From Pseudonocardia sp. T1-2H (lineage in GTDB: Bacteria; Actinomycetota; Actinomycetes; Mycobacteriales; Pseudonocardiaceae): a DNA stretch of 64,000 bases. Made by a program: the position numbers and the translations under genes. The DNA lies in NCBI RefSeq assembly GCF_038039215.1, contig NZ_JBBPCL010000001.1:6448001-6512000 (forward strand), in the 5' to 3' direction. Each line of letters opens with the position of its first letter. Within the stretch, counting starts at the first letter, position 1. The notes under the pieces were generated by a model, which was not told the origin of the DNA, ran no database searches, and was given only the letters and a program-made list of their open reading frames with translations. This document shows, in pieces, positions 1 through 64,000 of this stretch.

Positions 1-1
1 G

Positions 2-139
2 GTCGACGTCCAGGGGTGTCCGGTCGCCGAGGCCGCGGAGATCCTCGGGGTACCGGCCGGGACGGTGAAGAGCCGGTGCGCGCGGGGACGGCGGCGCCTG
101 GCGCCGATCCTGGGCCATCTGCGGGAGGAGGCGCCGTGA
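2..139 (+). CDS. sigM: RNA polymerase ECF sigma factor SigM, C-terminal end (partial)
   Basis: Only the last 45 codons are present; the gene runs off the left edge. They read as sigma region 4 of an ECF factor: a helix-turn-helix with the typical tract AEILGVPAGTVKSR and a basic end (RGRRRLAPIL), which binds the -35 element. The stop TGA overlaps the GTG start of the next gene (GTGA), a sign of translational coupling with its anti-sigma factor. The name rests on this fragment plus its place in front of the anti-sigma - trxB - trxA block, which matches mycobacterial sigM. The fragment alone shows only that it is an ECF sigma factor. Confidence 0.8.
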   Translation, partial: VDVQGCPVAEAAEILGVPAGTVKSRCARGRRRLAPILGHLREEAP

Positions 140-693
140 GCGACCCCGAGATCGTCCGCAGGGCGCTGGCCGCCACCCGGGCCGAGCTGGCCGCCGCACC
201 GCCCCTGCGGATGCCCAGGGACCTCGCGAGACGGCTCGCGGAGGAGCTCGACCGGGTCGACCGGGAGGCGGACGGGGTGGCTCGGACACCGGGGTCCCCC
301 GCAGCACGACGGCGCCGGCCCCTGGTGCTCACGGCCGCCGCGGCCGCGGCGGCGGTCGCGCTCGCGCTGCCCGTGGCGCAGCGGCCCGCCGATCCGGGGG
401 ACGCCGCGCCCGATCTCGCGGGGGCGGTCGCCGCGACACTGGCCGCCCCGCCCGGCGGACCGTTCACCGACCGCTCCCGGCTCGGCGCGTGCCTGTCGGC
501 CGTCGGCGCGGCCCCGCCCGGACCGGTCGTGGGCACCCGGGAGACTACGATGAACGGCAGGTCAGGGGTTCTCGTCGTCATGACGACAGGGGTTCTGGGG
601 CGGTTCCGGGTGGTCCTCGCCGAGCCTGGATGCGGCCTCGACGCTCCCGCCGCCGGCGGTGCCCTGCTCGTCGACTCCGTCGTGGGCGGGTGA
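136..693 (+). CDS. Anti-sigma-M-type membrane protein
   Basis: A protein of 185 residues starting at the GTG that overlaps the sigma factor stop codon. Residues 1-55 are polar and helical (the expected sigma-binding side). A basic stretch (RRRRPLVL) is followed by an Ala/Leu/Val-rich membrane segment near residues 60-82, then an extracytoplasmic domain with two Cys residues. This layout fits a single-pass anti-sigma factor that holds SigM at the membrane, as for the protein in the same place in mycobacteria. No zinc-binding HxxxCxxC motif is visible, so it is not a ZAS-type anti-sigma factor. Function is inferred from coupling and topology. Confidence 0.65.
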   Translation: MSDPEIVRRALAATRAELAAAPPLRMPRDLARRLAEELDRVDREADGVARTPGSPAARRRRPLVLTAAAAAAAVALALPVAQRPADPGDAAPDLAGAVAATLAAPPGGPFTDRSRLGACLSAVGAAPPGPVVGTRETTMNGRSGVLVVMTTGVLGRFRVVLAEPGCGLDAPAAGGALLVDSVVGG

Positions 694-730
694 CCGGGCT
701 CACCAGCAGGTGGCGGCGGGCGTGGCACGG

Positions 731-756
731 GGAATGACCGCTCCTAGGATCACGTT
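731..756 (+). promoter_or_regulatory. SigR/SigH-type promoter of trxBA
   Basis: GGAAT at 731-735 and GTT at 754-756 are exactly 18 bases apart. This is the published consensus of the disulfide-stress sigma factors SigR (Streptomyces) and SigH (mycobacteria), which are known to drive trxBA. The GTT lies 36 bases before the trxB start. A TAGGAT at 744-749 could serve as a -10 for the housekeeping factor, but no matching -35 is evident. Confidence 0.7.
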
Positions 757-791
757 GAGCAGTCTGCGACCGGCGAAAGGACAAAGAACCC

Positions 792-1805
792 GTGACCACC
801 CAGAGCAGCAGCGCCGACCAGGTGCGCAATCTGATCATCATCGGGTCCGGGCCCGCCGGCTACACCGCAGCCGTCTACGCCGCCCGGGCCCAGCTCGAGC
901 CACTCGTGTTCGAGGGGACGCAGTTCGGTGGCGCGCTGATGACCACCACCGAGGTCGAGAACTACCCGGGCTTCACGGACGGGATCATGGGTCCCGACCT
1001 GATGGAGCAGATGCGCGGGCAGGCCAAGCGCTTCGGCGCCGAGCTGCGCGCGGAGGACGTCGAAGAGGTGAAGCTCGAGGGCGCGGTCAAGGAGGTCACG
1101 GCCAACGGCGTGACCTACCGGGCCCGTGCCGTCGTCCTCGCGATGGGTGCCGCGGCGCGCTACCTGAACGTCCCCGGAGAGCAGCAGCTCCTCGGCCGCG
1201 GCGTCAGCGCCTGCGCCACCTGTGACGGCTTCTTCTTCCGGGACCAGGACATCACCGTCGTCGGCGGCGGGGACTCCGCGATGGAGGAGGCCACGTTCCT
1301 CACCCGTTTCGCGAAGTCCGTCACGATCATCCACCGCCGGGACGACTTCCGTGCCTCGCGCATCATGCTCGAGCGCGCACAGAACGACCCGAAGATGCGC
1401 TGGGAGACGAACAAGGCCGTCACCGAGGTCGTCGGGGACAAGAGCGTGTCCGCGCTGAAGCTGAAGGACACGGTCACCGGCGAGGAGTCGACGCTGGACG
1501 CCACCGGCATGTTCGTCGCGATCGGCCACGACCCGCGTTCGGAGCTGGTGAAGGGCCAGGTCGAGCTGGACGACGCCGGCTACGTGAAGACCAAGTCGCC
1601 CACCACGTACACGAACCTCCCGGGCGTCTTCGCCTGTGGCGACCTCGTGGACCACACCTACCGGCAGGCCATCACCGCGGCCGGCTCCGGCTGTTCCGCC
1701 GCGATCGACGCCGAGCGCTGGCTGGCGGAGGAGCCGATCGACCCCGAGCTCGCCGGCGGCGGGTACGGCTCGTCCTCCCAGGACGTCGCCGCCGCCCTGA
1801 GCTGA
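792..1805 (+). CDS. trxB: Thioredoxin-disulfide reductase
   Basis: A flavoprotein of 337 residues that transfers electrons from NADPH through FAD to thioredoxin. The N-terminal FAD-binding loop ([11 protein letters not shown]) is at about residues 17-27. The redox-active pair is Cys141-Ala-Thr-Cys144. The NADPH-binding [10 protein letters not shown] follows near residue 157, and the C-terminal FAD motif (FACGDLVD) is near residue 278. Length is normal for the family. The GTG start lies after GGCGAAAGG. A thioredoxin gene follows 38 bases downstream, and a SigR-type promoter precedes the pair, so the two probably form one disulfide-stress operon. Confidence 0.96.
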
Positions 1806-1843
1806 ACTTCGACCTCGCCACACCGATCCGAGGAGATCATCTG

Positions 1844-2173
1844 ATGGGAAAGAACACCGTGGACGTCACCGACGCCTCCTTCGAGGCGGACGTCCTGAAG
1901 AGCGACAAGGCCGTGCTGGTCGACTTCTGGGCCACCTGGTGCGGTCCGTGCAAGATGGTCGCCCCGGTCCTCGACGAGATCGCCGGCGAGCACGCCGAGA
2001 CGCTGACCGTCGCGAAGCTCGACATCGACGCGAACCCGGCCACGGCGCGTGACTACCAGGTCATGTCGATCCCGACGATGATCCTCTTCAAGAACGGCGA
2101 GCCGGTGAAGCAGATCGTGGGCGCGAAGCCGAAGGCCGCGCTGCTGTCCGATCTGTCCGACCACATCGGCTGA
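1844..2173 (+). CDS. trxA: Thioredoxin
   Basis: A protein of 109 residues with the classical thioredoxin fold signature [11 protein letters not shown]; the redox pair is Cys33/Cys36. The cis-proline motif is seen in [12 protein letters not shown]. It reduces cytoplasmic disulfides and is itself recycled by the thioredoxin reductase encoded just upstream. An AGGAG ribosome-binding site precedes the ATG at a normal distance. A strong hairpin terminator closes the operon 15 bases after the stop. It corresponds in position to mycobacterial trxC. Confidence 0.96.
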
Positions 2174-2188
2174 GCCGGAAAACCTCCA

Positions 2189-2220
2189 GCGTGTCCCGGC
2201 CGGCAACGGTCGGGACACGC
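2189..2220 (+). terminator. Terminator after trxBA
   Basis: A perfect 10-bp stem (GCGTGTCCCG / CGGGACACGC) with a 12-base loop, just after the trxA stop. As is common in high-GC actinobacteria there is no long T run. Confidence 0.7.
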
Positions 2221-2379
2221 CCGTGTACGCCCCGCTGTCGCCCGACCGGGAAGGAGCAGGGCACAATGGTCGACGGCCGACGCCGGGAGATCCGGCGGTG
2301 ACGGTGCGTCGCCGAAAGCCTCCCGGGCACCACGCCGGGGTGCTCAAGGGGCCGCCACGATCGATCGAGCGAGGGGTGC

Positions 2380-3537
2380 ATGCAGCTGCTCCGCCGCGGG
2401 GACAGTGGTCCGGCGGTCGTCGAGATCCGGGCGAAGCTGCGGGAGTACGGCCTGTTGGCCCCTCCCGGTCCGGCGCCGTCCGAGAACTACTTCGACGACG
2501 ACGTCGAGCACGCCGTCCAGGCCTTCCAGCAACGCCGGGGGCTGATCACCGATGGCATCGTCGGGCACGCCACCTACCGCGCGTTACGTGAGGCGAGCTG
2601 GAAGCTCGGGGACCGCATGCTCGCGCTGCTGATCTCCTCCCCGATGAGCGGCGACGACGTCGCCCAGCTCCAGGAACGGCTGCTCGAGCTCGGGTACGAC
2701 CCGGGCCGCCCGGGCGGCGTGTTCGACGACATGACCGAGAACGCCCTGCGCGGGTTCCAGCGCGACTACGGGCTCACGCCGGACGGTGTGTGCGGGCCGG
2801 CAACGCTGCGCTCGCTGCGACAGCTCGGCCGCAAGGTGACCGGTGGGCGGCCGGGACTGCTGCGCGAGCAGGAGCTTCTGCGGCGCGCCGGGCCCCGGCT
2901 GCGGGGCAAGCGGATCGTGGTGGACCCGGGGCACGGCGGACAGGACCGCGGGGTCCAGGTCTCCGGGGTCGACGAGGCGGGCCTCGTCTGGGACCTCGGG
3001 CGCCGGCTGGTCGGGCGTATGGCCGCCACCGGCATGGAGGCGCTGCTCTCCCGCCGCGAGGACACGTGCCCCACGGACGCCGAGCGCGCCGCGTTCGCGA
3101 ACGCCGCGGGCGCAGACCTCGTCCTCTCTCTGCACACCGACGCGAACCAGAGCATGCACGCGCACGGGCTCGCGACCTTCCACTTCGGCAACGGCTCCGG
3201 CGCGACGTCCACCGTGGGCGAGGCGCTCGCGGGGCTGATCCAGCGCGAGCTGCTCACCCGCACCGCGATGCTGGACTGCGGCAGCCAGGCGCGGACGTGG
3301 GAGCTGCTGCGGCTGACGCGCATGCCCACGGTCCGGGTGGAGATCGGCTACCTGACGAACATGGGGGACCGGCAGAAGCTGCTGGACCCCGCGTTCCGGG
3401 ACATCGTCGCCGAGGGCATCCTCGTCGCCGTCAAACGGCTGTACCTGCTCGGCCAGGACGACCAGCCGACCGGGACGTTCACGTTCTCCGACGTCCTCGC
3501 CCGCGAGCTGGGTCGGGGCCAGGCACAGGCGATCTAG
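2380..3537 (+). CDS. cwlM: N-acetylmuramoyl-L-alanine amidase-like protein CwlM
   Basis: A protein of 385 residues. Two peptidoglycan-binding type-1 domains come first (about residues 5-65, with AVQAFQQRRGLITDG, and 85-145, with ALRGFQRDYGLTPDG). An Amidase_3 domain follows from about residue 180. Zinc-ligand motifs are visible: DPGHGGQDRG, a Glu in DEAGL and the His of SLHTDAN. There is no signal peptide. In mycobacteria the protein at this locus is cytoplasmic, is phosphorylated by PknB and activates MurA, so a regulatory role in peptidoglycan synthesis is more likely than wall cleavage. The assignment rests on domains and gene order; catalytic activity cannot be judged here. Confidence 0.9.
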   Translation: MQLLRRGDSGPAVVEIRAKLREYGLLAPPGPAPSENYFDDDVEHAVQAFQQRRGLITDGIVGHATYRALREASWKLGDRMLALLISSPMSGDDVAQLQERLLELGYDPGRPGGVFDDMTENALRGFQRDYGLTPDGVCGPATLRSLRQLGRKVTGGRPGLLREQELLRRAGPRLRGKRIVVDPGHGGQDRGVQVSGVDEAGLVWDLGRRLVGRMAATGMEALLSRREDTCPTDAERAAFANAAGADLVLSLHTDANQSMHAHGLATFHFGNGSGATSTVGEALAGLIQRELLTRTAMLDCGSQARTWELLRLTRMPTVRVEIGYLTNMGDRQKLLDPAFRDIVAEGILVAVKRLYLLGQDDQPTGTFTFSDVLARELGRGQAQAI

Positions 3538-3579
3538 TCCGGTCACTCCGGGGCCTACTCGCCCCTACGACGATCTGAG

Positions 3580-3611
3580 GGCCGGGAACGGGCATTCGCC
3601 CGTTCCCGGCC
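3580..3611 (+). terminator. Terminator between cwlM and the convergent GNAT gene
   Basis: A 14-bp perfect stem (GGCCGGGAACGGGC with its complement) closed by an ATTC tetraloop. It lies between two converging genes and can serve both. Confidence 0.8.
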
Positions 3612-3664
3612 GTCTCTGTCTCGGATGGATCTTCCAGGCCGCTGGCGGGGCGCTCAGCGAGCCC

Positions 3665-4341
3665 TCAGAACGTCGCTGGCAGCACCTGGGCCGGGGCCGG
3701 TACCCGGGGTGCGGGGCGCTCGACCGGCGTCGCAGCCTGCATCGGGATGGTCACGGTCCCGAGGAGTTGCTCGAGCGCGTGCTCGACGTCCTCCTTCCAC
3801 GTGATCCCCGAGCGGAGCTCCATCCGCAGCCGGGGCCAGCGCGGGTGCGGCCGGACGGTCTTGAAGCCGACGCGGCGGAGGAAGTCCGCGGGCATGACAC
3901 AGCCCGGCTCCGATCCGGAGCGCGCGTCCCCGAACGCCTCGACCGCCTTGACGCCGCGGCGGGTGAGGTCCTTCACGACCGCCTGGGCGAGCATCCGACC
4001 GAGACCCTCGCCGGAGAACTCCGGCATCACCTGCATCGTGGTGAGGAGAACCGCGTCCGCGCTCACGGGACCGGTCGGCATCTCCTCGGCGCGGGGGACG
4101 GCCGACGGCGGCGCGTACACGACGTAGCCGGCGGGGACGCCGCGCATGTAGACGACCTTCCCGCAGGAGCCCCACTCGAGGAGGATCTCCGAGATCCAGG
4201 CCTCCTTCTCCAGCTCAGTGGAGGCGAAGTCCTCCGCCTGCCGGGAGAGATGCGGTGAGCTTCCCAGAAGACACAGCGACGACACCGCTTGGGCAGGTCG
4301 TCGAGATTGTCCAAGTTGAGTGAGTCGACGTGCCAGGACAA
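3665..4341 (-). pseudogene. GNAT-family N-acetyltransferase (Rv3916c type), frameshifted
   Basis: The reading frame starts with the family hallmark LPKRCRRCVFWE. The rest (SPHLSRQAEDF, then EKEAWISEILLEWGSCGK, the acetyl-CoA loop region FSGEGLGRMLAQAV and FKTVRPHPRWPRLR) is in another frame. The two parts join around 4255-4265 if one base is missing in this sequence. The product is an acetyltransferase of unknown substrate that always sits beside cwlM/parB in actinobacteria. The start is uncertain: no ATG or GTG is in frame near the expected place, and TTG at 4341 is one option. Whether the break is real or a sequencing error cannot be told; all downstream motifs are intact, which favours an error. 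Confidence 0.7.
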
Positions 4342-4580
4342 CGAGAGGACCTCCGGCAGGCAGCCCGGAGTACGGGCGGCCGTCGTGACGACACTGAACT
4401 GACAGATGCTGCACTGACAGCTGTACCGGATGCCCCCGGCGCTCGACGAGCTTAAATCGATACAGCTCCACGCAACACCCCGAGTGAGGCGACCGGCGGC
4501 CCAGCCTCGCCGAAGGGCAGGAGGACCACCCGTCCCGGTTACACTCGCCGGGTCCTTTCCCCGTGAGCAGGAGGATCCCC

Positions 4581-5936
4581 GTGTCGATCCCGCCGTACAG
4601 CCAGCCCGAGTTCCCCGTCTCGCGGGCGGCGGCACCGGCGGCAGCGGCGGCGCTCGTACCTCCCACCGAGCGGTTCGCCACCCGCACCTCGGGGATGATC
4701 GCCTCCGAGATCCGGGCCCTGTTCGCCGTCGCGAGCCGGCCCGAGGTCGTCTCGCTGGCCGGTGGGATGCCCAACCTGGCGGCGCTGCCGCTCGAGTCGC
4801 TGTCCGCCGAGGTCGCCGATCTGGTGGCGCGGGACGGCCAGGTGGCCCTGCAGTACGGCTCCGCGCAGGGCGTCCCGCGGCTGCGCGAGCAGATCTGCGA
4901 GGTGATGCGCGAGGAGGGGATCGAAGCCGATCCGGACGACGTCGTCGTCACCGTCGGGTCGCAGATGGCCCTGGACCTGATCACGCGGATCTTCTCCGAC
5001 CCCGACGACGTCATCCTCGCCGAGGGTCCCTCGTACGTCGGCGCGCTGGGCAGCTTCGCGGCCTACCAGGCGCGCGTCGTCCACGTGGCGATGGACGAGC
5101 ACGGACTGGTGCCGGAGCTCCTGGAGGACGCGCTGCGCAGCCTCGCCGCCCAGGGGATCACGCCGAAGTTCCTCTACACGATCCCGAACTTCCACAACCC
5201 GGCCGGCGTGACGATGGCCGTCGACCGCCGGCAGCGGGTTCTGGACCTGTGCGCCGAGTACGGCGTCGGCGTCGTCGAGGACAACCCGTACGGCCTGCTC
5301 GGCTTCACGGGGACGGTCTACCCGGCGCTGCGGTCCATGGACCGGGACGTCGTGTACCTCGGCTCCTTCTCCAAGACGTTCGCGTCGGGGCTGCGCGTCG
5401 GCTGGGCGCTCGTCCCGCCGGCCGTGCGGGACCGGCTGGTGCTGGCCGCGGAGTCCGCGACGCTGTGCCCGCCGAGCTTCACGCAGATGCTCGTGTCCCG
5501 GTACCTCGAGAACCACGACTGGCGCGCCCAGATCAAGACGTTCACCGAGGTGTACCGGGAGCGCCGGGACGCGATGCTCACCGCGCTCGAGACCCATCTG
5601 CCCGCGGGCTGCACCTGGACGGTTCCGGACGGCGGCTTCTACGTGTGGCTCACCGTGCCCGAAGGCGTGGACAGCAAGGCGATGCTGCCCCGCGCCGTCA
5701 CCGCGCGGGTCGCGTATGCGTCCGGCACGGGCTTCTACGCGGACGGCCTCGGCAGCCGTCAGTTGCGGCTCTCCTACTGCTACCCGACGCCGGAGCGCAT
5801 CACCGAGGGCGTCCGGCGGTTCGCCGCCGTGCTCGAGGCGGAGCTGGACGTGATGAGGACGTTCGGGGTGCAGGGGAGGCCCGACCGCGCGGTGCTGGGT
5901 CAGGGGCCACAGGCCCCGTCCCCGGACACCGCCTGA
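4581..5936 (+). CDS. PLP-dependent aminotransferase, class I/II
   Basis: About 451 residues of fold-type I aminotransferase without a GntR DNA-binding domain. Visible motifs are SLAGGMPN near the start, the cofactor region YTIPNFHNPAGVTM, DNPYG and the PLP-lysine motif SFSKTFASGLRVGW. The pattern resembles the LysN/2-aminoadipate and valine-pyruvate aminotransferase group; the substrate is unknown. I chose the GTG at 4581 because AGGAGG (4569-4574) sits 6 bases before it; an upstream GTG at 4563 would put that site inside the gene. Divergent from the GNAT gene. Confidence 0.88.
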   Translation: MSIPPYSQPEFPVSRAAAPAAAAALVPPTERFATRTSGMIASEIRALFAVASRPEVVSLAGGMPNLAALPLESLSAEVADLVARDGQVALQYGSAQGVPRLREQICEVMREEGIEADPDDVVVTVGSQMALDLITRIFSDPDDVILAEGPSYVGALGSFAAYQARVVHVAMDEHGLVPELLEDALRSLAAQGITPKFLYTIPNFHNPAGVTMAVDRRQRVLDLCAEYGVGVVEDNPYGLLGFTGTVYPALRSMDRDVVYLGSFSKTFASGLRVGWALVPPAVRDRLVLAAESATLCPPSFTQMLVSRYLENHDWRAQIKTFTEVYRERRDAMLTALETHLPAGCTWTVPDGGFYVWLTVPEGVDSKAMLPRAVTARVAYASGTGFYADGLGSRQLRLSYCYPTPERITEGVRRFAAVLEAELDVMRTFGVQGRPDRAVLGQGPQAPSPDTA

Positions 5937-5961
5937 TCCACCTCTCCCAGGCCGACCACAG

Positions 5962-6000
5962 CGGGCCCTGAGTGCGCCTCTCCGGCGCATTCAGGGCCCG
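5962..6000 (+). terminator. Terminator after the aminotransferase gene
   Basis: A 17-bp stem with one G-T pair (CGGGCCCTGAGTGCGCC against its complement) and a 5-base loop, 25 bases after the stop codon. Confidence 0.8.
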
Positions 6001-6225
6001 TTGCGCGTGGCGGGACTCTGTGGTCGGCAGCTGCGGTGGGGGGTGTCGGTGCTGATGCGGCCCTACGGCCCCCGCCGAGCCGAGTACGCCGTCGTCGACC
6101 TCCGGACCTCGGGTGTCCCGCGCTGGACCCGGCGGCACGGGCACGCACGTGGTGGTGCCGAGCTGCAGCGGTGGCCACCGGCGGCTCATCGCAAGGAGTC
6201 GGGGGCTCAGCGGTGCGGCTGCCGC

Positions 6226-6241
6226 TGTTTCACGTGAAACA
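6226..6241. other. parS site 1
   Basis: TGTTTCACGTGAAACA, a perfect 16-bp palindrome (18 bp with the flanking C and G). It equals the bacterial parS consensus bound by ParB. Confidence 0.9.
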
Positions 6242-6274
6242 GCACGTTTCCAGCACCCCCGGCGGGCTCGGCGC

Positions 6275-6288
6275 GTTTCACGTGAAAC
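6275..6288. other. parS site 2
   Basis: GTTTCACGTGAAAC, a perfect 14-bp core; the outermost T and A of the consensus are replaced. Confidence 0.85.
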
Positions 6289-6429
6289 CGTGCCTGCCGG
6301 GCGCCGGGCGTGCTCGCACTCCTTCCGCGTGCGGACTTCAGCACCCGCCCGAACGCACTTCACAGTGTCGAAGTGAACCGGGGGAGCGGCCTGTTCGACC
6401 TCGTCCGGAGTGCAGCCGTTCCGTGCGCG

Positions 6430-6444
6430 GTTCCACGTGAAACA
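6430..6444. other. parS site 3
   Basis: GTTCCACGTGAAACA; the left half is the GTTCC variant and the right half matches the consensus. Confidence 0.85.
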
Positions 6445-6635
6445 GGGCCTTCCCCGGCGCCGGGAGACGGAGTCCTGGTGCCGGCCCGATTCAGGGCGAC
6501 TCGGTGCGTCGCCTCTTCGAGTCCGGCTCCCCTTCGTGCTCTGCGCCGCCGCGTGGGCGCACCGAACGGCAAAGCCCCCTTTCGCCGCGTGAATCCCGTA
6601 CCGCGTTCCCGCACAACAAGGTTGACGAGCGCCGA

Positions 6636-6650
6636 TGTTCCACGTGAAAC
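6636..6650. other. parS site 4
   Basis: TGTTCCACGTGAAAC, followed by G instead of A. Confidence 0.85.
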
Positions 6651-6785
6651 GACGTCGCTCGGCCAGTGCCGCGCGGTTGACGACGTCCACGTCGACGCGG
6701 CGCCGCGCGCGGGTGGCCAGCATTCACTGGTCCCGCAGGTCGCCCGGCCACTTCGCGGGGGCAATTCGACAGGCGCTGTTCGCCG

Positions 6786-6801
6786 TGTTTCACGTGGAAC
6801 A
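6786..6801. other. parS site 5
   Basis: TGTTTCACGTGGAACA, full consensus with one variant base. A degenerate copy with only the right half (CACGTGGAACA) follows at 6809-6819. Confidence 0.88.
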
Positions 6802-6840
6802 CTCTGAACACGTGGAACAAGGGCACCGACCGCGGAGCGG

Positions 6841-6856
6841 TGTTTCACGTGGAACA
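6841..6856. other. parS site 6
   Basis: TGTTTCACGTGGAACA, identical to site 5 and 55 bases from it. Confidence 0.88.
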
Positions 6857-7615
6857 TCGAGCACCCGCCCCGTCCGATGTCGTCTGTCGGCGCCCCCGGC
6901 CGCACCCGGCGCTACACGCCTCCACGGCGGACGCGCAGCCCCTGATGATCCCGACCCGATCGGACATCGGCTGTACGGCGTCACCCGGACGGCGCGCACG
7001 TGCTGCGTCGCGCCCGTCGCAGCAGCCGAGGTCTCCGGCTCTCCGCCACCTCGTGCGCCGTGGTGAGCGCGTGCCGGACGAGAGGGCGGAGCCGATCGAC
7101 GTCCGGCGCTGGTCGGGGATGCGGTCCTCGGACGATGCGGTCCCCGGACGCCGCGCCGGCGCCTCGCCGCGGCGTGGGAGCGACGCGTCCTCCGCGCCGT
7201 TCGGATCTCTTCGCCCCGCCTGCCAAAAGGCGGGGCGACCAGCCGGCCGGAGGAGGCAGCTGGGGCCGACCGCGCCTCCGCAGATTCCCGTACCGGCTCG
7301 CGTGAAGCGGTGGCCCGCCTGCCCGCCTCGGACGGATGCCGCCCGCGACGTCCCGTGTCCCGGCTCCCTGCGATCCAGGGGAGCGCGCCCTCGCAGCGAC
7401 GACGGATGGACAGACCCGAAGACGCGGCAGCACCTCGACCGCGAGAGCCGGGCGACGCGGCAAGGCCGGGGGTCCAGTGAGCGGCCACCAAGGAGCAAGA
7501 ACTCGAGGATCCCGGCGAGTTCCTCGGGCGTCGCCGACGAGGCGCCCGGACACGATCTTCCGCCGAACCACCAGACCCGCACGCCGGGACCGAGCAGCTC
7601 GAAGGCTCCCGTTGC

Positions 7616-7631
7616 TGTTTCACGTGGAACA
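7616..7631. other. parS site 7
   Basis: TGTTTCACGTGGAACA, 60 bases before the ddl start codon. Confidence 0.88.
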
Positions 7632-7691
7632 TCGCCCCGCTCGCGCCGGCCGGATGACCGGGCACTCCGGGCCGTAGCGCAGAATGCCGGC

Positions 7692-8641
7692 GTGACCGAT
7701 CGAACCGTGGCCGTGTTGGCGGGTGGGCTCTCCCATGAGCGCGAGGTGTCCCTGCGATCGGGCAGGAGGCTCGCCGGGGCGCTGCGCAAGGCCGGGGTCG
7801 ACGTCCGTGAATGGGATGCCGACGCGTCACTGATCGAACGGCTGCGCACGGACCGGCCGGACGCCGCCGTGGTCGCGCTGCACGGGGGAGAGGGCGAGAA
7901 CGGCTCCGTGCAGGCGGTGCTGGAGCTGCTCGGCATCCCGTTCGTCGGCACCTCGGCCCAGGCCTCCCGCCGCGCATGGGACAAGCCGACCGCCAAGGCC
8001 GAGCTCGCGCGCTCGGGCCTGAGCACGCCGGACTGGGTCGCGCTTCCGCACACGACCTTCCGTGAGCTGGGGCACAGGCCGTGCTCGACGCCATGGTCGA
8101 GCGACTCGGCCTGCCGCTGATGCTGAAGCCGGACCAGGGCGGCTCCGCGCTCGGCGCTCAGGTGGTCCGGGCCGCCGCGGACCTGCCCGCCGCGATGGTC
8201 AGCTGTCTCGCCTACGCGGACACCGTCCTCGCGGAGCGGTTCGTCGTCGGCACGGAGGTCGCCGTCTCCGTGGTCGACGACGGCGCCGGCGGCCCGCGCG
8301 CCCTGCCCCCGGTCGAGGTCGACGTGCCTGGCGGCGTCTACGACTACACGGCTCGCTACACCCAGGGTGCCGCGACCTTCCACTGCCCGGCCCGGCTGCC
8401 CGAGGAGACCGTGGAACTCCTGAAGGAGACCGCCCTCCAGGCGCACCAGCTCCTCGGGCTCCGGGACATCTCCCGTATGGACGCCGTCGTCGATGCCGAC
8501 GGACGGGTGCAGATCCTGGAGGTGAACGTGTCTCCGGGGCTCACCGACACGTCGCTGCTCCCGATCGCCGTCGCGGCAGCCGGGATGGACCTCGGCGAGC
8601 TGTTCGCCGCCCTCGTCGAGCGCGCCGTCGAACGCGGGTAG
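7692..8641 (+). pseudogene. ddl: D-alanine--D-alanine ligase, frameshifted
   Basis: An ATP-grasp ligase that makes the D-Ala-D-Ala end of the peptidoglycan stem peptide. The first frame gives VAVLAGGLSHEREVSLRSG, VVALHGGEGENG and PFVGTSAQASRRAWDK. From about 8072 the second frame continues with LMLKPDQGGSALGA, the metal/ATP region RMDAVVDADGRVQILEVN and SPGLTD. The two frames join if one G is restored to the G run at 8069-8072, so a missing base in a homopolymer is the simplest explanation. Full length would be about 316 residues, slightly short for the family. The gene is essential in most bacteria unless a second ligase exists, so a sequence error is more likely than true loss. Confidence 0.82.
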
Positions 8642-8659
8642 CGCCCGACCGGAAACGCC

Positions 8660-8697
8660 ACGAGGCCCGATGTTCCACGTGGAACATCGGGCCTCGT
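8660..8697. terminator. 38-bp perfect palindrome: bidirectional terminator with a parS core (site 8)
   Basis: The whole stretch is self-complementary around 8678/8679. Its centre is TGTTCCACGTGGAACA (8671-8686), a parS variant; the arms ACGAGGCCCGA extend it into a long hairpin between the convergent ddl and parB genes. It can act as a terminator for both and as a ParB site. Confidence 0.8.
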
Positions 8698-8719
8698 CGT
8701 CTGTACGGCGGGGGAGCGC

Positions 8720-9709
8720 TCAGTCCTCGGCGCGCCCCATCAGCTGCGCGATCCGCTCCAGGTCCTCGACCGAGCCGAACTCGACGACGATCCGGCCCTT
8801 GCGCTGCCCGAGCTCGACCTTGACCCTGGTGTCGAAACGGTCCGACAGGCTCTCCGCGAGCCGGTCGGCCCCGGGGGCGTGGATCGGCGCCCGACGGGCC
8901 TTGCGGGCCGGGGCGGCCCGCTCGCTGCGCGCCAGCACGACGGCCTCCTCGGTGGCCCGCACCGACATCCCCTCGGCGACGATCCGGGCGGCGAGCTCCT
9001 CCTGCTTCTCCGCCTCGTCGAGCCCGAGGAGCGCGCGGGCGTGCCCGGCCGACAGCACGCCGGCCGCGACCCGGCGCTGGACCGGCACCGGCAGCTTCAG
9101 CAACCGGATCATGTTCGTGACGACCGGCCGGCTGCGGCCGATCCGGTCCGCCAGCTCGGTGTGGGTGACGCCGAACTCGCCGAGCAGCTGCTCGTAGGCC
9201 GCGGCTTCCTCGAGCGGGTTCAGCTGGACGCGGTGGATGTTCTCCAGCAGCGCGTCCCGCAGCATGGCGTCGTCGCCGGTCTGCCGCACGATCGCCGGCA
9301 GCACCTCGAGCCCGGCGCGCCTGGACGCCCGCCAACGGCGCTCGCCCATGACGAGCTCGAAGCTGCCGGGGCTCGTCTCCCGCACGACGATCGGCTGCAA
9401 CAGGCCGAACTCGCGGATGGAGTGCTCGAGCTCGGCGAGGTGCTCGTCGTCGAACTGGGTGCGGGGCTGCTTGGCGTTCGGCCGGATCGCCTCGACGGGG
9501 ATCTCGCGGTACACGGCGCCGTACCCGTCGCCGTCCGCGGACGGCTCGTCCGGCACCGAGGCGAGCGGCCGACTCCACCGGTCCGGCACGTCCGCCGAGG
9601 GGGTCGACGGGCGGGGGACCGGCGTCTCAGCGGAGGAGCCGGGCGGGGGACCCGTCGGGATCAGCGCGGCCAACCCTCGGCCCAGACCGCCCTTGCGCTC
9701 GGCCATCAT
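8720..9709 (-). CDS. parB: Chromosome-partitioning protein ParB
   Basis: A protein of 329 residues. The N-terminal ParA-interaction motif is [12 protein letters not shown]. The CTPase/ParB-N domain begins at about residue 68 ([14 protein letters not shown]) and includes [12 protein letters not shown]. The helix-turn-helix follows ([18 protein letters not shown]). The C-terminal dimerisation part (about 280-325) ends in [19 protein letters not shown]. ParB binds parS and spreads as a CTP-dependent clamp. The parA stop and parB start are 2 bases apart. Its binding sites lie on both sides of the gene. Confidence 0.96.
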
Positions 9710-9711
9710 CG

Positions 9712-10650
9712 CTACCGCCCGTTCGTCTCATGCGTACCCATCTCGGCGCCGTAGGCGGCGATCTCCCGGGCGGCGTCGACGTAGCTCATCGCGCCCCGCG
9801 AGCCGGGGTCGTAGGCAAGCACGGTCTGGCTGTATCCCGGCGCCTCGGAGACCTTGACGCTGCGCGGGATCACCGTACGCAGAACCGTGCCCCCGAAGTG
9901 CTGCCTGACCTCCGACGTCACCTGATCGGCGAGCTTCGTCCGCCCGTCGTACATGGTGAGCAGGATCGTGGAGACGTGCAGCGCGGTGTTCAGGTGCGAC
10001 CGCACGAGGTCGATGTTGCTGAGCAGCTGGCCGAGCCCCTCCAGCGCGTAGTACTCGCACTGGATCGGGATCAGCACCTCGGCGGCGGCCACGAGCGCGT
10101 TGACCGTCAACAGGCCCAGCGACGGCGGGCAGTCGATGAGGACGTAGTCCACGTCCAGCTCGTCGAGCACCGCGTCGGAGAGGGCCTGGTTCAGCCGGGA
10201 CTCCCGGGCCACCATGCTCACGAGCTCGATCTCGGCGCCGGCGAGGTCGATCGTTGCCGGCACGCACAGCAGGTTCTCCGACGCCGTGCTCTGCGCCGCC
10301 GCTTCCACGAGGCTGATCTCGCCGAGCAGCGCCTCGTAGATCGACGGCGTACCCGCGCGGTGCTCCACCCCGAGGGCCGTGCTGGCGTTGCCCTGTGGGT
10401 CCAGGTCGATGACGAGCACCCGGATCCCGTGCAGCGCGAGCGCTGCGGCGATGTTGACGGTGCTGGTCGTCTTGCCGACGCCGCCCTTCTGGTTGGCGAC
10501 GGTGAGGACACGCCTGTGCGCGGGCTTCGGCATCGAGTGCCGGTCCGGATGCAGGACGCGCGCCGCGCGTTCCGCCTCCTCCGCGATGGGGGTCCAGCCG
10601 ATGCTCACGCGGGGACCTTCCTTCGATGTTTCACGTGGAACAGCAGTCAC
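9712..10650 (-). CDS. parA: Chromosome-partitioning ATPase ParA
   Basis: A deviant Walker ATPase ([17 protein letters not shown]), with [17 protein letters not shown] as the Walker B region and [11 protein letters not shown]. It forms the nucleoid-bound gradient that moves ParB-parS complexes. I favour the GTG at 10650, which overlaps the rsmG stop (GTGA) and yields an N-terminus with VPRETS, as in mycobacterial ParA. A GTG at 10608 has the better ribosome-binding site (AAGGAAGG, 7 bases away) and is a real alternative. A parS site (10627-10642) lies inside the extra codons. Confidence 0.94.
10627..10642. other. parS site 9, in the parA 5' end
   Basis: TGTTTCACGTGGAACA on the + strand. Read on the parA strand it encodes part of the peptide VPRET, or lies just upstream of the alternative start. 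Confidence 0.88.
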
Positions 10651-11444
10651 GGCCGCTGCCCCTTCTTCCGGTCCCGGCGTCCGGCCCGCCCGCTCGGCCG
10701 GGACTCCCGGTCGACGGCGATCACGGTGCTCGGGGGATCGACGAGGCCCACTCCGCAGTGCAGGACCCGCGGGGTGCCACCGCCCAGCTTGCGAACGGAC
10801 GCGGCGTCCCGGGCGATCTCCTCGGGTGCGGAGGCGCCCTTCACGGCGAGCATCGTGCCGTCCTGGCGGAGCAGCGGGATGGCCCAGCCGGCGAGGCGGT
10901 GCAGCGGTGCAACAGCACGAGCGGTGACCACGTCGGCCCCCTCCCATCGACGCCTGATCGCATTCTCCTCCGCCCGGCCCCGCTCGACGATGAGCGACAG
11001 GCCCAGATCCGCGATGACCTCGTCCAGCCACTCGACCCGGCGGGCGAGCGGCTCGACGAGCACGATCCGAAGATCGGGACGGGCGAGCGCCAACGGTATC
11101 CCGGGCAGGCCCGCTCCCGAGCCGATATCGACCACGTTCGCGCCGTCCGGCATCAGTTCCGCGACGACGGCACAGTTCAGCACGTGCCGATCCCACAACC
11201 GGGCGGTCTCGCGGGGCCCGATCAGGCCTCGCTCCACCCCGGACGTCGCCAGGTGCTCGACATAGCGGGCGGCCAGATCGAGCCGGGGGCCGAAGACCTC
11301 GGCGGCGGCCGGCGGTGGATGTTCCACGTGAAACACATCCTCCTCGGAAGCCGTTCCGGAGCCGGGTACGGGTACGGAAGCGCCCCCCGGCCCGTGGGGA
11401 CCGGAGGGCGCCACGACCGGTTCGGCTCGCCCGGTCCCGCTCAC
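10647..11444 (-). CDS. rsmG: 16S rRNA (guanine527-N7)-methyltransferase RsmG
   Basis: A class I SAM-dependent methyltransferase (formerly GidB) that methylates G527 of 16S rRNA; its loss gives low-level streptomycin resistance in other bacteria. Motifs seen are [16 protein letters not shown], the SAM-binding [16 protein letters not shown] and [16 protein letters not shown]. The 265-residue length includes an extra N-terminal stretch of about 35 residues encoding the parS-derived FHVEH. Its ATG overlaps the jag stop by 4 bases and its stop overlaps the parA start. Confidence 0.94.
11320..11335. other. parS site 10, inside rsmG
   Basis: TGTTCCACGTGAAACA on the + strand; translated on the rsmG strand it gives the peptide VFHVEH near residue 37. 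Confidence 0.88.
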
Positions 11445-11974
11445 TTCGTCCGGGAGACGACGACCTGACGGCGCGGCTCCTCGCCCTCGCTCTCGCTGAA
11501 GACGCCCTTCACCCCCGCGACGGCGTCGTGCACGACCTTGCGCTCGAACGGCGTCATCGGGCGCAACCGGACCGGCTCGCCGGTCTCCAGGACGTCGGTG
11601 GCCGTCCGCTTGCCGATCTCGGTCAGCTCGTCCCGGCGACGCTGCCGCCAGCCCGCGATGTCCAGCATCAGTCGGCTGCGGTTACCCGAGGACTGCTGCA
11701 CGGCGAGCCGGGTGAGCTCCTGCAGCGACTCGAGGATGTTGCCCCGGTCGCCGACGAGCTTCTCCAGGTCCTCACCGCCGTCGATGCTCACGATCGCACG
11801 GCCGGCCTCGACGTCGAGGTCGATGTCCCCGTCGAAGTCCAGGATGTCCAGCAGCCGCTCGAGGTAGTCGCCCGCGATGTCACCCTCGCGGATCAGCTGG
11901 TCCTCGCCCGACGTCGGCGTGTCCGCCTTGGGGGTGGCGGTGGGCGCCGAGCCCTCCTCTGCCGTCTTCGGCAC
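11441..11974 (-). CDS. Jag/KhpB-type KH-R3H RNA-binding protein
   Basis: A protein of 177 residues. A KH domain in the middle ([21 protein letters not shown]) is followed by a C-terminal R3H domain ([17 protein letters not shown]). The N-terminus is an acidic, Thr/Pro-rich tail. Proteins of this family bind RNA and sit next to yidC in nearly all Gram-positive bacteria, with roles in membrane or cell-wall growth. The GTG at 11974 was chosen because it follows a purine-rich site (AAGGGAGAA) and the upstream frame is not conserved in character. The stop overlaps the rsmG start. Confidence 0.9.
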
Positions 11975-12131
11975 GGTGGTTCTCCCTTCGAGGTGTTCCG
12001 ATGGACGACGAGACCTGCCCGTCGGCCCACCGAGGAGCCCGCACCCGGGCGGGCTCCGGAGGTTCGTGGGCGCCGCGGCGGCTGCGACGTGCGGCGCCTG
12101 TACGGCTGCTCGACGACGTGGCCGCGGCGCG

Positions 12132-13211
12132 TCAGCGTCGCTTGCGTCCCTTGTTCCGGGCGGCCTGCGGACGGGAGCCTCCACCACCCGAGCGGTTGCC
12201 CTGGCCGCCCGGCCGCTTGGCGCTCACCGGCTTGGCCCCGGGCTTCTTCGCGGGGGCGGAGCTGCCGTTCCCGTTGTTCGGTGTGGTGCCGTTCGACGAC
12301 GGCTCCGCCGGGGTCTCGGACCCGTCGTCCCCCTGCGGCCGCACCTGCGGCTTCTGACCGACCTGCGGCTTCTGGCCCGGCTTCGGGGCGAGGGCGTTGC
12401 GGTTGGCGACGGCCTGCTCGCGCTTCTCCGACTCCTCGGCGTCGATCTTCCGGTAGACGAGGTACTGCTGGCCGAGGGTCCACAGGTTGTTCGAGACCCA
12501 GTAGAAGAGGATGGCGAGCGGCAGGAACGGGGCTCCGACGACGACGCCGATCGGGAACACGTACAGCATCAGCTTGTTCATGATCGCTGCCTGCGGGGCG
12601 GCCGCCTGAGCCTCCGCCTGGCGGGCGACGGAGTGCCGCGCGGTGATGTGGGTGAAGATGCCCGCCGCGATCATCAGCGGGACCATCACGATCAACATGC
12701 TCGGGATGTCCGTACCCAGGCTCTCGAGGCTGGGCGCGCCCTGCAGCGGGACCACCGAGGCGCCGAGCTTGGCGCCGAACAGGTCCGCGTCGATGAACGA
12801 CTTGACCTCGTCCGCGCCGAAGAAATAGTTCTCCGTCTTGCCCGGCTTGAACTCGCGGAGCACGTGGAACAGGCCGATGAACACCGGCACCTGGACGAGC
12901 ACGGGGAGGCAGCCGGCCAGCGGGTTCGCGCCGTTCTCGGACTGCAGCTTCTGCATCTCCGCGGCGAGCTTCTGCTTGTCGTTGGCGTACTTCTTCCGGA
13001 GCTTCTGCATCTCCGGGGCCATCTCCTGCATCTTGCGCATGGAGCGGACCTGCCCGACGAAGGGCTTGTAGAGGATCAGTCGCAGCGTGAAGACGAGGAA
13101 CACGACCGACAACGCCCAGGTGATGCCCTTGTCCTCGCCGAGGACGTAGCCGAACGCCTGGTGCCAGACCCACATGATGAAGGACACGGGGTAGTAGATG
13201 AAGTTCAGCAC
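12132..13211 (-). CDS. yidC: Membrane protein insertase YidC
   Basis: A 359-residue insertase that places proteins into the cytoplasmic membrane, alone or with SecYEG. The N-terminal membrane segment ([18 protein letters not shown]) is followed by TWALSVVFLVFTLRLILYKP, the cytoplasmic coiled hairpin KMQEMAPEMQKLRKKY with the groove Arg, and the segments PVLVQVPVFIGLFHVL, IPSMLIVMVPLMIAAG and LPLAILFYWVSNNLW. The basic, Pro/Gly-rich tail ending in KGRKRR probably contacts ribosomes. Its GTG start overlaps the end of yidD by 7 bases. Confidence 0.95.
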   Translation of the reverse strand: MLNFIYYPVSFIMWVWHQAFGYVLGEDKGITWALSVVFLVFTLRLILYKPFVGQVRSMRKMQEMAPEMQKLRKKYANDKQKLAAEMQKLQSENGANPLAGCLPVLVQVPVFIGLFHVLREFKPGKTENYFFGADEVKSFIDADLFGAKLGASVVPLQGAPSLESLGTDIPSMLIVMVPLMIAAGIFTHITARHSVARQAEAQAAAPQAAIMNKLMLYVFPIGVVVGAPFLPLAILFYWVSNNLWTLGQQYLVYRKIDAEESEKREQAVANRNALAPKPGQKPQVGQKPQVRPQGDDGSETPAEPSSNGTTPNNGNGSSAPAKKPGAKPVSAKRPGGQGNRSGGGGSRPQAARNKGRKRR

Positions 13212-13648
13212 GGCGCTTGCTCCTCGCAGTTCCTGGCGCAGTCGTGGGGCTCGTGGTGGGCGCGCGCGGCCCCCGCCGCAGGGTCGGCAGACGCCGCAGG
13301 TCCGGGGCCGGCCCGCGCCCGGCGCTCCGGCACGGGGTCCACACCGCCAGGGTGCCACGGTCCGCAGCGCAACAGTCGCAGAACTGCCATACCCGTCCCG
13401 CGCAGCGCCCCGTGCACCTGGACGGCCTCGACCGCGTAGGCGCTGCAGCTCGGGTAGAACCGGCAGGTCGGAGGCAGCGCCGGGGAGATCCAGTGCTGGT
13501 AGAAGCGTACGGCGCCGATCAGGATGCGGGCGACCGGCCCGGGACGGGGGCCGTCCGCCGTGCTCGTGTCGGTGGTGACGTCGTCCGGTCCCGGCCCCTC
13601 GGAGGTGGGATGCCCGGAGACGGGCTCGTCGGAGGCGGGGCCGGTCAC
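13205..13648 (-). CDS. yidD: Membrane protein insertion efficiency factor YidD
   Basis: The core [18 protein letters not shown] followed by [19 protein letters not shown] and [15 protein letters not shown] is diagnostic. The family core is about 70-85 residues; this protein has 147, with an extra acidic N-terminus of about 38 residues and a His/Ala-rich tail. It assists YidC-dependent insertion at the membrane by an amphipathic helix. Its ATG overlaps the rnpA stop (ATGA), as usual in this operon. Confidence 0.93.
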
Positions 13649-14025
13649 GGGCTGCTCGCCGTCGCGCGGAGTTTGCGGAGCGCGGCGCGCAGGCCGGAGT
13701 CCAGGTCCTCGCCCAGCTCGGCGGACGTGGCGTCGGCCGCCGGCGGGAGCGCCCGGACGACGAGGAGCGCCCCGGCGGGCAGGTCCGCGATCCGGGGCGC
13801 GACGAGGTGTCGGAGGCGACGCGTCACCCGGTGCCGCACGACGGCGTTGCCGACCGCCTTGCTCACGACGAACCCGGCGCGCGCCGAAGTGGACGGCGCG
13901 GCCGGGTCCGGGGTGGTACTCACCTGCAGATGTACGACGAGACGGGAGCGTCCGGCCCTGCGGCCACGGCGGATCGTCGAGGCGAAGTCGTCCCGACGGG
14001 TCAGCCGGGCGTCGGCCGGAAGCAC
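13645..14025 (-). CDS. rnpA: Ribonuclease P protein component
   Basis: A basic protein of 126 residues that assists the RNase P RNA in cutting the tRNA 5' leader. The hallmark RNR-like motif region is [19 protein letters not shown]; the start [20 protein letters not shown] is typical. It lies directly behind rpmH and ahead of yidD, the universal order. Confidence 0.95.
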
Positions 14026-14186
14026 TCCGACGCCGCGATGATCAGGCGGAGAAGCTCGGCGCGGCCCTTACGGCGGCGCCCAGCGAGGATGGCGCGCCCC
14101 GCGCGGGTACGCATGCGCAGCCGGAAACCGTGCGTCTTGGCCCGGCGGCGGTTGTTCGGCTGGAAAGTGCGCTTGCCCTTGCTCAC
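14001..14186 (-). CDS. rpmH: 50S ribosomal protein L34, with an altered C-terminus
   Basis: The start [20 protein letters not shown] and the middle [22 protein letters not shown] are standard L34. The expected ending is ...GRAELSA and stop. Here the frame instead continues 14 more codons into the rnpA start region. Removing one T from GAGCTTCTC restores the normal ending with TGA at 14042-14044 (about 47 residues). The long version is therefore probably a one-base insertion, the same as in two other genes of this window. The GTG start is at 14186. Confidence 0.9.
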
Positions 14187-14753
14187 GGTCGGCTCTCCCG
14201 GTCGACGGCGTCCTGGCGCGGAGCCGGGCCGTCTGTAGCTGTCGTCACTGAGGTCTGGTTCGTACTGGTCTGGTCGTGCTGCGGTGTCCGGGAGCGAGCG
14301 GAGCGCGGTAGCACGAACAGCAGCGCGCACCGATCCTCACGGACACGGTTCGTCCCAGGGTACGCAGCCGCTCGGAAGAGGGTCAAACCGCCCCATCACC
14401 TGCGCCGCGAGGGGCCCCGAAGCGCCGTCACGATCGCGCAGGGCGACGGCCACGTCACCCGTAGGGCTCGACACGCGGGGGCGCCTTGTGGCCGCGACCA
14501 GGGTGTTGTTAACGTGCCCGCCTCGCAGTTCCGTCCCGCTGGGATCGGAACACGTCCGCTCCGAGCGAGCCGGGCGGGCCCGCCCGGGGTCCGCCCCACA
14601 GTCCTGCGTAGGGTCTGTGCACATGTGTGGATAGGTCTGGGGATACCCGATGCCGGACCCGCACCCGTCCGACCGCAGGTCGGACCAAGGACGACACCCG
14701 GTGACCGCCCCTTGCGGCCCGGTTACGACTTCGGGGAGAGGAGGAGCCGGACG
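14187..14753. other. rpmH-dnaA intergenic region
   Basis: This 567-base gap between the divergent rpmH and dnaA genes holds the rpmH promoter (separate entry) and one near-consensus DnaA box, TGTGGATAG (14626-14634), followed by TGGGGATACC, which would allow DnaA to regulate its own gene. A GAGAGGAGGAG ribosome-binding site ends the region. No open frame here looks like a gene. Confidence 0.6.
14357..14386 (-). promoter_or_regulatory. Housekeeping promoter of rpmH
   Basis: On the minus strand TTGACC (14386-14381) and TACCCT (14362-14357) are 18 bases apart, close to the SigA/HrdB consensus. It lies about 170 bases before rpmH and would drive rpmH-rnpA-yidD-yidC and perhaps the genes beyond. 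Confidence 0.6.
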
Positions 14754-16391
14754 GTGGCCGACCAACCTGGTGATCTCGGACAGGTCTGGAATCAGGTCAT
14801 CGCGGACCTCTCCGGCTCACCCGAACACGGCTCGCCCGGGCTCTCCGCGCAACAGCGCGCGTTCCTCCGGCTGACCCGGCCGCTCGGCCTGCTCGACGGC
14901 ACCGCACTCCTCGCCGCGCCGAGCGAGTTCGCCAAGGACGCGATCGAGCGCATCCTGCGCCGGCCGATCAGCGACGCGCTCGGCCGCCATCTCGGCGTGC
15001 AGGTCAACCTCGCCGTCGTCGTCGACGCCTCCGCGGCGTCCGGCGGCACCGAGGTCCCGGATCCGCCGGAACGCGTCCATCCGTCGCGCAACAGCGGGGC
15101 ACCGGCCCGTCCCGCACGCGACGACGACCGCCTGCCGGAGCCGATGCCCCTCGGCGGCGACGCCCTCCCGGGCACGGGGAGCGAGCCGCTCGGCCTCGAC
15201 ATCCCGACGCCGCCCGGCGGCACCCCTCTCGTCGGCATCGGCGCGAACGACGGGGAGGGCCCTCTCGGCTCCCTCGCCGCGTCGGGGGCCGCCCGTCCGG
15301 AGGCGTGGCCGACCTACTCGGCCCCCCGCGCGGGAGATCCGGTCGCCCCCCGCTCGCAGACCCGGCTGAACGAGAAGTACATCTTCGACACGTTCGTCAT
15401 CGGCGCGTCGAACCGGTTCAGCCACGCCGCGGCCGTCGCCGTCGCGGAGGCGCCGGCCCGGGCCTACAACCCGCTCTTCATCTGGGGCGAGTCCGGGCTG
15501 GGCAAGACCCACCTGTTGCACGCCGTCGGGCACTACGCCCAGCGGCTGTTCCCGGGCATGCGCGTGCGGTACGTCAGTACCGAGGAGTTCACCAACGACT
15601 TCATCAACTCGCTGCGCGACGACCGGAAGGTGGCCTTCCAGCGCCGCTACCGCGACGTCGACGTGCTCCTGGTGGACGACATCCAGTTCCTGGAGGGCAA
15701 GGAAGGAACCCAGGAGGAGTTCTTCCACACCTTCAACACGCTGCACAACGCGAACAAGCAGATCGTCGTCTCCTCGGACCGGCCGCCCAAGCGGCTGGAG
15801 ACCCTCGAGGACCGGATGCGGACCCGCTTCGAGTGGGGCCTCATCACCGACATCCAACCGCCCGAGCTCGAGACGCGTATCGCGATCCTCCGGAAGAAGG
15901 CGGCCCAGGACCGGCTCGCCGTTCCCGGTGACGTCCTGGAGTTCATCGCCGAGCGCATCGAGCGGAACATCCGCGAGCTCGAGGGCGCGCTGATCCGGGT
16001 GACGGCGTTCGCGTCGCTGAACCGGCAGCCGGTCGACACCCAGCTCGCGGAGATCGTGCTGCGCGACCTCATCCCGGACGCGGCGGCGTCGGAGATCACG
16101 GCGCCGACGATCATGGCCGTCACGGCGGACTTCTTCAACGTGTCCCTCGACGAGCTGTGCGGGCCGGGCAAGACGAAGGCGCTCGCCCAGGCCCGGCAGA
16201 TCGCCATGTACCTCTGCCGCGAGCTGACGGACCTCTCGCTGCCGCGGATCGGGCAGACCTTCGGCGGCCGGGACCACACGACCGTCATGCACGCGGACAA
16301 GAAGATCCGCAACGAGATCTCGCTCCGCCGCAAGACCTTCGAGCAGGTCCAGGAGCTCACCGCGCGCATCAAGCAGCGCGCCCGCCACTGA
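14754..16391 (+). CDS. dnaA: Chromosomal replication initiator protein DnaA
   Basis: A protein of 545 residues. Domain I spans about 1-95, followed by a long Pro/Gly/Asp-rich linker to about residue 205, as in other actinobacteria. The AAA+ domain starts at [19 protein letters not shown], with Walker [10 protein letters not shown] near residue 245 and Walker [10 protein letters not shown] near 305. The DNA-binding signature [15 protein letters not shown] is near residue 504. DnaA-ATP opens the origin, here in the gap just downstream. The GTG at 14754 follows GGAGAGGAGGAG; upstream codons in the same frame are not DnaA-like. Confidence 0.97.
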
Positions 16392-17589
16392 CCCTGACCT
16401 GTCCCTGCCGCGTCCGGGCCGTGCCCCGGGCCCGGGGCACCACGCGCACCGTCCGGCCCCACGCTCCCGGTCGACCGCGCGCCACCCGCGCCGCCGGCAC
16501 CCCCGGCCCGGGTCTCGGGTCGATCACCGTTCGGCGGTGGGCCGATCTTCACGGAACCCCTGACCGACCACTCGACGTCGAGTTGTCCCCAGGCATCCAC
16601 AACCGCAGGTCAGCGCCCCGGAACGAAAACACCCCCGAACCGGACCGACCGCCCACTCACTCCCCGCATCGAGTCGAGGCGGGCCGAGCACCCACACGGA
16701 AACACCGCTGAGACGACCGGAGAGCGCCGATCTCGCTCCGGCCGGGCTCCCCGGAATCCCCGCGCCGACGACCGGACACAGCCGAACCCCGCGTGCATCG
16801 ATCCGGACACGATCTCGATCCGGTGCATCCCGCAACTCCGCGCGTGTCGCGCCACCGTGTACCGCTCGGCGGCCGCTAATGGGCGTTCATCGCTCGGCCG
16901 TGATCACGAAACGGGAGCGCCGGCTCGCTGCTGGTCACCGAGCGTCATCGCACATGTGCAAGGTGGGGTTCCTGAGGGTTTCCCCGCGCGACATCGTGAC
17001 GTGCCGGTCCCGCCGAGCGGTCGCACAGCGTGGACGCGCGGCCACGCTTCACCCACATCTGGGGACAAGTCTGTGGATGGTCGGTCAGCAGCCCGTGGAC
17101 GAACGACCCCCAACCCGTGGACAACTCACCTCGGATCGGGGGATGGATCCGGGACAAGGTGGCTCGATCGCCGTCCATCCACGGTTCGCCCGGCCCGTCA
17201 ACCGGTAGTCCCCGGGTTCCGTCCCCACGACGCCGCGCCGTGCGACCTGCGGCGACGGGCTCCATCCACACTGTCCACAGGTGTTATCACTGCTTCTGGA
17301 GTTCTCTCTTGGAGAGATCTAAAGAGAAACAACGCGGTGGATGGAGCCCCGAACGTGTCCCCGGCCGCGCCTCACCCGGTCGCTCCGGTCGGCCGACGGC
17401 CGACGTGACACCCGGGCTCGGAAGGCTCTACGGTGGGCCGACCGATCTCGAACCGCTCCGGGGCCCCTCGCCCGGTCCACGGCGACGGTCGATGCACGTT
17501 CAGTCGAGTTCCGTGTCCGTCCAGGCGTCCGACGAGAGTCCCGCGCCTTCGGTCCCCCTCAGCACCATCGGTGAAAGGTCCATCCCGCC
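16392..17589. other. Origin of replication (oriC) candidate, dnaA-dnaN gap
   Basis: A 1.2-kb gap without a supported gene. Boxes close to the actinobacterial DnaA consensus TTGTCCACA occur on both strands: TTGTCCCCA 16583, GCATCCACA 16593, TGGGGACAA 17060, TGTGGATGG 17072, CGTGGACGA 17094, CGTGGACAA 17116, CCATCCACA 17262 and CTGTCCACA 17271. An AT-richer stretch with short CTCTC/GAGAG repeats (17283-17335) follows the last boxes and is the best candidate for the unwinding element. In Streptomyces and mycobacteria oriC is in this same gap. Confidence 0.8.
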
Positions 17590-18735
17590 ATGAAGTTCCG
17601 GGTCGAACGCGACGTCCTGGCCGATGCGGCAGCGTGGGTCGCCCGCAGCCTGCCTGCGCGGCCCCCGGTCCCGGTCCTGGGCGGTGTCCTCATCGAGGGG
17701 AGCAGCGGCGACGGCGGCGACAAGCTGACCGTCTCCGGCTTCGACTACGAGACCTCGGCCCGCGTCGAACTCGACGCGACGATCGGCGATCCGGGCAAGG
17801 TCCTCGTCTCCGGCCGGCTGCTGGCGGACATCACGCGCGCCCTGCCCTCGAAGCCGGTGGACATGGTCGTCGACGGCTCGCGAGCCACGATCAACTGCGG
17901 GAACAGCCGGTTCTCCCTGCCGATCATGCCGGTCGAGGACTACCCGCAGCTGCCGTCGATGCCCCAGCGCGCGGGCAAGATCGACGCGAACCAGCTCGCC
18001 GAGGCCGTCGCGCAGGTCGCGGTGGCGGCCGGGCGGGACGACACGCTGCCGATGCTCACCGGCGTCCGGGTCGAGATCGAGGGCGGGCGCCTCACGCTCG
18101 CCGCGACGGACCGGTTCCGGCTCGCCGTCCGCGAGCTGAACTGGCAGCCCGAGGACGAATCGATCTCCACCGCGGTGCTGATCCCCGCCCGGACCCTGGC
18201 CGAGGTCGCGAAGACCCTCGCCGGCTCCGGCACGGTCGAGATCGCGCTGTCCGCGGGCGACGGGATGCTGGGCATGACCGGGGGCGGCCGCCGGTCCACG
18301 ACCCGCCTGCTCGACGCCGAGTTCCCCCGGTTCCGCCAGCTCATCCCCACCGAGCACACCACCGCCGCCGAGCTCGAGGTGGCCGCGCTGGTCGAGGCGA
18401 TCAAGCGCGTGTCGCTCGTCGCGGACCGGGTCGCCCAGATCCGGATGGAGTTCGGCGAGGACGGGCTCCGGCTCGCCGCAGGTGGGGACGACGTCGGCAG
18501 CGCGGAGGAGGAGCTCCCCTGCATGCTCGACGGGAACCCGCTCACCATCGCGTTCAACCCGGGCTACCTGCTGGACTCCCTCGGCGCCCTGCACACGGCC
18601 CGGGCCCAGCTCACCTTCACCACGCCGAACCGGCCCGCGCTGGTGCGCCCGGTCGTCCCGCCGCCGGCCGAGGGCGAGCCCGCCCCGGACCCCGGCTACC
18701 TGCACCTGCTGATGCCCGTCCGGCTGCCCGGCTGA
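17590..18735 (+). CDS. dnaN: DNA polymerase III subunit beta (sliding clamp)
   Basis: A protein of 381 residues made of three clamp domains. Typical elements are [20 protein letters not shown], the second-domain start [16 protein letters not shown] with [11 protein letters not shown], and the end [15 protein letters not shown]. It forms the ring that tethers polymerase III to DNA. It lies directly after oriC, as in nearly all bacteria. Confidence 0.97.
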
Positions 18736-18760
18736 CGCACCGGCCTGCCATCGGGGGAAC

Positions 18761-18791
18761 GGGCGGACCGGGCGAGCCCGCCGGTCCGCCC
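18761..18791 (+). terminator. Terminator after dnaN
   Basis: An 11-bp stem GGGCGGACCGG / CCGGTCCGCCC with a 9-base loop, 25 bases after the dnaN stop. Confidence 0.7.
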
Positions 18792-18841
18792 TGGTGCACG
18801 ATGGTCGGCATCAGATCCATCCCGGCGGAGGAGCAGCGGAC

Positions 18842-19788
18842 GTGCAACTCGGACTGATCGGCCTCGGCCGCATGGGCGGCAACATGCGGGACCGCATTCG
18901 TGCGGCGGGCCACGAGGTCGTCGGCTACGACCCCCGCCCCGAGGTGACGGACGTCGGCTCGCTGCAGGACCTCGCGGCGGCGCTCGAGTCCCCCGGGTCG
19001 TCTGGGTGATGGTCCCGTCCGGGGACGCCACCCGCAGCACCGTGCAGAAGCTGAGCGAGGTCCTCTCGCCCGGTGACCTGGTGATCGACGGCGGCAACTC
19101 CCGCTACACCGACGACGCCCCGAATGCCGCGCTGCTCGCCGCCAAGGGGATCGGCTACCTGGACTGCGGGGTCTCCGGCGGCATCTGGGGCAAGGACAAC
19201 GGCTACGGCCTGATGGCCGGCGGGTCGGACGAGCACATCGCGCTCGCCATGCCGATCTTCGACGCGCTGCGGCCGGAAGGCCCGCGCGAGGAAGGCTTCG
19301 CGCACGCGGGCCCGGTCGGCGCCGGCCATTTCTCGAAGATGGTCCACAACGGCATCGAGTACGGCCTGATGCAGGCCTACGCCGAGGGCTTCGAACTGAT
19401 GGAGGCCGCGCCGCTGGTCACGAACGTGCCCGCGGTGATCCAGGCGTGGTCGCGCGGCACGGTCGTCCGCTCCTGGCTGCTGGACCTGCTGGTCAACGCG
19501 CTCAAGGACGACGCGCACCTCGAGGAGCTCGAGGGCTACGTCGACGACTCCGGCGAGGGCCGGTGGACGATCGAGGAGGCCATCACCCACGCCGTCCCGC
19601 TGCCCGTGATCTCGGCGGCACTGTTCGCGCGGTTCGCCTCGCGGCAGGACGAGTCGCCGGCGATGAAGGCCGTCGCGGCGCTACGGAACCAGTTCGGCGG
19701 GCATGCGGTGAAGAAGAGCGCCGGCCCGGCCGGCCGGCCGGGTGACACCGCGGGTCCGAGCTCGGGCACCGGCTCGACCCAGGGCTAG
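18842..19788 (+). pseudogene. gnd: 6-phosphogluconate dehydrogenase (decarboxylating), frameshifted
   Basis: The enzyme oxidises 6-phosphogluconate to ribulose-5-phosphate with production of NAD(P)H. The first frame carries the dinucleotide-binding start LGLIGLGRMGGNM and stops near 19009. The second frame continues with MVPSGDATRSTV, DGGNSRYTDDA, the substrate motif GHFSKMVHNGIEYGLMQAYAEGF and SRQDESPAMK. Restoring one C in the run near 18992 joins them (ESPRVVWVMVPSG). Total length fits the shorter, about 300-residue gnd class that commonly lies between dnaN and recF. The break is probably a homopolymer error. The GTG start follows GGAGGAG. Confidence 0.85.
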
Positions 19789-19804
19789 GTCAGGGCTTGT
19801 CCTA

Positions 19805-20956
19805 GTGCATCTGCGGAGACTGGCCGTCGAGGACTTCCGCTCCTGGGAACGCGCCGAGCTGGAGTTCGGGCCGGGGGTCAGCGTGCTCGTCGGGCCGAAC
19901 GGCGTCGGCAAGACCAACCTGGTCGAGGCGATCGGGTACCTGTCGACGCTCGGGTCGCACCGGGTCTCGAACGACGCGCCGCTGGTCCGCCGTGGTGCGG
20001 AGCACGCGATCGTCCGCGGGCAGGTCGTACACCTCGGCCGGCAGCTGGACGTCGAACTGCAGATCACGCCGGGCCGGCAGAACAAGGCGCGGGTCAGCCG
20101 CGCGCCGGTGCCGCGGCCCCGCGAGATCCTCGGGATCCTGCGCACTGTGCTGTTCGCGCCCGAGGACCTCGCGCTGGTCCGGGGGGATCCGGGGGAGCGG
20201 CGGCGGTTCCTCGACGAGCTGCTCGTCGCCCGGTACCCGCGCTATGCGGGCGTACGCGCGGACTACGACAAGGTGCTGCGTCAGCGGTCGGCGCTGCTGA
20301 AGACCGCGAAGAGCGCCAGGTACAACGGGGGCGGCGGCGATCTCTCGACCCTCGACGTCTGGGACGGGCACCTCGCGAAGACCGGCGCGGCCCTGCTCGC
20401 CGGCCGCCTCCAGCTCGTCGACGCCATCGCGCCGCACGCCGAGAAGGCGTTCTCGGAGGTCGCGCCGTCCTCCGATCCGATCGGGCTCGCCTACCGGTGC
20501 TCCGTCCCGGGGGACCTCCCGCCGACCCCGGTGGAGCTCGAGGCCCTGCTCCTGGACGAGCTGGCGCGGGTCCGCCGGCAGGAGATCGAGCGCGGGGTCT
20601 GCCTCGTCGGACCGCACCGCGACGATCTCGAGCTGCGGCTCGGCCAGGGACCGGCCAAGGGGTACGCGAGCCACGGGGAGTCCTGGGCGCTGGCCCTCGC
20701 GCTCCGGCTCGCGTCCTACCGGCTGCTCCGCGCGGACGACGTCGAACCCGTCCTGATCCTGGACGACGTGTTCGCCGAGCTGGACGCGGCGCGGCGGCGC
20801 GCGCTGGCCACGGTCGCCGCAGAGGCGGAACAGGTCATCGTGACGGCGGCCGTCGCGGAGGACGTCCCGGCCGAATTGGACGGGACGCGGTTCGCGGTGG
20901 GCGGCGGCGCGGTGGTGCGTGTGGAGACAGGTGGATCGGAGACGAACCCCTCCTGA
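19805..20956 (+). CDS. recF: DNA replication and repair protein RecF
   Basis: An SMC-like ATPase of 383 residues that loads RecA at single-strand gaps. Walker A is [20 protein letters not shown] near residue 30; the signature region [15 protein letters not shown] and the Walker B motif [12 protein letters not shown] are near the C-terminus. The GTG at 19805 gives the family-typical start [21 protein letters not shown] and lies 17 bases after the gnd stop. Confidence 0.95.
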
Positions 20957-21003
20957 CGAGGGAGGGGACTTCAGGCGCTGAGAGACCGATTTTGGGCCTC
21001 TCC

Positions 21004-21033
21004 TGGGGACAAGGCTGTGGATACTGTGGATAA
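21004..21033. promoter_or_regulatory. Tight DnaA-box cluster at the recF-dciA junction
   Basis: Three boxes within 30 bases, in the same orientation: TGGGGACAA (21004-21012), TGTGGATAC (21016-21024) and TGTGGATAA (21025-21033, the exact complement of TTATCCACA). A fourth, CTGTCCACA, is at 21117-21125. The second and third overlap the proposed dciA start codon. Confidence 0.65.
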
Positions 21034-21670
21034 CTACCACCTTTCTGGTGATGGCGGTCACTCGGAACCGCCGGGCGACGCCGATCGACCGTCGACCTCG
21101 CCCGGTATGCACAGTCCTGTCCACACCCCTGGGGACGAGGGTTCCGGCACCGCTCGTCGTGGCTCGGATCTTGCGCGCGACGCGCTCCGGGCGGCCCGGG
21201 AGGCGTCGGCGAAGCAGCGGGAGGAGCGCAACGCCGAACGCCGTGGGACACCGGTGCGCGGATCCCGTCGCACCGGCCGCCGCCGCCGCTGGTCCGGTCC
21301 GGGCCCGGACGACCGGGACCCGCAGCCGTTCGGCCGCCTCGTCTCCAGGGTGTCCATGGATCGCGGCTGGTCGTCCCGGCTGACCGACGCGACCGTGCTG
21401 AGCCGCTGGCCCGAGCTCGTCGGCCCGGACATCGCGGACCACTGCACGCCGGTCTCCCTGCGGGACGGCGAGCTGACCCTGCAGGCGGAGTCGACGGCCT
21501 GGGCGACGCAGGTGCGCACCCTGCAGCGCCAGCTCCTCGGCCGGCTCGCCGCGGCCGTGGGCCGCGACGTCGTGCGGCGGATCCGGGTGGTCGGCCCGAG
21601 CGGGCCGAGCTGGCGGCACGGCCCGCGCTCCGTCCGGGGCGGCCGGGGCCCGCGCGACACCTACGGCTGA
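21017..21670 (+). CDS. dciA: DciA-type helicase-loading protein (DUF721)
   Basis: The conserved DUF721 core is in the C-terminal half: LVSRVSMDRGWSSRLTDATVLSRWPELVGPDIADHC and GELTLQAESTAWATQVRTLQRQLLGRL (given as two parts: residues about 112-146 and 152-182). The basic tail is Gly/Arg-rich. DciA proteins recruit the replicative helicase DnaB in bacteria that lack DnaC. The N-terminal 100 residues are low-complexity and charged. The GTG at 21017 lies inside DnaA boxes, so the true start may be further in. It corresponds in position to mycobacterial Rv0004. Confidence 0.85.
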   Translation: MDTVDNYHLSGDGGHSEPPGDADRPSTSPGMHSPVHTPGDEGSGTARRGSDLARDALRAAREASAKQREERNAERRGTPVRGSRRTGRRRRWSGPGPDDRDPQPFGRLVSRVSMDRGWSSRLTDATVLSRWPELVGPDIADHCTPVSLRDGELTLQAESTAWATQVRTLQRQLLGRLAAAVGRDVVRRIRVVGPSGPSWRHGPRSVRGGRGPRDTYG

Positions 21671-24052
<2,382 letters not shown>

Positions 24053-24106
24053 TCACACGAGTGTTCTAGACGGACGTACGGATCGCACGAGCAGAAGAAG
24101 GACCAC

Positions 24107-26623
24107 GTGACGGACACCCTGGACCCCACACTCCCGCCGCCGCCCCCGGGCGGCGGGGACCGGATCGAGCCGGTCGACATCCAGCAGGAGATGCAGCGCT
24201 CCTACATCGACTACGCGATGAGCGTGATCGTCGGCCGGGCGCTCCCGCTGGTCGAGGACGGGCTCAAGCCGGTGCACCGGCGCGTCCTGTACTCGATGGG
24301 GGAGAACGGGTTCCGGCCCGACCGCTCCTACGTCAAGTGCGCCCGTGTCGTCGGCGAGGTGATGGGTAACTACCACCCCCACGGCGACAGCTCGATCTAC
24401 GACGCGCTCGTCCGGCTCGCGCAGCCGTGGTCGATGCGGTACCCGCTGATCGACGGGCAGGGCAACTTCGGCAGCCGAGGCAACGACCCCGCGGCCGCCA
24501 TGCGGTACACGGAGTGTCGCCTCACCCCGCTCGCGATGGCGATGCTGCAGGACATCGAGGAAGAAACCGTCGACTTCCTCGACAACTACGACGGCAAGAC
24601 GCAGGAGCCTGTCGTCCTGCCGTCCCGCGTGCCGAACCTGCTGATCAACGGTAGCTCCGGCATCGCGGTCGGCATGGCCACGAACATCCCGCCGCACAAC
24701 CTCCGTGAGGTCGGCGAGGGCGTCGTCTGGGCGCTGGACAACTACGAGGCCTCCGACGAGGAGCTCCTCGAGGCGCTGATGGCCCGGATCAAGGGCCCGG
24801 ACTTCCCGACCGCCGGCCTGATCGTGGGCCGGGACGGCATCGAGTCCGCCTACCGCACGGGCCGTGGCTCGGTGCGGATGCGCGCCGTCGTCGAGGTGGA
24901 GGAGGACGGCAAGGGGCGCACCATCCTCGTCGTCACCGAGCTGCCGTACCAGGTCAACCCGGACAACCTCGTCGAGTCGATCGCCGGGATGATCCGCGAC
25001 GGCAAGCTCGCCGGGATCTCCGAGATCAACGACGAGTCGTCGGACCGCATCGGCATGCGGATCGTGTTCACGCTCAAGCGGGACGCGGTCGCCAAGGTCG
25101 TGCTGAACAACCTCTACAAGCACAGCCAGCTGCAGTACAGCTTCGGCGTCAACATGCTGGCGATCGTCGACGGCGTGCCCCGCACGCTGCGGCTGGACCA
25201 GGTCGTCCGGAACTACATCCGGCACCAGATCGAGGTCATCGTCCGGCGGACGCGCTACCGGCTGCGCAAGGCCGAGGAGCGCGCCCACATCCTGCGTGGC
25301 CTGGTCAAGGCGCTCGACGCGCTGGACGAGGTCATCGCGCTCATCCGGGCGTCGGAGACCGTCGACGTCGCACGCCAGGGCCTGATCAGCCTGCTCGAGG
25401 TCGACGACATCCAGGCGCAGGCGATCCTGGACATGCAGCTGCGTCGGCTGGCCGCCCTGGAGCGGCAGAAGATCGTCGACGAGCTGGCCGAGATCGAGCT
25501 CGAGATCGCGGACTACGAGGACATCCTCGCCCGCCCCGAGCGACAGCGGCAGATCGTCCGGGACGAGCTGCAGGAGATCGTCGACAAGCACGGCGACGAG
25601 CGGCGCAGCCGGCTCGTCCCGGACGACGGCGACGTCACCAACGAGGACCTCATCGCGGTCGAGGACGTGGTCGTCACGATCACGCAGACCGGCTACGCGA
25701 AGCGCACCAAGACGGACCTCTACCGGGCGCAGAAGCGCGGCGGCAAGGGCGTGCAGGGTGCCACCCTGAAGCAGGACGACATCGTCGCCCACTTCTTCGT
25801 GTGCTCCACCCACGACTGGATGCTGTTCTTCACCAACAAGGGCCGGGTCTACCGGCTCAAGGCCTACGAGCTGCCCGAGGCCAACCGGAACGCGCGCGGT
25901 CAGCACGTCGCGAACCTGCTCGCGTTCCAGCCGGACGAGCACATCGCCCAGGTCATGCAGATCAAGGACTACCAGGCCTCCCCGTATCTCGTCCTGGCGA
26001 CGAGAAACGGTCTGGTCAAGAAGTCGAAGCTGGAGGACTTCGACTCCAACCGCTCCGGTGGCCTGATCGGCATCAACCTCCGGGACTCCGACGAGCTGGT
26101 CGGTGCGGTGCTCTGCTCCGCCGAGGACGACCTCCTGCTCGTCTCCGCCGAGGGCCAGTCGATCCGCTTCACGGCGAGCGACGAGGTGCTGCGCCCCATG
26201 GGTCGCGCCACGTCCGGCGTGCTGGGGATGCGCTTCAACTCCGGGGACCGGCTGCTGTCCATCGCGGTCGTCCAGCCGGACAGGTTCGTGCTGGTCGCCA
26301 CGGCCGGCGGCTACGCGAAGCGCACGCCGATCGAGGACTACCCGGTGCAGGGTCGCGGCGGCAAGGGAGTGTTGACCCTCCAGTACGACCGGCGGCGTGG
26401 CACGCTGGTCGGGGCGCTCATCGTCGGGATCGACGACGAGCTGTACGCGATCACCTCGACCGGTGGCGTCATCCGGACCTCGGCCCGCGAGGTGCGCAAG
26501 GCCGGTCGGCAGACAAAGGGAGTGCGCCTGATGAACCTCGGCGAGAGCGCCACCCTACTGGCGGTGGCACGCAATGCCGAGGACGATGCGGACGACCCCG
26601 AGGTGACCGGGACGTCGAGCTGA
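24107..26623 (+). CDS. gyrA: DNA gyrase subunit A
   Basis: A protein of 838 residues that cuts and rejoins DNA. The quinolone-resistance region reads [20 protein letters not shown]; the catalytic tyrosine is Tyr134 in [10 protein letters not shown]. The C-terminal beta-pinwheel carries the GyrA box [10 protein letters not shown] and repeated blades such as [11 protein letters not shown] and [14 protein letters not shown]. It starts 54 bases after gyrB with AAGAAGGA before the GTG, so the two genes are probably co-transcribed. Confidence 0.97.
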
Positions 26624-26690
26624 TCGCCGCAGGCGAGCAGATCGTGACCGTGCCGTGCGCCCAGCCGACGACCGAGGAGATCCCCACCTC

Positions 26691-27752
26691 GTGAGCGAGA
26701 ACGAGAAGACCCCGCCGGCGCCGTCCGGCGACGGGACCGAGCCCGGCCGCAGCGTCGCGACGGACTCACAGGCCCTCCCCGGAGGTGCGGTGGGTGGCGT
26801 GTCACCGTCCGGGCAGACAAGGCCCAACGGCGCGCCGACCCCCGTCGGGGGGGCGCCTGTGGCGCACGGCACACCGACCCCGGTCGCAGGCGTTCCGGTG
26901 GCGAACGGCGGGTCCGGCAACGGCTCGGCGGCGGGTCCGGTGTCCGGTGGGACGGCTGCTCCGGCGCCGTCCGCCGGCTCGTCCGGTCCGCAGCCGCCGT
27001 CGCCGACCAGCCGGAGCGCCGGGCGCCCGGATGCCGGTGCCGTACCGGAGGCGTCGTCCCACGCGGCTCCCGCGTCCGGTGAGCTGCCTACGCAGCGTCC
27101 GGCCGAGCCGGGGACGGTTGCGGACGCCGGTCCCCCCTCGGACGGCTCGCCGCCCCCGTGGCGTCGCGTCCCGGGGGACGAGAGCGCCACCCAGCAGGTG
27201 CGCCGTCCGGCCCCGGCCGCGCCGGCCCCGTCGGTGGCGGACAGCCTGCTGAGCGAGGCACCGACCGCCTACCTCGACCGCAACGCGGCCGGCATGCCGC
27301 CGGCAGCGGCCGCGGCGCCGCTCCTCGGCGGTCAGGGCCAGCCCGAGGGCACCGACGGACGCCCCGAGGCGCCGCCGGTCCGCAGCCGCGCCCCCCGCCA
27401 GGCGCTGCTGCAGGTCAAACGGTTCGACCCGTGGTCGGTGCTGAAGCTGGCCCTCGTGCTGGCCGTCGTGCTGTTCTTCATCTGGCTCGTGGCGGTCGGC
27501 GTGCTCTACGGCGTGCTCGACGGCATCGGCGTCTGGGACCGGCTCAACGGCACCTACGCGGACCTCGTGTCCGGCGAGACCCGGACCGGCAGCTCGCTCA
27601 TCAGCGCGGGCCGGGTGTTCGGTCTCGCGGCCGTCGTCGGGGCGATCAACAGCCTGCTGTTCGCCGTCGCGATGACGGTGGGCGCGTTCGTCTACAACGT
27701 CTCCGCCGACCTGGTCGGCGGGGTCGAGGTCACGCTCTCCGAGCGGGACTGA
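26691..27752 (+). CDS. DUF3566 transmembrane protein (Rv0007 type)
   Basis: A 353-residue protein. The first about 230 residues are a disordered Pro/Gly/Ala/Ser-rich cytoplasmic tail. The C-terminal DUF3566 domain starts with RQALLQVKRFDPWSVLKLAL and has two membrane segments (LALVLAVVLFFIWLVAVGVL and AVVGAINSLLFAVAMTVGAF). It always follows gyrA in actinobacteria; its role is unknown, although a link to division has been proposed for relatives. The GTG at 26691 has GAGGAG before it. Confidence 0.9.
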   Translation: MSENEKTPPAPSGDGTEPGRSVATDSQALPGGAVGGVSPSGQTRPNGAPTPVGGAPVAHGTPTPVAGVPVANGGSGNGSAAGPVSGGTAAPAPSAGSSGPQPPSPTSRSAGRPDAGAVPEASSHAAPASGELPTQRPAEPGTVADAGPPSDGSPPPWRRVPGDESATQQVRRPAPAAPAPSVADSLLSEAPTAYLDRNAAGMPPAAAAAPLLGGQGQPEGTDGRPEAPPVRSRAPRQALLQVKRFDPWSVLKLALVLAVVLFFIWLVAVGVLYGVLDGIGVWDRLNGTYADLVSGETRTGSSLISAGRVFGLAAVVGAINSLLFAVAMTVGAFVYNVSADLVGGVEVTLSERD

Positions 27753-27763
27753 CCAGCGGTTTC

Positions 27764-27801
27764 GGGTTCTGCACCGCCGCAGGGGAGGGGGTGCAGAACC
27801 C
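27764..27801 (+). terminator. Terminator before tRNA-Ile
   Basis: A 12-bp perfect stem GGGTTCTGCACC / GGTGCAGAACCC with a 14-base loop, right after the DUF3566 gene. Confidence 0.75.
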
Positions 27802-27836
27802 ACTGGAGGGCTCCTGTAGAGTTCTCCATGCCGCAG

Positions 27837-27910
27837 GGGCCTATAGCTCAGTTGGTTAGAGCGCGTCGCTGATAACGACGAGGTCGCTGGTTCAAATCCA
27901 GCTAGGCCCA
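27837..27910 (+). tRNA. tRNA-Ile (GAT)
   Basis: A full cloverleaf: acceptor GGGCCTA/TAGGCCC, D-arm with AGCTCAGTTGGTTAGAGC, anticodon loop CTGATAA giving anticodon GAT, and T-arm GGTTCAAATCC. The CCA end is not encoded. This is the usual tRNA downstream of gyrA in actinobacteria. Confidence 0.97.
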
Positions 27911-27945
27911 CTCCCATCGGCACCGGTCATCGAAGGTGGACGACG

Positions 27946-28056
27946 ATGAAGAAGATCCTCGCTCTCCTCGCCGTCGCCGGAGCCGCGTTCCTGGTCCTCG
28001 CCAAGCTTCGTTCGAAGTCGGACGAGGACCTGTGGCACGAGGCCACCACGCGCTGA
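27946..28056 (+). CDS. DLW-39 family small membrane protein
   Basis: A 36-residue protein between the two tRNA genes: a Lys-rich start (MKKILALL), one membrane helix (LLAVAGAAFLVLA), a basic patch and the name-giving motif DLW near the end (DEDLWHEATT). The family is found at this exact place in many actinobacteria; the function is unknown. Confidence 0.88.
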   Translation: MKKILALLAVAGAAFLVLAKLRSKSDEDLWHEATTR

Positions 28057-28097
28057 CCGCCCGCTCCCGCGGGGCCACGGGGTACCGTGACCTGCAC

Positions 28098-28173
28098 GGG
28101 GACGTAGCTCAATTGGCAGAGCACTGCCTTTGCAAGGCAGGGGTTAGGGGTTCGATTCCCCTCGTCTCCACCA
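28098..28173 (+). tRNA. tRNA-Ala (TGC)
   Basis: Cloverleaf with acceptor GGGGACG/CGTCTCC, anticodon loop CTTTGCAAG (anticodon TGC), T-arm GGGTTCGATTCCC and an encoded CCA end. The accessory region begins directly after it, so its 3' end is a candidate attachment site for the integrase remnant. Confidence 0.97.
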
Positions 28174-28339
28174 CAGCCTGACCAGCACGAACGCTGGCAC
28201 CGGGCTTGCTCGTCACGAGGCCGTCGAGGTGTTCGTGCCCCCCGCGTGCCCCTTCTCGTCGGGATCGCGCCCATCGTGCCCCTCAGCGAGTCGCCCCGAT
28301 CGGTGGTTCGTGATCTGTTCGTTGAGCCTGTCGGCCCGC

Positions 28340-28679
28340 CATGTACGAACGCGCGGATCTCGGCGACCGCCTTGTCTCCGAACGTCGGCACCAGGTGGAG
28401 ACGGAACGCGTAGCCGTAGCGCTGCCGGGTCGTCTCGCTCAGCTCACGCTCCACCAACCAGCGCCCGCCGAACTCGGCGAAGGACACGCGGCCACGGTCC
28501 GGGTCGATCCAGTCTCCGCGCGCCATCTCGGTGCGGATCTCGGCGAGCCAGTCTGTCGCCTCACGCTTCCGGTCGAAGGTGCGCGGCGCCGGTCGGAGGA
28601 CTCCGTCGGGACCGGGGTAGCGGACCTGCCATCTGCCGGAGGGAAGTTGCCGGACGCGTCCGAAGTCGCGGCGCGCCAT
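28340..28679 (-). pseudogene. Tyrosine-type phage integrase, N-terminal remnant
   Basis: The first about 110 residues are a typical actinobacterial integrase start: an AP2-like arm-binding domain (VRQLPSGRWQVRYPGPDG), TFDRKREATDWLAEI, and a core-binding SAM-like domain (RWLVERELSETTRQRYGYAF, HLVPTFGDKAVAEI). The catalytic domain with the R-H-R-Y residues is absent; the frame runs on into unrelated sequence towards tRNA-Ala. It faces that tRNA, as integrases of tRNA-targeting elements do. The ATG overlaps the end of a broken excisionase gene. Confidence 0.8.
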
Positions 28680-28835
28680 CAGGCAGCCCGCCCGGAGCGT
28701 ACGACGGCCGGCACTCGGCCGCGGTCGATCAGGCCGTCCACCGTCGACGCCGCCACGCGAGATCAGGGAACGTCCAGTGCGGTGGCGACCTCCTCGCGGC
28801 GCGCCAGAGGCGCTGCCTGTAGGCGAACGCTGCGC
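28679..28835 (-). pseudogene. Excisionase/helix-turn-helix remnant
   Basis: Two pieces in different frames, REEVATALDVP and then VAASTVDGLIDRGRVPAV, together resemble the short winged-helix excisionases that precede such integrases. A stop after DVP and a frame change break it. Its last TGA overlaps the integrase ATG (ATGA type), which supports an original xis-int pair. No intact start is seen. Confidence 0.4.
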
Positions 28836-28841
28836 ACATAC

Positions 28842-29384
28842 CTACTTCCGCACGCGGAAGCGGAGCATCGTAACGGGACCCGACTGCCTGTTGCTGAACG
28901 GTTCAAGGTCGATTCTGCCGAGCCCGGAGGTCGAGAAACGCACGCCGTCGCCGAGCAGCACTGGCAGGACATACACCAGAACCTCGTCGACGAGACCTCG
29001 CTGTAGGCACTGACTGGCCATGTCGGCTCCGAGGATTTCCAGGTTCTTCCCACGCGCGGCGGCGCGCGCCGTCGCGACGGCCTCCCCGAGATCGCAGGTG
29101 AGGAATGTGACCCCCTGCTCCGGTTCGTCCGGCGGCTGGTGCGTCAGGACGAACACAGGCCCCCCGTCGTAGTTGGTGTCCTCGTCGGGCATCCGCTTGG
29201 CGACCTCGTGGGTACCCCGGCCGGCCAGCATGGCGCCGGTGGCCTGCATGACCTCAGGAAACGGGTCCCCTTTCATGCACTCGATGATCCAGTCCATCGC
29301 GTTGTCGGGGCCGGCGATGAAGCCGTCCAGCGACATCGCCCTGTTCACGACGACCTTGCCCAGGCCGGCATCCGTATCGCTCAT
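28842..29384 (-). CDS. Dihydrofolate reductase family protein (RibD C-terminal fold)
   Basis: A 180-residue protein with the family start VVVNRAMSLDGFIAGPDN, the NADPH-binding loop LEILGADMASQCLQRGLVDE and VLPVLLGDGVRFS. Such stand-alone reductases are common in actinobacteria and act on unknown substrates; they are not the folate enzyme. The ATG at 29384 is preferred over a TTG 21 bases earlier. It lies next to the integrase remnant and may belong to the integrated cargo. Confidence 0.85.
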   Translation of the reverse strand: MSDTDAGLGKVVVNRAMSLDGFIAGPDNAMDWIIECMKGDPFPEVMQATGAMLAGRGTHEVAKRMPDEDTNYDGGPVFVLTHQPPDEPEQGVTFLTCDLGEAVATARAAARGKNLEILGADMASQCLQRGLVDEVLVYVLPVLLGDGVRFSTSGLGRIDLEPFSNRQSGPVTMLRFRVRK

Positions 29385-29772
29385 GCCGGTGACGACCCGG
29401 CGCAAGTCACGAACTCATCGGCGTCGGCGGAAAGATCTGTCCCAGCGACGACGAGGGACACGCTCCTCGGCAGGTCAGCACGGGAGAGACCGCACGCGTA
29501 CGGGTCCCGACAGATCTCGGAAGCGAGTGACGAGGCGAGCGCGGACCATGCACAGACGCAGGAGAGCGGTCCGCGGCTCCGCCGCAGGTCAAGGCCCGGT
29601 TGACAGTGGTCTGTAAATCCACTCCCTCTAACCGTGACGGTCCACGCTGAGCCGTTAACACCCACTCGCACGACGAGTTCGAGCAACGGCATGAGCGAGG
29701 GGATGGCCCGTGCCCGCGGCGTGCCCCATCCGTGCCCGTACCCGCCGGTCGCCTGCGGGGACTCACCGCTGG
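29385..29772. other. Gap without a recognisable gene
   Basis: Open frames on both strands have no domain I can name and no good ribosome-binding site. The region is less G+C-biased in part (around 29595-29640). It separates the reductase gene from a truncated GH15 gene. Confidence 0.4.
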
Positions 29773-30270
29773 GCGCAGGCCCGGGACGCGATCTACGACC
29801 AGATCATGGACAAGGGCTGGGACCAGCAGCGGCAGGCGTTCGTCCAGCACTACGGCAGTCAGGTGCTGGACTCCTCGCTGCTGCGGATGTCCAGTGTCGG
29901 CTTCATCGCCCCGCAGGATCCGCTGTGGCTCTCCACCCTGCGGGCGATGGACGAGGAACTGGTGACCGACAGTCTGGTCTACCGCTACGACCCGGGAGCC
30001 TCGCCGGATGGCCTGCTCGGCGACGAGGGGACGTTCTCGCTCTGCACGTTCATGTACGTCGACGCGCTCGCCCGCGCCGGCCACCTCGACGACGCCCGGC
30101 TCGCGTTCGAGAAGATGCTCACCTATGCCAACCACGTCGGGCTCTATTCCGAGGAGAGCGCCCTGACGGGAGAACAGATCGGCAACTTCCCGCAGGCGTT
30201 CACCCACCTCGCGCTGATCGACGCCGCCATCACCCTGGACGAGGCGTTGAATACGGCGGGCCGGCGGTGA
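29773..30270 (+). pseudogene. Glycoside hydrolase family 15 protein, C-terminal fragment
   Basis: From AQARDAIYDQIMDKGW the frame follows the C-terminal third of GH15 glucoamylase/trehalase-type enzymes: VLDSSLLRMSSVGFIAP, DSLVYRYDPGASPDGLLGDEG, TFSLCTFMYVDALARAG, HVGLYSEESALTGEQIGNFP and a normal stop. About 165 of the expected 600-650 residues remain; the N-terminal part is replaced by unrelated sequence. A middle piece of a GH15 protein is found 28 kb away (58.7 kb). Confidence 0.75.
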
Positions 30271-30465
30271 AGTGATCGGCCGGTTCACCCGCGATGGCCA
30301 CGCTCGTGACTGAGCTGTCGAGAGTCCCGCCGTCGCCCCGTCTACTTCGTCAACACGCTGGTGCTCAGGCACGCGGGTTCTGGCGCCGCCTGCGAGCGGC
30401 GGCACCGGAGGTCACTCTTGCGGCAGCGGTGGGTCGGCGTCGACTCGACCGCTTGTGTTTGTCGG

Positions 30466-31047
30466 TCAGTGCAGTGCCAGCTTCAGCAGAATGACTGCAA
30501 CGCCGAGCATGGCGCTCGCGGCCGCCCACCCGAGAGCGCTGAGCAGACTGGCGTCCGAGCGGCGTGCGGCTCCGTAGCCGAGGTTGGCGAGCAGCACGGT
30601 TGACAGGCACAGCGCCGCGAGCACCGCGGTCGGCAACTCTGCACCGAGCGCCGATGCGACCAGTAGCGCGACTACTGGCAAATAGGAGGCCTGCAGCATC
30701 GGCCAGCCGTGGTGCAGTGCGACTATCACGGCTTGCCGGTCGGGAACCGAGCCGCGGGCTCCGGCGGCGAGTAGCTCGGCGTAGCGCTCGGTCACCCAGT
30801 AGACGAGCAGCGTGACGACGACCGAGATGACGACCTGGCCGAGCGCGCCGTGGAGGCTTGCGGCCACCATCACCGCCGAACCCACCACGGTGCCGTAGAT
30901 TGCGTGAGCGAGCTCCCGCTCGTCCCTCCAGCGAGAGCCGAGGCGGCCAATGGCCTGTCGGGCTCCGGTCTCCCTGCTCCGGCGCGGTCTCCCTGCTCCG
31001 GCGCTCCGGTCGGCACCGTTGCCGGTTGGTTGCGGTGTCGCGGTCAC
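30466..31047 (-). CDS. Hypothetical multi-pass membrane protein
   Basis: A 193-residue protein starting at a GTG that overlaps the stop of the upstream SHOCT gene (GTGA). After a charged N-terminus of about 50 residues come four to five membrane segments, for example AIYGTVVGSAVMVAASLHGA, VVISVVVTLLVYWVTERYAE, LPVVALLVASALGAELP and MLGVAVILLKLALH. I do not recognise the family. Coupling suggests that it works with the SHOCT protein. Confidence 0.7.
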   Translation of the reverse strand: MTATPQPTGNGADRSAGAGRPRRSRETGARQAIGRLGSRWRDERELAHAIYGTVVGSAVMVAASLHGALGQVVISVVVTLLVYWVTERYAELLAAGARGSVPDRQAVIVALHHGWPMLQASYLPVVALLVASALGAELPTAVLAALCLSTVLLANLGYGAARRSDASLLSALGWAAASAMLGVAVILLKLALH

Positions 31048-31469
31048 GTGGGTGAAGGGACTGCGCGGTCGTCTACGGGCGCCAGAGCGGCCGACCCGGG
31101 CTCCATCCCTAGCACTTTCGCCTTCGCGTGGCGGAACTCCTCGTCGGAAATGGTGCTGCGGTCCCGGAGGTCGGCGAGTTCGTCCGCGGTGCTCGGTGTG
31201 GCGGCTCCAGCTGTCTCCCGGACGTGGAAGTCGCGCTTGTTCCGTCGTGCGTCTGCCCGGACGCGCTCGTTCATCGATCGCCCGCGCGCGATCAGGGAGA
31301 CGAGGGTACCGAGCCACGGCGCGACGATCAGGAACAGTGTCCAGAGCGCTTTGCCCCATCCCGACAGCTCGCGCCGGAAGAGGTCGCCCAGGATGGCGAT
31401 CAGCAACCAGGCCCAGGCGAAGAGGATCATGAACCAGAAGATGGGCACCACCACGTCCCACAAGTGCAT
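31044..31469 (-). CDS. SHOCT-domain membrane protein, copy A
   Basis: A 141-residue protein with an N-terminal two-helix membrane part like phospholipase D nuclease N-terminal domains (FWFMILFAWAWLLIAILGDL and ALWTLFLIVAPWLGTLVSLI, then ARGRSMNER). A linker is followed by a C-terminal SHOCT motif (LADLRDRSTISDEEFRHAKAKVLG). The ATG at 31469 has AAGGAG at 6 bases; a paralogue at 45.5 kb starts at the same residue. A TCGCCC-N5-GGGTGA operator-like site lies about 85 bases upstream. Its exact function is unknown; related genes are stress-linked. Confidence 0.85.
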   Translation of the reverse strand: MHLWDVVVPIFWFMILFAWAWLLIAILGDLFRRELSGWGKALWTLFLIVAPWLGTLVSLIARGRSMNERVRADARRNKRDFHVRETAGAATPSTADELADLRDRSTISDEEFRHAKAKVLGMEPGSAALAPVDDRAVPSPT

Positions 31470-31547
31470 GTCGAACTCCTTCATCCACGCACGGCGTGAC
31501 CGGTACAGCGGAGGCACCCGCTGAGCACGCAACCGTCGCTCGGACGC

Positions 31548-31578
31548 CGCTAGTCGGCATCACCCGCAGGGGGCGAGG
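31548..31578 (-). promoter_or_regulatory. Dyad site TCGCCC-N5-GGGTGA upstream of SHOCT copy A
   Basis: On the minus strand the dyad is followed by TGCCGACTAGCG. The corresponding site of the SHOCT paralogue (45418-45448) matches it in 27 of 31 bases. Confidence 0.6.
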
Positions 31579-32383
31579 TAGGGCGGTCGTCCCTGGCCGA
31601 CGAGGACCACTGGGGTGCCATCAGTCCTCGGGCTCCCCGCGTCGGGGCCGGGAAGCCGATCGCGTCCGCCGCATCACCACCGCCGGCGCCGCCCGGCACG
31701 CGCACCGATTCGGCTGACGCTCCTCGCGCGACGGTCGCGACCGCTACCCGCAGGTCACCCGCCTGGCCAGGCCGGAGGTGATCCGGCTACGTCCCCGCGC
31801 CCTCGCCCCACAACACAGACCGCCGCGGCGCTGTCCCCGGGTGATGCGCCCGCACGACAGCCAAGCCGTTGAGGACGTGATCGAGGTCGCCGTCCTGGTC
31901 CGGATCGACTTCGCCTCCGCGCTGGTCGCGCGAGTGGAACTCGCCGGGCCCGACGCGTGGTGCTGCACCGCCATCCGGCTCGGACAGAACCACATGCATC
32001 GAAGCAGCAGCTCGGCGCTTCGACGCACGCTCGCCGGTCTACCTCTGGACGAACAGGGCTCCGCACCCGATGGACGAGCCGCGTCGTGCGGATCGACGAG
32101 GACGAGCTTCCGACTCGCCAGCTGGATGACGGACAAGCTCAAGGCCTCTCGGGTCGAGCACCCGCAGCCGCGAACCGTCGAAGCAGCCATCGTCTGAGAG
32201 CTACATTCGCCGCTCAACGTCAACGGAGCTGGCTCGGGCAGTTGGTGGCGACGGCCCTGAGGTCGGTCGCATTCTTGCCCACAATCGAGTATTTCTCCGA
32301 CTGTGGTCACCTTTTGCAGGTGGTGACGACCCGCACGGTGCACCGGTACGGTCAACAGCCGGCACATCCACGTCTGATACATC
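31579..32383. other. Gap of about 800 bases without a supported gene
   Basis: Both strands carry open frames (for example on the + strand at 31778-32197) but none has a family I recognise, and starts lack ribosome-binding sites. The stretch around 32205-32330 is richer in A+T than its surroundings. Probably decayed sequence upstream of the GH63-like fragment. Confidence 0.4.
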
Positions 32384-32554
32384 GTTGACGGCGTGCGGGC
32401 GGGGATCGACTATGAACCCGCCGAATCGACCACTGCGATGTTCGGTGGCAACTCGAACTGGCGCGGCCCGCTGTGGTTCCCACTGAACTACATGGTGATC
32501 AGCGCGCTGGAGCGCTACGACCGCTTCTTCGGCGACGACCACACGGAGGAGTAG
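32384..32554 (+). pseudogene. GH63/MGH1-like glycosidase, C-terminal fragment
   Basis: The frame IDYEPAESTTAMFGGNSN followed by WRGPLWFPLNYMVISALERY is the conserved end region of GH63-like glycosidases. Only about 56 codons remain, followed by a stop; the catalytic part is missing. Confidence 0.6.
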
Positions 32555-32648
32555 CTGCTGTTCTCCGACGGCCTGGCCGTGATGCCGCTGGTGATCGTCG
32601 CCGTCGTGGTCGCGCAGGTCGTGGCTGCCCGGCTGGCGCCGCCGCCGG

Positions 32649-32668
32649 TCATCCCCGCGGGGTGATGC
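32649..32668 (+). promoter_or_regulatory. Dyad site TCATCC-N5-GGGTGA
   Basis: It lies 85 bases before the small gene at 32753 and its coupled DUF3040 gene. The right half continues as GGGTGATGCC, as at several other sites. Confidence 0.55.
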
Positions 32669-32752
32669 CTTTCCGGCACCGGTGCTGCGACGCTCGCCGG
32701 AAAGACCTCCCGGGTGGTGGGCAGCGGATCAGGCGATGCGAGGAGATGTGGG

Positions 32753-32851
32753 ATGAGCGACCTCTCCCTGGCCGGGCGCGCGCGGGCAACGTGGTCGCAG
32801 GCCGCGGCCCGGCGCGACGCCGGGTGCGCCGGGAGACTGGGTGCGCCGTGA
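32753..32851 (+). CDS. Small hypothetical protein (32 aa), coupled to the DUF3040 gene
   Basis: A short frame starting MSDLSLAGRARATW and ending in a TGA that overlaps the GTG of the next gene. GAGGAG is placed 7 bases before the ATG. It could be a leader peptide or a small protein; no family is recognised. Confidence 0.45.
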   Translation: MSDLSLAGRARATWSQAAARRDAGCAGRLGAP

Positions 32852-33162
32852 GGGACGACAGGTTGCCCGCACCGGAGCCCGCGCCGATGAGCCGGCGGGA
32901 GCGGCGCACCCTGCGCGCGATCGAGGTGGCCCTGACCGACGACGATCCCGATCTCGCCCTGCTGCTGCGCGCCGACCGCGGGTCCGGCCGCCGGGAGCAG
33001 TGGACGCGGATCGCCCGGAGGACGGTGGGCCTCGCGGTGGTCCTGTTCGTGGCCGGGCTGATCCTGGCCGTCCCCGTGCTGATGGCGGTCGGTGCGATGA
33101 TCCTGCTGGTCCTACCGCCGCTGGCCTGGGTGGTCGCGCACTTCCAGCCGCCGCCCGGGTGA
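32848..33162 (+). CDS. DUF3040 membrane protein
   Basis: A protein of 104 residues. The start region MSRRERRTLRAIEVALTDDD is the DUF3040 signature, followed by two membrane segments (VGLAVVLFVAGLILAVPVLM and GAMILLVLPPLAWVVAHF). The GTG at 32848 overlaps the previous stop; an ATG at 32887 would give the shorter, family-typical start. Function unknown. Confidence 0.75.
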   Translation: MRDDRLPAPEPAPMSRRERRTLRAIEVALTDDDPDLALLLRADRGSGRREQWTRIARRTVGLAVVLFVAGLILAVPVLMAVGAMILLVLPPLAWVVAHFQPPPG

Positions 33163-33167
33163 GCCCG

Positions 33168-33189
33168 TTCGCCCGTCGCGGGTGAGGCC
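33168..33189 (+). promoter_or_regulatory. Dyad site TCGCCC-N5-GGGTGA
   Basis: TCGCCC and GGGTGA are separated by five bases, just after the DUF3040 stop. The sequence that follows holds only a gene remnant. Confidence 0.5.
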
Positions 33190-33587
33190 GGGTGCGCGGT
33201 GCGGTTCTAGCGTCGCCCCGGTGACGACGTCGGCTGCCGATGATCCGAGCGTCCCCGCCGTCCGCCGGCGGAGGCGGCGAAGGCGGAGCGCAAGCAGGCC
33301 CGGCGCCGCACGCACACCGCCGCGCCGCCCGCCCCGGAGCCGGTGGCTCACAGCGTCCCCGGGCAGCAGGTCGGCGGTCCGGGGGCGGGGTGGCACCGCC
33401 CCCGGCGCCGCGCGGCTGACCCGCAGGTCGTGTCCCTGCGCGGCGTGAGTACCGAGGCGATGCTGCTGGCCTTGTCCGCCGTGATCCGGCCGACGGCGTG
33501 GCCGCGCTGTTCGCGAACGGCGGGTGATCACGGTGGTGTTCCTGGGTGTCGTGGGCGGATCGGCCGTGTCCGGCGTGGTCGGCCCGG
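33190..33587 (+). pseudogene. Decayed region, possibly a GAP-family transporter remnant
   Basis: No intact gene. A frame with the peptide AMLLALSAVIRPTAWP resembles the start of a GAP-family (LysE-like) permease, but it is soon lost. A separate remnant of the same kind (LPGLVYLAALNAIAG, near 47.19 kb) lies in front of the second DUF1269 copy, which makes this reading more credible. Confidence 0.3.
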
Positions 33588-33639
33588 GAGCTTCGTCGGT
33601 CTGGGGGCGTCGTCGGTCTGGGGGGCGGGGTGGTGGGTG

Positions 33640-33661
33640 CTCGCCCGTGAGGGGTGATGTC
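33640..33661 (+). promoter_or_regulatory. Dyad site TCGCCC-N5-GGGTGA
   Basis: It lies about 170 bases upstream of DUF1269 copy A and is repeated exactly at 47278-47299. Confidence 0.55.
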
Positions 33662-33829
33662 GCCCGGTGGCCGGGTCCGCAGAATGCGGGCGACCGGCCG
33701 GGCGGACGCGGCGTTCCCTGTGGGGGGCTGCACCGGGCCCGGGTCGCGACCGGGCAGATGTGGACGCCGTGCGGATGTGGATGTCGTGCGGGTGTGGATG
33801 TCGTGCGGGTGTGGATGAGGAGGCTGGGT

Positions 33830-34327
33830 ATGGGGACTTTGACGGTGTGGAAGTTCGATTCGGCGGGTGGGGCTGAGAGTGCTCTGCAGTTGTTGAAGCA
33901 GCTGCAGAAGGAGGAGTTGATCCGGATCGACGATGCGGCTTACGTTTTCTGGCCTGCGGATCGGAAGAAGCCGAAGACCCAGCAGCTTCACGATATGAGT
34001 GGTGCGGGTGCGTTGGGGGGGAGTTTCTGGGGTCTGTTGTTCGGGTTGATCTTTTTCGTGCCGTTGCTCGGGCTGGCGGTGGGGGCCGCGATGGGGGCGC
34101 TTTCCGGGTCGATGGCCGATGTGGGGATCGATGACGGGTTTATCAAGGAGGTGCGGGAGAAGGTGACGCCGGGGACGTCGGCGTTGTTTGTGATGTCGTC
34201 GAATGTGGTGCCGGACAAGGTCTTGGAGCGTTTCGGGACGACCGGGGCGTCGTTGATCTCGACGAATCTGTCGGGTGAGCAGGAGGCGAGGCTGCGTGAG
34301 GCGTTCTCCGAGGTCGAGCACGTCTGA
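33830..34327 (+). CDS. DUF1269 membrane protein, copy A
   Basis: A 165-residue protein starting MGTLTVWKFDSAGGAESALQ. A long hydrophobic Gly-zipper stretch (FWGLLFGLIFFVPLLGLAVG, GAAMGALSGSMADVGI) is in the middle and a charged C-terminus follows (VREKVTPGTSALFVMSS). DUF1269 proteins are membrane-associated and of unknown function. The ATG has GAGGAGG before it. The product is identical to that of the gene at 47433. Codons are unusual for this genome (many TTG, GTT, TTT, GGG). Confidence 0.88.
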   Translation: MGTLTVWKFDSAGGAESALQLLKQLQKEELIRIDDAAYVFWPADRKKPKTQQLHDMSGAGALGGSFWGLLFGLIFFVPLLGLAVGAAMGALSGSMADVGIDDGFIKEVREKVTPGTSALFVMSSNVVPDKVLERFGTTGASLISTNLSGEQEARLREAFSEVEHV

Positions 34328-34367
34328 CGGGGGTGGTGAGGGGTGGGTCCGGCCGGCCCCGCCCGTG

Positions 34368-34418
34368 TTCACCGGGCGCCGGGTGATCAGGGCGCCTTCA
34401 CCCGGCGCGGGGGATGCC
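34368..34418 (+). promoter_or_regulatory. Two dyad sites upstream of the Nudix gene
   Basis: TCACCG-N6-GGGTGA (from 34369) has one base more in the spacer. TCACCC-N5-GGGGGA (from 34398) continues as TGCC. The second lies 65 bases before the Nudix ATG. Confidence 0.5.
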
Positions 34419-34482
34419 GGGCCCGCTGCGGGAAGCCCACCGTGCTCCCGGGGCGCACCGGCCCCGCCGGAGGGGAGTGAGG

Positions 34483-35007
34483 ATGAGCGGGATCGAGGTC
34501 GGGAGCCATCACGGGCATCTCGTGCTGCACACGGTTCGCCAGGTGCACTTCCACGACGCCGCGGCCCCGGCCGCCACGATGGTCACTCCGTCGGTGTTCG
34601 TCGCCGCGCGGGACGAGCAGGGCGCGCTGCTGCTGGTCCGCCGCTGCGACAGCGGGACGTGGGAGCTCCCCGGTGGCCGGGTCGACGTCGGCGAGAGCGC
34701 GTGCGACGCCGGTGTCCGCGAGACCGCCGAGGAGGCGGGCGTGCAGGTGCACATCACCGGACTCGTGGGCCTGTTCACCGACCCCGGGCACGTCGTGGTG
34801 GCACCGGGGGGCGGCGCGACGAGACAACAGTTCGTGGTGTGCCTGCACGCCCGGGCGGCCGGGGGCCGGCCGTGGCCGGACGGACGGGAGACGAGTGCCG
34901 CCGCCTGGTTCGACCCGTCGGCCATCGATGCCCTGCCCATAGAGCCGGGGACGGCCCGCTGGATCCGGTACGCGCTCTCCGGCGCGTCCGAACCCCACCT
35001 GGACTAG
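34483..35007 (+). CDS. Nudix hydrolase
   Basis: A 174-residue pyrophosphohydrolase of nucleoside-diphosphate-linked compounds. The Nudix box GGRVDVGESACDAGVRETAE with EEAGV is complete, including the metal-binding glutamates. The GGAGGGGAGTGAGG tract precedes the ATG. The substrate cannot be read from sequence. A remnant of a second copy is present at 47958-48055 after the duplicated DUF1269 gene. Confidence 0.88.
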   Translation: MSGIEVGSHHGHLVLHTVRQVHFHDAAAPAATMVTPSVFVAARDEQGALLLVRRCDSGTWELPGGRVDVGESACDAGVRETAEEAGVQVHITGLVGLFTDPGHVVVAPGGGATRQQFVVCLHARAAGGRPWPDGRETSAAAWFDPSAIDALPIEPGTARWIRYALSGASEPHLD

Positions 35008-35060
35008 CGCGTACACCCCCGAGACACACCCGCGAGACACAACCCCGAGCAGGAGGGGTG

Positions 35061-36518
35061 ATGACCCGGACCACCACCGCCCGACGTCCGCCGGCGAGGC
35101 GAGCGGCCCGATCGCCCGCCGAGGCCCCTTACCTCACCCGTGCCGAACGGGTGGCCCGGGGCCGGGCGCTGCGGGCCGAGGTGCCGAGGGCCGCGCACGC
35201 CGAGTTCACCCCCGGCGCCGGCCGCGCCGACCCGCTCGAGCTGCTGGCGAGCCAGGACACCGCCCGGCTGCCGGAGCTGCTGCCGATCCGCTACGGCCGG
35301 ATGGCGGTCTCCCCGTTCACCTTCTACCGGGGCGCCGCCCTGCCGATGGCGAGCGACCTCGTCGACACCCCACGGACCGGTCTCCTGGTGCAGGCCTGCG
35401 GGGATGCCCACTGTGCGAACTTCGGGATGTTCGCCTCGCCGGAGCGGCGGCTGATGTTCGACGCCAACGACTTCGACGAGACGCTGCCGGGCCCGTGGGA
35501 ATGGGACGTCAAGCGGCTCGCGGCGAGCCTGGAGATCGCGGCGCGGGACAACGGCTACCCCGGCCGGGCCCGCCGGGAGATCGTGCTCGCCGCGGTCGCC
35601 GGCTACCGCACGGCGATGCGCGACTTCGCGGCCGACACCTCCCTGGACGTCTGGTACGCCGCCGCCGACATCGACTCCGTCCGCTCCCGCTTCAAGCACG
35701 TGATCCGCGGGTCCCGCGCCGAACGCTTCGCGAAGTCGATCGACAAGGCGAAGACCAAGGACAACCTCGGCACGCTCGCCCGCTTCGCCGGGGTGACCGA
35801 CGACGGGGCACGGATCGTCGCGGAACCGCCGCTGATCGTGCCGGTCTCCGAGCTGACGGAGTCCCGGTCGGACCCTGCCGCGGTGATGGACGGGCTGCGC
35901 GAGGTCCTCGCCGCCTACCGGACGAGCCTGGAACCGGAGCGGCGCGTGCTGCTGGACCGCTACCGGCTGGTCGACGTGGCCCGCAAGGTGGTCGGGGTCG
36001 GGAGCGTCGGCACTCGCTCCTGGATGCTCCTGATGCTGGGCGAGGACGTCACGGATCCGCTGTTCCTGCAGGCCAAGGAGGCCGGGCCCTCGGTGCTCGA
36101 GCGCTTCCTCGGCCCGAGCGAGTACCCGAACGCAGGGCAGCGGGTGGTGGTCGGGCAGCGGATGATGCAGGCGGTCAGCGACATCTTCCTGGGCTGGGTC
36201 CGCGTTCATGGGTTCGACGGACGCACCCGGGACTTCTACGTGCGCCAGCTGCGGGACTGGAAGGGCTCCGCGGACCTCGCCAGGATGGTGCCGAAGGCCA
36301 TGCGTGCCTACGGCGAGCTGTGCGGATGGACCCTCGCCCGGGCGCACGCCCGGACCGGGGACCGGCTCGCGATCGCGGCCTACCTGGGTTCGGGAACCGC
36401 GTTCGACGTCGCCGTCCGCGAGTTCGCCGTGGCCTATGCCGACCAGACCGAGCGCGACCACGCGGCACTGGTCGACGCGATCGCGGGCGGGCGGGTCACC
36501 GCCCGGGCGGACCTGTAG
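35061..36518 (+). CDS. DUF2252 protein
   Basis: A 485-residue protein with a kinase-like fold common in actinobacteria. Typical blocks are ELLPIRYGRMAVSPFTFYRG, CGDAHCANFGMFASPERR, FDANDFDETLPGPWEWDVKR, VGVGSVGTRSWMLLMLG and FYVRQLRDWKGS. The function is not known. AGGAGGGG precedes the ATG. It follows the Nudix gene by 53 bases. A broken copy exists at 63.2 kb. Confidence 0.9.
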   Translation: MTRTTTARRPPARRAARSPAEAPYLTRAERVARGRALRAEVPRAAHAEFTPGAGRADPLELLASQDTARLPELLPIRYGRMAVSPFTFYRGAALPMASDLVDTPRTGLLVQACGDAHCANFGMFASPERRLMFDANDFDETLPGPWEWDVKRLAASLEIAARDNGYPGRARREIVLAAVAGYRTAMRDFAADTSLDVWYAAADIDSVRSRFKHVIRGSRAERFAKSIDKAKTKDNLGTLARFAGVTDDGARIVAEPPLIVPVSELTESRSDPAAVMDGLREVLAAYRTSLEPERRVLLDRYRLVDVARKVVGVGSVGTRSWMLLMLGEDVTDPLFLQAKEAGPSVLERFLGPSEYPNAGQRVVVGQRMMQAVSDIFLGWVRVHGFDGRTRDFYVRQLRDWKGSADLARMVPKAMRAYGELCGWTLARAHARTGDRLAIAAYLGSGTAFDVAVREFAVAYADQTERDHAALVDAIAGGRVTARADL

Positions 36519-36593
36519 TCCGGTCGCGTCGTCTGATCACGGACGCGGGAAGCACACGAGCCGGACGCGGCGTCTCCCGCAGCGGGAGTTGTC

Positions 36594-36902
36594 ATGTCGG
36601 CCGTCGACGATCTGACGGAGCCGCTCGAACGCGCGGGCGCGGCCGAACGCGTGGCACTCGCGTCGAAGTGGAAGGAACGCGCCGACGGCGAAGCCCTGCC
36701 GGATCCTGGCAAGGCCGGATCCGTGTCATCCCGGGCGGGTGATGCTGGTGTGTTCTGGGCCGGGCAGGCTTTTGTTCACCGGCGCTGGGTGCGTCGTCGT
36801 TGGTCGACGGGGGTTGGGGATGGACAGCCGTCGTACGGATTGGTCTTTCACAGGATCTCGATCGGGGTGTGGTGCTCGCCGGGGCTGTGTCGGTCGGGAT
36901 GA
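36594..36902 (+). CDS. Hypothetical ORF cut by a duplication boundary
   Basis: The first 43 codons (start MSAVDDLTEPLERAGAAERV) look like a real polar N-terminus with GGGAG before the ATG. From about 36722 the frame enters the duplicated block and becomes Arg/Trp-rich noise. Probably the 5' part of a gene truncated by the insertion of block 2. Confidence 0.35.
   Translation: MSAVDDLTEPLERAGAAERVALASKWKERADGEALPDPGKAGSVSSRAGDAGVFWAGQAFVHRRWVRRRWSTGVGDGQPSYGLVFHRISIGVWCSPGLCRSG
36726..36745 (+). promoter_or_regulatory. Dyad site TCATCC-N5-GGGTGA
   Basis: TCATCCCGGGCGGGTGATGC, 77 bases before the ATG-equivalent of the small membrane protein; repeated exactly at 48374-48393. Confidence 0.6.
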
Positions 36903-37111
36903 GTGGTCTTTTGGGCTTGGTCGGGTTTTCGGTGGGTAGCGCTGCTTTGGTCGGGGCGGGGTGGCGTTGGTATCGCCGGGTGGATTTGGCGCCGCGGGAG
37001 CTTGCGGGGTTGAGGTGGGAGCAGGTCGGGGCGGCTGTCGGGGCGGGTGTGGGGGCGTGGCAGCGGGCGGAGGAGAAGGGCTGTACCCCTCGGCGGGAGC
37101 GGACGCTCTGA
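36822..37111 (+). pseudogene. Small membrane protein, copy A, frameshifted
   Basis: Homologous to the intact gene at 48465. After the shared start (MDSRRTDWS) one extra base (TTTCACAGG against TTTGCAGG) shifts the frame. The remaining codons (QDLDRGVVLAGAVSVGMSGL, then WYRRVDLAPRELAGLRWEQV) are intact in the other frame. It could be expressed from a TTG at 36800. One membrane helix; function unknown. Confidence 0.6.
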
Positions 37112-37172
37112 GCGCGGGACGGGTCGTGGGGGTGGTCGGCCCCGGGGGAGGTTCCAGGGAGAGGAAGTGCTC

Positions 37173-37457
37173 ATGGTCGGGCAGGGTTCCGGTGGTACCA
37201 CCAGTGCTCCGGAGGGGCGGGGGCTGCGGCTCGGTGGTGGAGCGATCGCGGCGCTGATCGGGGTGGGGTTGCTTGTGGTGTTCATGTTTCAGAACACCGA
37301 GCGGATCACGTTGGATTTCCTGTTCTGGAGTTTCACGTGGCCGTTGTGGTTGTTCACGCTGGTGACGGCGTTGATCGGGGCGATGGTCTGGTTCGGGGTC
37401 GGTGTCGTTCGCCGTCACTGGCGCCGTACGGCGCGCCGGGCGGACCGCCGGGACTGA
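37173..37457 (+). CDS. LapA-domain (DUF1049) membrane protein, copy A
   Basis: A 94-residue protein. After a Gly/Thr-rich N-terminus come two membrane helices (GGAIAALIGVGLLVVFMFQN and WPLWLFTLVTALIGAMVWFG) with the LapA-type NTERITLDFLFWSF between them, and a basic tail. AGGGAGAGGAAG precedes the ATG. The copy at 48818 differs in only a few residues. The family is linked to lipopolysaccharide assembly in proteobacteria; its role in actinobacteria is unknown. Confidence 0.85.
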   Translation: MVGQGSGGTTSAPEGRGLRLGGGAIAALIGVGLLVVFMFQNTERITLDFLFWSFTWPLWLFTLVTALIGAMVWFGVGVVRRHWRRTARRADRRD

Positions 37458-37632
37458 CGCGGACCGGGGTCGCGTCCGCTCATTCCGTGGCGGGCGCGGC
37501 CCGGTCGCGCATGTGCCGGCGCGCCGACGTCGACGACAGGTCCGATGGTCGATCCCGACGGGTCGCCGGTCCTCATCCGAATCGGATGAACGGGACCGCG
37601 CCGTAGCCCTCGACGACCGTCGGTCGTCTCCT

Positions 37633-37655
37633 TTCACTCGCCGCGGGCGAGTCGG
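37633..37655 (+). promoter_or_regulatory. Dyad site TCACTC-N5-GGGCGA
   Basis: A weaker match, 77 bases before the amphi-Trp gene. A further conserved stretch just upstream, CATCCGAATCGGATGA (37578-37593), is repeated near 49936. Confidence 0.45.
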
Positions 37656-37731
37656 CCGGGCGGGGAGGCGGCCACGATGGCCGATGGACGCGGACACCCA
37701 GAACGTCGGAACCCGAGGAACGGAGCCGCTC

Positions 37732-38049
37732 ATGTCGGACGTCGAGATCAAGCGAACCGAGTCACTCTCCCGCGAAGAGGCAGCGGAACGGTTGTCCGCA
37801 CTCGCCGCCGCGCTCTCCGAAGGCGGTCACGTCGAGGTCAGGCTGGGGGCCAGCACCGTGAAACTCCACGTTCCCGACCACGTGCAGTGCGAGGTCGAGG
37901 TGGAGGTCGACGGTGACGATGTCGAGCTCGAGGTGGAGCTCACCTGGTCGACCGCTCCGGTGTCGCAACCAGCCTCGGTGCCCCCACCGCAGTCCGCTCC
38001 GCGGCAGGCTGGTCGCACCCGGTCTGCAAAGCGTGACGCCGGGAACTGA
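37732..38049 (+). CDS. Amphi-Trp domain protein
   Basis: A 105-residue protein. The start IKRTESLSREEAAERLSALA and the acidic strands VEVEVDGDDVELEVELTW match the amphi-Trp domain, named for its amphipathic strands with a conserved Trp. A Pro/Ser/Gln-rich tail follows. Function unknown; frequent in stress-gene islands of actinobacteria and archaea. Confidence 0.75.
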   Translation: MSDVEIKRTESLSREEAAERLSALAAALSEGGHVEVRLGASTVKLHVPDHVQCEVEVEVDGDDVELEVELTWSTAPVSQPASVPPPQSAPRQAGRTRSAKRDAGN

Positions 38050-38079
38050 CCTCGATCCGGTCCGGGCGGGGCACTCCGG

Positions 38080-38101
38080 GTCATCCGGTGCGGGCGAGGA
38101 C
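38080..38101 (+). promoter_or_regulatory. Dyad site TCATCC-N5-GGGCGA
   Basis: 70 bases before the 66-residue gene at 38171. The paralogue at 50135 has TCATCC-N5-GGGTGA at the same distance. Confidence 0.55.
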
Positions 38102-38170
38102 GAACCGAGTCGCGGGGCGGAGCCTGGAGTCCTGGTGTCGACGGGCCGGGTTGTAGGGAGGCGAGCGGCG

Positions 38171-38371
38171 ATGGCGCGGTACGAGGTGTGTGTGCGCGGA
38201 CGGTTGTCCGAGCGTGCGCGAGGCGCGTTCTGCTCGATGGAGGTGAAGGCGGTGCCATCGCAGACGCTCCTGTTCGGCGTGCTTCCCGCTCAATCCGACC
38301 TGCACGAGCTGCTGGCGCTGTGCAGCGACATGGGCCTGGAGGTGCTCTCCCTGCAGCGGCTACCGGGCTGA
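38171..38371 (+). CDS. Small conserved protein (66 aa), copy A
   Basis: Starts MARYEVCVRGRLSERARGAF and ends GLEVLSLQRLPG. It is 80-90% like the gene at 50135 and related to the 70-residue protein at 39353, so three paralogues occur within 12 kb. The predicted pattern is beta-alpha-beta, like small ligand-binding or regulatory domains. I do not recognise a named family. GGGAGGCGAG precedes the ATG. Confidence 0.7.
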   Translation: MARYEVCVRGRLSERARGAFCSMEVKAVPSQTLLFGVLPAQSDLHELLALCSDMGLEVLSLQRLPG

Positions 38372-38493
38372 CCGCGACGACAGGGCGGTCACCCTCTCCG
38401 GATGAGGTGACGGCGCCGGCCGCGGATGACACTGGCCGCCGCGTCGTCCCCAAGGATTCGTGAGCGGCGCTCGGAACCACGAGAGGGAGAGTC

Positions 38494-39039
38494 ATGGCCA
38501 TCGGACCCGTCCAGCTGATCGTTCTAGGATTTCCCGAGCCCGATTTCCACGGTCAGATCGCCGCGGAGCTGGAGCGCCTGCGGGAGAGTGACGCGGTCCG
38601 GGTGATCGACGCCCTCGCGGTGCACAAGACCACCGACGGCGAGGTCGAGGTGGCGCACCTGAGCAACCTGTCCGACGACGAGGCGACCGAGCTCGGCAGC
38701 GTGGTGGGGGCTCTGGTCGGGTTGGGGATCGAGGGCGAGGAAGGGCTCGAGGCGGGTGCGGAAGCCGGTGCGCGGGCCGCCGCGGACGGCATTCACGCGT
38801 TCTCCGACGAGGACGCGTGGGACGTGATCGAGGAGATCCCGGACGGATCGGCCGCGGCGCTCGTGCTGCTCGAACACCACTGGGCGGTGCCGCTCCGCGA
38901 CGCCGTCGCCGCCGCCGGCGGGTTCCGCATCGCCGACGGTTTCATCAGCCCGCTGGACCTGATCGGGATCGGCATGCTGAGCGCGGAGGAAGCGCGCGAG
39001 CTGCACGCCATGGAGACCGCCACGGTCGGCGCCGGCTGA
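38494..39039 (+). CDS. DUF6325 family protein
   Basis: A 181-residue protein starting MAIGPVQLIVLGFPEPDFHG with VIDALAVHKTTDGEVEVAHL and a Gly-rich helix (VVGALVGLGIEGEEG). The end has DGFISPLDLIGIGMLSAEEA. The family resembles DUF1269 in pattern and is of unknown function. GAGAGGGAG precedes the ATG. Fragments of further copies are found at 45.2-45.4 kb (minus strand) and 50.34 kb. Confidence 0.8.
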   Translation: MAIGPVQLIVLGFPEPDFHGQIAAELERLRESDAVRVIDALAVHKTTDGEVEVAHLSNLSDDEATELGSVVGALVGLGIEGEEGLEAGAEAGARAAADGIHAFSDEDAWDVIEEIPDGSAAALVLLEHHWAVPLRDAVAAAGGFRIADGFISPLDLIGIGMLSAEEARELHAMETATVGAG

Positions 39040-39085
39040 GGGGTCGTGCCCCGACGACACCGGAGCAGCGGAGAGGAGGTGGATC

Positions 39086-39160
39086 ATGTTCGGATCCCGC
39101 AGGGTCGCGCGGCGCACCGCTCGACGGACCGCGCGGCGCGTCAGCCGCCGCCGCGACTGA
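39086..39160 (+). CDS. Arg-rich micropeptide (24 aa)
   Basis: After the strong site GAGAGGAGGTGG an ATG opens a frame of 24 codons made almost only of Arg, Ala, Thr and Val (RRVARRTARRTARRV), followed by a stop. The same Arg-rich run, with silent differences at most positions, is kept in an inverted copy at 45117-45205, also behind a DUF6325 end. Highly basic, so nucleic acid or membrane binding is possible; nothing is known. Confidence 0.5.
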   Translation: MFGSRRVARRTARRTARRVSRRRD

Positions 39161-39194
39161 TCACCTGACCGCGTCAGGCCGTGAGCCGACGCAC

Positions 39195-39232
39195 CACGAG
39201 GCCTCCCTCACTCGCGTGGCGGAGGCCTCGTG
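39195..39232 (+). terminator. Terminator after the DUF6325/micropeptide unit
   Basis: A perfect 12-bp stem CACGAGGCCTCC / GGAGGCCTCGTG with a 14-base loop. A related hairpin lies at 45058-45093. Confidence 0.75.
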
Positions 39233-39352
39233 CTGTGTGCGGCCACTCACCCAGCCCGGCGATGGCTCTTCCGGCGGACGGGAGCAGGGAATTTCGGCGG
39301 AAGGGCCCCCGAAGGCACCGGCACCGCAGCCTCCGAGACGAGATGAGGCTTG

Positions 39353-39565
39353 ATGGGCACGAGGCGGTATGAGTTCCGGGTCGACGGCAGGTTGTCGGAG
39401 GAGGCCCGGGACGCCTTCGCCGACATGCAGATCAGCGAGGCGCCGGTGCAGACAGTCATCGAGGGGGAGGTGCTCGACGAGGCGCACCTGCGCGGCATCA
39501 TCGCCCAGTTCCAGACGCTGGGCATCACGCTAGTGTCCGTCCACCCCGTCCCGCGGGCGGAGTAG
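39353..39565 (+). CDS. Small conserved protein (70 aa), third paralogue
   Basis: Starts MGTRRYEFRVDGRLSEEARD and shares RLSEEARDAF and the hydrophobic C-terminal pattern (TLGITLVSVHPVPR) with the 66-residue proteins at 38171 and 50135. It is more diverged than those two. A weak GAGACGAGATGAGG site precedes the ATG. Function unknown. Confidence 0.65.
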   Translation: MGTRRYEFRVDGRLSEEARDAFADMQISEAPVQTVIEGEVLDEAHLRGIIAQFQTLGITLVSVHPVPRAE

Positions 39566-39635
39566 GGCCGACCCGTCGCCGAGGCGGTTCACGGCGACGC
39601 CTTCGATCGACCGCGGCGCCCGGCGCGGCGGGTGG

Positions 39636-41009
39636 TCACCGCGCCGGCTGTCCGCCGAGGACGCGGAGCAGGGCGGTGACGGCGTCCTGGAACCCGGCGG
39701 GTGCCACAGCGGCGGGAGCGACGCCGGGCGCGTTCACCGGGGTCCGGACGCGCAGCGCGCCCGGTAGCGAGCGGAACCGCAGCGGCGGGGCCAGCTGCAG
39801 CGCCTCGCCGTCGACTCCGACGTCCACCAGCGGGTCCGCCGAGTCGACCTCGAACTCCGGGGTCGTCCACGCCCGGTAGCCGTGGAAGCGCTCGATGTGC
39901 CCGCTGGCCTCCGCGGAGAGCAGGCTCGGCATGTCCCGCGCGCGGTCCACCGTCACCGTGACGACGCCGAGGACGCCGGTGTCCATGCGCTCCCGGGTGC
40001 CGAACCCGTTGAGGCTGTCCAGACGGTAGACGCCGTTGGAGACGAGCAGGACGTCGGCGTGGCCCCCGGCTTCGCCGTCGGCACGGGTGAAGCGCAGGTC
40101 GAGGCGCTCGGCTTCCGGGCCCAGCAGCTGGGGGAGTAGCTGGGCGGCGGTCGCGAGCTTCGCGTCGCGGTACGCGTCGGACTGGACGACGGTGGCGTAC
40201 GCGCCGAGCGAGGCGTTGTTGACGAACACCCGGTCCCCGAGCAGGGCCAGGTCGATGCGGCGCTCGACCGCGCTGTCGTAGGCGTCCAGAGCGGCCGTGA
40301 CGTCGGCGCGGTCCAGCCCGAGGTCGAGGGCGAAGTGGTTGCGGGTACCGGCCGGAACGCAGACGAACGCGACGTCGTGCCGGCGGGCGATGTCCGCGAC
40401 GAGAGCCTGCGAGCCGTCGCCCCCGGCCATCCCGATCACGTCCGCGCCCTTCGCGACGGCCTGCTCGGCGAGCGCCTGCAGGTCGTCCCCGCGCCGCAGC
40501 ACCACCGGCTCCACGCCGCGTTGCCGCGCCTCCTGCTCCAGGCCGAACCGCTCGACCTTCCCGCCGCCGGACCACGGGTTCATGATCAGGACGCCCTGCC
40601 GGGCGCGCCCCACGGACCGGGCCCCGGCCGAGCCGTGCGCGAGGTCGTGGCCGATCGCCACCCGGGCCGCCGCCGTGGCCACCAGGACGAGCGCGACGAC
40701 GGCGACGATCCGCAGCATCGAGCCGGCGAACAGCAGCGCCACCGCTGTCGCCAGCGCGACGACCGCCGCCACGCTCGCGGCCAGCCGGCGGCCGCCGTGG
40801 TTCACCAACGCCGTCCACGCGGCGACCACGGTGATGACGATGAGCAGCACCACCAGGATCAGTACCAGCGGATCCCGCAGGAAGGTCGACACCGCGACCG
40901 CGGCCGCCGCCAGGAGGGTGAGCAGCGCGCCTCCGGCGGCCAGGCGTCGAGCGGTCGAGGGCGGTGGGGGCGCGAGTCCCGCGCCAGGGGACCCGTCCGG
41001 TGCGTTCAT
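39636..41009 (-). CDS. Diacylglycerol/lipid kinase-like membrane protein
   Basis: A 457-residue protein. Up to four membrane helices fill residues 20-140 (GGALLTLLAAAAVAVSTFL, LVLILVVLLIVITVVAAWTA and others). A DAGK catalytic domain follows: VLIMNPWSGGGKVERFGLEQ, the nucleotide loop VIGMAGGDGSQALV, PAGTRNHFALDLGLD, and FVNNASLGAYATVVQ. Such proteins phosphorylate diacylglycerol or similar lipids; the fused membrane part is typical of actinobacteria. The ATG at 41009 lies 65 bases after a TCACCC-N5-GGGTGA dyad on the same strand. Confidence 0.85.
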   Translation of the reverse strand: MNAPDGSPGAGLAPPPPSTARRLAAGGALLTLLAAAAVAVSTFLRDPLVLILVVLLIVITVVAAWTALVNHGGRRLAASVAAVVALATAVALLFAGSMLRIVAVVALVLVATAAARVAIGHDLAHGSAGARSVGRARQGVLIMNPWSGGGKVERFGLEQEARQRGVEPVVLRRGDDLQALAEQAVAKGADVIGMAGGDGSQALVADIARRHDVAFVCVPAGTRNHFALDLGLDRADVTAALDAYDSAVERRIDLALLGDRVFVNNASLGAYATVVQSDAYRDAKLATAAQLLPQLLGPEAERLDLRFTRADGEAGGHADVLLVSNGVYRLDSLNGFGTRERMDTGVLGVVTVTVDRARDMPSLLSAEASGHIERFHGYRAWTTPEFEVDSADPLVDVGVDGEALQLAPPLRFRSLPGALRVRTPVNAPGVAPAAVAPAGFQDAVTALLRVLGGQPAR

Positions 41010-41072
41010 GACACTCGGCCTCCTCAGGACGACCACGGAACGACCACCGTGGCCCGTGGCCGGGCCGGCGGC

Positions 41073-41094
41073 GTCACCCCGCCCGGGTGACTCC
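41073..41094 (-). promoter_or_regulatory. Dyad site TCACCC-N5-GGGTGA upstream of the lipid kinase gene
   Basis: A perfect dyad on the minus strand (TCACCC GGGCG GGGTGA) followed by CGCC. Confidence 0.65.
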
Positions 41095-41199
41095 GCCCAC
41101 CAGTGGGAGGCGCCCAGCGCTCGGGGATCACGGGCTAGAGTCACTCGGCCAGAGGTCGGCGGGGCAACGACTTTCCGCGGGCCCGCGAGGAGAACGAAC

Positions 41200-41463
41200 G
41201 TGAGTGACCTGTTCGCCGAGCGGCAGACCCGTCCGCTGGTCCTGGAGGCCATGCGGGCCGTCCTGTCCGACGACCACAACTACGAGCGCGGGTTCGCCGC
41301 ACTGAACGACCTCGTGGACCGCGTCGTCCGGGAGGAGGGCGCGGGCCGGCTCCGCGACTTCGCGGTGGCGCTATCGCTCGCGCTGGCCACGGCGCTCGAG
41401 CGGGTCGCCCAGGAGCAGCGACTCGCGGCGGAGGATCTCGTGGATGTGTGGTTCGCCGGATGA
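41200..41463 (+). CDS. Hypothetical protein (87 aa)
   Basis: Starts VSDLFAERQTRPLVLEAMRA with GCGAGGAGAACG before the GTG and ends VDVWFAG. Helical and soluble, with no known domain. It lies divergent to the lipid kinase gene. Confidence 0.6.
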   Translation: MSDLFAERQTRPLVLEAMRAVLSDDHNYERGFAALNDLVDRVVREEGAGRLRDFAVALSLALATALERVAQEQRLAAEDLVDVWFAG

Positions 41464-41877
41464 CGGATCCCGATCGGGCACGAAAGTCGAGTCCCGACGG
41501 GCCTGCGGCGCAGTGATCAATCCGGGCTCCGCGATCTGCTCTGGCGGCGCCCGGTTACCACACTGCCGCAGCTAGATTTCACTGGCCGCTCTTTCATCTG
41601 GGTGAATATTGCCAACGATCGTAAGACCCATCCTTACGCGGCCTGGCGAGCCGCCGCCAGGGGACTGTTCAGACGAAGACATTGCGGTGAATGATGTATG
41701 CGTAAAATACCTATTCGGTGGTCGTCGATAGACGCCCATCATCTGTGAACACTATTGTCATCGAGTAAAACTCGTTACGAGATCAAATTGTGCGCCGGGC
41801 CCTCCTCGGGAGATCAAGCCGAATTCTTCGCGCGAATGATCACGAGGGGCCGGGACGGGCAACTTGGAGCTGACGCC
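41464..41877. other. AT-richer intergenic region before the LuxR gene
   Basis: About 400 bases with clearly higher A+T than the rest of the window, especially 41570-41790. TAAAAT (41703-41708) with TTGCGG 15 bases upstream is a possible promoter. No gene is seen. Confidence 0.45.
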
Positions 41878-44515
41878 ATGCCGCTCGTTCCGGCCGTCAA
41901 GATCACGGTGCCGCAGGTCCCGCCCGAGTTCGTGGCGCGTGCGGAGCTGTGTGCGGACCTCGACGCCGGTGCGGCTGCGGACCTCTCGCTGGTCTGCGCT
42001 CCCGCCGGCTACGGCAAGACGCTGCTCCTCGCGGACTGGGCCAGGACGAGCGCTGCGGTCGACACCGCGTGGGTCGGCCTCGATCGCGATGACAACGACC
42101 CGAGCCGGCTGTGGGCGTCCATCGTGGCGGCGGTCGCGGGCTGCCCGTCGGTCCCGCCCGGCAGCCGGCTGCACGCCCCGTGGACGGTGCGACCGGGTGC
42201 CCTGCCGGAGTTCGTGGCCGAGTTCGCCGACGCCCTGCAGGCCCTGCCGCAGCCGCTGCGCCTGGTCCTCGACGACGTGCACGAGCTGGTCGATGCCGAC
42301 GCCCTGCACGGCATCCGGATCCTGATCCGGGTCAGGCCCGCCACCGTCCAACTCGTGCTGTCCAGCCGCCTCGATCCGCCGCTGTCCCTCCCCCGGCTGC
42401 GGCTGGGCGGGCGGCTACGCGAGCTGCGCGCGGCGCAGCTGTGCTTCACCCGGCCCCAGGCGGCGACCCTGATGGAGAAGTCGGGGCTGCACCTCACGCA
42501 ACCGCAGCTGGGGGTGCTGCACCGGCGCACCGGCGGCTGGGCCGCCGGGCTGCGGCTCGCCGCGCTCGGTATGCGGGAGACCGGCGACCGCGACACCTTC
42601 CTCGCGCAGTTCTCCGGGGCGGATCGCTGCGTGGCCGACTACCTCGTCGGCGAGATCCTCTCCGGCCTGCCCGGGGACGTGCAGGAGTTCCTGCGCGTGA
42701 TCAGCATCAGCAACCCGGTGCCGACCGGGCTCGCCGCCGAGCTTCTCGGGACTGGACGAGGCCGGCAGCATGCTCGACCGGCTCGAGCACCAGACCGCCC
42801 TCGTCGCCGCCACCGGGGGGCGGCGCGAGGCCTACAGCGTCCAGGAGCTCCTGCACACCTACCTGCTCGCCGACCTGCAGCGCCAGGGCGAGCGGCGGCG
42901 GGCGCACCTGCACGCCGTGGCCGCGCGGTGGTGGGCGGACCGGGGCCGGCCCGTGCAGGCCCTCGACCATGCCGCGCGGAGCCGCAGCACGGATCTGCTG
43001 ACCGACCTGCTGCACCGCTTCGCCGTGCCGCTGCTCCTCGTGGGGGACCACGAGCCGTTGCGCCGGGCCCTGTCCAGCGTCGGGACGCACGCCACCGCGA
43101 CCGACCCCTGGCTGTCCCTCGCCTCCGCGCTGAGCAACATCGAGGCCGGGGAACTGCCCGCCGCCCGGAGTGACCTGCGCCGGGCCCGGCAGTTCTGGCC
43201 GGCCCACGGGCCCGTGGAGCTCGCGGTGCTCCGCGCGGTGGCCGAGCAGTTCGGTGCCGAGCAGCTCGGCGCCGGCGCACCCGGCCCCGGCCGCGCCCCG
43301 GCCCCGGCCCCGGCCGCGCTCGCGGACACCGACGAGCTGCCCGCCGAGCCGGAGCTGGAGGCGCTCGCCCGGCTGAGCCGGGGCAATGCCCGGCTCGAGC
43401 ACGACGACCGGATCGGGGCCCGCGCCGAGTTCGAGGCCGCGCTGGCCCTGAGCCGCCGCCACGGTTTCGACTATCTGCAGATGCAGTGCCTCACGCTGCT
43501 CGGGGTCGTCGCGGCCACCGCCGGGGACCTGCCGAGGATGCGGGTGGTGAGCAGCGAGGCCCTCGCCACCGCGGCCGCCCACGGCTGGGAGGGCACGTCG
43601 TGGTCGACCGCGGCCACCGCGATGCTGGCCTACTCCGCGCTCCTGCGCTCCGAGGCCGCCGACGCCGAGCGCCTCGCCGCCGAAGGCCTGGCCCCGGGCC
43701 CCGCGGTCGCGTCGCCCCCGTTGTGGTTCGCGTTGCAGGCCGTTCACGGTGCCGCGGTCTTCGACCTCGGAGACCGGGCCGGCGGGCTGGCCGAGCTGCA
43801 CCGGGCCCGCTCGGACTTCGGCGTCGAGGAGGCGGGAGCCGAGCAGTGTGCCGCGCTGGCGTTGCTGGAGTTCCGCGCCGCGCTGTTCCTCGGGCACTCC
43901 GCCGCGGCGCGGACCGCGTTGGCCTGGCTGGCCGAGCGGACCGGCGACAGCGGTGAGCTCCTGATGATGCGGGCGTGGCTCGAGTCCGCGGCGGGCCGGC
44001 GGGACCACGCGCGCAGCCTGATCCGGCCGGTGCTGGACGGCTCGACCGCCGTGCTGCTCCCTTCCACGATGGTCGACACCTGGTTGCTGGAGACGGCGAT
44101 CGCGGCCTCCGCGAGCGAGCGGCCCGCCGCCCGCCGCGCGCTGCAGACCGCCCTGGCCCTCGCCGAGCCGCTCGACGCGATTCGGCCCTTCGCCCTCGCC
44201 GAACCGGGTGTCCGCGAGCTGCTCGTCCATCAGCACGGCAGCTTCGGGGCCTGGGACGAGGTCGTGGACCGGGCACTCGCCGCCGGCGCCGGGCGGGCGA
44301 CCCAGCGGGCGATGCTGAGCGAGCGGGAGATCACGGTGCTCGGGCTGCTGCCGTCCCTGCTCTCGCTCGAGGACATCGCCGTCGACCTCACGGTCTCGGT
44401 CAACACCGTCAAGAGCCACGTGCGGTCGATCTACGCCAAGCTCGGCGTGAGCAGCCGCCGCCTCGCCGTGCTCGCCGCCCACGAGCACGGCCTGCTCAGC
44501 AGCGGAGCACGCTGA
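41878..44515 (+). pseudogene. LAL-type LuxR transcriptional regulator, frameshifted
   Basis: A large regulator of about 880 residues. An N-terminal STAND ATPase has Walker A CAPAGYGKTLLLADWA and Walker B LRLVLDDVHELVD. A tetratricopeptide-like helical middle follows, and a C-terminal LuxR helix-turn-helix (LSEREITVLGLLP, DLTVSVNTVKSHVRSIYAKL, GVSSRRLAVLA). The frame breaks at 42742-42746; removing one T from GAGCTTCTC gives the expected AAELSGLDEAGSMLDRLE. MalT-like regulators bind an inducer and activate nearby genes. It is a candidate regulator for this island. The ATG at 41878 follows TTGGAGC. Confidence 0.85.
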
Positions 44516-44622
44516 CCGCCTTCCCGGCGGGCCGACCACCCGCCGCAGGCGATGCCCCGCCGACCTGCGCCGATGAAGATGATTCCGCCGCGGGACCACC
44601 CGTAGGATCGGAGGACGGGCCG

Positions 44623-44778
44623 ATGTCGGAACAGCGTCGGACGGTAGGCAGGCAGACCGGTCGGGACCGGCCGCGGCCGGGTGTGGGCATCGCCGTCGAC
44701 CGCGCCGAGAGCGCTGTCGCCGAGGCCGGGTTCGGGGCCGACCGGGAGACGGCCCCGGCGGATCGGCGGTACCGGTGA
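44623..44778 (+). CDS. Hypothetical protein (51 aa)
   Basis: Starts MSEQRRTVGRQTGRDRPRPG with GGAGGA before the ATG. Polar and basic. The TGA overlaps the GTG of the next small gene, so the pair is coupled. A weak dyad (CCACCC-N5-AGGCGA, about 44536-44552) lies 70 bases upstream. Confidence 0.45.
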   Translation: MSEQRRTVGRQTGRDRPRPGVGIAVDRAESAVAEAGFGADRETAPADRRYR

Positions 44779-44996
44779 CGGCGGCGAGGCCGCTTCCCCG
44801 AGCGGCGACTCGCCTCTTTGTTGTCGGGAGGGACAAGCCCGAGGTGGCGGTGTGGTCCGGCCACCTCTGCCGGCTGATCACGACCGAGGTCCGCACGGCC
44901 CGGTCCCTCGGCCTGCTCACGACGGCCGAGGCAGAACAGCTGCTGGCCCGGCTCGTGCTGGTCATCGATCAGGCGGTGAGCCCCGTCAAGCCCTGA
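44775..44996 (+). CDS. Hypothetical protein (73 aa)
   Basis: Starts at a GTG overlapping the previous stop and reads AATRLFVVGRDKPEVAVWSG, then two helices (ITTEVRTARSLGLLTTAEAE, LLARLVLVIDQAV). No known family. Confidence 0.5.
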   Translation: MTAARPLPRAATRLFVVGRDKPEVAVWSGHLCRLITTEVRTARSLGLLTTAEAEQLLARLVLVIDQAVSPVKP

Positions 44997-45057
44997 CGGT
45001 GCGGCGCCAGCCGTTACGTGCAGTGCCGCAGGAGCGCGGGACACACAACGAGGCCTC

Positions 45058-45093
45058 CGCCACGCGCGTGGCGGCGGCCTCGTCCTGCGTCGG
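45058..45093. terminator. 36-base hairpin downstream of the inverted DUF6325 fragment
   Basis: Self-complementary apart from one mismatch (ACGAGGCC-T-CCGCCACGC against its complement). It is the inverted relative of the terminator at 39195-39232 and comes with the same flanking sequence. Confidence 0.65.
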
Positions 45094-45116
45094 CTCGCGG
45101 CCTGACGCGGTCAGGT

Positions 45117-45390
45117 GATCAGTCGCAGCGGCGGTTGACGCGCCGCGCGGTCCGTCGAGCGGTGCGCCGCGCGGCCCTGCGGGATCCGAGCCTGATCCAC
45201 TTCCTCACCGCTGCTCCGGCCTCCTCGGGGGCGCCGACCGTGGCGGTCTCCGCGGCATGCAGCTCGCGTGCTTCCTCCGCGCTCAGCATGCCGATCCCGA
45301 TCAGGTCCAGCGGGCTGATGAAACCGTCGGCGATGCGGAACCCGCCGCCGGCGGCGACGGCGTCGCGGAGCCCGCCGACGCCATGAACAT
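45117..45390 (-). pseudogene. DUF6325 C-terminal fragment plus Arg-rich peptide, inverted copy
   Basis: On the minus strand the end of a DUF6325 protein (GGGFRIADGFISPLDLIGIG, MLSAEEARELHAAETATVGA) is followed by an Arg-rich frame (SRRAARRTARRTARRVNRR) with a stop. It mirrors 38930-39160. The first two thirds of the DUF6325 gene are missing. Confidence 0.7.
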
Positions 45391-45417
45391 CCTCCTTGGC
45401 CGGCGGCGACCATCCAA

Positions 45418-45448
45418 CCTCGCCTGCTACGGGTGATGCCGAGTAGCG
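45418..45448 (+). promoter_or_regulatory. Dyad site TCGCCT-N5-GGGTGA upstream of SHOCT copy B
   Basis: 79 bases before the ATG at 45527 and embedded in a 31-base stretch shared with the site of SHOCT copy A. Confidence 0.6.
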
Positions 45449-45526
45449 ATGTTCGGGCGACGGTTGGGCGATCAGCGGCGGCCTCGCGCTACACCAGTCG
45501 CGCCCGGCGTGGATGAAGGGGTCGAC

Positions 45527-45970
45527 ATGTCATTGTGGGACGTTCTGGTGTCCATCTTCTGGTTCATGATCTTGTTCGCCTGGATCCGGTTGCTGATCAC
45601 CATTTTCGGCGACCTCTTCCGGGACCACGAGCTGTCGGGGTGGGGCAAGGCGCTCTGGACACTGTTCCTGATCGTCGTGCCGTGGTTCGGCGCCCTCGTC
45701 TACCTGATCGCGCGCGGGCGCTCGATGAACGAGCGCCTCCGAGCCGAGGTTCAACGAAGCCAGCTGGACTTCGACGCGCGCGTCCGGGAGACAGCAGGAG
45801 CCGCCACACCGAGCACCGCTGACGAGCTCGCCAAGCTCGCCGACCTTCGGGACCGGGGCACCATCTCGGAACAGGAGTTCCAGCACGCGAAGGCGAAGGT
45901 GCTGGGCAGGGAGCTCGGGCCCGCCGCTCCTGCGCACGCAGACGGCCACACGGTCCCTTCCCCCACGTGA
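45527..45970 (+). CDS. SHOCT-domain membrane protein, copy B
   Basis: A 147-residue paralogue of the gene at 31044-31469: membrane part IFWFMILFAWIRLLITIFGD and ALWTLFLIVVPWFGALVYLI, then ARGRSMNERL and the SHOCT motif LADLRDRGTISEQEFQHAKA; both end in VPSPT. About 75% identical. GAAGGGG precedes the ATG. Unlike copy A it is not followed by the coupled four-helix membrane protein. Confidence 0.85.
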   Translation: MSLWDVLVSIFWFMILFAWIRLLITIFGDLFRDHELSGWGKALWTLFLIVVPWFGALVYLIARGRSMNERLRAEVQRSQLDFDARVRETAGAATPSTADELAKLADLRDRGTISEQEFQHAKAKVLGRELGPAAPAHADGHTVPSPT

Positions 45971-45973
45971 CCA

Positions 45974-46130
45974 CGGCACCGCCACCACGGGACAACGCGC
46001 TGTCTGGAGGACCTGAGCCGAGCCTGGCGACGTACCCACCGGGACCTGCTCGCCACACCGACAGGACCGGACGCGTGCAAGATCGTCGTTGTCAGTCAAC
46101 GTCTGCTCGAGGAGTTCGAGCATCGCGGCC
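45974..46130 (-). pseudogene. Possible universal stress protein fragment
   Basis: On the minus strand the peptide SPGSAQVLQTARCPVVAVPW resembles the end of UspA-type domains. Upstream codons (AAMLELLEQTLTDNDD) could belong to it. No start and no ATP-binding motif are seen. Confidence 0.3.
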
Positions 46131-46231
46131 AGGAAGGATTTGCCCGCCGGCCAGCAGCCGGACGGACGGGTAGCGATCCCGGGCGGTACCTGAGCGAGCA
46201 GCAGCATCGATCCGGAATCGAGGGAATAGCG

Positions 46232-46792
46232 GTGTCGGGCCGTCGAACAGGCCGCCTCGCCGGCCGACCAACCGACCGGGCGGAGGACGCCATAGCGTGG
46301 TTGCTGTGCACCCTCGGGCTGTTCGCGGTCCTGATAGCGGTGCTCGTGGGCCGCCAGCTCTACAGCTGCGGACTCGATCAGGCTCGATACGAGGCGGCGT
46401 CGCGAAGCCCGATCCGGGCTACCCTGCTGGAGGACGCCGTCCGGGCCTCCGTCACGACAGATGGAGCCCCGACCACGGTCAGGGCCCTGGCAAACTGGAC
46501 GGGGCCCGATGGCGTCGACCGGTCCGGAGCGGTCGCTGTACCGGAGGACGCCCGCGCGGGAACGGTCGTCGACGCGTGGGCCGACCGTGACGGCTCGATC
46601 GTGCCGCGCCCCGCGCTGGCCAGCGACGCGATCGTCAGAGGGGTGCTTCTGGCAGGTCTGCTCCTCGCCACGATGCTGGCCCTCCTCCGTCTCGCATGGA
46701 CCGGTGCGCGAGCGGTGATCGCCACCCGCAACTCGGCGGCGTGGGAGCGCGAGTGGGCGGCGGTCGAGCCGGAATGGCGGCGTACAGCCTGA
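46232..46792 (+). CDS. Rv1733c-type membrane protein
   Basis: A 186-residue protein with two membrane helices (AWLLCTLGLFAVLIAVLVGR and IVRGVLLAGLLLATMLALLR) flanking an extracytoplasmic domain with TTDGAPTTVRALANWTGPDG and VVDAWADRDGSIVPRP. This layout and the W-rich C-terminus match the Rv1733c family, a DosR (dormancy) regulon antigen in M. tuberculosis. The GTG start follows CGAGGGAATAGC. Confidence 0.75.
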   Translation: MSGRRTGRLAGRPTDRAEDAIAWLLCTLGLFAVLIAVLVGRQLYSCGLDQARYEAASRSPIRATLLEDAVRASVTTDGAPTTVRALANWTGPDGVDRSGAVAVPEDARAGTVVDAWADRDGSIVPRPALASDAIVRGVLLAGLLLATMLALLRLAWTGARAVIATRNSAAWEREWAAVEPEWRRTA

Positions 46793-46879
46793 TCCCGGAT
46801 GCACCGTCTCCCGGACCTGATGATCGACAAGGCTCAGGGCTTGGTCCGGGCAGTTGCAGAATCGGGTTTGCGCATGACC

Positions 46880-47105
46880 GATCTGCCGGAACGCGGCGCC
46901 CGGGGCCAGTTGGTCGGTAGCTGCAGGTGCATTGGCGCGGTGTGCACCAGCCGGCCGGGAATGGTGAACAGTTCCATACGCAGGGTCGCTGCGGTGCCCG
47001 GCGCATGCCGGCCAGCGCACCGACGGCGCGGCCCAGGTTGTGCGCCGTCACCGCGGGGGCGAGCCAGGCGGCGTTGGCCATGAACCGGCCCGACGCTCGA
47101 CGGTG
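46880..47105 (-). pseudogene. IS1380-family transposase, C-terminal fragment
   Basis: On the minus strand FMANAAWLAPAVTAHNLGRA VGALAG is followed, after a frame change, by ATLRMELFTIPGRLVHTAPM and LQLPTNWP. This order is typical of the end of IS1380 transposases. The rest of the element and its ends are not seen. Confidence 0.5.
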
Positions 47106-47277
47106 TGGTCGAGCACGAGGCCGTCGTCCGTATGCCCGGGGGGCCGCCGCGGCGGGGGGGGGGTGACCCACCTGCCCGGGCTGGTCTACCTCGCCGCGCT
47201 CAACGCGATCGCCGGGAGCACCGCCGGCGTCGTCGGTCTGGGGGGCTTTGTCGGTCTGGGGGGCGGGGTGGTGGGTG

Positions 47278-47299
47278 CTCGCCCGTGAGGGGTGATGTC
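47278..47299 (+). promoter_or_regulatory. Dyad site TCGCCC-N5-GGGTGA
   Basis: Identical to the site at 33640-33661; about 135 bases before DUF1269 copy B. Confidence 0.55.
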
Positions 47300-47432
47300 G
47301 CCCGGTGGCCGGGTCCGCAGAATGCGGGCGACCGGCCGGGTGGGCGCGGCGTTCCCTGTGGGGGCCGCACCGGGCCCGGGTCGCGACCGTGCGGATGTGG
47401 ATGTCGTGCGGGTGTGGATGAGGAGGCTGGGT

Positions 47433-47930
47433 ATGGGGACTTTGACGGTGTGGAAGTTCGATTCGGCGGGTGGGGCTGAGAGTGCTCTGCAGTTGTTGAA
47501 GCAGCTGCAGAAGGAGGAGTTGATTCGGATCGACGATGCGGCTTATGTTTTCTGGCCTGCGGATCGGAAGAAGCCGAAGACCCAGCAGCTTCATGACATG
47601 AGTGGTGCGGGTGCGTTGGGGGGGAGTTTCTGGGGTCTGTTGTTCGGGTTGATCTTTTTCGTGCCGTTGCTCGGGCTGGCGGTGGGGGCCGCGATGGGGG
47701 CGCTTTCCGGGTCGATGGCCGATGTGGGGATCGATGACGGGTTTATCAAGGAGGTGCGGGAGAAGGTGACGCCGGGGACGTCGGCGTTGTTTGTGATGTC
47801 GTCGAATGTGGTGCCGGACAAGGTCTTGGAGCGTTTCGGGACGACCGGGGCGTCGTTGATCTCGACGAATCTGTCGGGTGAGCAGGAGGCGAGGCTGCGT
47901 GAGGCGTTCTCCGAGGTCGAGCACGTCTGA
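47433..47930 (+). CDS. DUF1269 membrane protein, copy B
   Basis: The 165-residue product is identical to that of copy A at 33830; the genes differ at a handful of third positions (for example GATTCGG against GATCCGG, TATGTT against TACGTT). The same GAGGAGG site precedes the ATG. Perfect protein identity with silent differences points to recent duplication or gene conversion under selection. Codon choice is again G/T-ending. Confidence 0.88.
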   Translation: MGTLTVWKFDSAGGAESALQLLKQLQKEELIRIDDAAYVFWPADRKKPKTQQLHDMSGAGALGGSFWGLLFGLIFFVPLLGLAVGAAMGALSGSMADVGIDDGFIKEVREKVTPGTSALFVMSSNVVPDKVLERFGTTGASLISTNLSGEQEARLREAFSEVEHV

Positions 47931-47957
47931 CGGGGGTGGTGAGGGGTGGGTCCGGCA

Positions 47958-48055
47958 GCTCGGGAGCCATCACAGGAATCTTGTGCTGCACACGGTTCGC
48001 CAGGTGCACTTCCACGACGCCGGGCCCCGGTCGCCATGATGGTCATCCCGTCGGT
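47958..48055 (+). pseudogene. Nudix hydrolase gene remnant
   Basis: The first about 95 bases match the 5' end of the Nudix gene at 34483 (GTGCTGCACACGGTTCGCCA and on), then the similarity stops. The ATG region and the Nudix box are absent. Confidence 0.65.
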
Positions 48056-48141
48056 CGGCGGGTGTTCGCGGCCCAGGAGCTGGCCTCGAGGCTGGGCGGA
48101 GTGATCATTCCGCCATCCTGATCACCCTCAGCAGCATCTCG

Positions 48142-48354
48142 ATGTGGCTGCTCCTGACGATCGTCGCGGTGGCCCCGTCGCAGCAGCCGAAGATCCGCCG
48201 CGGCCTGCTGCGGGAGATCGCCGACTACACCACCAATGCGGAAGCACGGGCGTTCGCCGAGGAGGCCGCGCGGGCCCGGCCGAGCGCGCCGCCGGGGGCG
48301 GGGGACCCGGCGGCCTTCCACGTGGCGACCCGAAAGGTCGGCTCCTCGGGGTAG
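48142..48354 (+). CDS. Hypothetical protein (70 aa), possible fragment
   Basis: Starts MWLLLTIVAVAPSQQPKIRR and continues with a charged helix (IADYTTNAEARAFAEEAARA). The upstream codons in the same frame (ITLSSISMWLLLTIVA) suggest that an N-terminal membrane part is cut off. No family is recognised. Confidence 0.35.
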   Translation: MWLLLTIVAVAPSQQPKIRRGLLREIADYTTNAEARAFAEEAARARPSAPPGAGDPAAFHVATRKVGSSG

Positions 48355-48373
48355 CGAGCGGGCGGCGCCCGTG

Positions 48374-48393
48374 TCATCCCGGGCGGGTGATGC
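48374..48393 (+). promoter_or_regulatory. Dyad site TCATCC-N5-GGGTGA
   Basis: TCATCCCGGGCGGGTGATGC, 72 bases before the ATG at 48465. Confidence 0.6.
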
Positions 48394-48464
48394 TGGTCTG
48401 TTTCGGGCCGGGCAGGGTTTGCTCACCGGCGCTGGGTGCGTCGTCGTTGGTCGACGGGGTTGGG

Positions 48465-48756
48465 GATGGACAGCCGTCGTACGGATTGGTCTTTGCAGGA
48501 TCTCGACCGGGGCGCGGTGCTCGTCGCGGGTGTGTTGGTCGGGATCGGTGGTCTTTTGGGCTTGGTCGGGGTTTCGGTGGGTAGCGCTGCTTTGGTCGGG
48601 GCGGGGCGGCGTTGGTATCGCCGGGTGGATTTGGCGCCGCGGGAGCTTGCGGGGTTGAGGTGGGAGCAGGTCAGGGCGGCTGTCGGGGCGGGTGTGGGGG
48701 TGTGGCAGCAGACGGAGGAGAAGGGCTGTACCCCTCGGCGGGAGCGGACGCTCTGA
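48465..48756 (+). CDS. Small membrane protein (about 97 aa), copy B
   Basis: Starts MDSRRTDWSLQDLDRGAVLV. One long hydrophobic stretch follows (GVLVGIGGLLGLVGVSVGSA), then WYRRVDLAPRELAGLRWEQV and a basic end. This copy is open, while the one near 36.8 kb has a frameshift. Note G/T-rich codon use. It lies 61 bases before the LapA gene and probably forms an operon with it. No named family. Confidence 0.65.
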
Positions 48757-48817
48757 GCGCGGGACGGGCCGCGGGGGTGGTCGGCCCCGGCGGAGGTTCC
48801 AGGGAGAGGAAGTGCTC

Positions 48818-49102
48818 ATGGTCGGGCAGGGTTCCGGTGGTACCACCAGTGCTCCGGAGGGTCGGGGACTGCAGCTCGGTGGTGGAGCGATCGCGGCGCT
48901 GATCGGGGTGGGGTTGCTTGTGGTGTTCATGTTCCAGAACACCGAGCGGATCACGTTGGATTTCCTGTTCTGGAGTTTCACGTGGCCGTTGTGGTTGTTC
49001 ACGCTGGTGACGGCGTTGATCGGGGCGATGGTCTGGTTCGGGCTCGGCGTCGTTCGCCGTCACCGGCGTCGCACGGCGCGCCGGGCGGACCGCCGGGACT
49101 GA
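48818..49102 (+). CDS. LapA-domain (DUF1049) membrane protein, copy B
   Basis: A 94-residue near-twin of the protein at 37173: two membrane helices around NTERITLDFLFWSF and a basic tail with RRHRRRTARRADRR. The same AGGGAGAGGAAG site precedes the ATG. Probably co-transcribed with the upstream small membrane protein. Confidence 0.85.
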   Translation: MVGQGSGGTTSAPEGRGLQLGGGAIAALIGVGLLVVFMFQNTERITLDFLFWSFTWPLWLFTLVTALIGAMVWFGLGVVRRHRRRTARRADRRD

Positions 49103-49353
49103 CGCGCACCCCCGGGTCGCGTCCGCTCATTCCGTGGCGGGCGCGGCCCGGTCGCGCATGCGCCGGCGCGGTGGCCAGGCGGCTCGCCCCACCGAAACGT
49201 CCGGAGCAGCACGATCATCCCGAGGGCGGCCACCAGCACCTCGATCGCCAGCAGCGGCGCGGCCCCGAAGGTCTCGCGCATCGTCTGCAAGGCCGCCCGG
49301 TCAGCGCCCCGCCGCGGCGGTCATCACGGGCTCTCCTCCGGTACGGCGCCGGC

Positions 49354-49848
49354 TCAGCCCGCGTCGCGCTTCAACTCGCGGCCGTGGACCACGATCGCGT
49401 AGATCACGATGATGTCCACGGCGATGACGATGGTGGACCAGACCGGGTAGGCCGCGATGAAGATCAGGTTCAGGATCGCGCTGAGGACGGCGAGGACGAT
49501 GCCGACCACGCGGGCGGCCGTGTTGCCGGCGAGAAGGCCGAACCCGGTCGCCACGGCGAGGATGCCGAGGATGAGGTGGACCCAGCCCCAGACGTTGTAG
49601 TCCACGTGCAGGACCAGGCCGGACGAGGCGACCAGGTAGTAGCCCTTCTCGAACAGGGCGACGAGCCCCTGGATCACCTGGAACGCACCCAGCATGATCA
49701 GCATGATGCCGGCGAAGACGACCCAGCCGGTCCAGCCGGAGACGCCCGTGGCGGGGGTCGTCGCGTAGCTGGAGCTGGGGCCGGTTCGGTCGTGCGCCTG
49801 GTGGGGGAGGTGTCGGTCATCGGACTTCTCCTCGATCTGCTGAGTCAT
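49354..49848 (-). CDS. DUF7144 family membrane protein
   Basis: A 164-residue protein. The family core is WTGWVVFAGIMLIMLGAFQV, IQGLVALFEKGYYLV, NVWGWVHLILGILAVATGFG and AAYPVWSTIVIAVDIIVIYA: four membrane helices with the conserved GWVH and YPVWS motifs. Function unknown. A related gene is at 62684 and a broken one at 54609. Confidence 0.8.
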   Translation of the reverse strand: MTQQIEEKSDDRHLPHQAHDRTGPSSSYATTPATGVSGWTGWVVFAGIMLIMLGAFQVIQGLVALFEKGYYLVASSGLVLHVDYNVWGWVHLILGILAVATGFGLLAGNTAARVVGIVLAVLSAILNLIFIAAYPVWSTIVIAVDIIVIYAIVVHGRELKRDAG

Positions 49849-50043
49849 TCGGGAACCACCGGGTCTGCTGGTTCCGGATGCCTACGTCCGCCGCCGACGT
49901 CGACGGCACGCCCATCCTCGGTCCTGCCGGGCGGCCGGTCCTCATCCGAATCGGATGAACGGGACCGTCCAGGGCCGAGGAAGGTGTAACCCGGGCAGTC
50001 GAGCGGCGCGGCCGGCGCCCCGGAGGTGATCACGAGGCACTCG

Positions 50044-50065
50044 GTCATCCGGTCCGGGTGACGAC
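50044..50065 (+). promoter_or_regulatory. Dyad site TCATCC-N5-GGGTGA
   Basis: 70 bases before the 66-residue gene at 50135, the same distance as at its paralogue. Confidence 0.6.
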
Positions 50066-50134
50066 GCGCGGCGTCCCGGGGCAGAGCCTGGGGTGGTGTG
50101 TTGACGGGCACGAGGAGCATAGGGAGGTAAGCGG

Positions 50135-50335
50135 ATGGCGCGGTACGAGGTGTGCGTGCGTGGACAGTTGTCCGAGCGGGCGCGAGGCGCTTTCTGCTCT
50201 CTCGAGGTGCAGGCCGCGCCGCCGCAGACGCTCCTGTGCGGCGTGCTTCCCGATCATTCCGACCTGCATGAGCTGCTGATGCTGTGCAGCGACATGGGCC
50301 TGGAGGTGCTCTCCCTGCAGCGGCTGCCGGACTGA
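50135..50335 (+). CDS. Small conserved protein (66 aa), copy B
   Basis: Starts MARYEVCVRGQLSERARGAF and ends GLEVLSLQRLPD; paralogue of 38171. Directly after its stop a short piece of the DUF6325 gene (DGSAAALVLLEHQWAVP) remains, cut by the insertion element at 50397. So this is the same gene order as copy A, interrupted. Confidence 0.7.
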   Translation: MARYEVCVRGQLSERARGAFCSLEVQAAPPQTLLCGVLPDHSDLHELLMLCSDMGLEVLSLQRLPD

Positions 50336-50396
50336 CCCGCGACGGATCGGCCGCGGCGCTCGTCCTGCTCGAACACCAGTGGGCGGTCCCGCCTAG

Positions 50397-50970
50397 GTCG
50401 TGTCCTGTAAGGGTTCTGACCTGCGGTCGGTGATCACGCTCGGGTGGTAGGGCGTGGTGAGCTGACGAACAAGGCCTGGGCGCGGATCGAGCCGTTGTTG
50501 CCACCGGTCGCAGGGCGGGGTCGCCGATGGCGTGATCACCGTCAGGTGATCAACGCGATCCTGTGGAAGCTGCGCACCGGCGCCCCCTGGCGGGACCAAG
50601 CCCTCGTCGTCGACGGAGAAGCCCTCGGACCATCCGGCGGCGGGCTGACCAGCGAGATTCATCTCGCGGTCGACGGGCGCGGACTGCCGATGTCGGTGAT
50701 CCTCACCTCGGGCCAGGCCGGGAACAACCCGCAACTGCTCCCGCTGCTCGATCAGATCCAGCGCCGCCGCGCGAAGGGCTCCCGCGGCGGCCGCCCACCA
50801 GCGTTCGACCAGGCCGTCTACGCCGGCCGCAACCTGGTCGAGCGCTGTTTCAACCGCTCGAACAGTTCCGCGCCCTCGCCACCCGCTACGCGAAGCGCGT
50901 GGCCTACTACCTCAGGGATCATCATCGCGGCCACCGTGTTATGGCTGCGCACGGGCTTACCGGACACGCC
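50397..50970 (+). mobile_element. IS5/IS112-like element, internally deleted
   Basis: The left end GTCGTGTCCTGTAAG sits after CTAG (50393-50396); the right end is CTTACCGGACACGCC, with the CTAG beyond it changed to CCAG. The transposase frame starts like the copy at 59.1 kb (VINAILWKLRTGAPWR), then jumps by deletion to GGLTSEIHLAVDGRGLPMSV and later to NLVERCFNRS. About 360 bases are missing compared with the longer copy. Not active. Confidence 0.8.
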
Positions 50971-51032
50971 CCAGGCGCCCCCGTGGACGTGTGGTCCGCC
51001 GAATGACGACTCGGGTCGCCCTTCGGCGGGTG

Positions 51033-51054
51033 CTCACCCCGGCGGGGTGATGCC
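51033..51054 (+). promoter_or_regulatory. Dyad site TCACCC-N5-GGGTGA
   Basis: A perfect dyad (TCACCC CGGCG GGGTGA) followed by TGCC, 114 bases before the MFS gene. Confidence 0.65.
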
Positions 51055-51167
51055 CGCACCGCCGCCCCGCGGTGAGACTTCGGCTGCACCGAACGACGGA
51101 GATGACGTTCGGTGCTGATATTCACGCCCAACGGAAGCGTCACGACTGGCGGGACGGCGGGTCTCCA

Positions 51168-52766
51168 ATGACCGAGGCAGCGAGTTCTAGTGATGCCGAG
51201 CAGCTAAAGGGCCATCAGCGGCTGCTGGCCCTGCTGCTGGCGGCGGCGATGTTCGTGCTCGTCGTCGACACCTCGCTGATGAATGTGTCGATCTCGGCGG
51301 TGGTTCGGGATCTCGGCACGACCGTCAGCGGCGTCCAGTCGGCGATCGCGCTGGAAGCACTGGTGTCCGCCGCATTCATCCTGATCGGCGGCAAAGTCGG
51401 CGATCTCATCGGACGCAAGCGGGCCTACGTACTGGGTCTGCTGGGCTACGCCGTCGGCGCCCTGGCGATGGCGCTCGCCCAGAGCCTGACCGCGGTCATC
51501 GTCTTCTGGGCGGTGCTGGGCGGGATCGGCGCCTCTCTGCTGCTGCCGGCCATGCAGTCGCTCATTCACGGCAACTTCGAAGGAGCTGCGCAGAAACAGG
51601 TCTACGCCCTGGTCGGGGCGGCGGCAGCGATCGCTGCTGCCGTTGGACCGCTGCTCGGAGGCTTCATTACCACCTACCTGTCGTGGCGGGTCGGGTTCGT
51701 GCTCGAGGTCGTCATCATCACCGTCGTGCTGTCCGGCATCAAACTCGTCCGCGATGTGCCCTACACCGGACCGCGGACCATCGACGTCGTCGGCGCGCTG
51801 CTGTCCGTCATGGGCATGGGCGGGCTCGTGCTGGGCATCCTGGTGTGGCAGGAGGGCGGCGAATCCGTTGGCGCGCTCCTGGCCACGGGCGTGATCGCGC
51901 TGGTCGCGCTGGCGTACTGGCTGGTGCGGCGCAAGCGTGCCGGGAAGCCGACGCTGATAGACCCAGATCTGTTCAGCTCCAAGCTATTCCGGTTCGGGAT
52001 CTCTCAACAGATGCTCCAGCAGATCGCCCTGGGCGGCGCCATGATCGCGCTGCCGATCTATCTGCAGATGGTGCTGGAGTACAACGCGCTGCAGGCCGGC
52101 CTGTCCCTCGCCCCGCTCTCGCTGAGCATGTTTGCCATGGCGCTGCTCGCCGGGAAGAAAGCTGGACAGCGCCGCCCCAGCAGCATCATCCGGCTGGGAT
52201 TCGCGCTTCTCACCGTGGGCATTGCGATGCTGATCCCGATCGTGCCCCGCGCTGAGTTCGGCTGGGCCCTCATCGTCCCGTTGCTGATCGCGGGATCGGG
52301 GCTGGGCTTGTTGGTGTCTCAACTCAACAACTACACCCTGGCCCCGATCTCCGAGGAGCGGGTCAGCGAGGCTGCCGGCGTGAACTCGGCGGCCGGCTCG
52401 TTCGGGTTGTCGTTCGGGCTGGCGTTCACCGGTGCCATCATGCTGGCGACGCTCTCCTTCTCCTTCACCAAGATGGCCGAAGCCAGCACCGTGCTCCCGC
52501 CAGCGCAGCAGCAACAAGTCGCACAGGCCCTGGAGAACGACGCGGAATTGATGACCAACACTCAGCTCGAACAGCTGCTGGGCAACCAACCCCAGGAGAT
52601 TCGGGACGAGATCATCCGCATCAACACCGAGGTGCGACCCATTTCTCTTCAGGTGGCACTGCTCATTCCGATCCTCGCTGGCCTCGTCGGATTGTTCAAT
52701 TCATTCCGCATGATGCGCCTGCCCGACCCCGCACCATCCGGCTCCGAAGGGATGACCCTCGGCTGA
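51168..52766 (+). CDS. MFS transporter, DHA2 (14-helix) type
   Basis: A 532-residue exporter with about 14 membrane segments. The family motif of helix 1 (LVVDTSLMNVSISAVVRDLG), the loop GGKVGDLIGRKRAYVLGLLG (motif A) and motif C-like GPLLGGFITTYLSWR are clear. The end has a large loop (about 440-490) and a last helix. Such proteins export drugs or toxic compounds in exchange for protons; the substrate is unknown. The ATG at 51168 has a poor ribosome-binding site. Confidence 0.88.
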   Translation: MTEAASSSDAEQLKGHQRLLALLLAAAMFVLVVDTSLMNVSISAVVRDLGTTVSGVQSAIALEALVSAAFILIGGKVGDLIGRKRAYVLGLLGYAVGALAMALAQSLTAVIVFWAVLGGIGASLLLPAMQSLIHGNFEGAAQKQVYALVGAAAAIAAAVGPLLGGFITTYLSWRVGFVLEVVIITVVLSGIKLVRDVPYTGPRTIDVVGALLSVMGMGGLVLGILVWQEGGESVGALLATGVIALVALAYWLVRRKRAGKPTLIDPDLFSSKLFRFGISQQMLQQIALGGAMIALPIYLQMVLEYNALQAGLSLAPLSLSMFAMALLAGKKAGQRRPSSIIRLGFALLTVGIAMLIPIVPRAEFGWALIVPLLIAGSGLGLLVSQLNNYTLAPISEERVSEAAGVNSAAGSFGLSFGLAFTGAIMLATLSFSFTKMAEASTVLPPAQQQQVAQALENDAELMTNTQLEQLLGNQPQEIRDEIIRINTEVRPISLQVALLIPILAGLVGLFNSFRMMRLPDPAPSGSEGMTLG

Positions 52767-52988
52767 TTTCGCATCCACTCGAAACACGAGCCGCTCGCAC
52801 TTTCGCGGCCCCGTTGGCGGCGAACCAGCAGGTGACGATAATGAGTCTCGAGCCCCACAGCATCGTGTGCCGCGCGATCCATCGAAGCACGGATGGCGCA
52901 GCCTTGTCGGCTTGCCGTCGTGCCGAGCCGTGCGGTTCACCTGTTACGGGGGGCGCGGATCAGCCGCCCGGGCGGGCAGGGTCACCGT

Positions 52989-54155
52989 GTGATCGACCCG
53001 AACGCCGCCGCTGCGCAGCGTTGGCAGATACCGCGTGGACTGATCGTGCTGCTCGGCGTGACCGGGCTGCTCGTCGCGGCCCTGGCGCTGCAGCAGTTCG
53101 CCTCGATCCTGGCGCCGGTCCTGCTCGCGCTCATCCTCGTCATCGGCGTGCATCCGTTGACCGGGATCCTGCGCCGGCGTGGTGTACCGATGTGGCTGGC
53201 AGTGACCATCACCCTCATCACGGTCCTCGCCCTGATCCTGAGCCTCGCGGCGGCGCTCGCCCTCTCCGTCGCCCAGCTCGCGACGATCCTGCCGACCTAC
53301 CAGGACAGCTTCGACCGGCTCGTTGACGATCTCCGTAACTGGCTTGCTTCGCTCGGTGTCGGGCGGGACCAGGTCCGCGCCGTTCTGGACCAGATCTCCT
53401 TCGGCAGCATCGCCTCGCTCCTCGCCGGGGTGCTCGCGGGGCTCGCCGGCGTCTTCTCCAATCTGCTGTTCCTGATGTTCGTGGTGGCGTTCATGGCCCT
53501 CGACGCCGTCGGGTTCTCGGGTCGGCTGTCCCGGGCCCGGCGGCAGCGGGGGGATGTGGTCGGCGCGCTGGACACGTTCGTCCGCGGCACTCGCAGCTAC
53601 CTGCTGGTCTCGACGGTGTTCGGGCTGATCGTGGCGGTCGTCGACGTCGGCTTCCTCTGGCTGGTCGGGGTGCCGCTACCGCTGCTGTGGGGGCTGCTCG
53701 CCTTCATCACGAACTACATTCCCAACGTCGGCTTTGTGATCGGGCTGGTGCCGCCCGCGCTGCTGGCCCTGCTCGAGGGCGGACCCCGGCTGATGATCAT
53801 CGTGATCGTGGCTTACTCAGTGATCAACTTCATCATCCAGTCGATCATCCAGCCGAAGTTCGTGGCCGACGCCGTCAATCTCTCGCTCACGGTGACGTTC
53901 CTATCGCTGGTCTTTTGGGCGTTCGTGATCGGCCCGCTCGGAGCGGTGCTCGCGATACCGTTGACGTTGCTGGCAAAGGCGCTACTAATCGACGTGGACC
54001 CGAACACCAGATGGATATCCAGCCTGCTCGTCGGCGGGCCGGTACCGCCCGAGGAAGCGGACGCCGATGAGACGCCGGAGAGCGAACGTGGCGCCTCCAC
54101 GAATCGCACCGCAGTGGTAGCCGACGGGCAGGAACCTCCTCCTCGGCCGCTCTGA
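52989..54155 (+). CDS. AI-2E family (PerM/YdiK-type) membrane transporter
   Basis: A 388-residue permease. N-terminal helices (LIVLLGVTGLLVAALALQQF, ASILAPVLLALILVIGV), a long periplasmic-type segment about 95-150, and the conserved end ALLAFITNYIPNVGFVIGLV, VIVAYSVINFIIQSIIQPKF and PLGAVLAIPLTLLAKALLI. The family was named after AI-2 export but also includes ion antiporters; the substrate here is open. The GTG at 52989 was chosen by homology of the start. The acidic tail is variable. Confidence 0.85.
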   Translation: MIDPNAAAAQRWQIPRGLIVLLGVTGLLVAALALQQFASILAPVLLALILVIGVHPLTGILRRRGVPMWLAVTITLITVLALILSLAAALALSVAQLATILPTYQDSFDRLVDDLRNWLASLGVGRDQVRAVLDQISFGSIASLLAGVLAGLAGVFSNLLFLMFVVAFMALDAVGFSGRLSRARRQRGDVVGALDTFVRGTRSYLLVSTVFGLIVAVVDVGFLWLVGVPLPLLWGLLAFITNYIPNVGFVIGLVPPALLALLEGGPRLMIIVIVAYSVINFIIQSIIQPKFVADAVNLSLTVTFLSLVFWAFVIGPLGAVLAIPLTLLAKALLIDVDPNTRWISSLLVGGPVPPEEADADETPESERGASTNRTAVVADGQEPPPRPL

Positions 54156-54608
54156 AGGCAAGACTCGTCGAGCATCGAGCACAAGTCGCCGAGACGGTGT
54201 CTGGCGCGGCCACAGGATGGTTCGATCCGAGCCGATCCCGAGAGCCGCGGTCACGGATGGACGCGTGACCAGAGGGTTGCGGCGGGCGCCGCCGGGCTGA
54301 TCGTCGCGGTGGCGGCCTGCATGTCGTGGGTGCTCGACCTCGAGGGCGCGCCCCTGCGCCGTGCAGTGATGTGCCGCGGGACGGCGCACATCACCTGCAC
54401 CGGTGACGGACAGCCGCGCTCGCGGTGCTCGACGCGGCCGATCGCGAGGGCGCTGCTGTGCGCCGACGACGTGGCGCTGCGCTAGCCACAGGCCCCTGCG
54501 GCGGGGATGCGGGGACGGCCCCGACGGCGCGGTTCACCTGGTCCGGATGGGGTGCGCGGTGCGGTCGTGCGTTCACCGTGGGGCGAGGCCAGCCGAGGAG
54601 GCATCGTC
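54156..54608. other. Gap without a recognisable gene
   Basis: Frames are short or overlap on both strands. A short hydrophobic stretch (AGLIVAVAACMSWVLDL) near 54295-54345 may be a leftover of a membrane protein. Nothing else can be supported. Confidence 0.4.
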
Positions 54609-54804
54609 ATGAGCGCTCACGCCCACAACCGCTACCTGCCCCGGGAGCCCACCGGCGCGCGGAACGGCCTTACCGTCTTCGCCGGGGCCCATGATGATCA
54701 CCGGCGGCGTCTACCACGCCCTCGGCGGGATCGCCGCGCTGTTCAACGACAAGGTCTACGTCGGCATCCATCTGGCTCTCGCCACCTGCGCCCGCGACGC
54801 CTGA
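54609..54804 (+). pseudogene. DUF7144 membrane protein, frameshifted and truncated
   Basis: The start (NGLTVFAG in frame 1) and continuation (MMIITGGVYHALGGIAALFN in another frame) together match the first half of DUF7144 proteins. The frames change near 54690 and the frame ends before the second helix pair. Confidence 0.6.
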
Positions 54805-54917
54805 GCCGGGCGCGAGCGCCGATTACCCGGTCCTGACGCCGAGCGCGGCGGCCCGGTGGGAAGGGCGGCCGAGTCGGACGCCGGACCTCGGTGCCACATC
54901 TCGCCGACGAGAGGACG

Positions 54918-55814
54918 ATGATGACGTACTCCATTCTGGGCTTCGATGCCTCCAACGGTGACCTGGGCGTGGCCGTTCAATCCAAGTTCCCGGGCGTCGG
55001 GAGTCTCGTCCCGTACGGCGAAGCCGAGGTCGGCGTCGTCGCGACCCAAGGATTCGCAAGTCCGCGGCACGGATCTGCAGGGCTGATGCTCCTGAGGTGT
55101 GGCGCGACACCACAACAGGCGGTCGACGTACTGCTCAACGGCGACGGCAAGGAACACAAGAGGCAGTTCGCCCTGATCGACAGAAGCGGCGGCGTCGCCG
55201 CGTACACGGGAGCCGATCTGCACACGTGGGACGGATGGGCCGGGAGCGCTGCGGGCCGCGACTGCGTTGCGCTCGGAAACGGGCTCGCGGGCAGCGACGT
55301 AGTCTCCCGGATGGTCCGGACGTTCGAAGACGTGCGCGCGTCGCTCGCCGAACGCCTGATGGCCGCACTCGAGTCGGGTGAACGAGCGGGAGGCGATATA
55401 CGAGGCCAGCAGTCAGCCGCCCTGCTGGTACTCAGACGGAACGGCGGTTACGGGTCACTGGACGACCGCCACGTGGTGATATCCATATACGACCATGATC
55501 GACCGATTGCGGAATTGATCAGGTGCTACGCGCTGCACAGGCTCTCGTACTTCCCGAGCGATCCGGCGAACCTGGTGCCGATAGGTCCCGAACTGGCGCT
55601 CGAGCTGAAAAGGATGATGACGGCTCGGGGGTTCTACGAGGGCGACGTCGACGGCAGCTGGGAGTCGGCCGCCCAGCTGCGGTTCGAGCTCTTCCTCGGC
55701 AGCGAGAACTACGACAACCGCATCGACAATGGTGGATTGCTCGATCTCGAGGTTCTTGCTGACCTCCGCCTCAAGTACGGGCAGGATGCCACGCTCCAGC
55801 GTGGCCCGGCGTGA
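54918..55814 (+). CDS. DUF1028 (Ntn-hydrolase-like) protein
   Basis: A 298-residue protein. The DUF1028 domain fills the first 220 residues: YSILGFDASNGDLGVAVQSK, FPGVGSLVPYGEAEVGVVAT, GGVAAYTGADLHTWDGWAGS and GNGLAGSDVV. The C-terminal part (residues 235-290, GFYEGDVDGSWESAAQLRFE) resembles a peptidoglycan-binding-like helical domain found after DUF1028. Biochemical activity is unproven for the family. Two ATGs (54918, 54921) follow GAGAGGACG. G+C is lower than in the core genes. Confidence 0.82.
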   Translation: MMTYSILGFDASNGDLGVAVQSKFPGVGSLVPYGEAEVGVVATQGFASPRHGSAGLMLLRCGATPQQAVDVLLNGDGKEHKRQFALIDRSGGVAAYTGADLHTWDGWAGSAAGRDCVALGNGLAGSDVVSRMVRTFEDVRASLAERLMAALESGERAGGDIRGQQSAALLVLRRNGGYGSLDDRHVVISIYDHDRPIAELIRCYALHRLSYFPSDPANLVPIGPELALELKRMMTARGFYEGDVDGSWESAAQLRFELFLGSENYDNRIDNGGLLDLEVLADLRLKYGQDATLQRGPA

Positions 55815-56404
55815 CGGGGATGAGGCCGGCATGGCGGCGGCGGTGAGCAGCCGGCGAAGGTGCTGCCGCGATGCCCGGGCGAACTCGCCCGGCAGCATTT
55901 GGGCTAGTACCGCGTCAGGCAACCTTCGCCCTGAAGGCGGCCTCCGGGACACGGGGCGGGATGCGGCGGAGGCTGGGGCTCACGCGCCAGCGATGAGTGC
56001 GGCGAGAGCACCGATGACGTTGCAGGGGCCGCGTTCACCCCACGGGGGTGATGCCACCTCGCGCGTGCTGCCGTGGGGTTGACCCCGGACGACGCGGCGG
56101 CGTGCTCGCAGCAGCCAGGGACGCGATGGCCAGGGGGCTGACCCCAGCGGGTTCTGCAGCAGCCGGGTCACCTGCAACGTGCCCATGGCCAGTAGCTCCT
56201 CGTGGGCTCGCTCGCGGAACGATCAGCCCACTGTCCACCGCGCGCCGACGAGATCGGTCTCCACCTGCGCTGGATGATGGCGGGGTAGGGCCGGCGGGGC
56301 CCGGCCTTCTGACTCGCCCTTGTCGGGTGACGCGCCGGCCGCTCCACCGTGGTTCGTTGGCCACCTCGTGTCAGGGGTCGTTTCGCCAGGAGGGCGTGGT
56401 AACG
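55815..56404. other. Gap before the glutamine amidotransferase gene, with one dyad site
   Basis: No gene can be supported in these 590 bases. TCACCC-N5-GGGTGA lies at 56035-56051, about 350 bases before the next gene; the intervening sequence may hold a lost small gene or a long leader. Confidence 0.45.
56034..56055 (+). promoter_or_regulatory. Dyad site TCACCC-N5-GGGTGA
   Basis: A perfect dyad TCACCC CACGG GGGTGA followed by TGCC. Farther from the next start codon than the other sites. Confidence 0.6.
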
Positions 56405-57259
56405 ATGTGCAGGTGGATGGCCTACTCGGGCGACCCGGTCCTCGCCGACGACCTGCTGCTCCGGCCGAAGCACTCGATCATCGACCAGAGTCTGCACGCC
56501 GACCTCGGCGCAGGGATCACCACGAACGGTGACGGCTTCGGCATCGGCTGGTACGACGACGTCGACGGCGACGGCAAACGCGGCGCGCCAGCGGTGTTCA
56601 AGAGCACCCATCCGGCCTGGAACGACGAGAACTTGCGCGAGGTCGCCACCCGGATCCGCACGCCCCTGCTGTTCGCACACGTCCGCGCCTCGAGCGGAAC
56701 CCCGGTGCAGCGCAGCAACTGCCACCCGTTCCGGTACGGGAACTGGTTGTGGATGCACAACGGATCGCTCGCCGGGTTCCCGGAGGTCAGGCACGACCTG
56801 CTGATGGCGGTGGACCCGTCGCTGTATCCGAAGCTCGTGGGAACCACCGACACCGAGACCCTGTTCTTCCTGGCGCTCACCTTCGGCCTGACCGACGACC
56901 CGCCCGCCGCGGTCGCCCGCGCGGTCGGCCTCGTCGAGAACGTCGGCCGGCGCCACGGGGTCGAGTACCCGGTCCACATGACCGTGGCGACGACCGACGG
57001 CGAGACGACCTGGATCTTCCGCTACTCCAGCGAGAAGGCCACCAGCTCGCTCTTCTACTCGAACCGGGTCTCCCAGCTGCGCGATCTGTACCCGGAGATG
57101 GACGTCTTCGACCGCCTGAGTGCCGACGCCCGCTTCATCGTCTCGGAGCCACTGCGCGACCTCCCCGGTGCGTGGACCGAGGTCCCGGAGGGTTCGTGGG
57201 CGTTCGTCCGGGGGAGCGAGCACGACATCCAGCAGTTCCAGCCGACGGTGCCCGCGTGA
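56405..57259 (+). CDS. Class II glutamine amidotransferase
   Basis: A 284-residue Ntn-type enzyme. Translation must begin at 56405 so that Cys2 (MCRWMAYSGDP) becomes the N-terminal nucleophile after removal of Met. Other motifs are NGDGFGIGWYDD, LLFAHVRASSGTPVQRSNCH and WLWMHNGSLAGF, as in YafJ/GAT-II proteins. It releases ammonia from glutamine; the acceptor is unknown because no synthetase domain is attached. AGGAGGG is placed rather far upstream. Confidence 0.88.
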   Translation: MCRWMAYSGDPVLADDLLLRPKHSIIDQSLHADLGAGITTNGDGFGIGWYDDVDGDGKRGAPAVFKSTHPAWNDENLREVATRIRTPLLFAHVRASSGTPVQRSNCHPFRYGNWLWMHNGSLAGFPEVRHDLLMAVDPSLYPKLVGTTDTETLFFLALTFGLTDDPPAAVARAVGLVENVGRRHGVEYPVHMTVATTDGETTWIFRYSSEKATSSLFYSNRVSQLRDLYPEMDVFDRLSADARFIVSEPLRDLPGAWTEVPEGSWAFVRGSEHDIQQFQPTVPA

Positions 57260-57326
57260 GCCTGGCGAGCCTCTCGCACCCAGCGGGAGGCCCGATGCGG
57301 ATGACGGTCCGACACAGAGCACCGCG

Positions 57327-58686
57327 ATGAGCGAGGTGGAGCACCTTCGCGCCCGCGTCGCCGAGTTGATGCAGAAGGCGCGCGAGGAGCTTCTCCGAGC
57401 TCGTCGCCATCCCGTCGGTCGGCGACCCGCGCCTGTTCCCGGCGCAGGAGTGCGTGCGTGCGGCGGAATGGGTGGCCGCCCGGTTCGCCGGCGCCGGCTT
57501 CGACGACGTAGGGCTCGTGGAGACACCCGACGGGAGCCGCGCGGTCATCGGGTCGCGGCCGTGCGGCGACCCGGACGCCCCGACGGTGCTGCTGTACGCC
57601 CACTACGACGTGCAGCCCCCGCTGGACGGGGAGGCCTGGCGCACGCCGCCGTTCCGCCTCACCGAGGTGGGCAACCGCTGGTACGGCCGCGGTGCCGCCG
57701 ATTGCAAGGGCAACCTCGTCGTGCATCTCACCGCCCTGCGCGTCCTCGGCGACGATGTTCCGGTCAACCTGAAGCTGGTCGTCGAGGGATCCGAGGAGCA
57801 GGGCACCGGGGGCCTCGAGGCGTTCGTCCCCGAGCACGCCGATCTCCTCCGCGCCGACGCCATTGTCGTCGCCGACACCGGCAACGCCGCGGTCGGCCAC
57901 CCCGCGGTCACCGTGAGCCTGCGCGGCGTGGTTGACGTCGTCGTGACCGTGGAGGCGCTCGCCGCGGAGGTGCACTCCGGCATCTTCGGTGGCGCCGCGC
58001 CCGACGCCCTGGCTGCGCTCGTCGCCATGCTGGCGACGCTCCGGGACGAGCGGGGCAACACCACGGTCCACGGCTTGCCCGGCACCGAGGTCTGGACCGG
58101 TGCGCCCTACCCGCCCGAGCAGTTCCGGCGCGAGGCCGGTGTCCTGGACGGGGTCTCGCTGCTCGGCGACGGAACTGTCTCGGACATGCTGTGGGCGCGA
58201 CCGGCGATCACCATCGTCGGCATCGACTGCCCGCCCGTGGTCGGGTCGGCCGCGGCGATCGTGCCCCGGGCCAGAGCACGCCTGAACTTGCGCATCCCTC
58301 CGGGTGTCACACCCGGGCGAGCCGGGGCGGCCCTCGTCGACCACCTGCACGAGGTTGCCCCCTGGCAGGTTCGAGTGACGGTCGATGTCGAATCGTCCGG
58401 CCGGCCCTTCCGGGCGGCTGCGGACGGGCCCGCCCACCGGGCGATGGCGGCGGCGATGCAGGCCGTCTACGGCAGGCCGATCGTCGAACTGGGGCAGGGC
58501 GGCTCCATCCCGCTCTGCAGCGTCTTCACAGACACCTACGCTCGAGCGGAGATCACGCTGATCGGCGTCGAGGAGCCGCTGGCGTCGATCCACGCGCCGA
58601 ACGAGAGCGTGGACCCGAAGGAGATCGCCGACATGGCGCTCACGGAGGCACTGTTCCTGCAGAAGTACGCGGCGGCCCGCCGCTGA
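57327..58686 (+). pseudogene. M20 family dipeptidase/metallopeptidase, frameshifted near the start
   Basis: Frame 1 gives MSEVEHLRARVAELMQKARE. From about 57389 another frame carries the whole enzyme: VLLYAHYDVQPPLDGEAW (first metal His), YGRGAADCKGNLVVHL, VEGSEEQGTGGLEAFV (catalytic Glu and metal ligands), then the dimerisation lid and the terminal IHAPNESVD. Removing one T from GAGCTTCTCC fuses the two frames (REELSELVAIPSVGD). It would hydrolyse dipeptides or acyl amino acids with zinc. Full length is about 450 residues. It follows the amidotransferase gene by 67 bases, possibly one operon. Confidence 0.85.
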
Positions 58687-58699
58687 GCACCCAGGTGGG

Positions 58700-58930
58700 G
58701 GCCTCACCGAGGAGTCCGCGCAGTTCAGCGGCTGGTTGCGGGACCGGATGGCGGAACACGTCGGCGGCGAGGGCGGCCCGCTGAACATCATGTACCGGGT
58801 CGACGGTTCCTCCGACCTGAAGGAGGAGTCGCTCGAGCACTGGTCGGGCTACCGGGGCTCGCGTCCGGTGCGGATCGGTAACGGCGCCTCCGATCAGCTC
58901 CAGCTCGACATCCGCCTCGCCCGACGGGCT
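58700..58930 (+). pseudogene. Glycoside hydrolase family 15, middle fragment
   Basis: The frame [33 protein letters not shown] and [20 protein letters not shown] is the central part of GH15 glucoamylase-like enzymes. Both sides are missing. It is a different portion from the C-terminal fragment at 29773-30270, so both could come from one broken gene. Confidence 0.65.
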
Positions 58931-59117
58931 GCGGGGTTTTCGAGGGCACCGCCCTCACCCTCGACGAGGCCCTCGACGCACCTTCGCCGGCCGCCCTAAT
59001 TGCGCCTTGATGAGGCAGTGTCCAGATGTGGCGTCTCGATACTTCGAGCGGAAGGTCCCGCCGGCTCCGGCCGGTTGCCCCGAGCCCGGGACGGCGGGGC
59101 ACCCGGAGTTGGGCTAG

Positions 59118-60047
59118 GGCGTGTCCTGTAAGGGTTCTGACCTGGTCTCGGTGATCATGTTTTGGTGGTGGGACGTGGTGAGCTGACGGAGGAGGCATGG
59201 GCCCGGATCGAGCTGCCGCCGGTCGAGAGCGGGGGTCGGCGGTGGCGAGACCGCCGTCAGGTGATCAACGCGATCCTGTGGAAGCTACGTACCGGCGCCC
59301 CGTGGCGCGCCCTGCCCGAGCGTTACGGACCCTGGAAGACCGCGCACGAACGCCTGCGGATCTGGACCGCGGACGGCACCTGGGAACGCATCCTCGACCA
59401 GGGCACCGTCAAGGACGACTCCGTCGGGAACGTGGAGTGGACTTTCAGCGTCGATTCCAGCAGCGTCCGGGCCCACCAGCACTCCGCCGGGGCCCGGAAA
59501 AAAGGGGCTGCACCACCGGGTGGATCGAAGCCCTCGCCGTCGACGGAGAAGCCCTCGGACGGTCCCGCGGGAGGCCTGACCAGCAAGATCCACCTCGCCG
59601 TCGACGGGCGCGGACTGCCGATGTCGGTGATCCTGACCCCCGGCCAGGCCGGGGACAACCCGCAACTACTCCCGCTGCTCGACCAGATCTCGGTCGGCCG
59701 TGACGGACCTGGCCGGCCCCGCAAACGCCCCGACCGGGTCCTGGCCGACAAGGCCTACTCCCACCCTCCACCCGGGTGGCGATGCGAGCACGCGGGATCG
59801 CGTTCACCAGCCCGGAGAAGAGCGACCAGATCGCGCGCCGCCAAGCGAAGGGCTCCCGCGGCGGCCGCCCACCAGCCTTCGATCCCGATCGCTACGCCAA
59901 CCGCAACGTCGTCGAACGCTGCTTCAACCGGCTCAAACAGTTCCGCGCCCTCGCCACCCGCTACGCGAAGCGGATGGCCTACTACCGATCCGAGATCATC
60001 ATCGCGACCATCGTGTTATGGCTGCGTGCCGACTTACAGGACACGCC
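59118..60047 (+). mobile_element. IS5/IS112-like insertion sequence, 930 bp
   Basis: Bounded by perfect 15-bp inverted ends GGCGTGTCCTGTAAG / CTTACAGGACACGCC and flanked on both sides by CTAG, the usual target of IS112-type elements. It contains a transposase gene with a frame break. Other, more decayed copies lie at 50397-50970 and 61273-61422. Confidence 0.88.
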
Positions 60048-60051
60048 CTAG
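59162..60051 (+). pseudogene. IS5-family transposase, frame break
   Basis: A DDE transposase: the first Asp is in FSVDSSSVRAHQH, the second in KIHLAVDGRGLPMSVILTPG and the Glu in NVVERCFNRLKQFRALATRY. The frames change near 59766 (ADKAYSHP to TRVAMRARGIAFTSPEKS); one base is missing, or a -1 shift is needed. The last codons run through the inverted end, and the stop TAG is supplied by the CTAG target outside the element. Start: TTG at 59162 or GTG at 59165/59168. Confidence 0.8.
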
Positions 60052-60316
60052 TCAGGCGGTCCTGCTCAGTGCGCGAGGGCGGGCCGATCCGCGGTCCGTC
60101 GTGTTCGGCCTGGCGGTGGCCGCAGGGAATCCGCGGCGGGCGCGTCGCCGGGTTCGCCGCCGTCGGCGTCCCGATCGAGCGACGCGGCGCCGGATTCGTC
60201 GGAGAGGCCGCGGCGACCATCCAGGACGTCGTGTTGCACCATCGTGCCGCGTCAGCGGGACACCTCTTCGGGTGGGACCGGGCCGATGCAGCGCCGGCAG
60301 CGGTTAGCCTCCCGCG

Positions 60317-61219
60317 GTGGACGCGCCGCGACAGCTGACGATCGACCTGCCGGCGCTCACCGTCGCCGCGCTGTCCTGGGGGCCGGACGACGGGCCGCTC
60401 GCGCTGTGCTTGCACGGGTTCCCCGACACCGCCTGGACCTGGCGGCACCTCGGCCCGTTCCTCGCCGCGCGCGGCTGGCGGGTGGTCGCCCCGTTCTCCC
60501 GCGGATATGCCCCGACCGACGTACCCGCCGACGGCGACTACCGGGTCGGTGCGCTCATGGACGACGCCATCGAGCTGCACCGGGCGCTCGGCGGCGACGA
60601 CCGGGCCGTGGTGATCGGGCACGACTGGGGTGCAGCCACCGTGCACGCACTGGGCGCGCACGCCCCGGCGCCGTTCTCCCGGATCGTCGCGCTGGCTGTG
60701 CCACCGACCGCGGTCGCGCTCCCGGTGCCCAGCGGGCCGCGCTACGACTGGAAGCTGATGCCCGGCCAGCTCCGCCGCAGCTGGTACATGCTGTTCAACC
60801 AGCTGCCGTGGCTGCCGGAGCGCATGCTGCCGCGGCTCGTGCCGCAGCTGTGGTCGGCCTGGTCGCCGGGCTTCGACGGCGGCGAGGACGTGGCGCGGGT
60901 GGCGGCGGCGCTGGGCACACCGAAGCGACGCAGCGCGGCCCTCGGGTATTACCGGGCGATGCCGCGGCCCGGGAAGGGCGTACCGAGCTACACCGCCCGG
61001 CACACGGACTGGCTGGGCATCCCGACCGTCCCGACGCTGTACCTGCACGGGGCCGACGACGGGTGCATCGGCGCCGGTTTCGTGGGCCCGGCCCGGGCCG
61101 CGCTCCCGGCCGGCAGCGTCGTCGACCTGATCCAGGGGGCGGGGCACTTCCTCCAGCTGGAGCGACCCGACGCCGTCAACGCGCGGATCGCCGAGTTCCT
61201 GGGCCCGGCGCAGACCTAG
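60317..61219 (+). CDS. Alpha/beta-fold hydrolase (epoxide-hydrolase-like)
   Basis: A 300-residue hydrolase. The oxyanion loop LCLHGFPDTAWTW, the nucleophile elbow VVIGHDWGAATVHALG (Asp as nucleophile, as in epoxide hydrolases and haloalkane dehalogenases), the late acid in LHGADDGCIG and the His in GAGHFLQLERPD are all present. A GTG start. It lies between two copies of the IS5-like element, so it may have been moved as part of a composite unit. Confidence 0.88.
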   Translation: MDAPRQLTIDLPALTVAALSWGPDDGPLALCLHGFPDTAWTWRHLGPFLAARGWRVVAPFSRGYAPTDVPADGDYRVGALMDDAIELHRALGGDDRAVVIGHDWGAATVHALGAHAPAPFSRIVALAVPPTAVALPVPSGPRYDWKLMPGQLRRSWYMLFNQLPWLPERMLPRLVPQLWSAWSPGFDGGEDVARVAAALGTPKRRSAALGYYRAMPRPGKGVPSYTARHTDWLGIPTVPTLYLHGADDGCIGAGFVGPARAALPAGSVVDLIQGAGHFLQLERPDAVNARIAEFLGPAQT

Positions 61220-61272
61220 GCCGTCTGGGGGGAACAGACGGTCTCGTCGGCGCTGATCGGCGTGCTGATCGC

Positions 61273-61422
61273 GACCGAACCGAACGCTGCTTCAACCGGC
61301 TCAAACAGTTCCGCACCCTGGCCACCCGCTATGCGAAGCGAGCCGCCTCTACCGCGCAGAGATCATCATCGTCGCGATCGTGTTGTGGCTGCGCACCGAC
61401 TTACAGACTTACAGGACACGAC
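61273..61422 (+). mobile_element. IS5/IS112-like element, right-end remnant
   Basis: Encodes only the end of the transposase (RCFNRLKQFRTLATRYAKRA) and carries the right inverted end CTTACAGGACACGAC followed by CTAG (61423-61426). TTACAGA is duplicated just before the end. The left part is missing. Confidence 0.75.
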
Positions 61423-61968
61423 CTAGGACGGCGGGGGCGTCTCGACCGGCGGTATGCCGGTGCAGCCCATCCGGACGCTGTCGACGATGGGCTTGGCCGC
61501 CGCCTCGACCTCAGCCACGGACGCGGCGAGGGCGCCGAGCTTGGCCGACAGGCTGGCCTGGTCGCTGATCCCGGCGATCGTGCCCTGCAGCGATGCGAGG
61601 GCCTGTTCGAGCGCGGGGACCTGCGGGCCGAACTGCCCCTTGGCCGCGGTCAGCAGGGCCCGCCCGGCGTCGGCGAGATTCTGCAGGGCGGCCTTGACGC
61701 CCTCGCTACCGACCTTGGTCGCGTCAAGTTGCACGATCGCGTTGGCCGCCGTCTGGAACTGCGCCGCCGCGGCACACAGCTCGGGGGAATACGTGGACGC
61801 GGCGGGCGAGGTCGTGGCCGCCGGGGGCGGCGGCGGGGTCGAAGGCGGCGCGCTCGGCGGCGCCGAGCACCCCGCGAGGACCGCGACGCCGAGCAGGGAC
61901 GCCACGGTCGCGCGCACGGCGGCCCCGTCGATGGTCCTTCGACGGGAGCTGATGACGATGTGCACCAT
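61423..61968 (-). CDS. Putative lipoprotein
   Basis: A 181-residue secreted protein. A basic start (SSRRRTIDGAAVRATVA), a hydrophobic core and the lipobox LAGC (SLLGVAVLAGCSAPPS) give a type II signal peptide; a Pro/Ser-rich linker follows. The helical mature part (residues 65-170) contains AAQFQTAANAIVQLDATKVG. It would be anchored on the outer face of the membrane. GGAGGTG precedes the ATG. Its last codons and TAG stop coincide with the CTAG at the IS remnant, so the original C-terminus may have been longer. Confidence 0.8.
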   Translation of the reverse strand: MVHIVISSRRRTIDGAAVRATVASLLGVAVLAGCSAPPSAPPSTPPPPPAATTSPAASTYSPELCAAAAQFQTAANAIVQLDATKVGSEGVKAALQNLADAGRALLTAAKGQFGPQVPALEQALASLQGTIAGISDQASLSAKLGALAASVAEVEAAAKPIVDSVRMGCTGIPPVETPPPS

Positions 61969-62042
61969 GGACACCTCCAGAACTCGGGGCGGCGGGTCGA
62001 CCTGCCGCCGGGGGCTGATGATTCGCGATCCCGGGGGCCCCG

Positions 62043-62064
62043 GCGTCGCCCGTGCGGGGTGAAC
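62043..62064 (-). promoter_or_regulatory. Dyad site TCACCC-N5-GGGCGA upstream of the lipoprotein gene
   Basis: On the minus strand TCACCC CGCAC GGGCGA, about 75 bases before the lipoprotein ATG. Confidence 0.55.
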
Positions 62065-62225
62065 GCAGCTCACCCCACCGTCTCCTCGTCCGTGCACTCA
62101 GACGGCCCGTCCGGCCGCGAGCCGGAGCAGCGCGGGAACGGCCCGGGTGAGCCCCCGGGGTGTGCGGGCGGCGCCCGGCGCAGAGATCGAGATCCGGACA
62201 CTCAGGCTGACCCGGCAGCGAGCGG

Positions 62226-62687
62226 ATGTTCGGCCTGCTGTTCTTCGTGCCGCTGCTGGGGATGGCGGTCGGGGCGGCGATGGGCGCCCTCGCCGGCTCG
62301 ATGTCCGACGTGGGTATCGACGATCGGTTCGTCGAGGAAGTGCGCGAGAAGATCACTCCCGGCACGTCGCTGCTCTCTCTGGAGGAGATGAGGGCCGCAG
62401 CCACGGTGCCGATCAACACCGTGAAGACCTACGTGCGCTCGATCTACAACAAGCTCGGGATCAGCAGCCGGCGGACCGCCGTCCTCGCCGGCTACGAGCA
62501 CGGCCTCATTGCGACGACCCCCGCAGGGGACCGGGTACCCGGTCGCGCTGTCCGGTTGACGCCTGTCCGTCCCCGCGCCACATCGGGTCGGGGCGATCCG
62601 CAGTCATTCGTTTCGGGCGAGGCGACGACCGGCCACCCGGCCGATCCTGGCCCGGGAAGAATTACCCGACGAGGGAGCACACGATGA
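62226..62687 (+). pseudogene. Chimeric ORF: DUF1269 middle joined to a LuxR helix-turn-helix end
   Basis: The first 45 codons (MFGLLFFVPLLGMAVGAAMG, ALAGSMSDVGIDDRFVEEVR) are the membrane and following part of a DUF1269 protein. After EKITPGTS the frame turns directly into the end of a LuxR DNA-binding domain (SLEEMRAAATVPINTVKTYV, RSIYNKLGISSRRTAVLAGY, EHGL), very like the end of the regulator at 41.9-44.5 kb. The N-termini of both are missing. A fusion made by recombination between decayed copies; it is unlikely to be functional. Confidence 0.7.
62603..62625 (+). promoter_or_regulatory. Dyad site TCATTC-N5-GGGCGA
   Basis: A weaker match, about 60 bases before the DUF7144 gene at 62684. Confidence 0.4.
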
Positions 62688-63109
62688 GCGACACAACCAT
62701 CCACCCGCCGTCGGCAGGCGCAACGGGACGCACGAGCGGCTGGGCCACCGGCCTCACGATCTTCGCCAGCACGATCATGATCGTCGTCGGAATCTGTCAG
62801 GCGTTGCTCGGGATCGCCGCGCTGGTCCACGACGAGATCTACGTCAGCACCCCGGGCTACATCTACTCCTTCGACATCACCGGCTGGGGCTGGGTGCACC
62901 TGCTGCTCGGAGCCGTGGTCGCCCTCGCCGGCGTCGCCGTTATCCAGCGCAAGACGTGGGGCCGGCTCGTGGGGATCGTCCTGGCCTCGCTGAGCATCTT
63001 CGCCAACTTCCTGTTCATCCCGCACTACCCGGTCTGGTCGCTTCTGATCATCGCCCTGGACGTCGCCGTCATCTGGGCGCTCGCCTGCCAGCAGCAAGAT
63101 GTCGTCTGA
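62684..63109 (+). CDS. DUF7144 family membrane protein
   Basis: A 141-residue protein with four membrane helices: GLTIFASTIMIVVGICQALL, DITGWGWVHLLLGAVVALAG, LVGIVLASLSIFANFLFIPH and YPVWSLLIIALDVAVIWALA. The GWVH and YPVWS motifs are shared with the protein at 49354. GAGGGAG precedes the ATG. Function unknown. Confidence 0.8.
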   Translation: MSDTTIHPPSAGATGRTSGWATGLTIFASTIMIVVGICQALLGIAALVHDEIYVSTPGYIYSFDITGWGWVHLLLGAVVALAGVAVIQRKTWGRLVGIVLASLSIFANFLFIPHYPVWSLLIIALDVAVIWALACQQQDVV

Positions 63110-63164
63110 TCAACCGCCTGCTTTGACCGCTCGGCTCAACTCGCCCGACCTGTCACGGCGAAGG

Positions 63165-63450
63165 ATGGCCGAGGACGCCGCTCGGGTGCCCGAACTGCTG
63201 CCGATCCGCTACGCCCGGATGGCGCTCTCGCCGCTCAGCTTCTTCCGCGGGTCCGCCGCGGTCATGGCCGCCGATCTCACCGGCACCCCCGTCTCCGGGC
63301 CGGAGGTGGGACGCGCACCTGTCCAACTTCGGGTCCTTCGCCTCGCCGGAGCGACGACTCGTGCTCGACGTCAACGACTTCGGCGAGACGTTGCCCGGCC
63401 CGTGGGAGCGGGACGTGAAGCGGCTGGCGGCGAGCATCGAGGTCGCGGGT
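63165..63450 (+). pseudogene. DUF2252 gene remnant
   Basis: Frame 1 gives RMAEDAARVPELLPIRYARM and FFRGSAAVMAADLTGTPV. After a frame change near 63310 the second frame gives DAHLSNFGSFASPERRLVLD and NDFGETLPGPWERDVKRLAA. Then a repetitive GGGTCGCGGGTCGCG stretch (63448-63482) begins and the similarity ends. It represents residues about 50-160 of the family; the intact gene is at 35061. Confidence 0.7.
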
Positions 63451-63700
63451 CGCGGGTCGCGGGTCGCGAGCGCGGGTTCGCGGCGCGGAAGCGGGGCGCC
63501 GCCGTGGAGGCAGCCGTCTCGCACCCAGCCGCCGCAAACGGCTGGCCTGCCGCCTGGCGAAGGCGCGGACTCGGGACGACCTGGGTCACCCGAGACGGGT
63601 GAGGCTCGAGCGCCGAGCCCGACGGAACATGTCGAGCACAGCAGCAACCGTATTGGTCATCAGGCGCGTCCGCTGATGCTGCTGCCGACCGTCACCGGAG

Positions 63701-64000
63701 ATGGAGATGTTCAAGCAGATATCGGACATGCCGGCTGGCACCATTGGATTCGAGGCACACGGGGACGTCGACGATGACGATTTCGAGGAGATCGTTGCGC
63801 CCGTCCTGAGGCGGGAGATCGCCGACGGGCGGAAGGTGCGTCTGCTCTATCTGCTCGGCCCGCAACTTCGGGACTACGAGGGCGATGCGGTGAAGGAGGA
63901 GATGAAGTTCGCGGCGCGTCACGCCACCGCGTACGAGCGAGTCGCCATCGTGAGCGACGAGAGCTGGCTTCGACCGGCGCTGCGCGTGCTGTCGGTCCTG
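63701..64000 (+). CDS. SpoIIAA/STAS-like protein (partial, runs off the right edge)
   Basis: The start MEMFKQISDMPAGTIGFEAH is followed by DDFEEIVAPVLRREIADGRK, VRLLYLLGPQLRDYEGDAVK and YERVAIVSDESWLRPALRVL. This matches the SpoIIAA-like family (DUF3478), small alpha/beta proteins thought to bind hydrophobic ligands. At least 100 codons are seen; the family has about 120. Two ATGs (63701, 63707) are possible starts. Confidence 0.75.
   Translation, partial: MEMFKQISDMPAGTIGFEAHGDVDDDDFEEIVAPVLRREIADGRKVRLLYLLGPQLRDYEGDAVKEEMKFAARHATAYERVAIVSDESWLRPALRVLSVL

Follow-up and report, generated by a model that had tools for sequence, protein, structure and literature searches.

The window, by which we mean the whole 64,000-nucleotide stretch of Pseudonocardia sp. 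T1-2H DNA that was analysed, contains many copies of the dyad TCRYCC-N5-GGGYGA and, among them, a gene for a MalT-like regulator of the LAL class (LAL-A) that is split over two reading frames. An exact scan of the window gave 26 strand matches, corresponding to 16 distinct places, all of them between 31.56 and 63.60 kb; none lies before 31.5 kb. The dyad proposed in the original prediction is genuine, given that 100 shuffles of the window contained it 0.29 times on average and twice at most, and that the whole genome has 58 places against 11 for a reversed control. With two mismatches allowed the count in the window was unremarkable (127 versus 105, a level reached by 6 of the 100 shuffles). 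The variant TCAYCC-N5-GGRTGA was found at 32 places in the genome and at 0 in the control.

Seventeen sites had been listed originally. Thirteen of these are exact and four (34398, 37634, 45420 and 62604) have one mismatch; all four carry the -10 signature described below. Five others had been overlooked, three exact (38389, 56314 and 63586) and two reading TCATCC-N5-GGATGA (37573 and 49942). An additional copy at 34.37 kb, adjoining 34398, reads TCACCG-N6-GGGTGA and has the six-base spacer ascribed to it as well as one mismatch. The sites and the two parts of LAL-A are given below; gene starts and calls come from a purpose-written gene-calling script and are predictions.

31560..31576 (-), exact dyad; predicted promoter of a SHOCT-domain gene, 31044-31484(-), SHOCT slightly under the Pfam cut-off; -10 GACGGT at 22 nt
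32649..32665 (+), exact dyad; predicted promoter of a DUF3040 gene, start near 32887; -10 GACGCT at 23 nt
33169..33185 (+), exact dyad; -10 TAGCGT of good quality; no evident gene follows
33641..33657 (+), exact dyad; predicted promoter of a DUF1269 gene, 33830-34327; -10 CAGAAT
34398..34414 (+), dyad with one mismatch; predicted promoter of a Nudix gene (NUDIX profile), 34483-35007; -10 CACCGT
36726..36742 (+), exact dyad; -10 CAGGCT; first gene looks frame-broken, followed by a LapA-domain gene, 37047-37457
37573..37589 (-), TCATCC-N5-GGATGA; -10 GACCAT on the - side, facing left, no fitting start
37634..37650 (+), dyad with one mismatch; predicted promoter of ORF 37732-38049, originally named amphi-Trp; -10 CACGAT
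38081..38097 (+), exact dyad; predicted promoter of a 66-aa protein gene, 38171-38371; -10 GAGCCT
38389..38405 (+), exact dyad; predicted promoter of a DUF6325-like gene, 38494-39039, DUF6325 just under the cut-off; -10 GACACT
41074..41090 (-), exact dyad; predicted promoter of a lipid kinase (DAGK_cat) gene, 39636-41009(-); -10 CACGGT on the - side only
41878..42743 (+), LAL-A N-terminal part in the first frame, with the ATPase (Walker A), from translation, ATG at 41878
42770..44515 (+), LAL-A C-terminal part in the second frame, carrying the GerE (LuxR-type) DNA-binding domain, GerE E 1.6e-11
45420..45436 (+), dyad with one mismatch; predicted promoter of a SHOCT/PLDc_N gene, 45527-45970; -10 GACGGT
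47279..47295 (+), exact dyad; predicted promoter of a second DUF1269 gene, 47433-47930; -10 CAGAAT
48374..48390 (+), exact dyad; predicted promoter of a 96-aa ORF, 48466-48756 (counterpart L005:7432-7728); -10 CAGGGT
49942..49958 (-), TCATCC-N5-GGATGA; predicted promoter of a DUF7144 gene, 49354-49848(-); -10 GAGGAT on the - side
50045..50061 (+), exact dyad; predicted promoter of a second 66-aa protein gene, 50135-50335; -10 GAGCCT
51034..51050 (+), exact dyad; predicted promoter of an MFS exporter (MFS_1) gene, 51168-52766; -10 GAGACT
56035..56051 (+), exact dyad; no -10 signature
56314..56330 (+), exact dyad, 74 nt ahead of a class II glutamine amidotransferase gene, 56405-57259; no -10 signature
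62046..62062 (-), exact dyad; predicted promoter of gene 61423-61968(-), originally called a lipoprotein gene, no Pfam match; -10 AATCAT on the - side
62604..62620 (+), dyad with one mismatch; predicted promoter of a DUF7144 gene, 62684-63109; -10 GATCCT
63586..63602 (+), exact dyad; predicted promoter of a gene with start 63707; -10 GAACAT

Among the predicted starts of the window, a clear intact target gene was not found behind 33169, 36726 and 37573. The intact counterpart of the frame-broken gene after 36726 stands behind 48374, the 37573 dyad is perhaps an orphan left by duplication, and 33169 may be an orphan copy too, with a flank resembling the promoter of an AI-2E transporter in the 2.60 Mb cluster (L012:3838). 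Comparison of flanks indicated that the sites of three pairs (33641/47279, 36726/48374 and 38081/50045) were duplicated along with their genes, as had been supposed. The placement upstream of genes also stood, with a range of about 63-221 nt to a plausible start (mostly 63-120) that is wider than the 55-115 first given.

Promoter geometry of the dyad

In Actinoplanes sp. SE50/110, according to excerpts of PMC7567727, the MalT operator TCATCC-5nt-GGATGA lies over the -35 region ahead of 17 transcriptional start sites, its 3' end 34.4 +/- 1.0 nt away, and a -10 hexamer is therefore predicted about 22 nt after the dyad. We found a -10-like element at this distance in 39 of the 54 genome places examined, out of 58 in all. 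The pair of an A at offset 23 or 24 and a T four positions on was present in 30 + 9 of 107 half-flanks of this genome (other offsets 0-6), in 65 + 36 of 204 in relatives (0-9) and in 34 + 27 of 104 in 15 further stretches (0-5), and the arrangement of dyad, 22-23 nt and NANNNT is seen in this genome, in relatives and in other families. Own-genome and relatives' flanks with identical first 40 bases were counted once. This A...T pair was picked as the -10 test after the flanks of this genome had been viewed, the relatives being scored alongside and the further families afterwards; TANNNT was too strict a test because few sites have the first T. The geometry would place the dyad over the -35 region, with its centre near -43 if the published distance applies.

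In the window 20 of the 22 sites (16 exact, two GGATGA and four with one mismatch) have the signature on at least one side, and it is absent at 56035 and 56314. Intergenic places with the -10 tag numbered 37 of the 54 examined and were scattered across many loci. Altogether 45 of these 54 places lie between genes, and the dyad is less frequent inside genes than between them; equal frequency would have spoken against the original prediction. The commoner half-site in this genome is GGGTGA. On the gene side, 24% of tagged sites carry an A at the third position, the half reads GGRTGA-K-G and the final G is found in 81% of sites. The full Actinoplanes form TCATCC-N5-GGATGA occurs at at least three places (37573, 49942 and L005:9371). 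Pseudonocardia sp. T1-2H had the highest strict-dyad count of the 394 genomes sampled.

LAL genes and their linkage to the dyad

A paralogue of LAL-A is located at C1:2603818-2606422 and an intact second gene, LAL-B, at C1:2607450-2610044, its complete 864-aa frame adjoining the 2.6 Mb dyad cluster; no further LAL match at E <= 1e-20 was present in this genome. The Walker A sequence APAGYGKT is found in the N-terminal frame of both LAL-A copies, and the GerE HTH is above cut-off in both. ATPase domain profiles AAA_22 (E 4e-5) and AAA_16 (E 3e-4) remained under the Pfam cut-offs, and TPR_MalT, whose cut-off is 45 bits, reached 26 in the paralogue and is not listed for the window copy. The best PDB match of the LAL profile is E. 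coli MalT 8bob (E 7e-64). With NCBIfam MalT (NF003420), the parts being searched apart, the window C part scored 83 bits and the paralogue N part (P0003) 149 bits, and the equivalog score of 537 bits was not reached by these LAL-A parts.

Relatives and LAL-B have a single chain of about 850-900 aa, whereas both LAL-A copies are split over two frames and have in common one extra base near 42743 that is not present in five relatives. A systematic miscall at GAGCTC was rejected as the cause of this insertion, as 261 kb of the genome contain GAGCTC 171 times, other errors being possible. Differences between the LAL-A copies at the three codon positions were 0.084/0.063/0.118 in the N part and 0.103/0.072/0.186 in the C part, most frequent at the third position in both, as if selection continued after the duplication.

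Across 61 congeners the mean number of dyads was 6.77 with a LAL homologue (n=39) versus 1.91 without one (n=22), with p 5e-8, a value inflated by the relatedness of the compared genomes; congeners with strong LAL-A matches had 8.2 dyads versus 4.0 for weak matches. In family f34 the 15 genomes with a LAL had 1-19 dyads and the seven without had 0-2 (two of the seven being 75-81% complete). At 33 actinobacterial LAL loci chosen blind to dyads (655 kb), spacer 5 was found 28 times and all other spacers from 0 to 12 together four times. Dyad-rich genomes without a close LAL had a divergent LAL in the examined dyad region in four of four cases (five searched, G451 left out). Dyad linkage clusters on the LAL tree. 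Its 88 rows are those of an original 94 that remained after removal of three short ones and of three from L074, which shares its contig with L055. The comparison of LAL loci covered 39 of at least 79 loci, those with a called LAL of at least 500 aa, and its 500-bit boundary was set after viewing the data. Actinoplanes malT (ACSP50_3915) was absent among the loci listed.

Other observations speak against a LAL acting on the dyad. The LALs of those four dyad-rich genomes are outside the main dyad-linked clade, some LAL-containing genomes have few or no dyads (G015 0, G005 1, G339 0, G282 1), and no -10-tagged dyad lies within 10 kb of the LAL at L069, L076, L078, L081, L165 and L166. Congeners lacking a LAL keep about two strict dyads, and in G001, likewise LAL-less, 29 relaxed dyads compare with 12 in the control. 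In the present genome LAL genes adjoin just two dyad clusters, and both LAL-A copies are broken into two frames.

As originally predicted, a single operator type stands ahead of many otherwise unrelated genes, and it is likewise found upstream of homologues in other genera and other families. The recurrent families are DUF7144, the 66-aa protein, AI-2E transporter, DUF6325, DUF1269, lipid kinase and SHOCT, defined as single-linkage groups named after the member in this genome, with one site counted twice (L012/L054 overlap); the G060 and G064 members of the DUF6325 group are short and doubtful. For the 66-aa protein the best structural match, at Foldseek E 0.02, pointed to no more than a generic ferredoxin-like fold.

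A probable MalT-like regulator and the alternatives

Taken together, these sequence comparisons make it highly likely that MalT-like LAL activators of actinobacteria, which combine a STAND-type ATPase with a LuxR-type HTH, use the dyad as their operator. The factor that the original prediction had left without identity is probably the MalT-like LAL encoded at 41.88-44.52 kb, with its paralogue and the second, intact LAL near 2.6 Mb. A candidate encoded inside the region itself (41878-44515) has been found, but the candidates are three genes, two LAL-A copies and LAL-B, and not one. The targets are very probably scattered, mostly uncharacterised membrane and stress genes, and from this gene content we infer the label of a stress or envelope regulon. 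In the proposed mechanism ATP and an inducer would switch on a LAL, which would bind TCRYCC-N5-GGRYGA, replace a -35 contact and activate promoters in which the -10 mostly lacks the first T of TANNNT; when genes are duplicated together with their promoters, the copies would remain in the regulon.

A variant compatible with this explanation, to which we give somewhat less than even chances, is that LAL-B alone reads the dyads and the frameshifted LAL-A copies are decaying. LAL-B keeps its 864-aa frame complete next to the 2.6 Mb cluster, the one-base insertion in both LAL-A copies is missing from the five relatives, and in Actinoplanes, by the excerpts of PMC7567727, only one gene of the neighbouring MalT-like pair was of much importance. 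The third-position excess between the LAL-A copies, suggestive of continued selection, and the greater number of dyads in genomes with strong LAL-A matches (8.2 versus 4.0) oppose it. Perhaps a group of LAL activators is a widespread sugar- or energy-sensing switch of a conserved envelope and stress regulon, with the promoter code of dyad, 22-23 nt and NANNNT, run here by LAL-A copies that work despite their shared frameshift, as two coupled polypeptides or via programmed +1 frameshifting, but we consider this broader idea rather unlikely.

That the dyad is the site of another factor, such as a response regulator of the NarL/DosR type, with LAL genes merely co-occurring, is improbable. A receiver domain (L012:1574-1897) and a GAF-ANTAR protein (L005:2349-3080) are near some clusters, the majority of clusters in this genome are without an adjoining LAL, and the GerE-type HTH is common to LALs and NarL-type regulators. 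However, genomes found through the dyad first each held a LAL, the motif and its -10 distance are the same as for Actinoplanes MalT in the cited part of PMC7567727, and the only other DNA-binding family recognised by eye among the 45 most widespread families of 41 assemblages, most of these chosen for a LAL, was LysR-like, in 3. A mobile or REP-like repeat, or a mere passenger of gene duplication, is very improbable: several window sites were duplicated with their genes (the three pairs named above), but the flanks differ outside those pairs and homologous genes in other families carry the dyad. The REP-like repeat was rejected on the fixed distance of the sites to the -10. Least probable of all is an RNA or DNA hairpin acting as attenuator or terminator; the CCC-N5-GGG arms are able to pair, but they vary independently (Fisher p 0.61 and 0.30), with A opposite C at one pair in 32 of 212 tagged sites, on which ground it was rejected, and a dyad upstream of the -10 would be left out of any transcript of that promoter.

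LAL regulators are common in actinobacteria, and to our knowledge few have known sites or targets. On the preferred reading, that of a MalT-like LAL operator, a LAL, a spacer-fixed dyad and one -10 distance make a readable code that proposes a regulator for a hidden regulon, gives direction and target for most sites and predicts regulon members in other genera. It would place DUF7144, DUF6325, DUF1269 and the 66-aa ferredoxin-like protein, families of unknown function, under one switch, a proposal testable by removing a few genes.

Comparison with known systems

The suggestion in the original prediction that no known site fits (those of DosR, PhoP, Rex, LexA and CRP had been set aside there) did not hold, as the dyad matches the Actinoplanes MalT operator and its GGRTGA core fits the E. 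coli MalT box, going by the excerpts of PMC7567727. The same excerpts describe MalT (ACSP50_3915) as encoded within its own target region and activating 51 genes there, of which malT deletion lowers 42 and overexpression raises 39; just one of the two neighbouring MalT-like genes mattered much, and the motif is also present in four related Micromonosporaceae. The Pseudonocardia system resembles this MalT/MRLGR system in the dyad with a 5-nt spacer, predicted here to lie over the -35, in having the candidate regulator gene within the region of its proposed targets, in a pair of MalT-like genes side by side, in many targets that lack annotation or relate to membranes, in the presence of genes for a dipeptidase and a class II glutamine amidotransferase, and in a gene order reshuffled between species. 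It is unlike it in that the GGGTGA half is commoner and that its 37 tagged intergenic places occur at many loci and not in one region.

The E. coli/Klebsiella MalT box, as cited in that part of PMC7567727, shares the GGA(T/G)GA core flanked by G, the -35 overlap predicted here and the regulator build, but here an inverted pair has a fixed 5-nt spacer, and the LAL-A parts are under the MalT equivalog score. No maltose genes were noticed among the dyad targets searched. Streptomyces SCO0877, SCO7173 and SCO6993 belong to the same protein class, but no such site is described for them in the parts of PMC3282765 and PMC9628970 cited here, where the authors were unable to predict a consensus for SCO6993. 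Among the titles and abstracts listed from the open-licence literature the dyad appeared in PMC7567727 alone, with nothing on the GGGTGA form or on this regulon in Pseudonocardia. The site type is already known from Actinoplanes, and the G form, the dispersed regulon and the wide reach are additions to it.

Distribution of the dyad and geometry of the putative promoters behind it

The dyad TCRYCC-N5-GGGYGA was confirmed in the window at 16 places, giving 26 strand matches against a shuffled mean of 0.29, and all exact copies lie from 31.56 kb onward. With two mismatches allowed, the window count was ordinary compared with the shuffles. Thirteen of the 17 sites in the original prediction proved exact; the other four carry one mismatch, and the pattern scan added five places that had been overlooked. 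In the whole genome (7.0 Mb, three contigs) the same pattern gave 44 + 35 strand matches versus 8 + 9 for the reversed control, and the symmetric form TCRYCC-N5-GGRYGA occurred at 58 places versus 11, with groups outside the window near 0.53, 1.05, 1.87, 2.16 and 2.60 Mb. The genome scan did not turn up the equal frequency inside genes that would have spoken against the predicted regulon: among the 54 of these 58 places whose surroundings were inspected, 45 lie between called genes and nine inside them.

Two blocks of the window, 31.0-38.4 and 45.4-50.3 kb, carry paralogous SHOCT, DUF1269, 96-aa and 66-aa genes including their promoters, and related promoters are also found at 1.87 and 2.60 Mb. 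The 96-aa gene copy at 36.7 kb is apparently frame-broken. At 22073-26623 the window has gyrB and, behind it, a long gene that could be gyrA, from which we infer that the replication origin may be close to the dyad region. Other pieces are one matching the second half only of glycoside hydrolase family 15 (29710-30270) and the C-terminal part of an IS5-family transposase (59782-60051; 57.9 bits, under the cut-off).

From the distance to the transcription start published for Actinoplanes, a -10 hexamer is expected about 22 nt past the dyad, and the dyad centre would lie near -43. The signature was counted as an A at a given offset with a T four positions later, on both half-flanks of each site. 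At offsets 23 and 24 it was found on 30 + 9 of 107 half-flanks in the genome itself (other offsets 0-6), on 65 + 36 of 204 in relatives (others 0-9), and on 34 + 27 of 104 in fifteen further stretches, two of them without a dyad (others 0-5). Because each site has two flanks and normally one faces a gene, most sites are tagged with the signature. It marks 37 of the 45 intergenic places versus 2 of the 9 intragenic ones; of 22 window sites 20 have it, among them all four that carry one mismatch. A complete TANNNT is rare at this position. In the pooled loci, with offsets 22-24 accepted, a same-strand gene start lies within 400 nt ahead of 195 of 211 tagged flanks (208 sites). In 212 tagged sites, changes in one arm were independent of those in the other (Fisher p 0.61 and 0.30); the half on the gene side continues into K-G, with G in 81%.

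Genes behind the dyad and the LAL regulator genes

Families behind tagged dyads (number of genomes or named strains)
DUF7144: 14
66-aa protein: 13; window 38171-38371 and 50135-50335, and L012:6501-6704 in the 2.60 Mb cluster; no Pfam match
AI-2E transporter: 12
DUF6325-like: 11, two members doubtful
DUF1269: 10
Lipid kinase: 8
SHOCT: 7

Further tagged genes of this genome encode BrkB/YihY, DUF308, DUF1622, chloride-channel-like and MFS exporter proteins and a sulfatase-like protein, the last named from a neighbouring FGE-sulfatase gene and by eye. The 66-aa protein is predicted to adopt a ferredoxin-like fold (pLDDT 94), and comparison of the model with the PDB gave no telling match. The signature is absent from both dyads of the class II glutamine amidotransferase and M20-family genes (56.4-58.7 kb). 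An Rv1733c-family protein (46301-46792; NCBIfam NF050032, 108.5 bits) is also encoded in the dyad region, with no dyad immediately upstream.

A large ATP-binding LuxR regulator (LAL) is encoded at 41878-44515, with its ATPase part in one frame and its GerE-bearing part in another. The NCBIfam MalT model is the top match for both parts yet scores far below its cut-off, and we therefore call this protein, LAL-A, MalT-like rather than MalT; among solved structures, the LAL profile matches that of E. coli MalT best (8bob, E 7e-64). A close copy lies at C1:2603818-2606422 (L012:6819-9423), and just past it an intact second LAL, LAL-B, about 40% identical. In GAGCTTCTC the two LAL-A copies have one T more than five relatives, which read GAGCTCTC or GAGCTGTC-like sequence there, and this T places the two parts in different frames. 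The copies nevertheless differ at 11% of sites, with a mild third-position excess in the N part (0.084/0.063/0.118 by codon position) and a clear one in the C part (0.103/0.072/0.186). The second part could begin at its own ATG (42770). The change of frame may mark a split gene or a programmed +1 shift, or else decay, with the role passing to LAL-B, or a mistake in the assembly.

The short ORF at 62226-62687 may be what is left of another LAL copy: part of it is of LuxR type and shares 64% identity with LAL-A residues 529-578. A family of small proteins of about 90 aa also occurs near LAL genes (18 copies of the L054:4168-4449 group in 10 of 41 assemblages); a member assigned by eye (41200-41463) directly precedes LAL-A.

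Association of the dyad with LAL regulators

Across 62 genomes of the genus, 338 places had the strict form TCAYCC-N5-GGRTGA, versus 10 for the control. With our own genome excluded, the mean was 6.77 in 39 congeners with a LAL match (E <= 1e-20) versus 1.91 in 22 without (p 5e-8, kinship ignored). Exceptions were G015, with a LAL but no dyad, and G005, with a LAL and one dyad. The relaxed form showed no excess over the control in some congeners (14 vs 23 in G002, 11 vs 21 in G024) and exceeded it in LAL-less G001 (29 vs 12), whose four strict dyads are scattered. Among 394 genomes of the class, none matches the 32 strict dyads of ours, the runner-up having 19. In 32 of these genomes a LAL was found at E <= 1e-60, and the 31 other than ours average 8.7 dyads, with exceptions in G339 (none) and G282 (one). 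In one family, 15 genomes with a LAL have 1-19 dyads and seven without have 0-2, two of the seven being only 75-81% complete. Five dyad-rich genomes gave no LAL hit at this cut-off, and each of the four examined has a more divergent LAL in the dyad regions that were retrieved.

At least 79 LAL loci were collected regardless of dyads. In the 33 labelled actinobacterial from their titles (655 kb, two being contigs of genomes already compared), strict half-sites were spaced by 5 nt 28 times and by all other spacers of 0-12 nt 4 times; in the 46 others (753 kb) the counts were one and seven. The listed loci with the dyad include Amycolatopsis, Prauserella, Kibdelosporangium, Rhodococcus rhodnii, Actinophytocola, Gordonia and Nitriliruptoraceae. 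A 10-nt spacer occurred four times in the listed non-actinobacterial loci, perhaps another spacing or chance. For the 39 of the 79 with a called LAL, a tagged dyad lay within 10 kb in 14 of 17 with a profile score above 500 bits versus 1 of 22 below, a boundary picked once the data had been seen.

On a quick tree built from 88 LALs, dyad linkage as a label required 9 changes, versus 25.2 after shuffling. A group of 55 (support 84) contains 49 dyad-linked LALs and a group of 32 (support 83) contains eight, three of which adjoin a LAL of the first group and five of which come from loci selected for dyads. These five loci and the long-branched G455 LAL show that dyads also accompany LALs outside the main clade.

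We propose with good confidence that the dyad is the operator of actinobacterial MalT-like LAL activators driving a dispersed regulon. Binding by some other factor seems improbable. It is favoured by the LALs of dyad-rich test genomes lying outside the main clade, and by most dyad groups of our genome having no adjoining LAL: LAL genes lie within two groups, and for the remainder no further match at E <= 1e-20 was found anywhere in the genome. For these two reasons our confidence in the LAL activators was lowered slightly and that in another factor raised by as little.

Comparison with the MalT systems of Actinoplanes and E. coli

A study of Actinoplanes sp. SE50/110 describes a 51-gene region activated by the MalT-like ACSP50_3915 and holding two MalT-like genes (PMC7567727, Droste et al. 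2020). There TCATCC-5nt-GGATGA precedes 17 transcription starts, with its 3' end at 34.4 +/- 1.0 nt; four related species also have the motif, which the authors likened to the E. coli MalT box GGA(T/G)GA with flanking G residues. The window dyad is the same motif, with the third half-site position more often G than A, and the glutamine amidotransferase and M20-family genes recall, by annotation only, ACSP50_3919 and ACSP50_3944. The site type is already known from Actinoplanes and near kin; new here are the form with G, a regulon scattered over the genome, its extent across many families and regulators that carry a frameshift.
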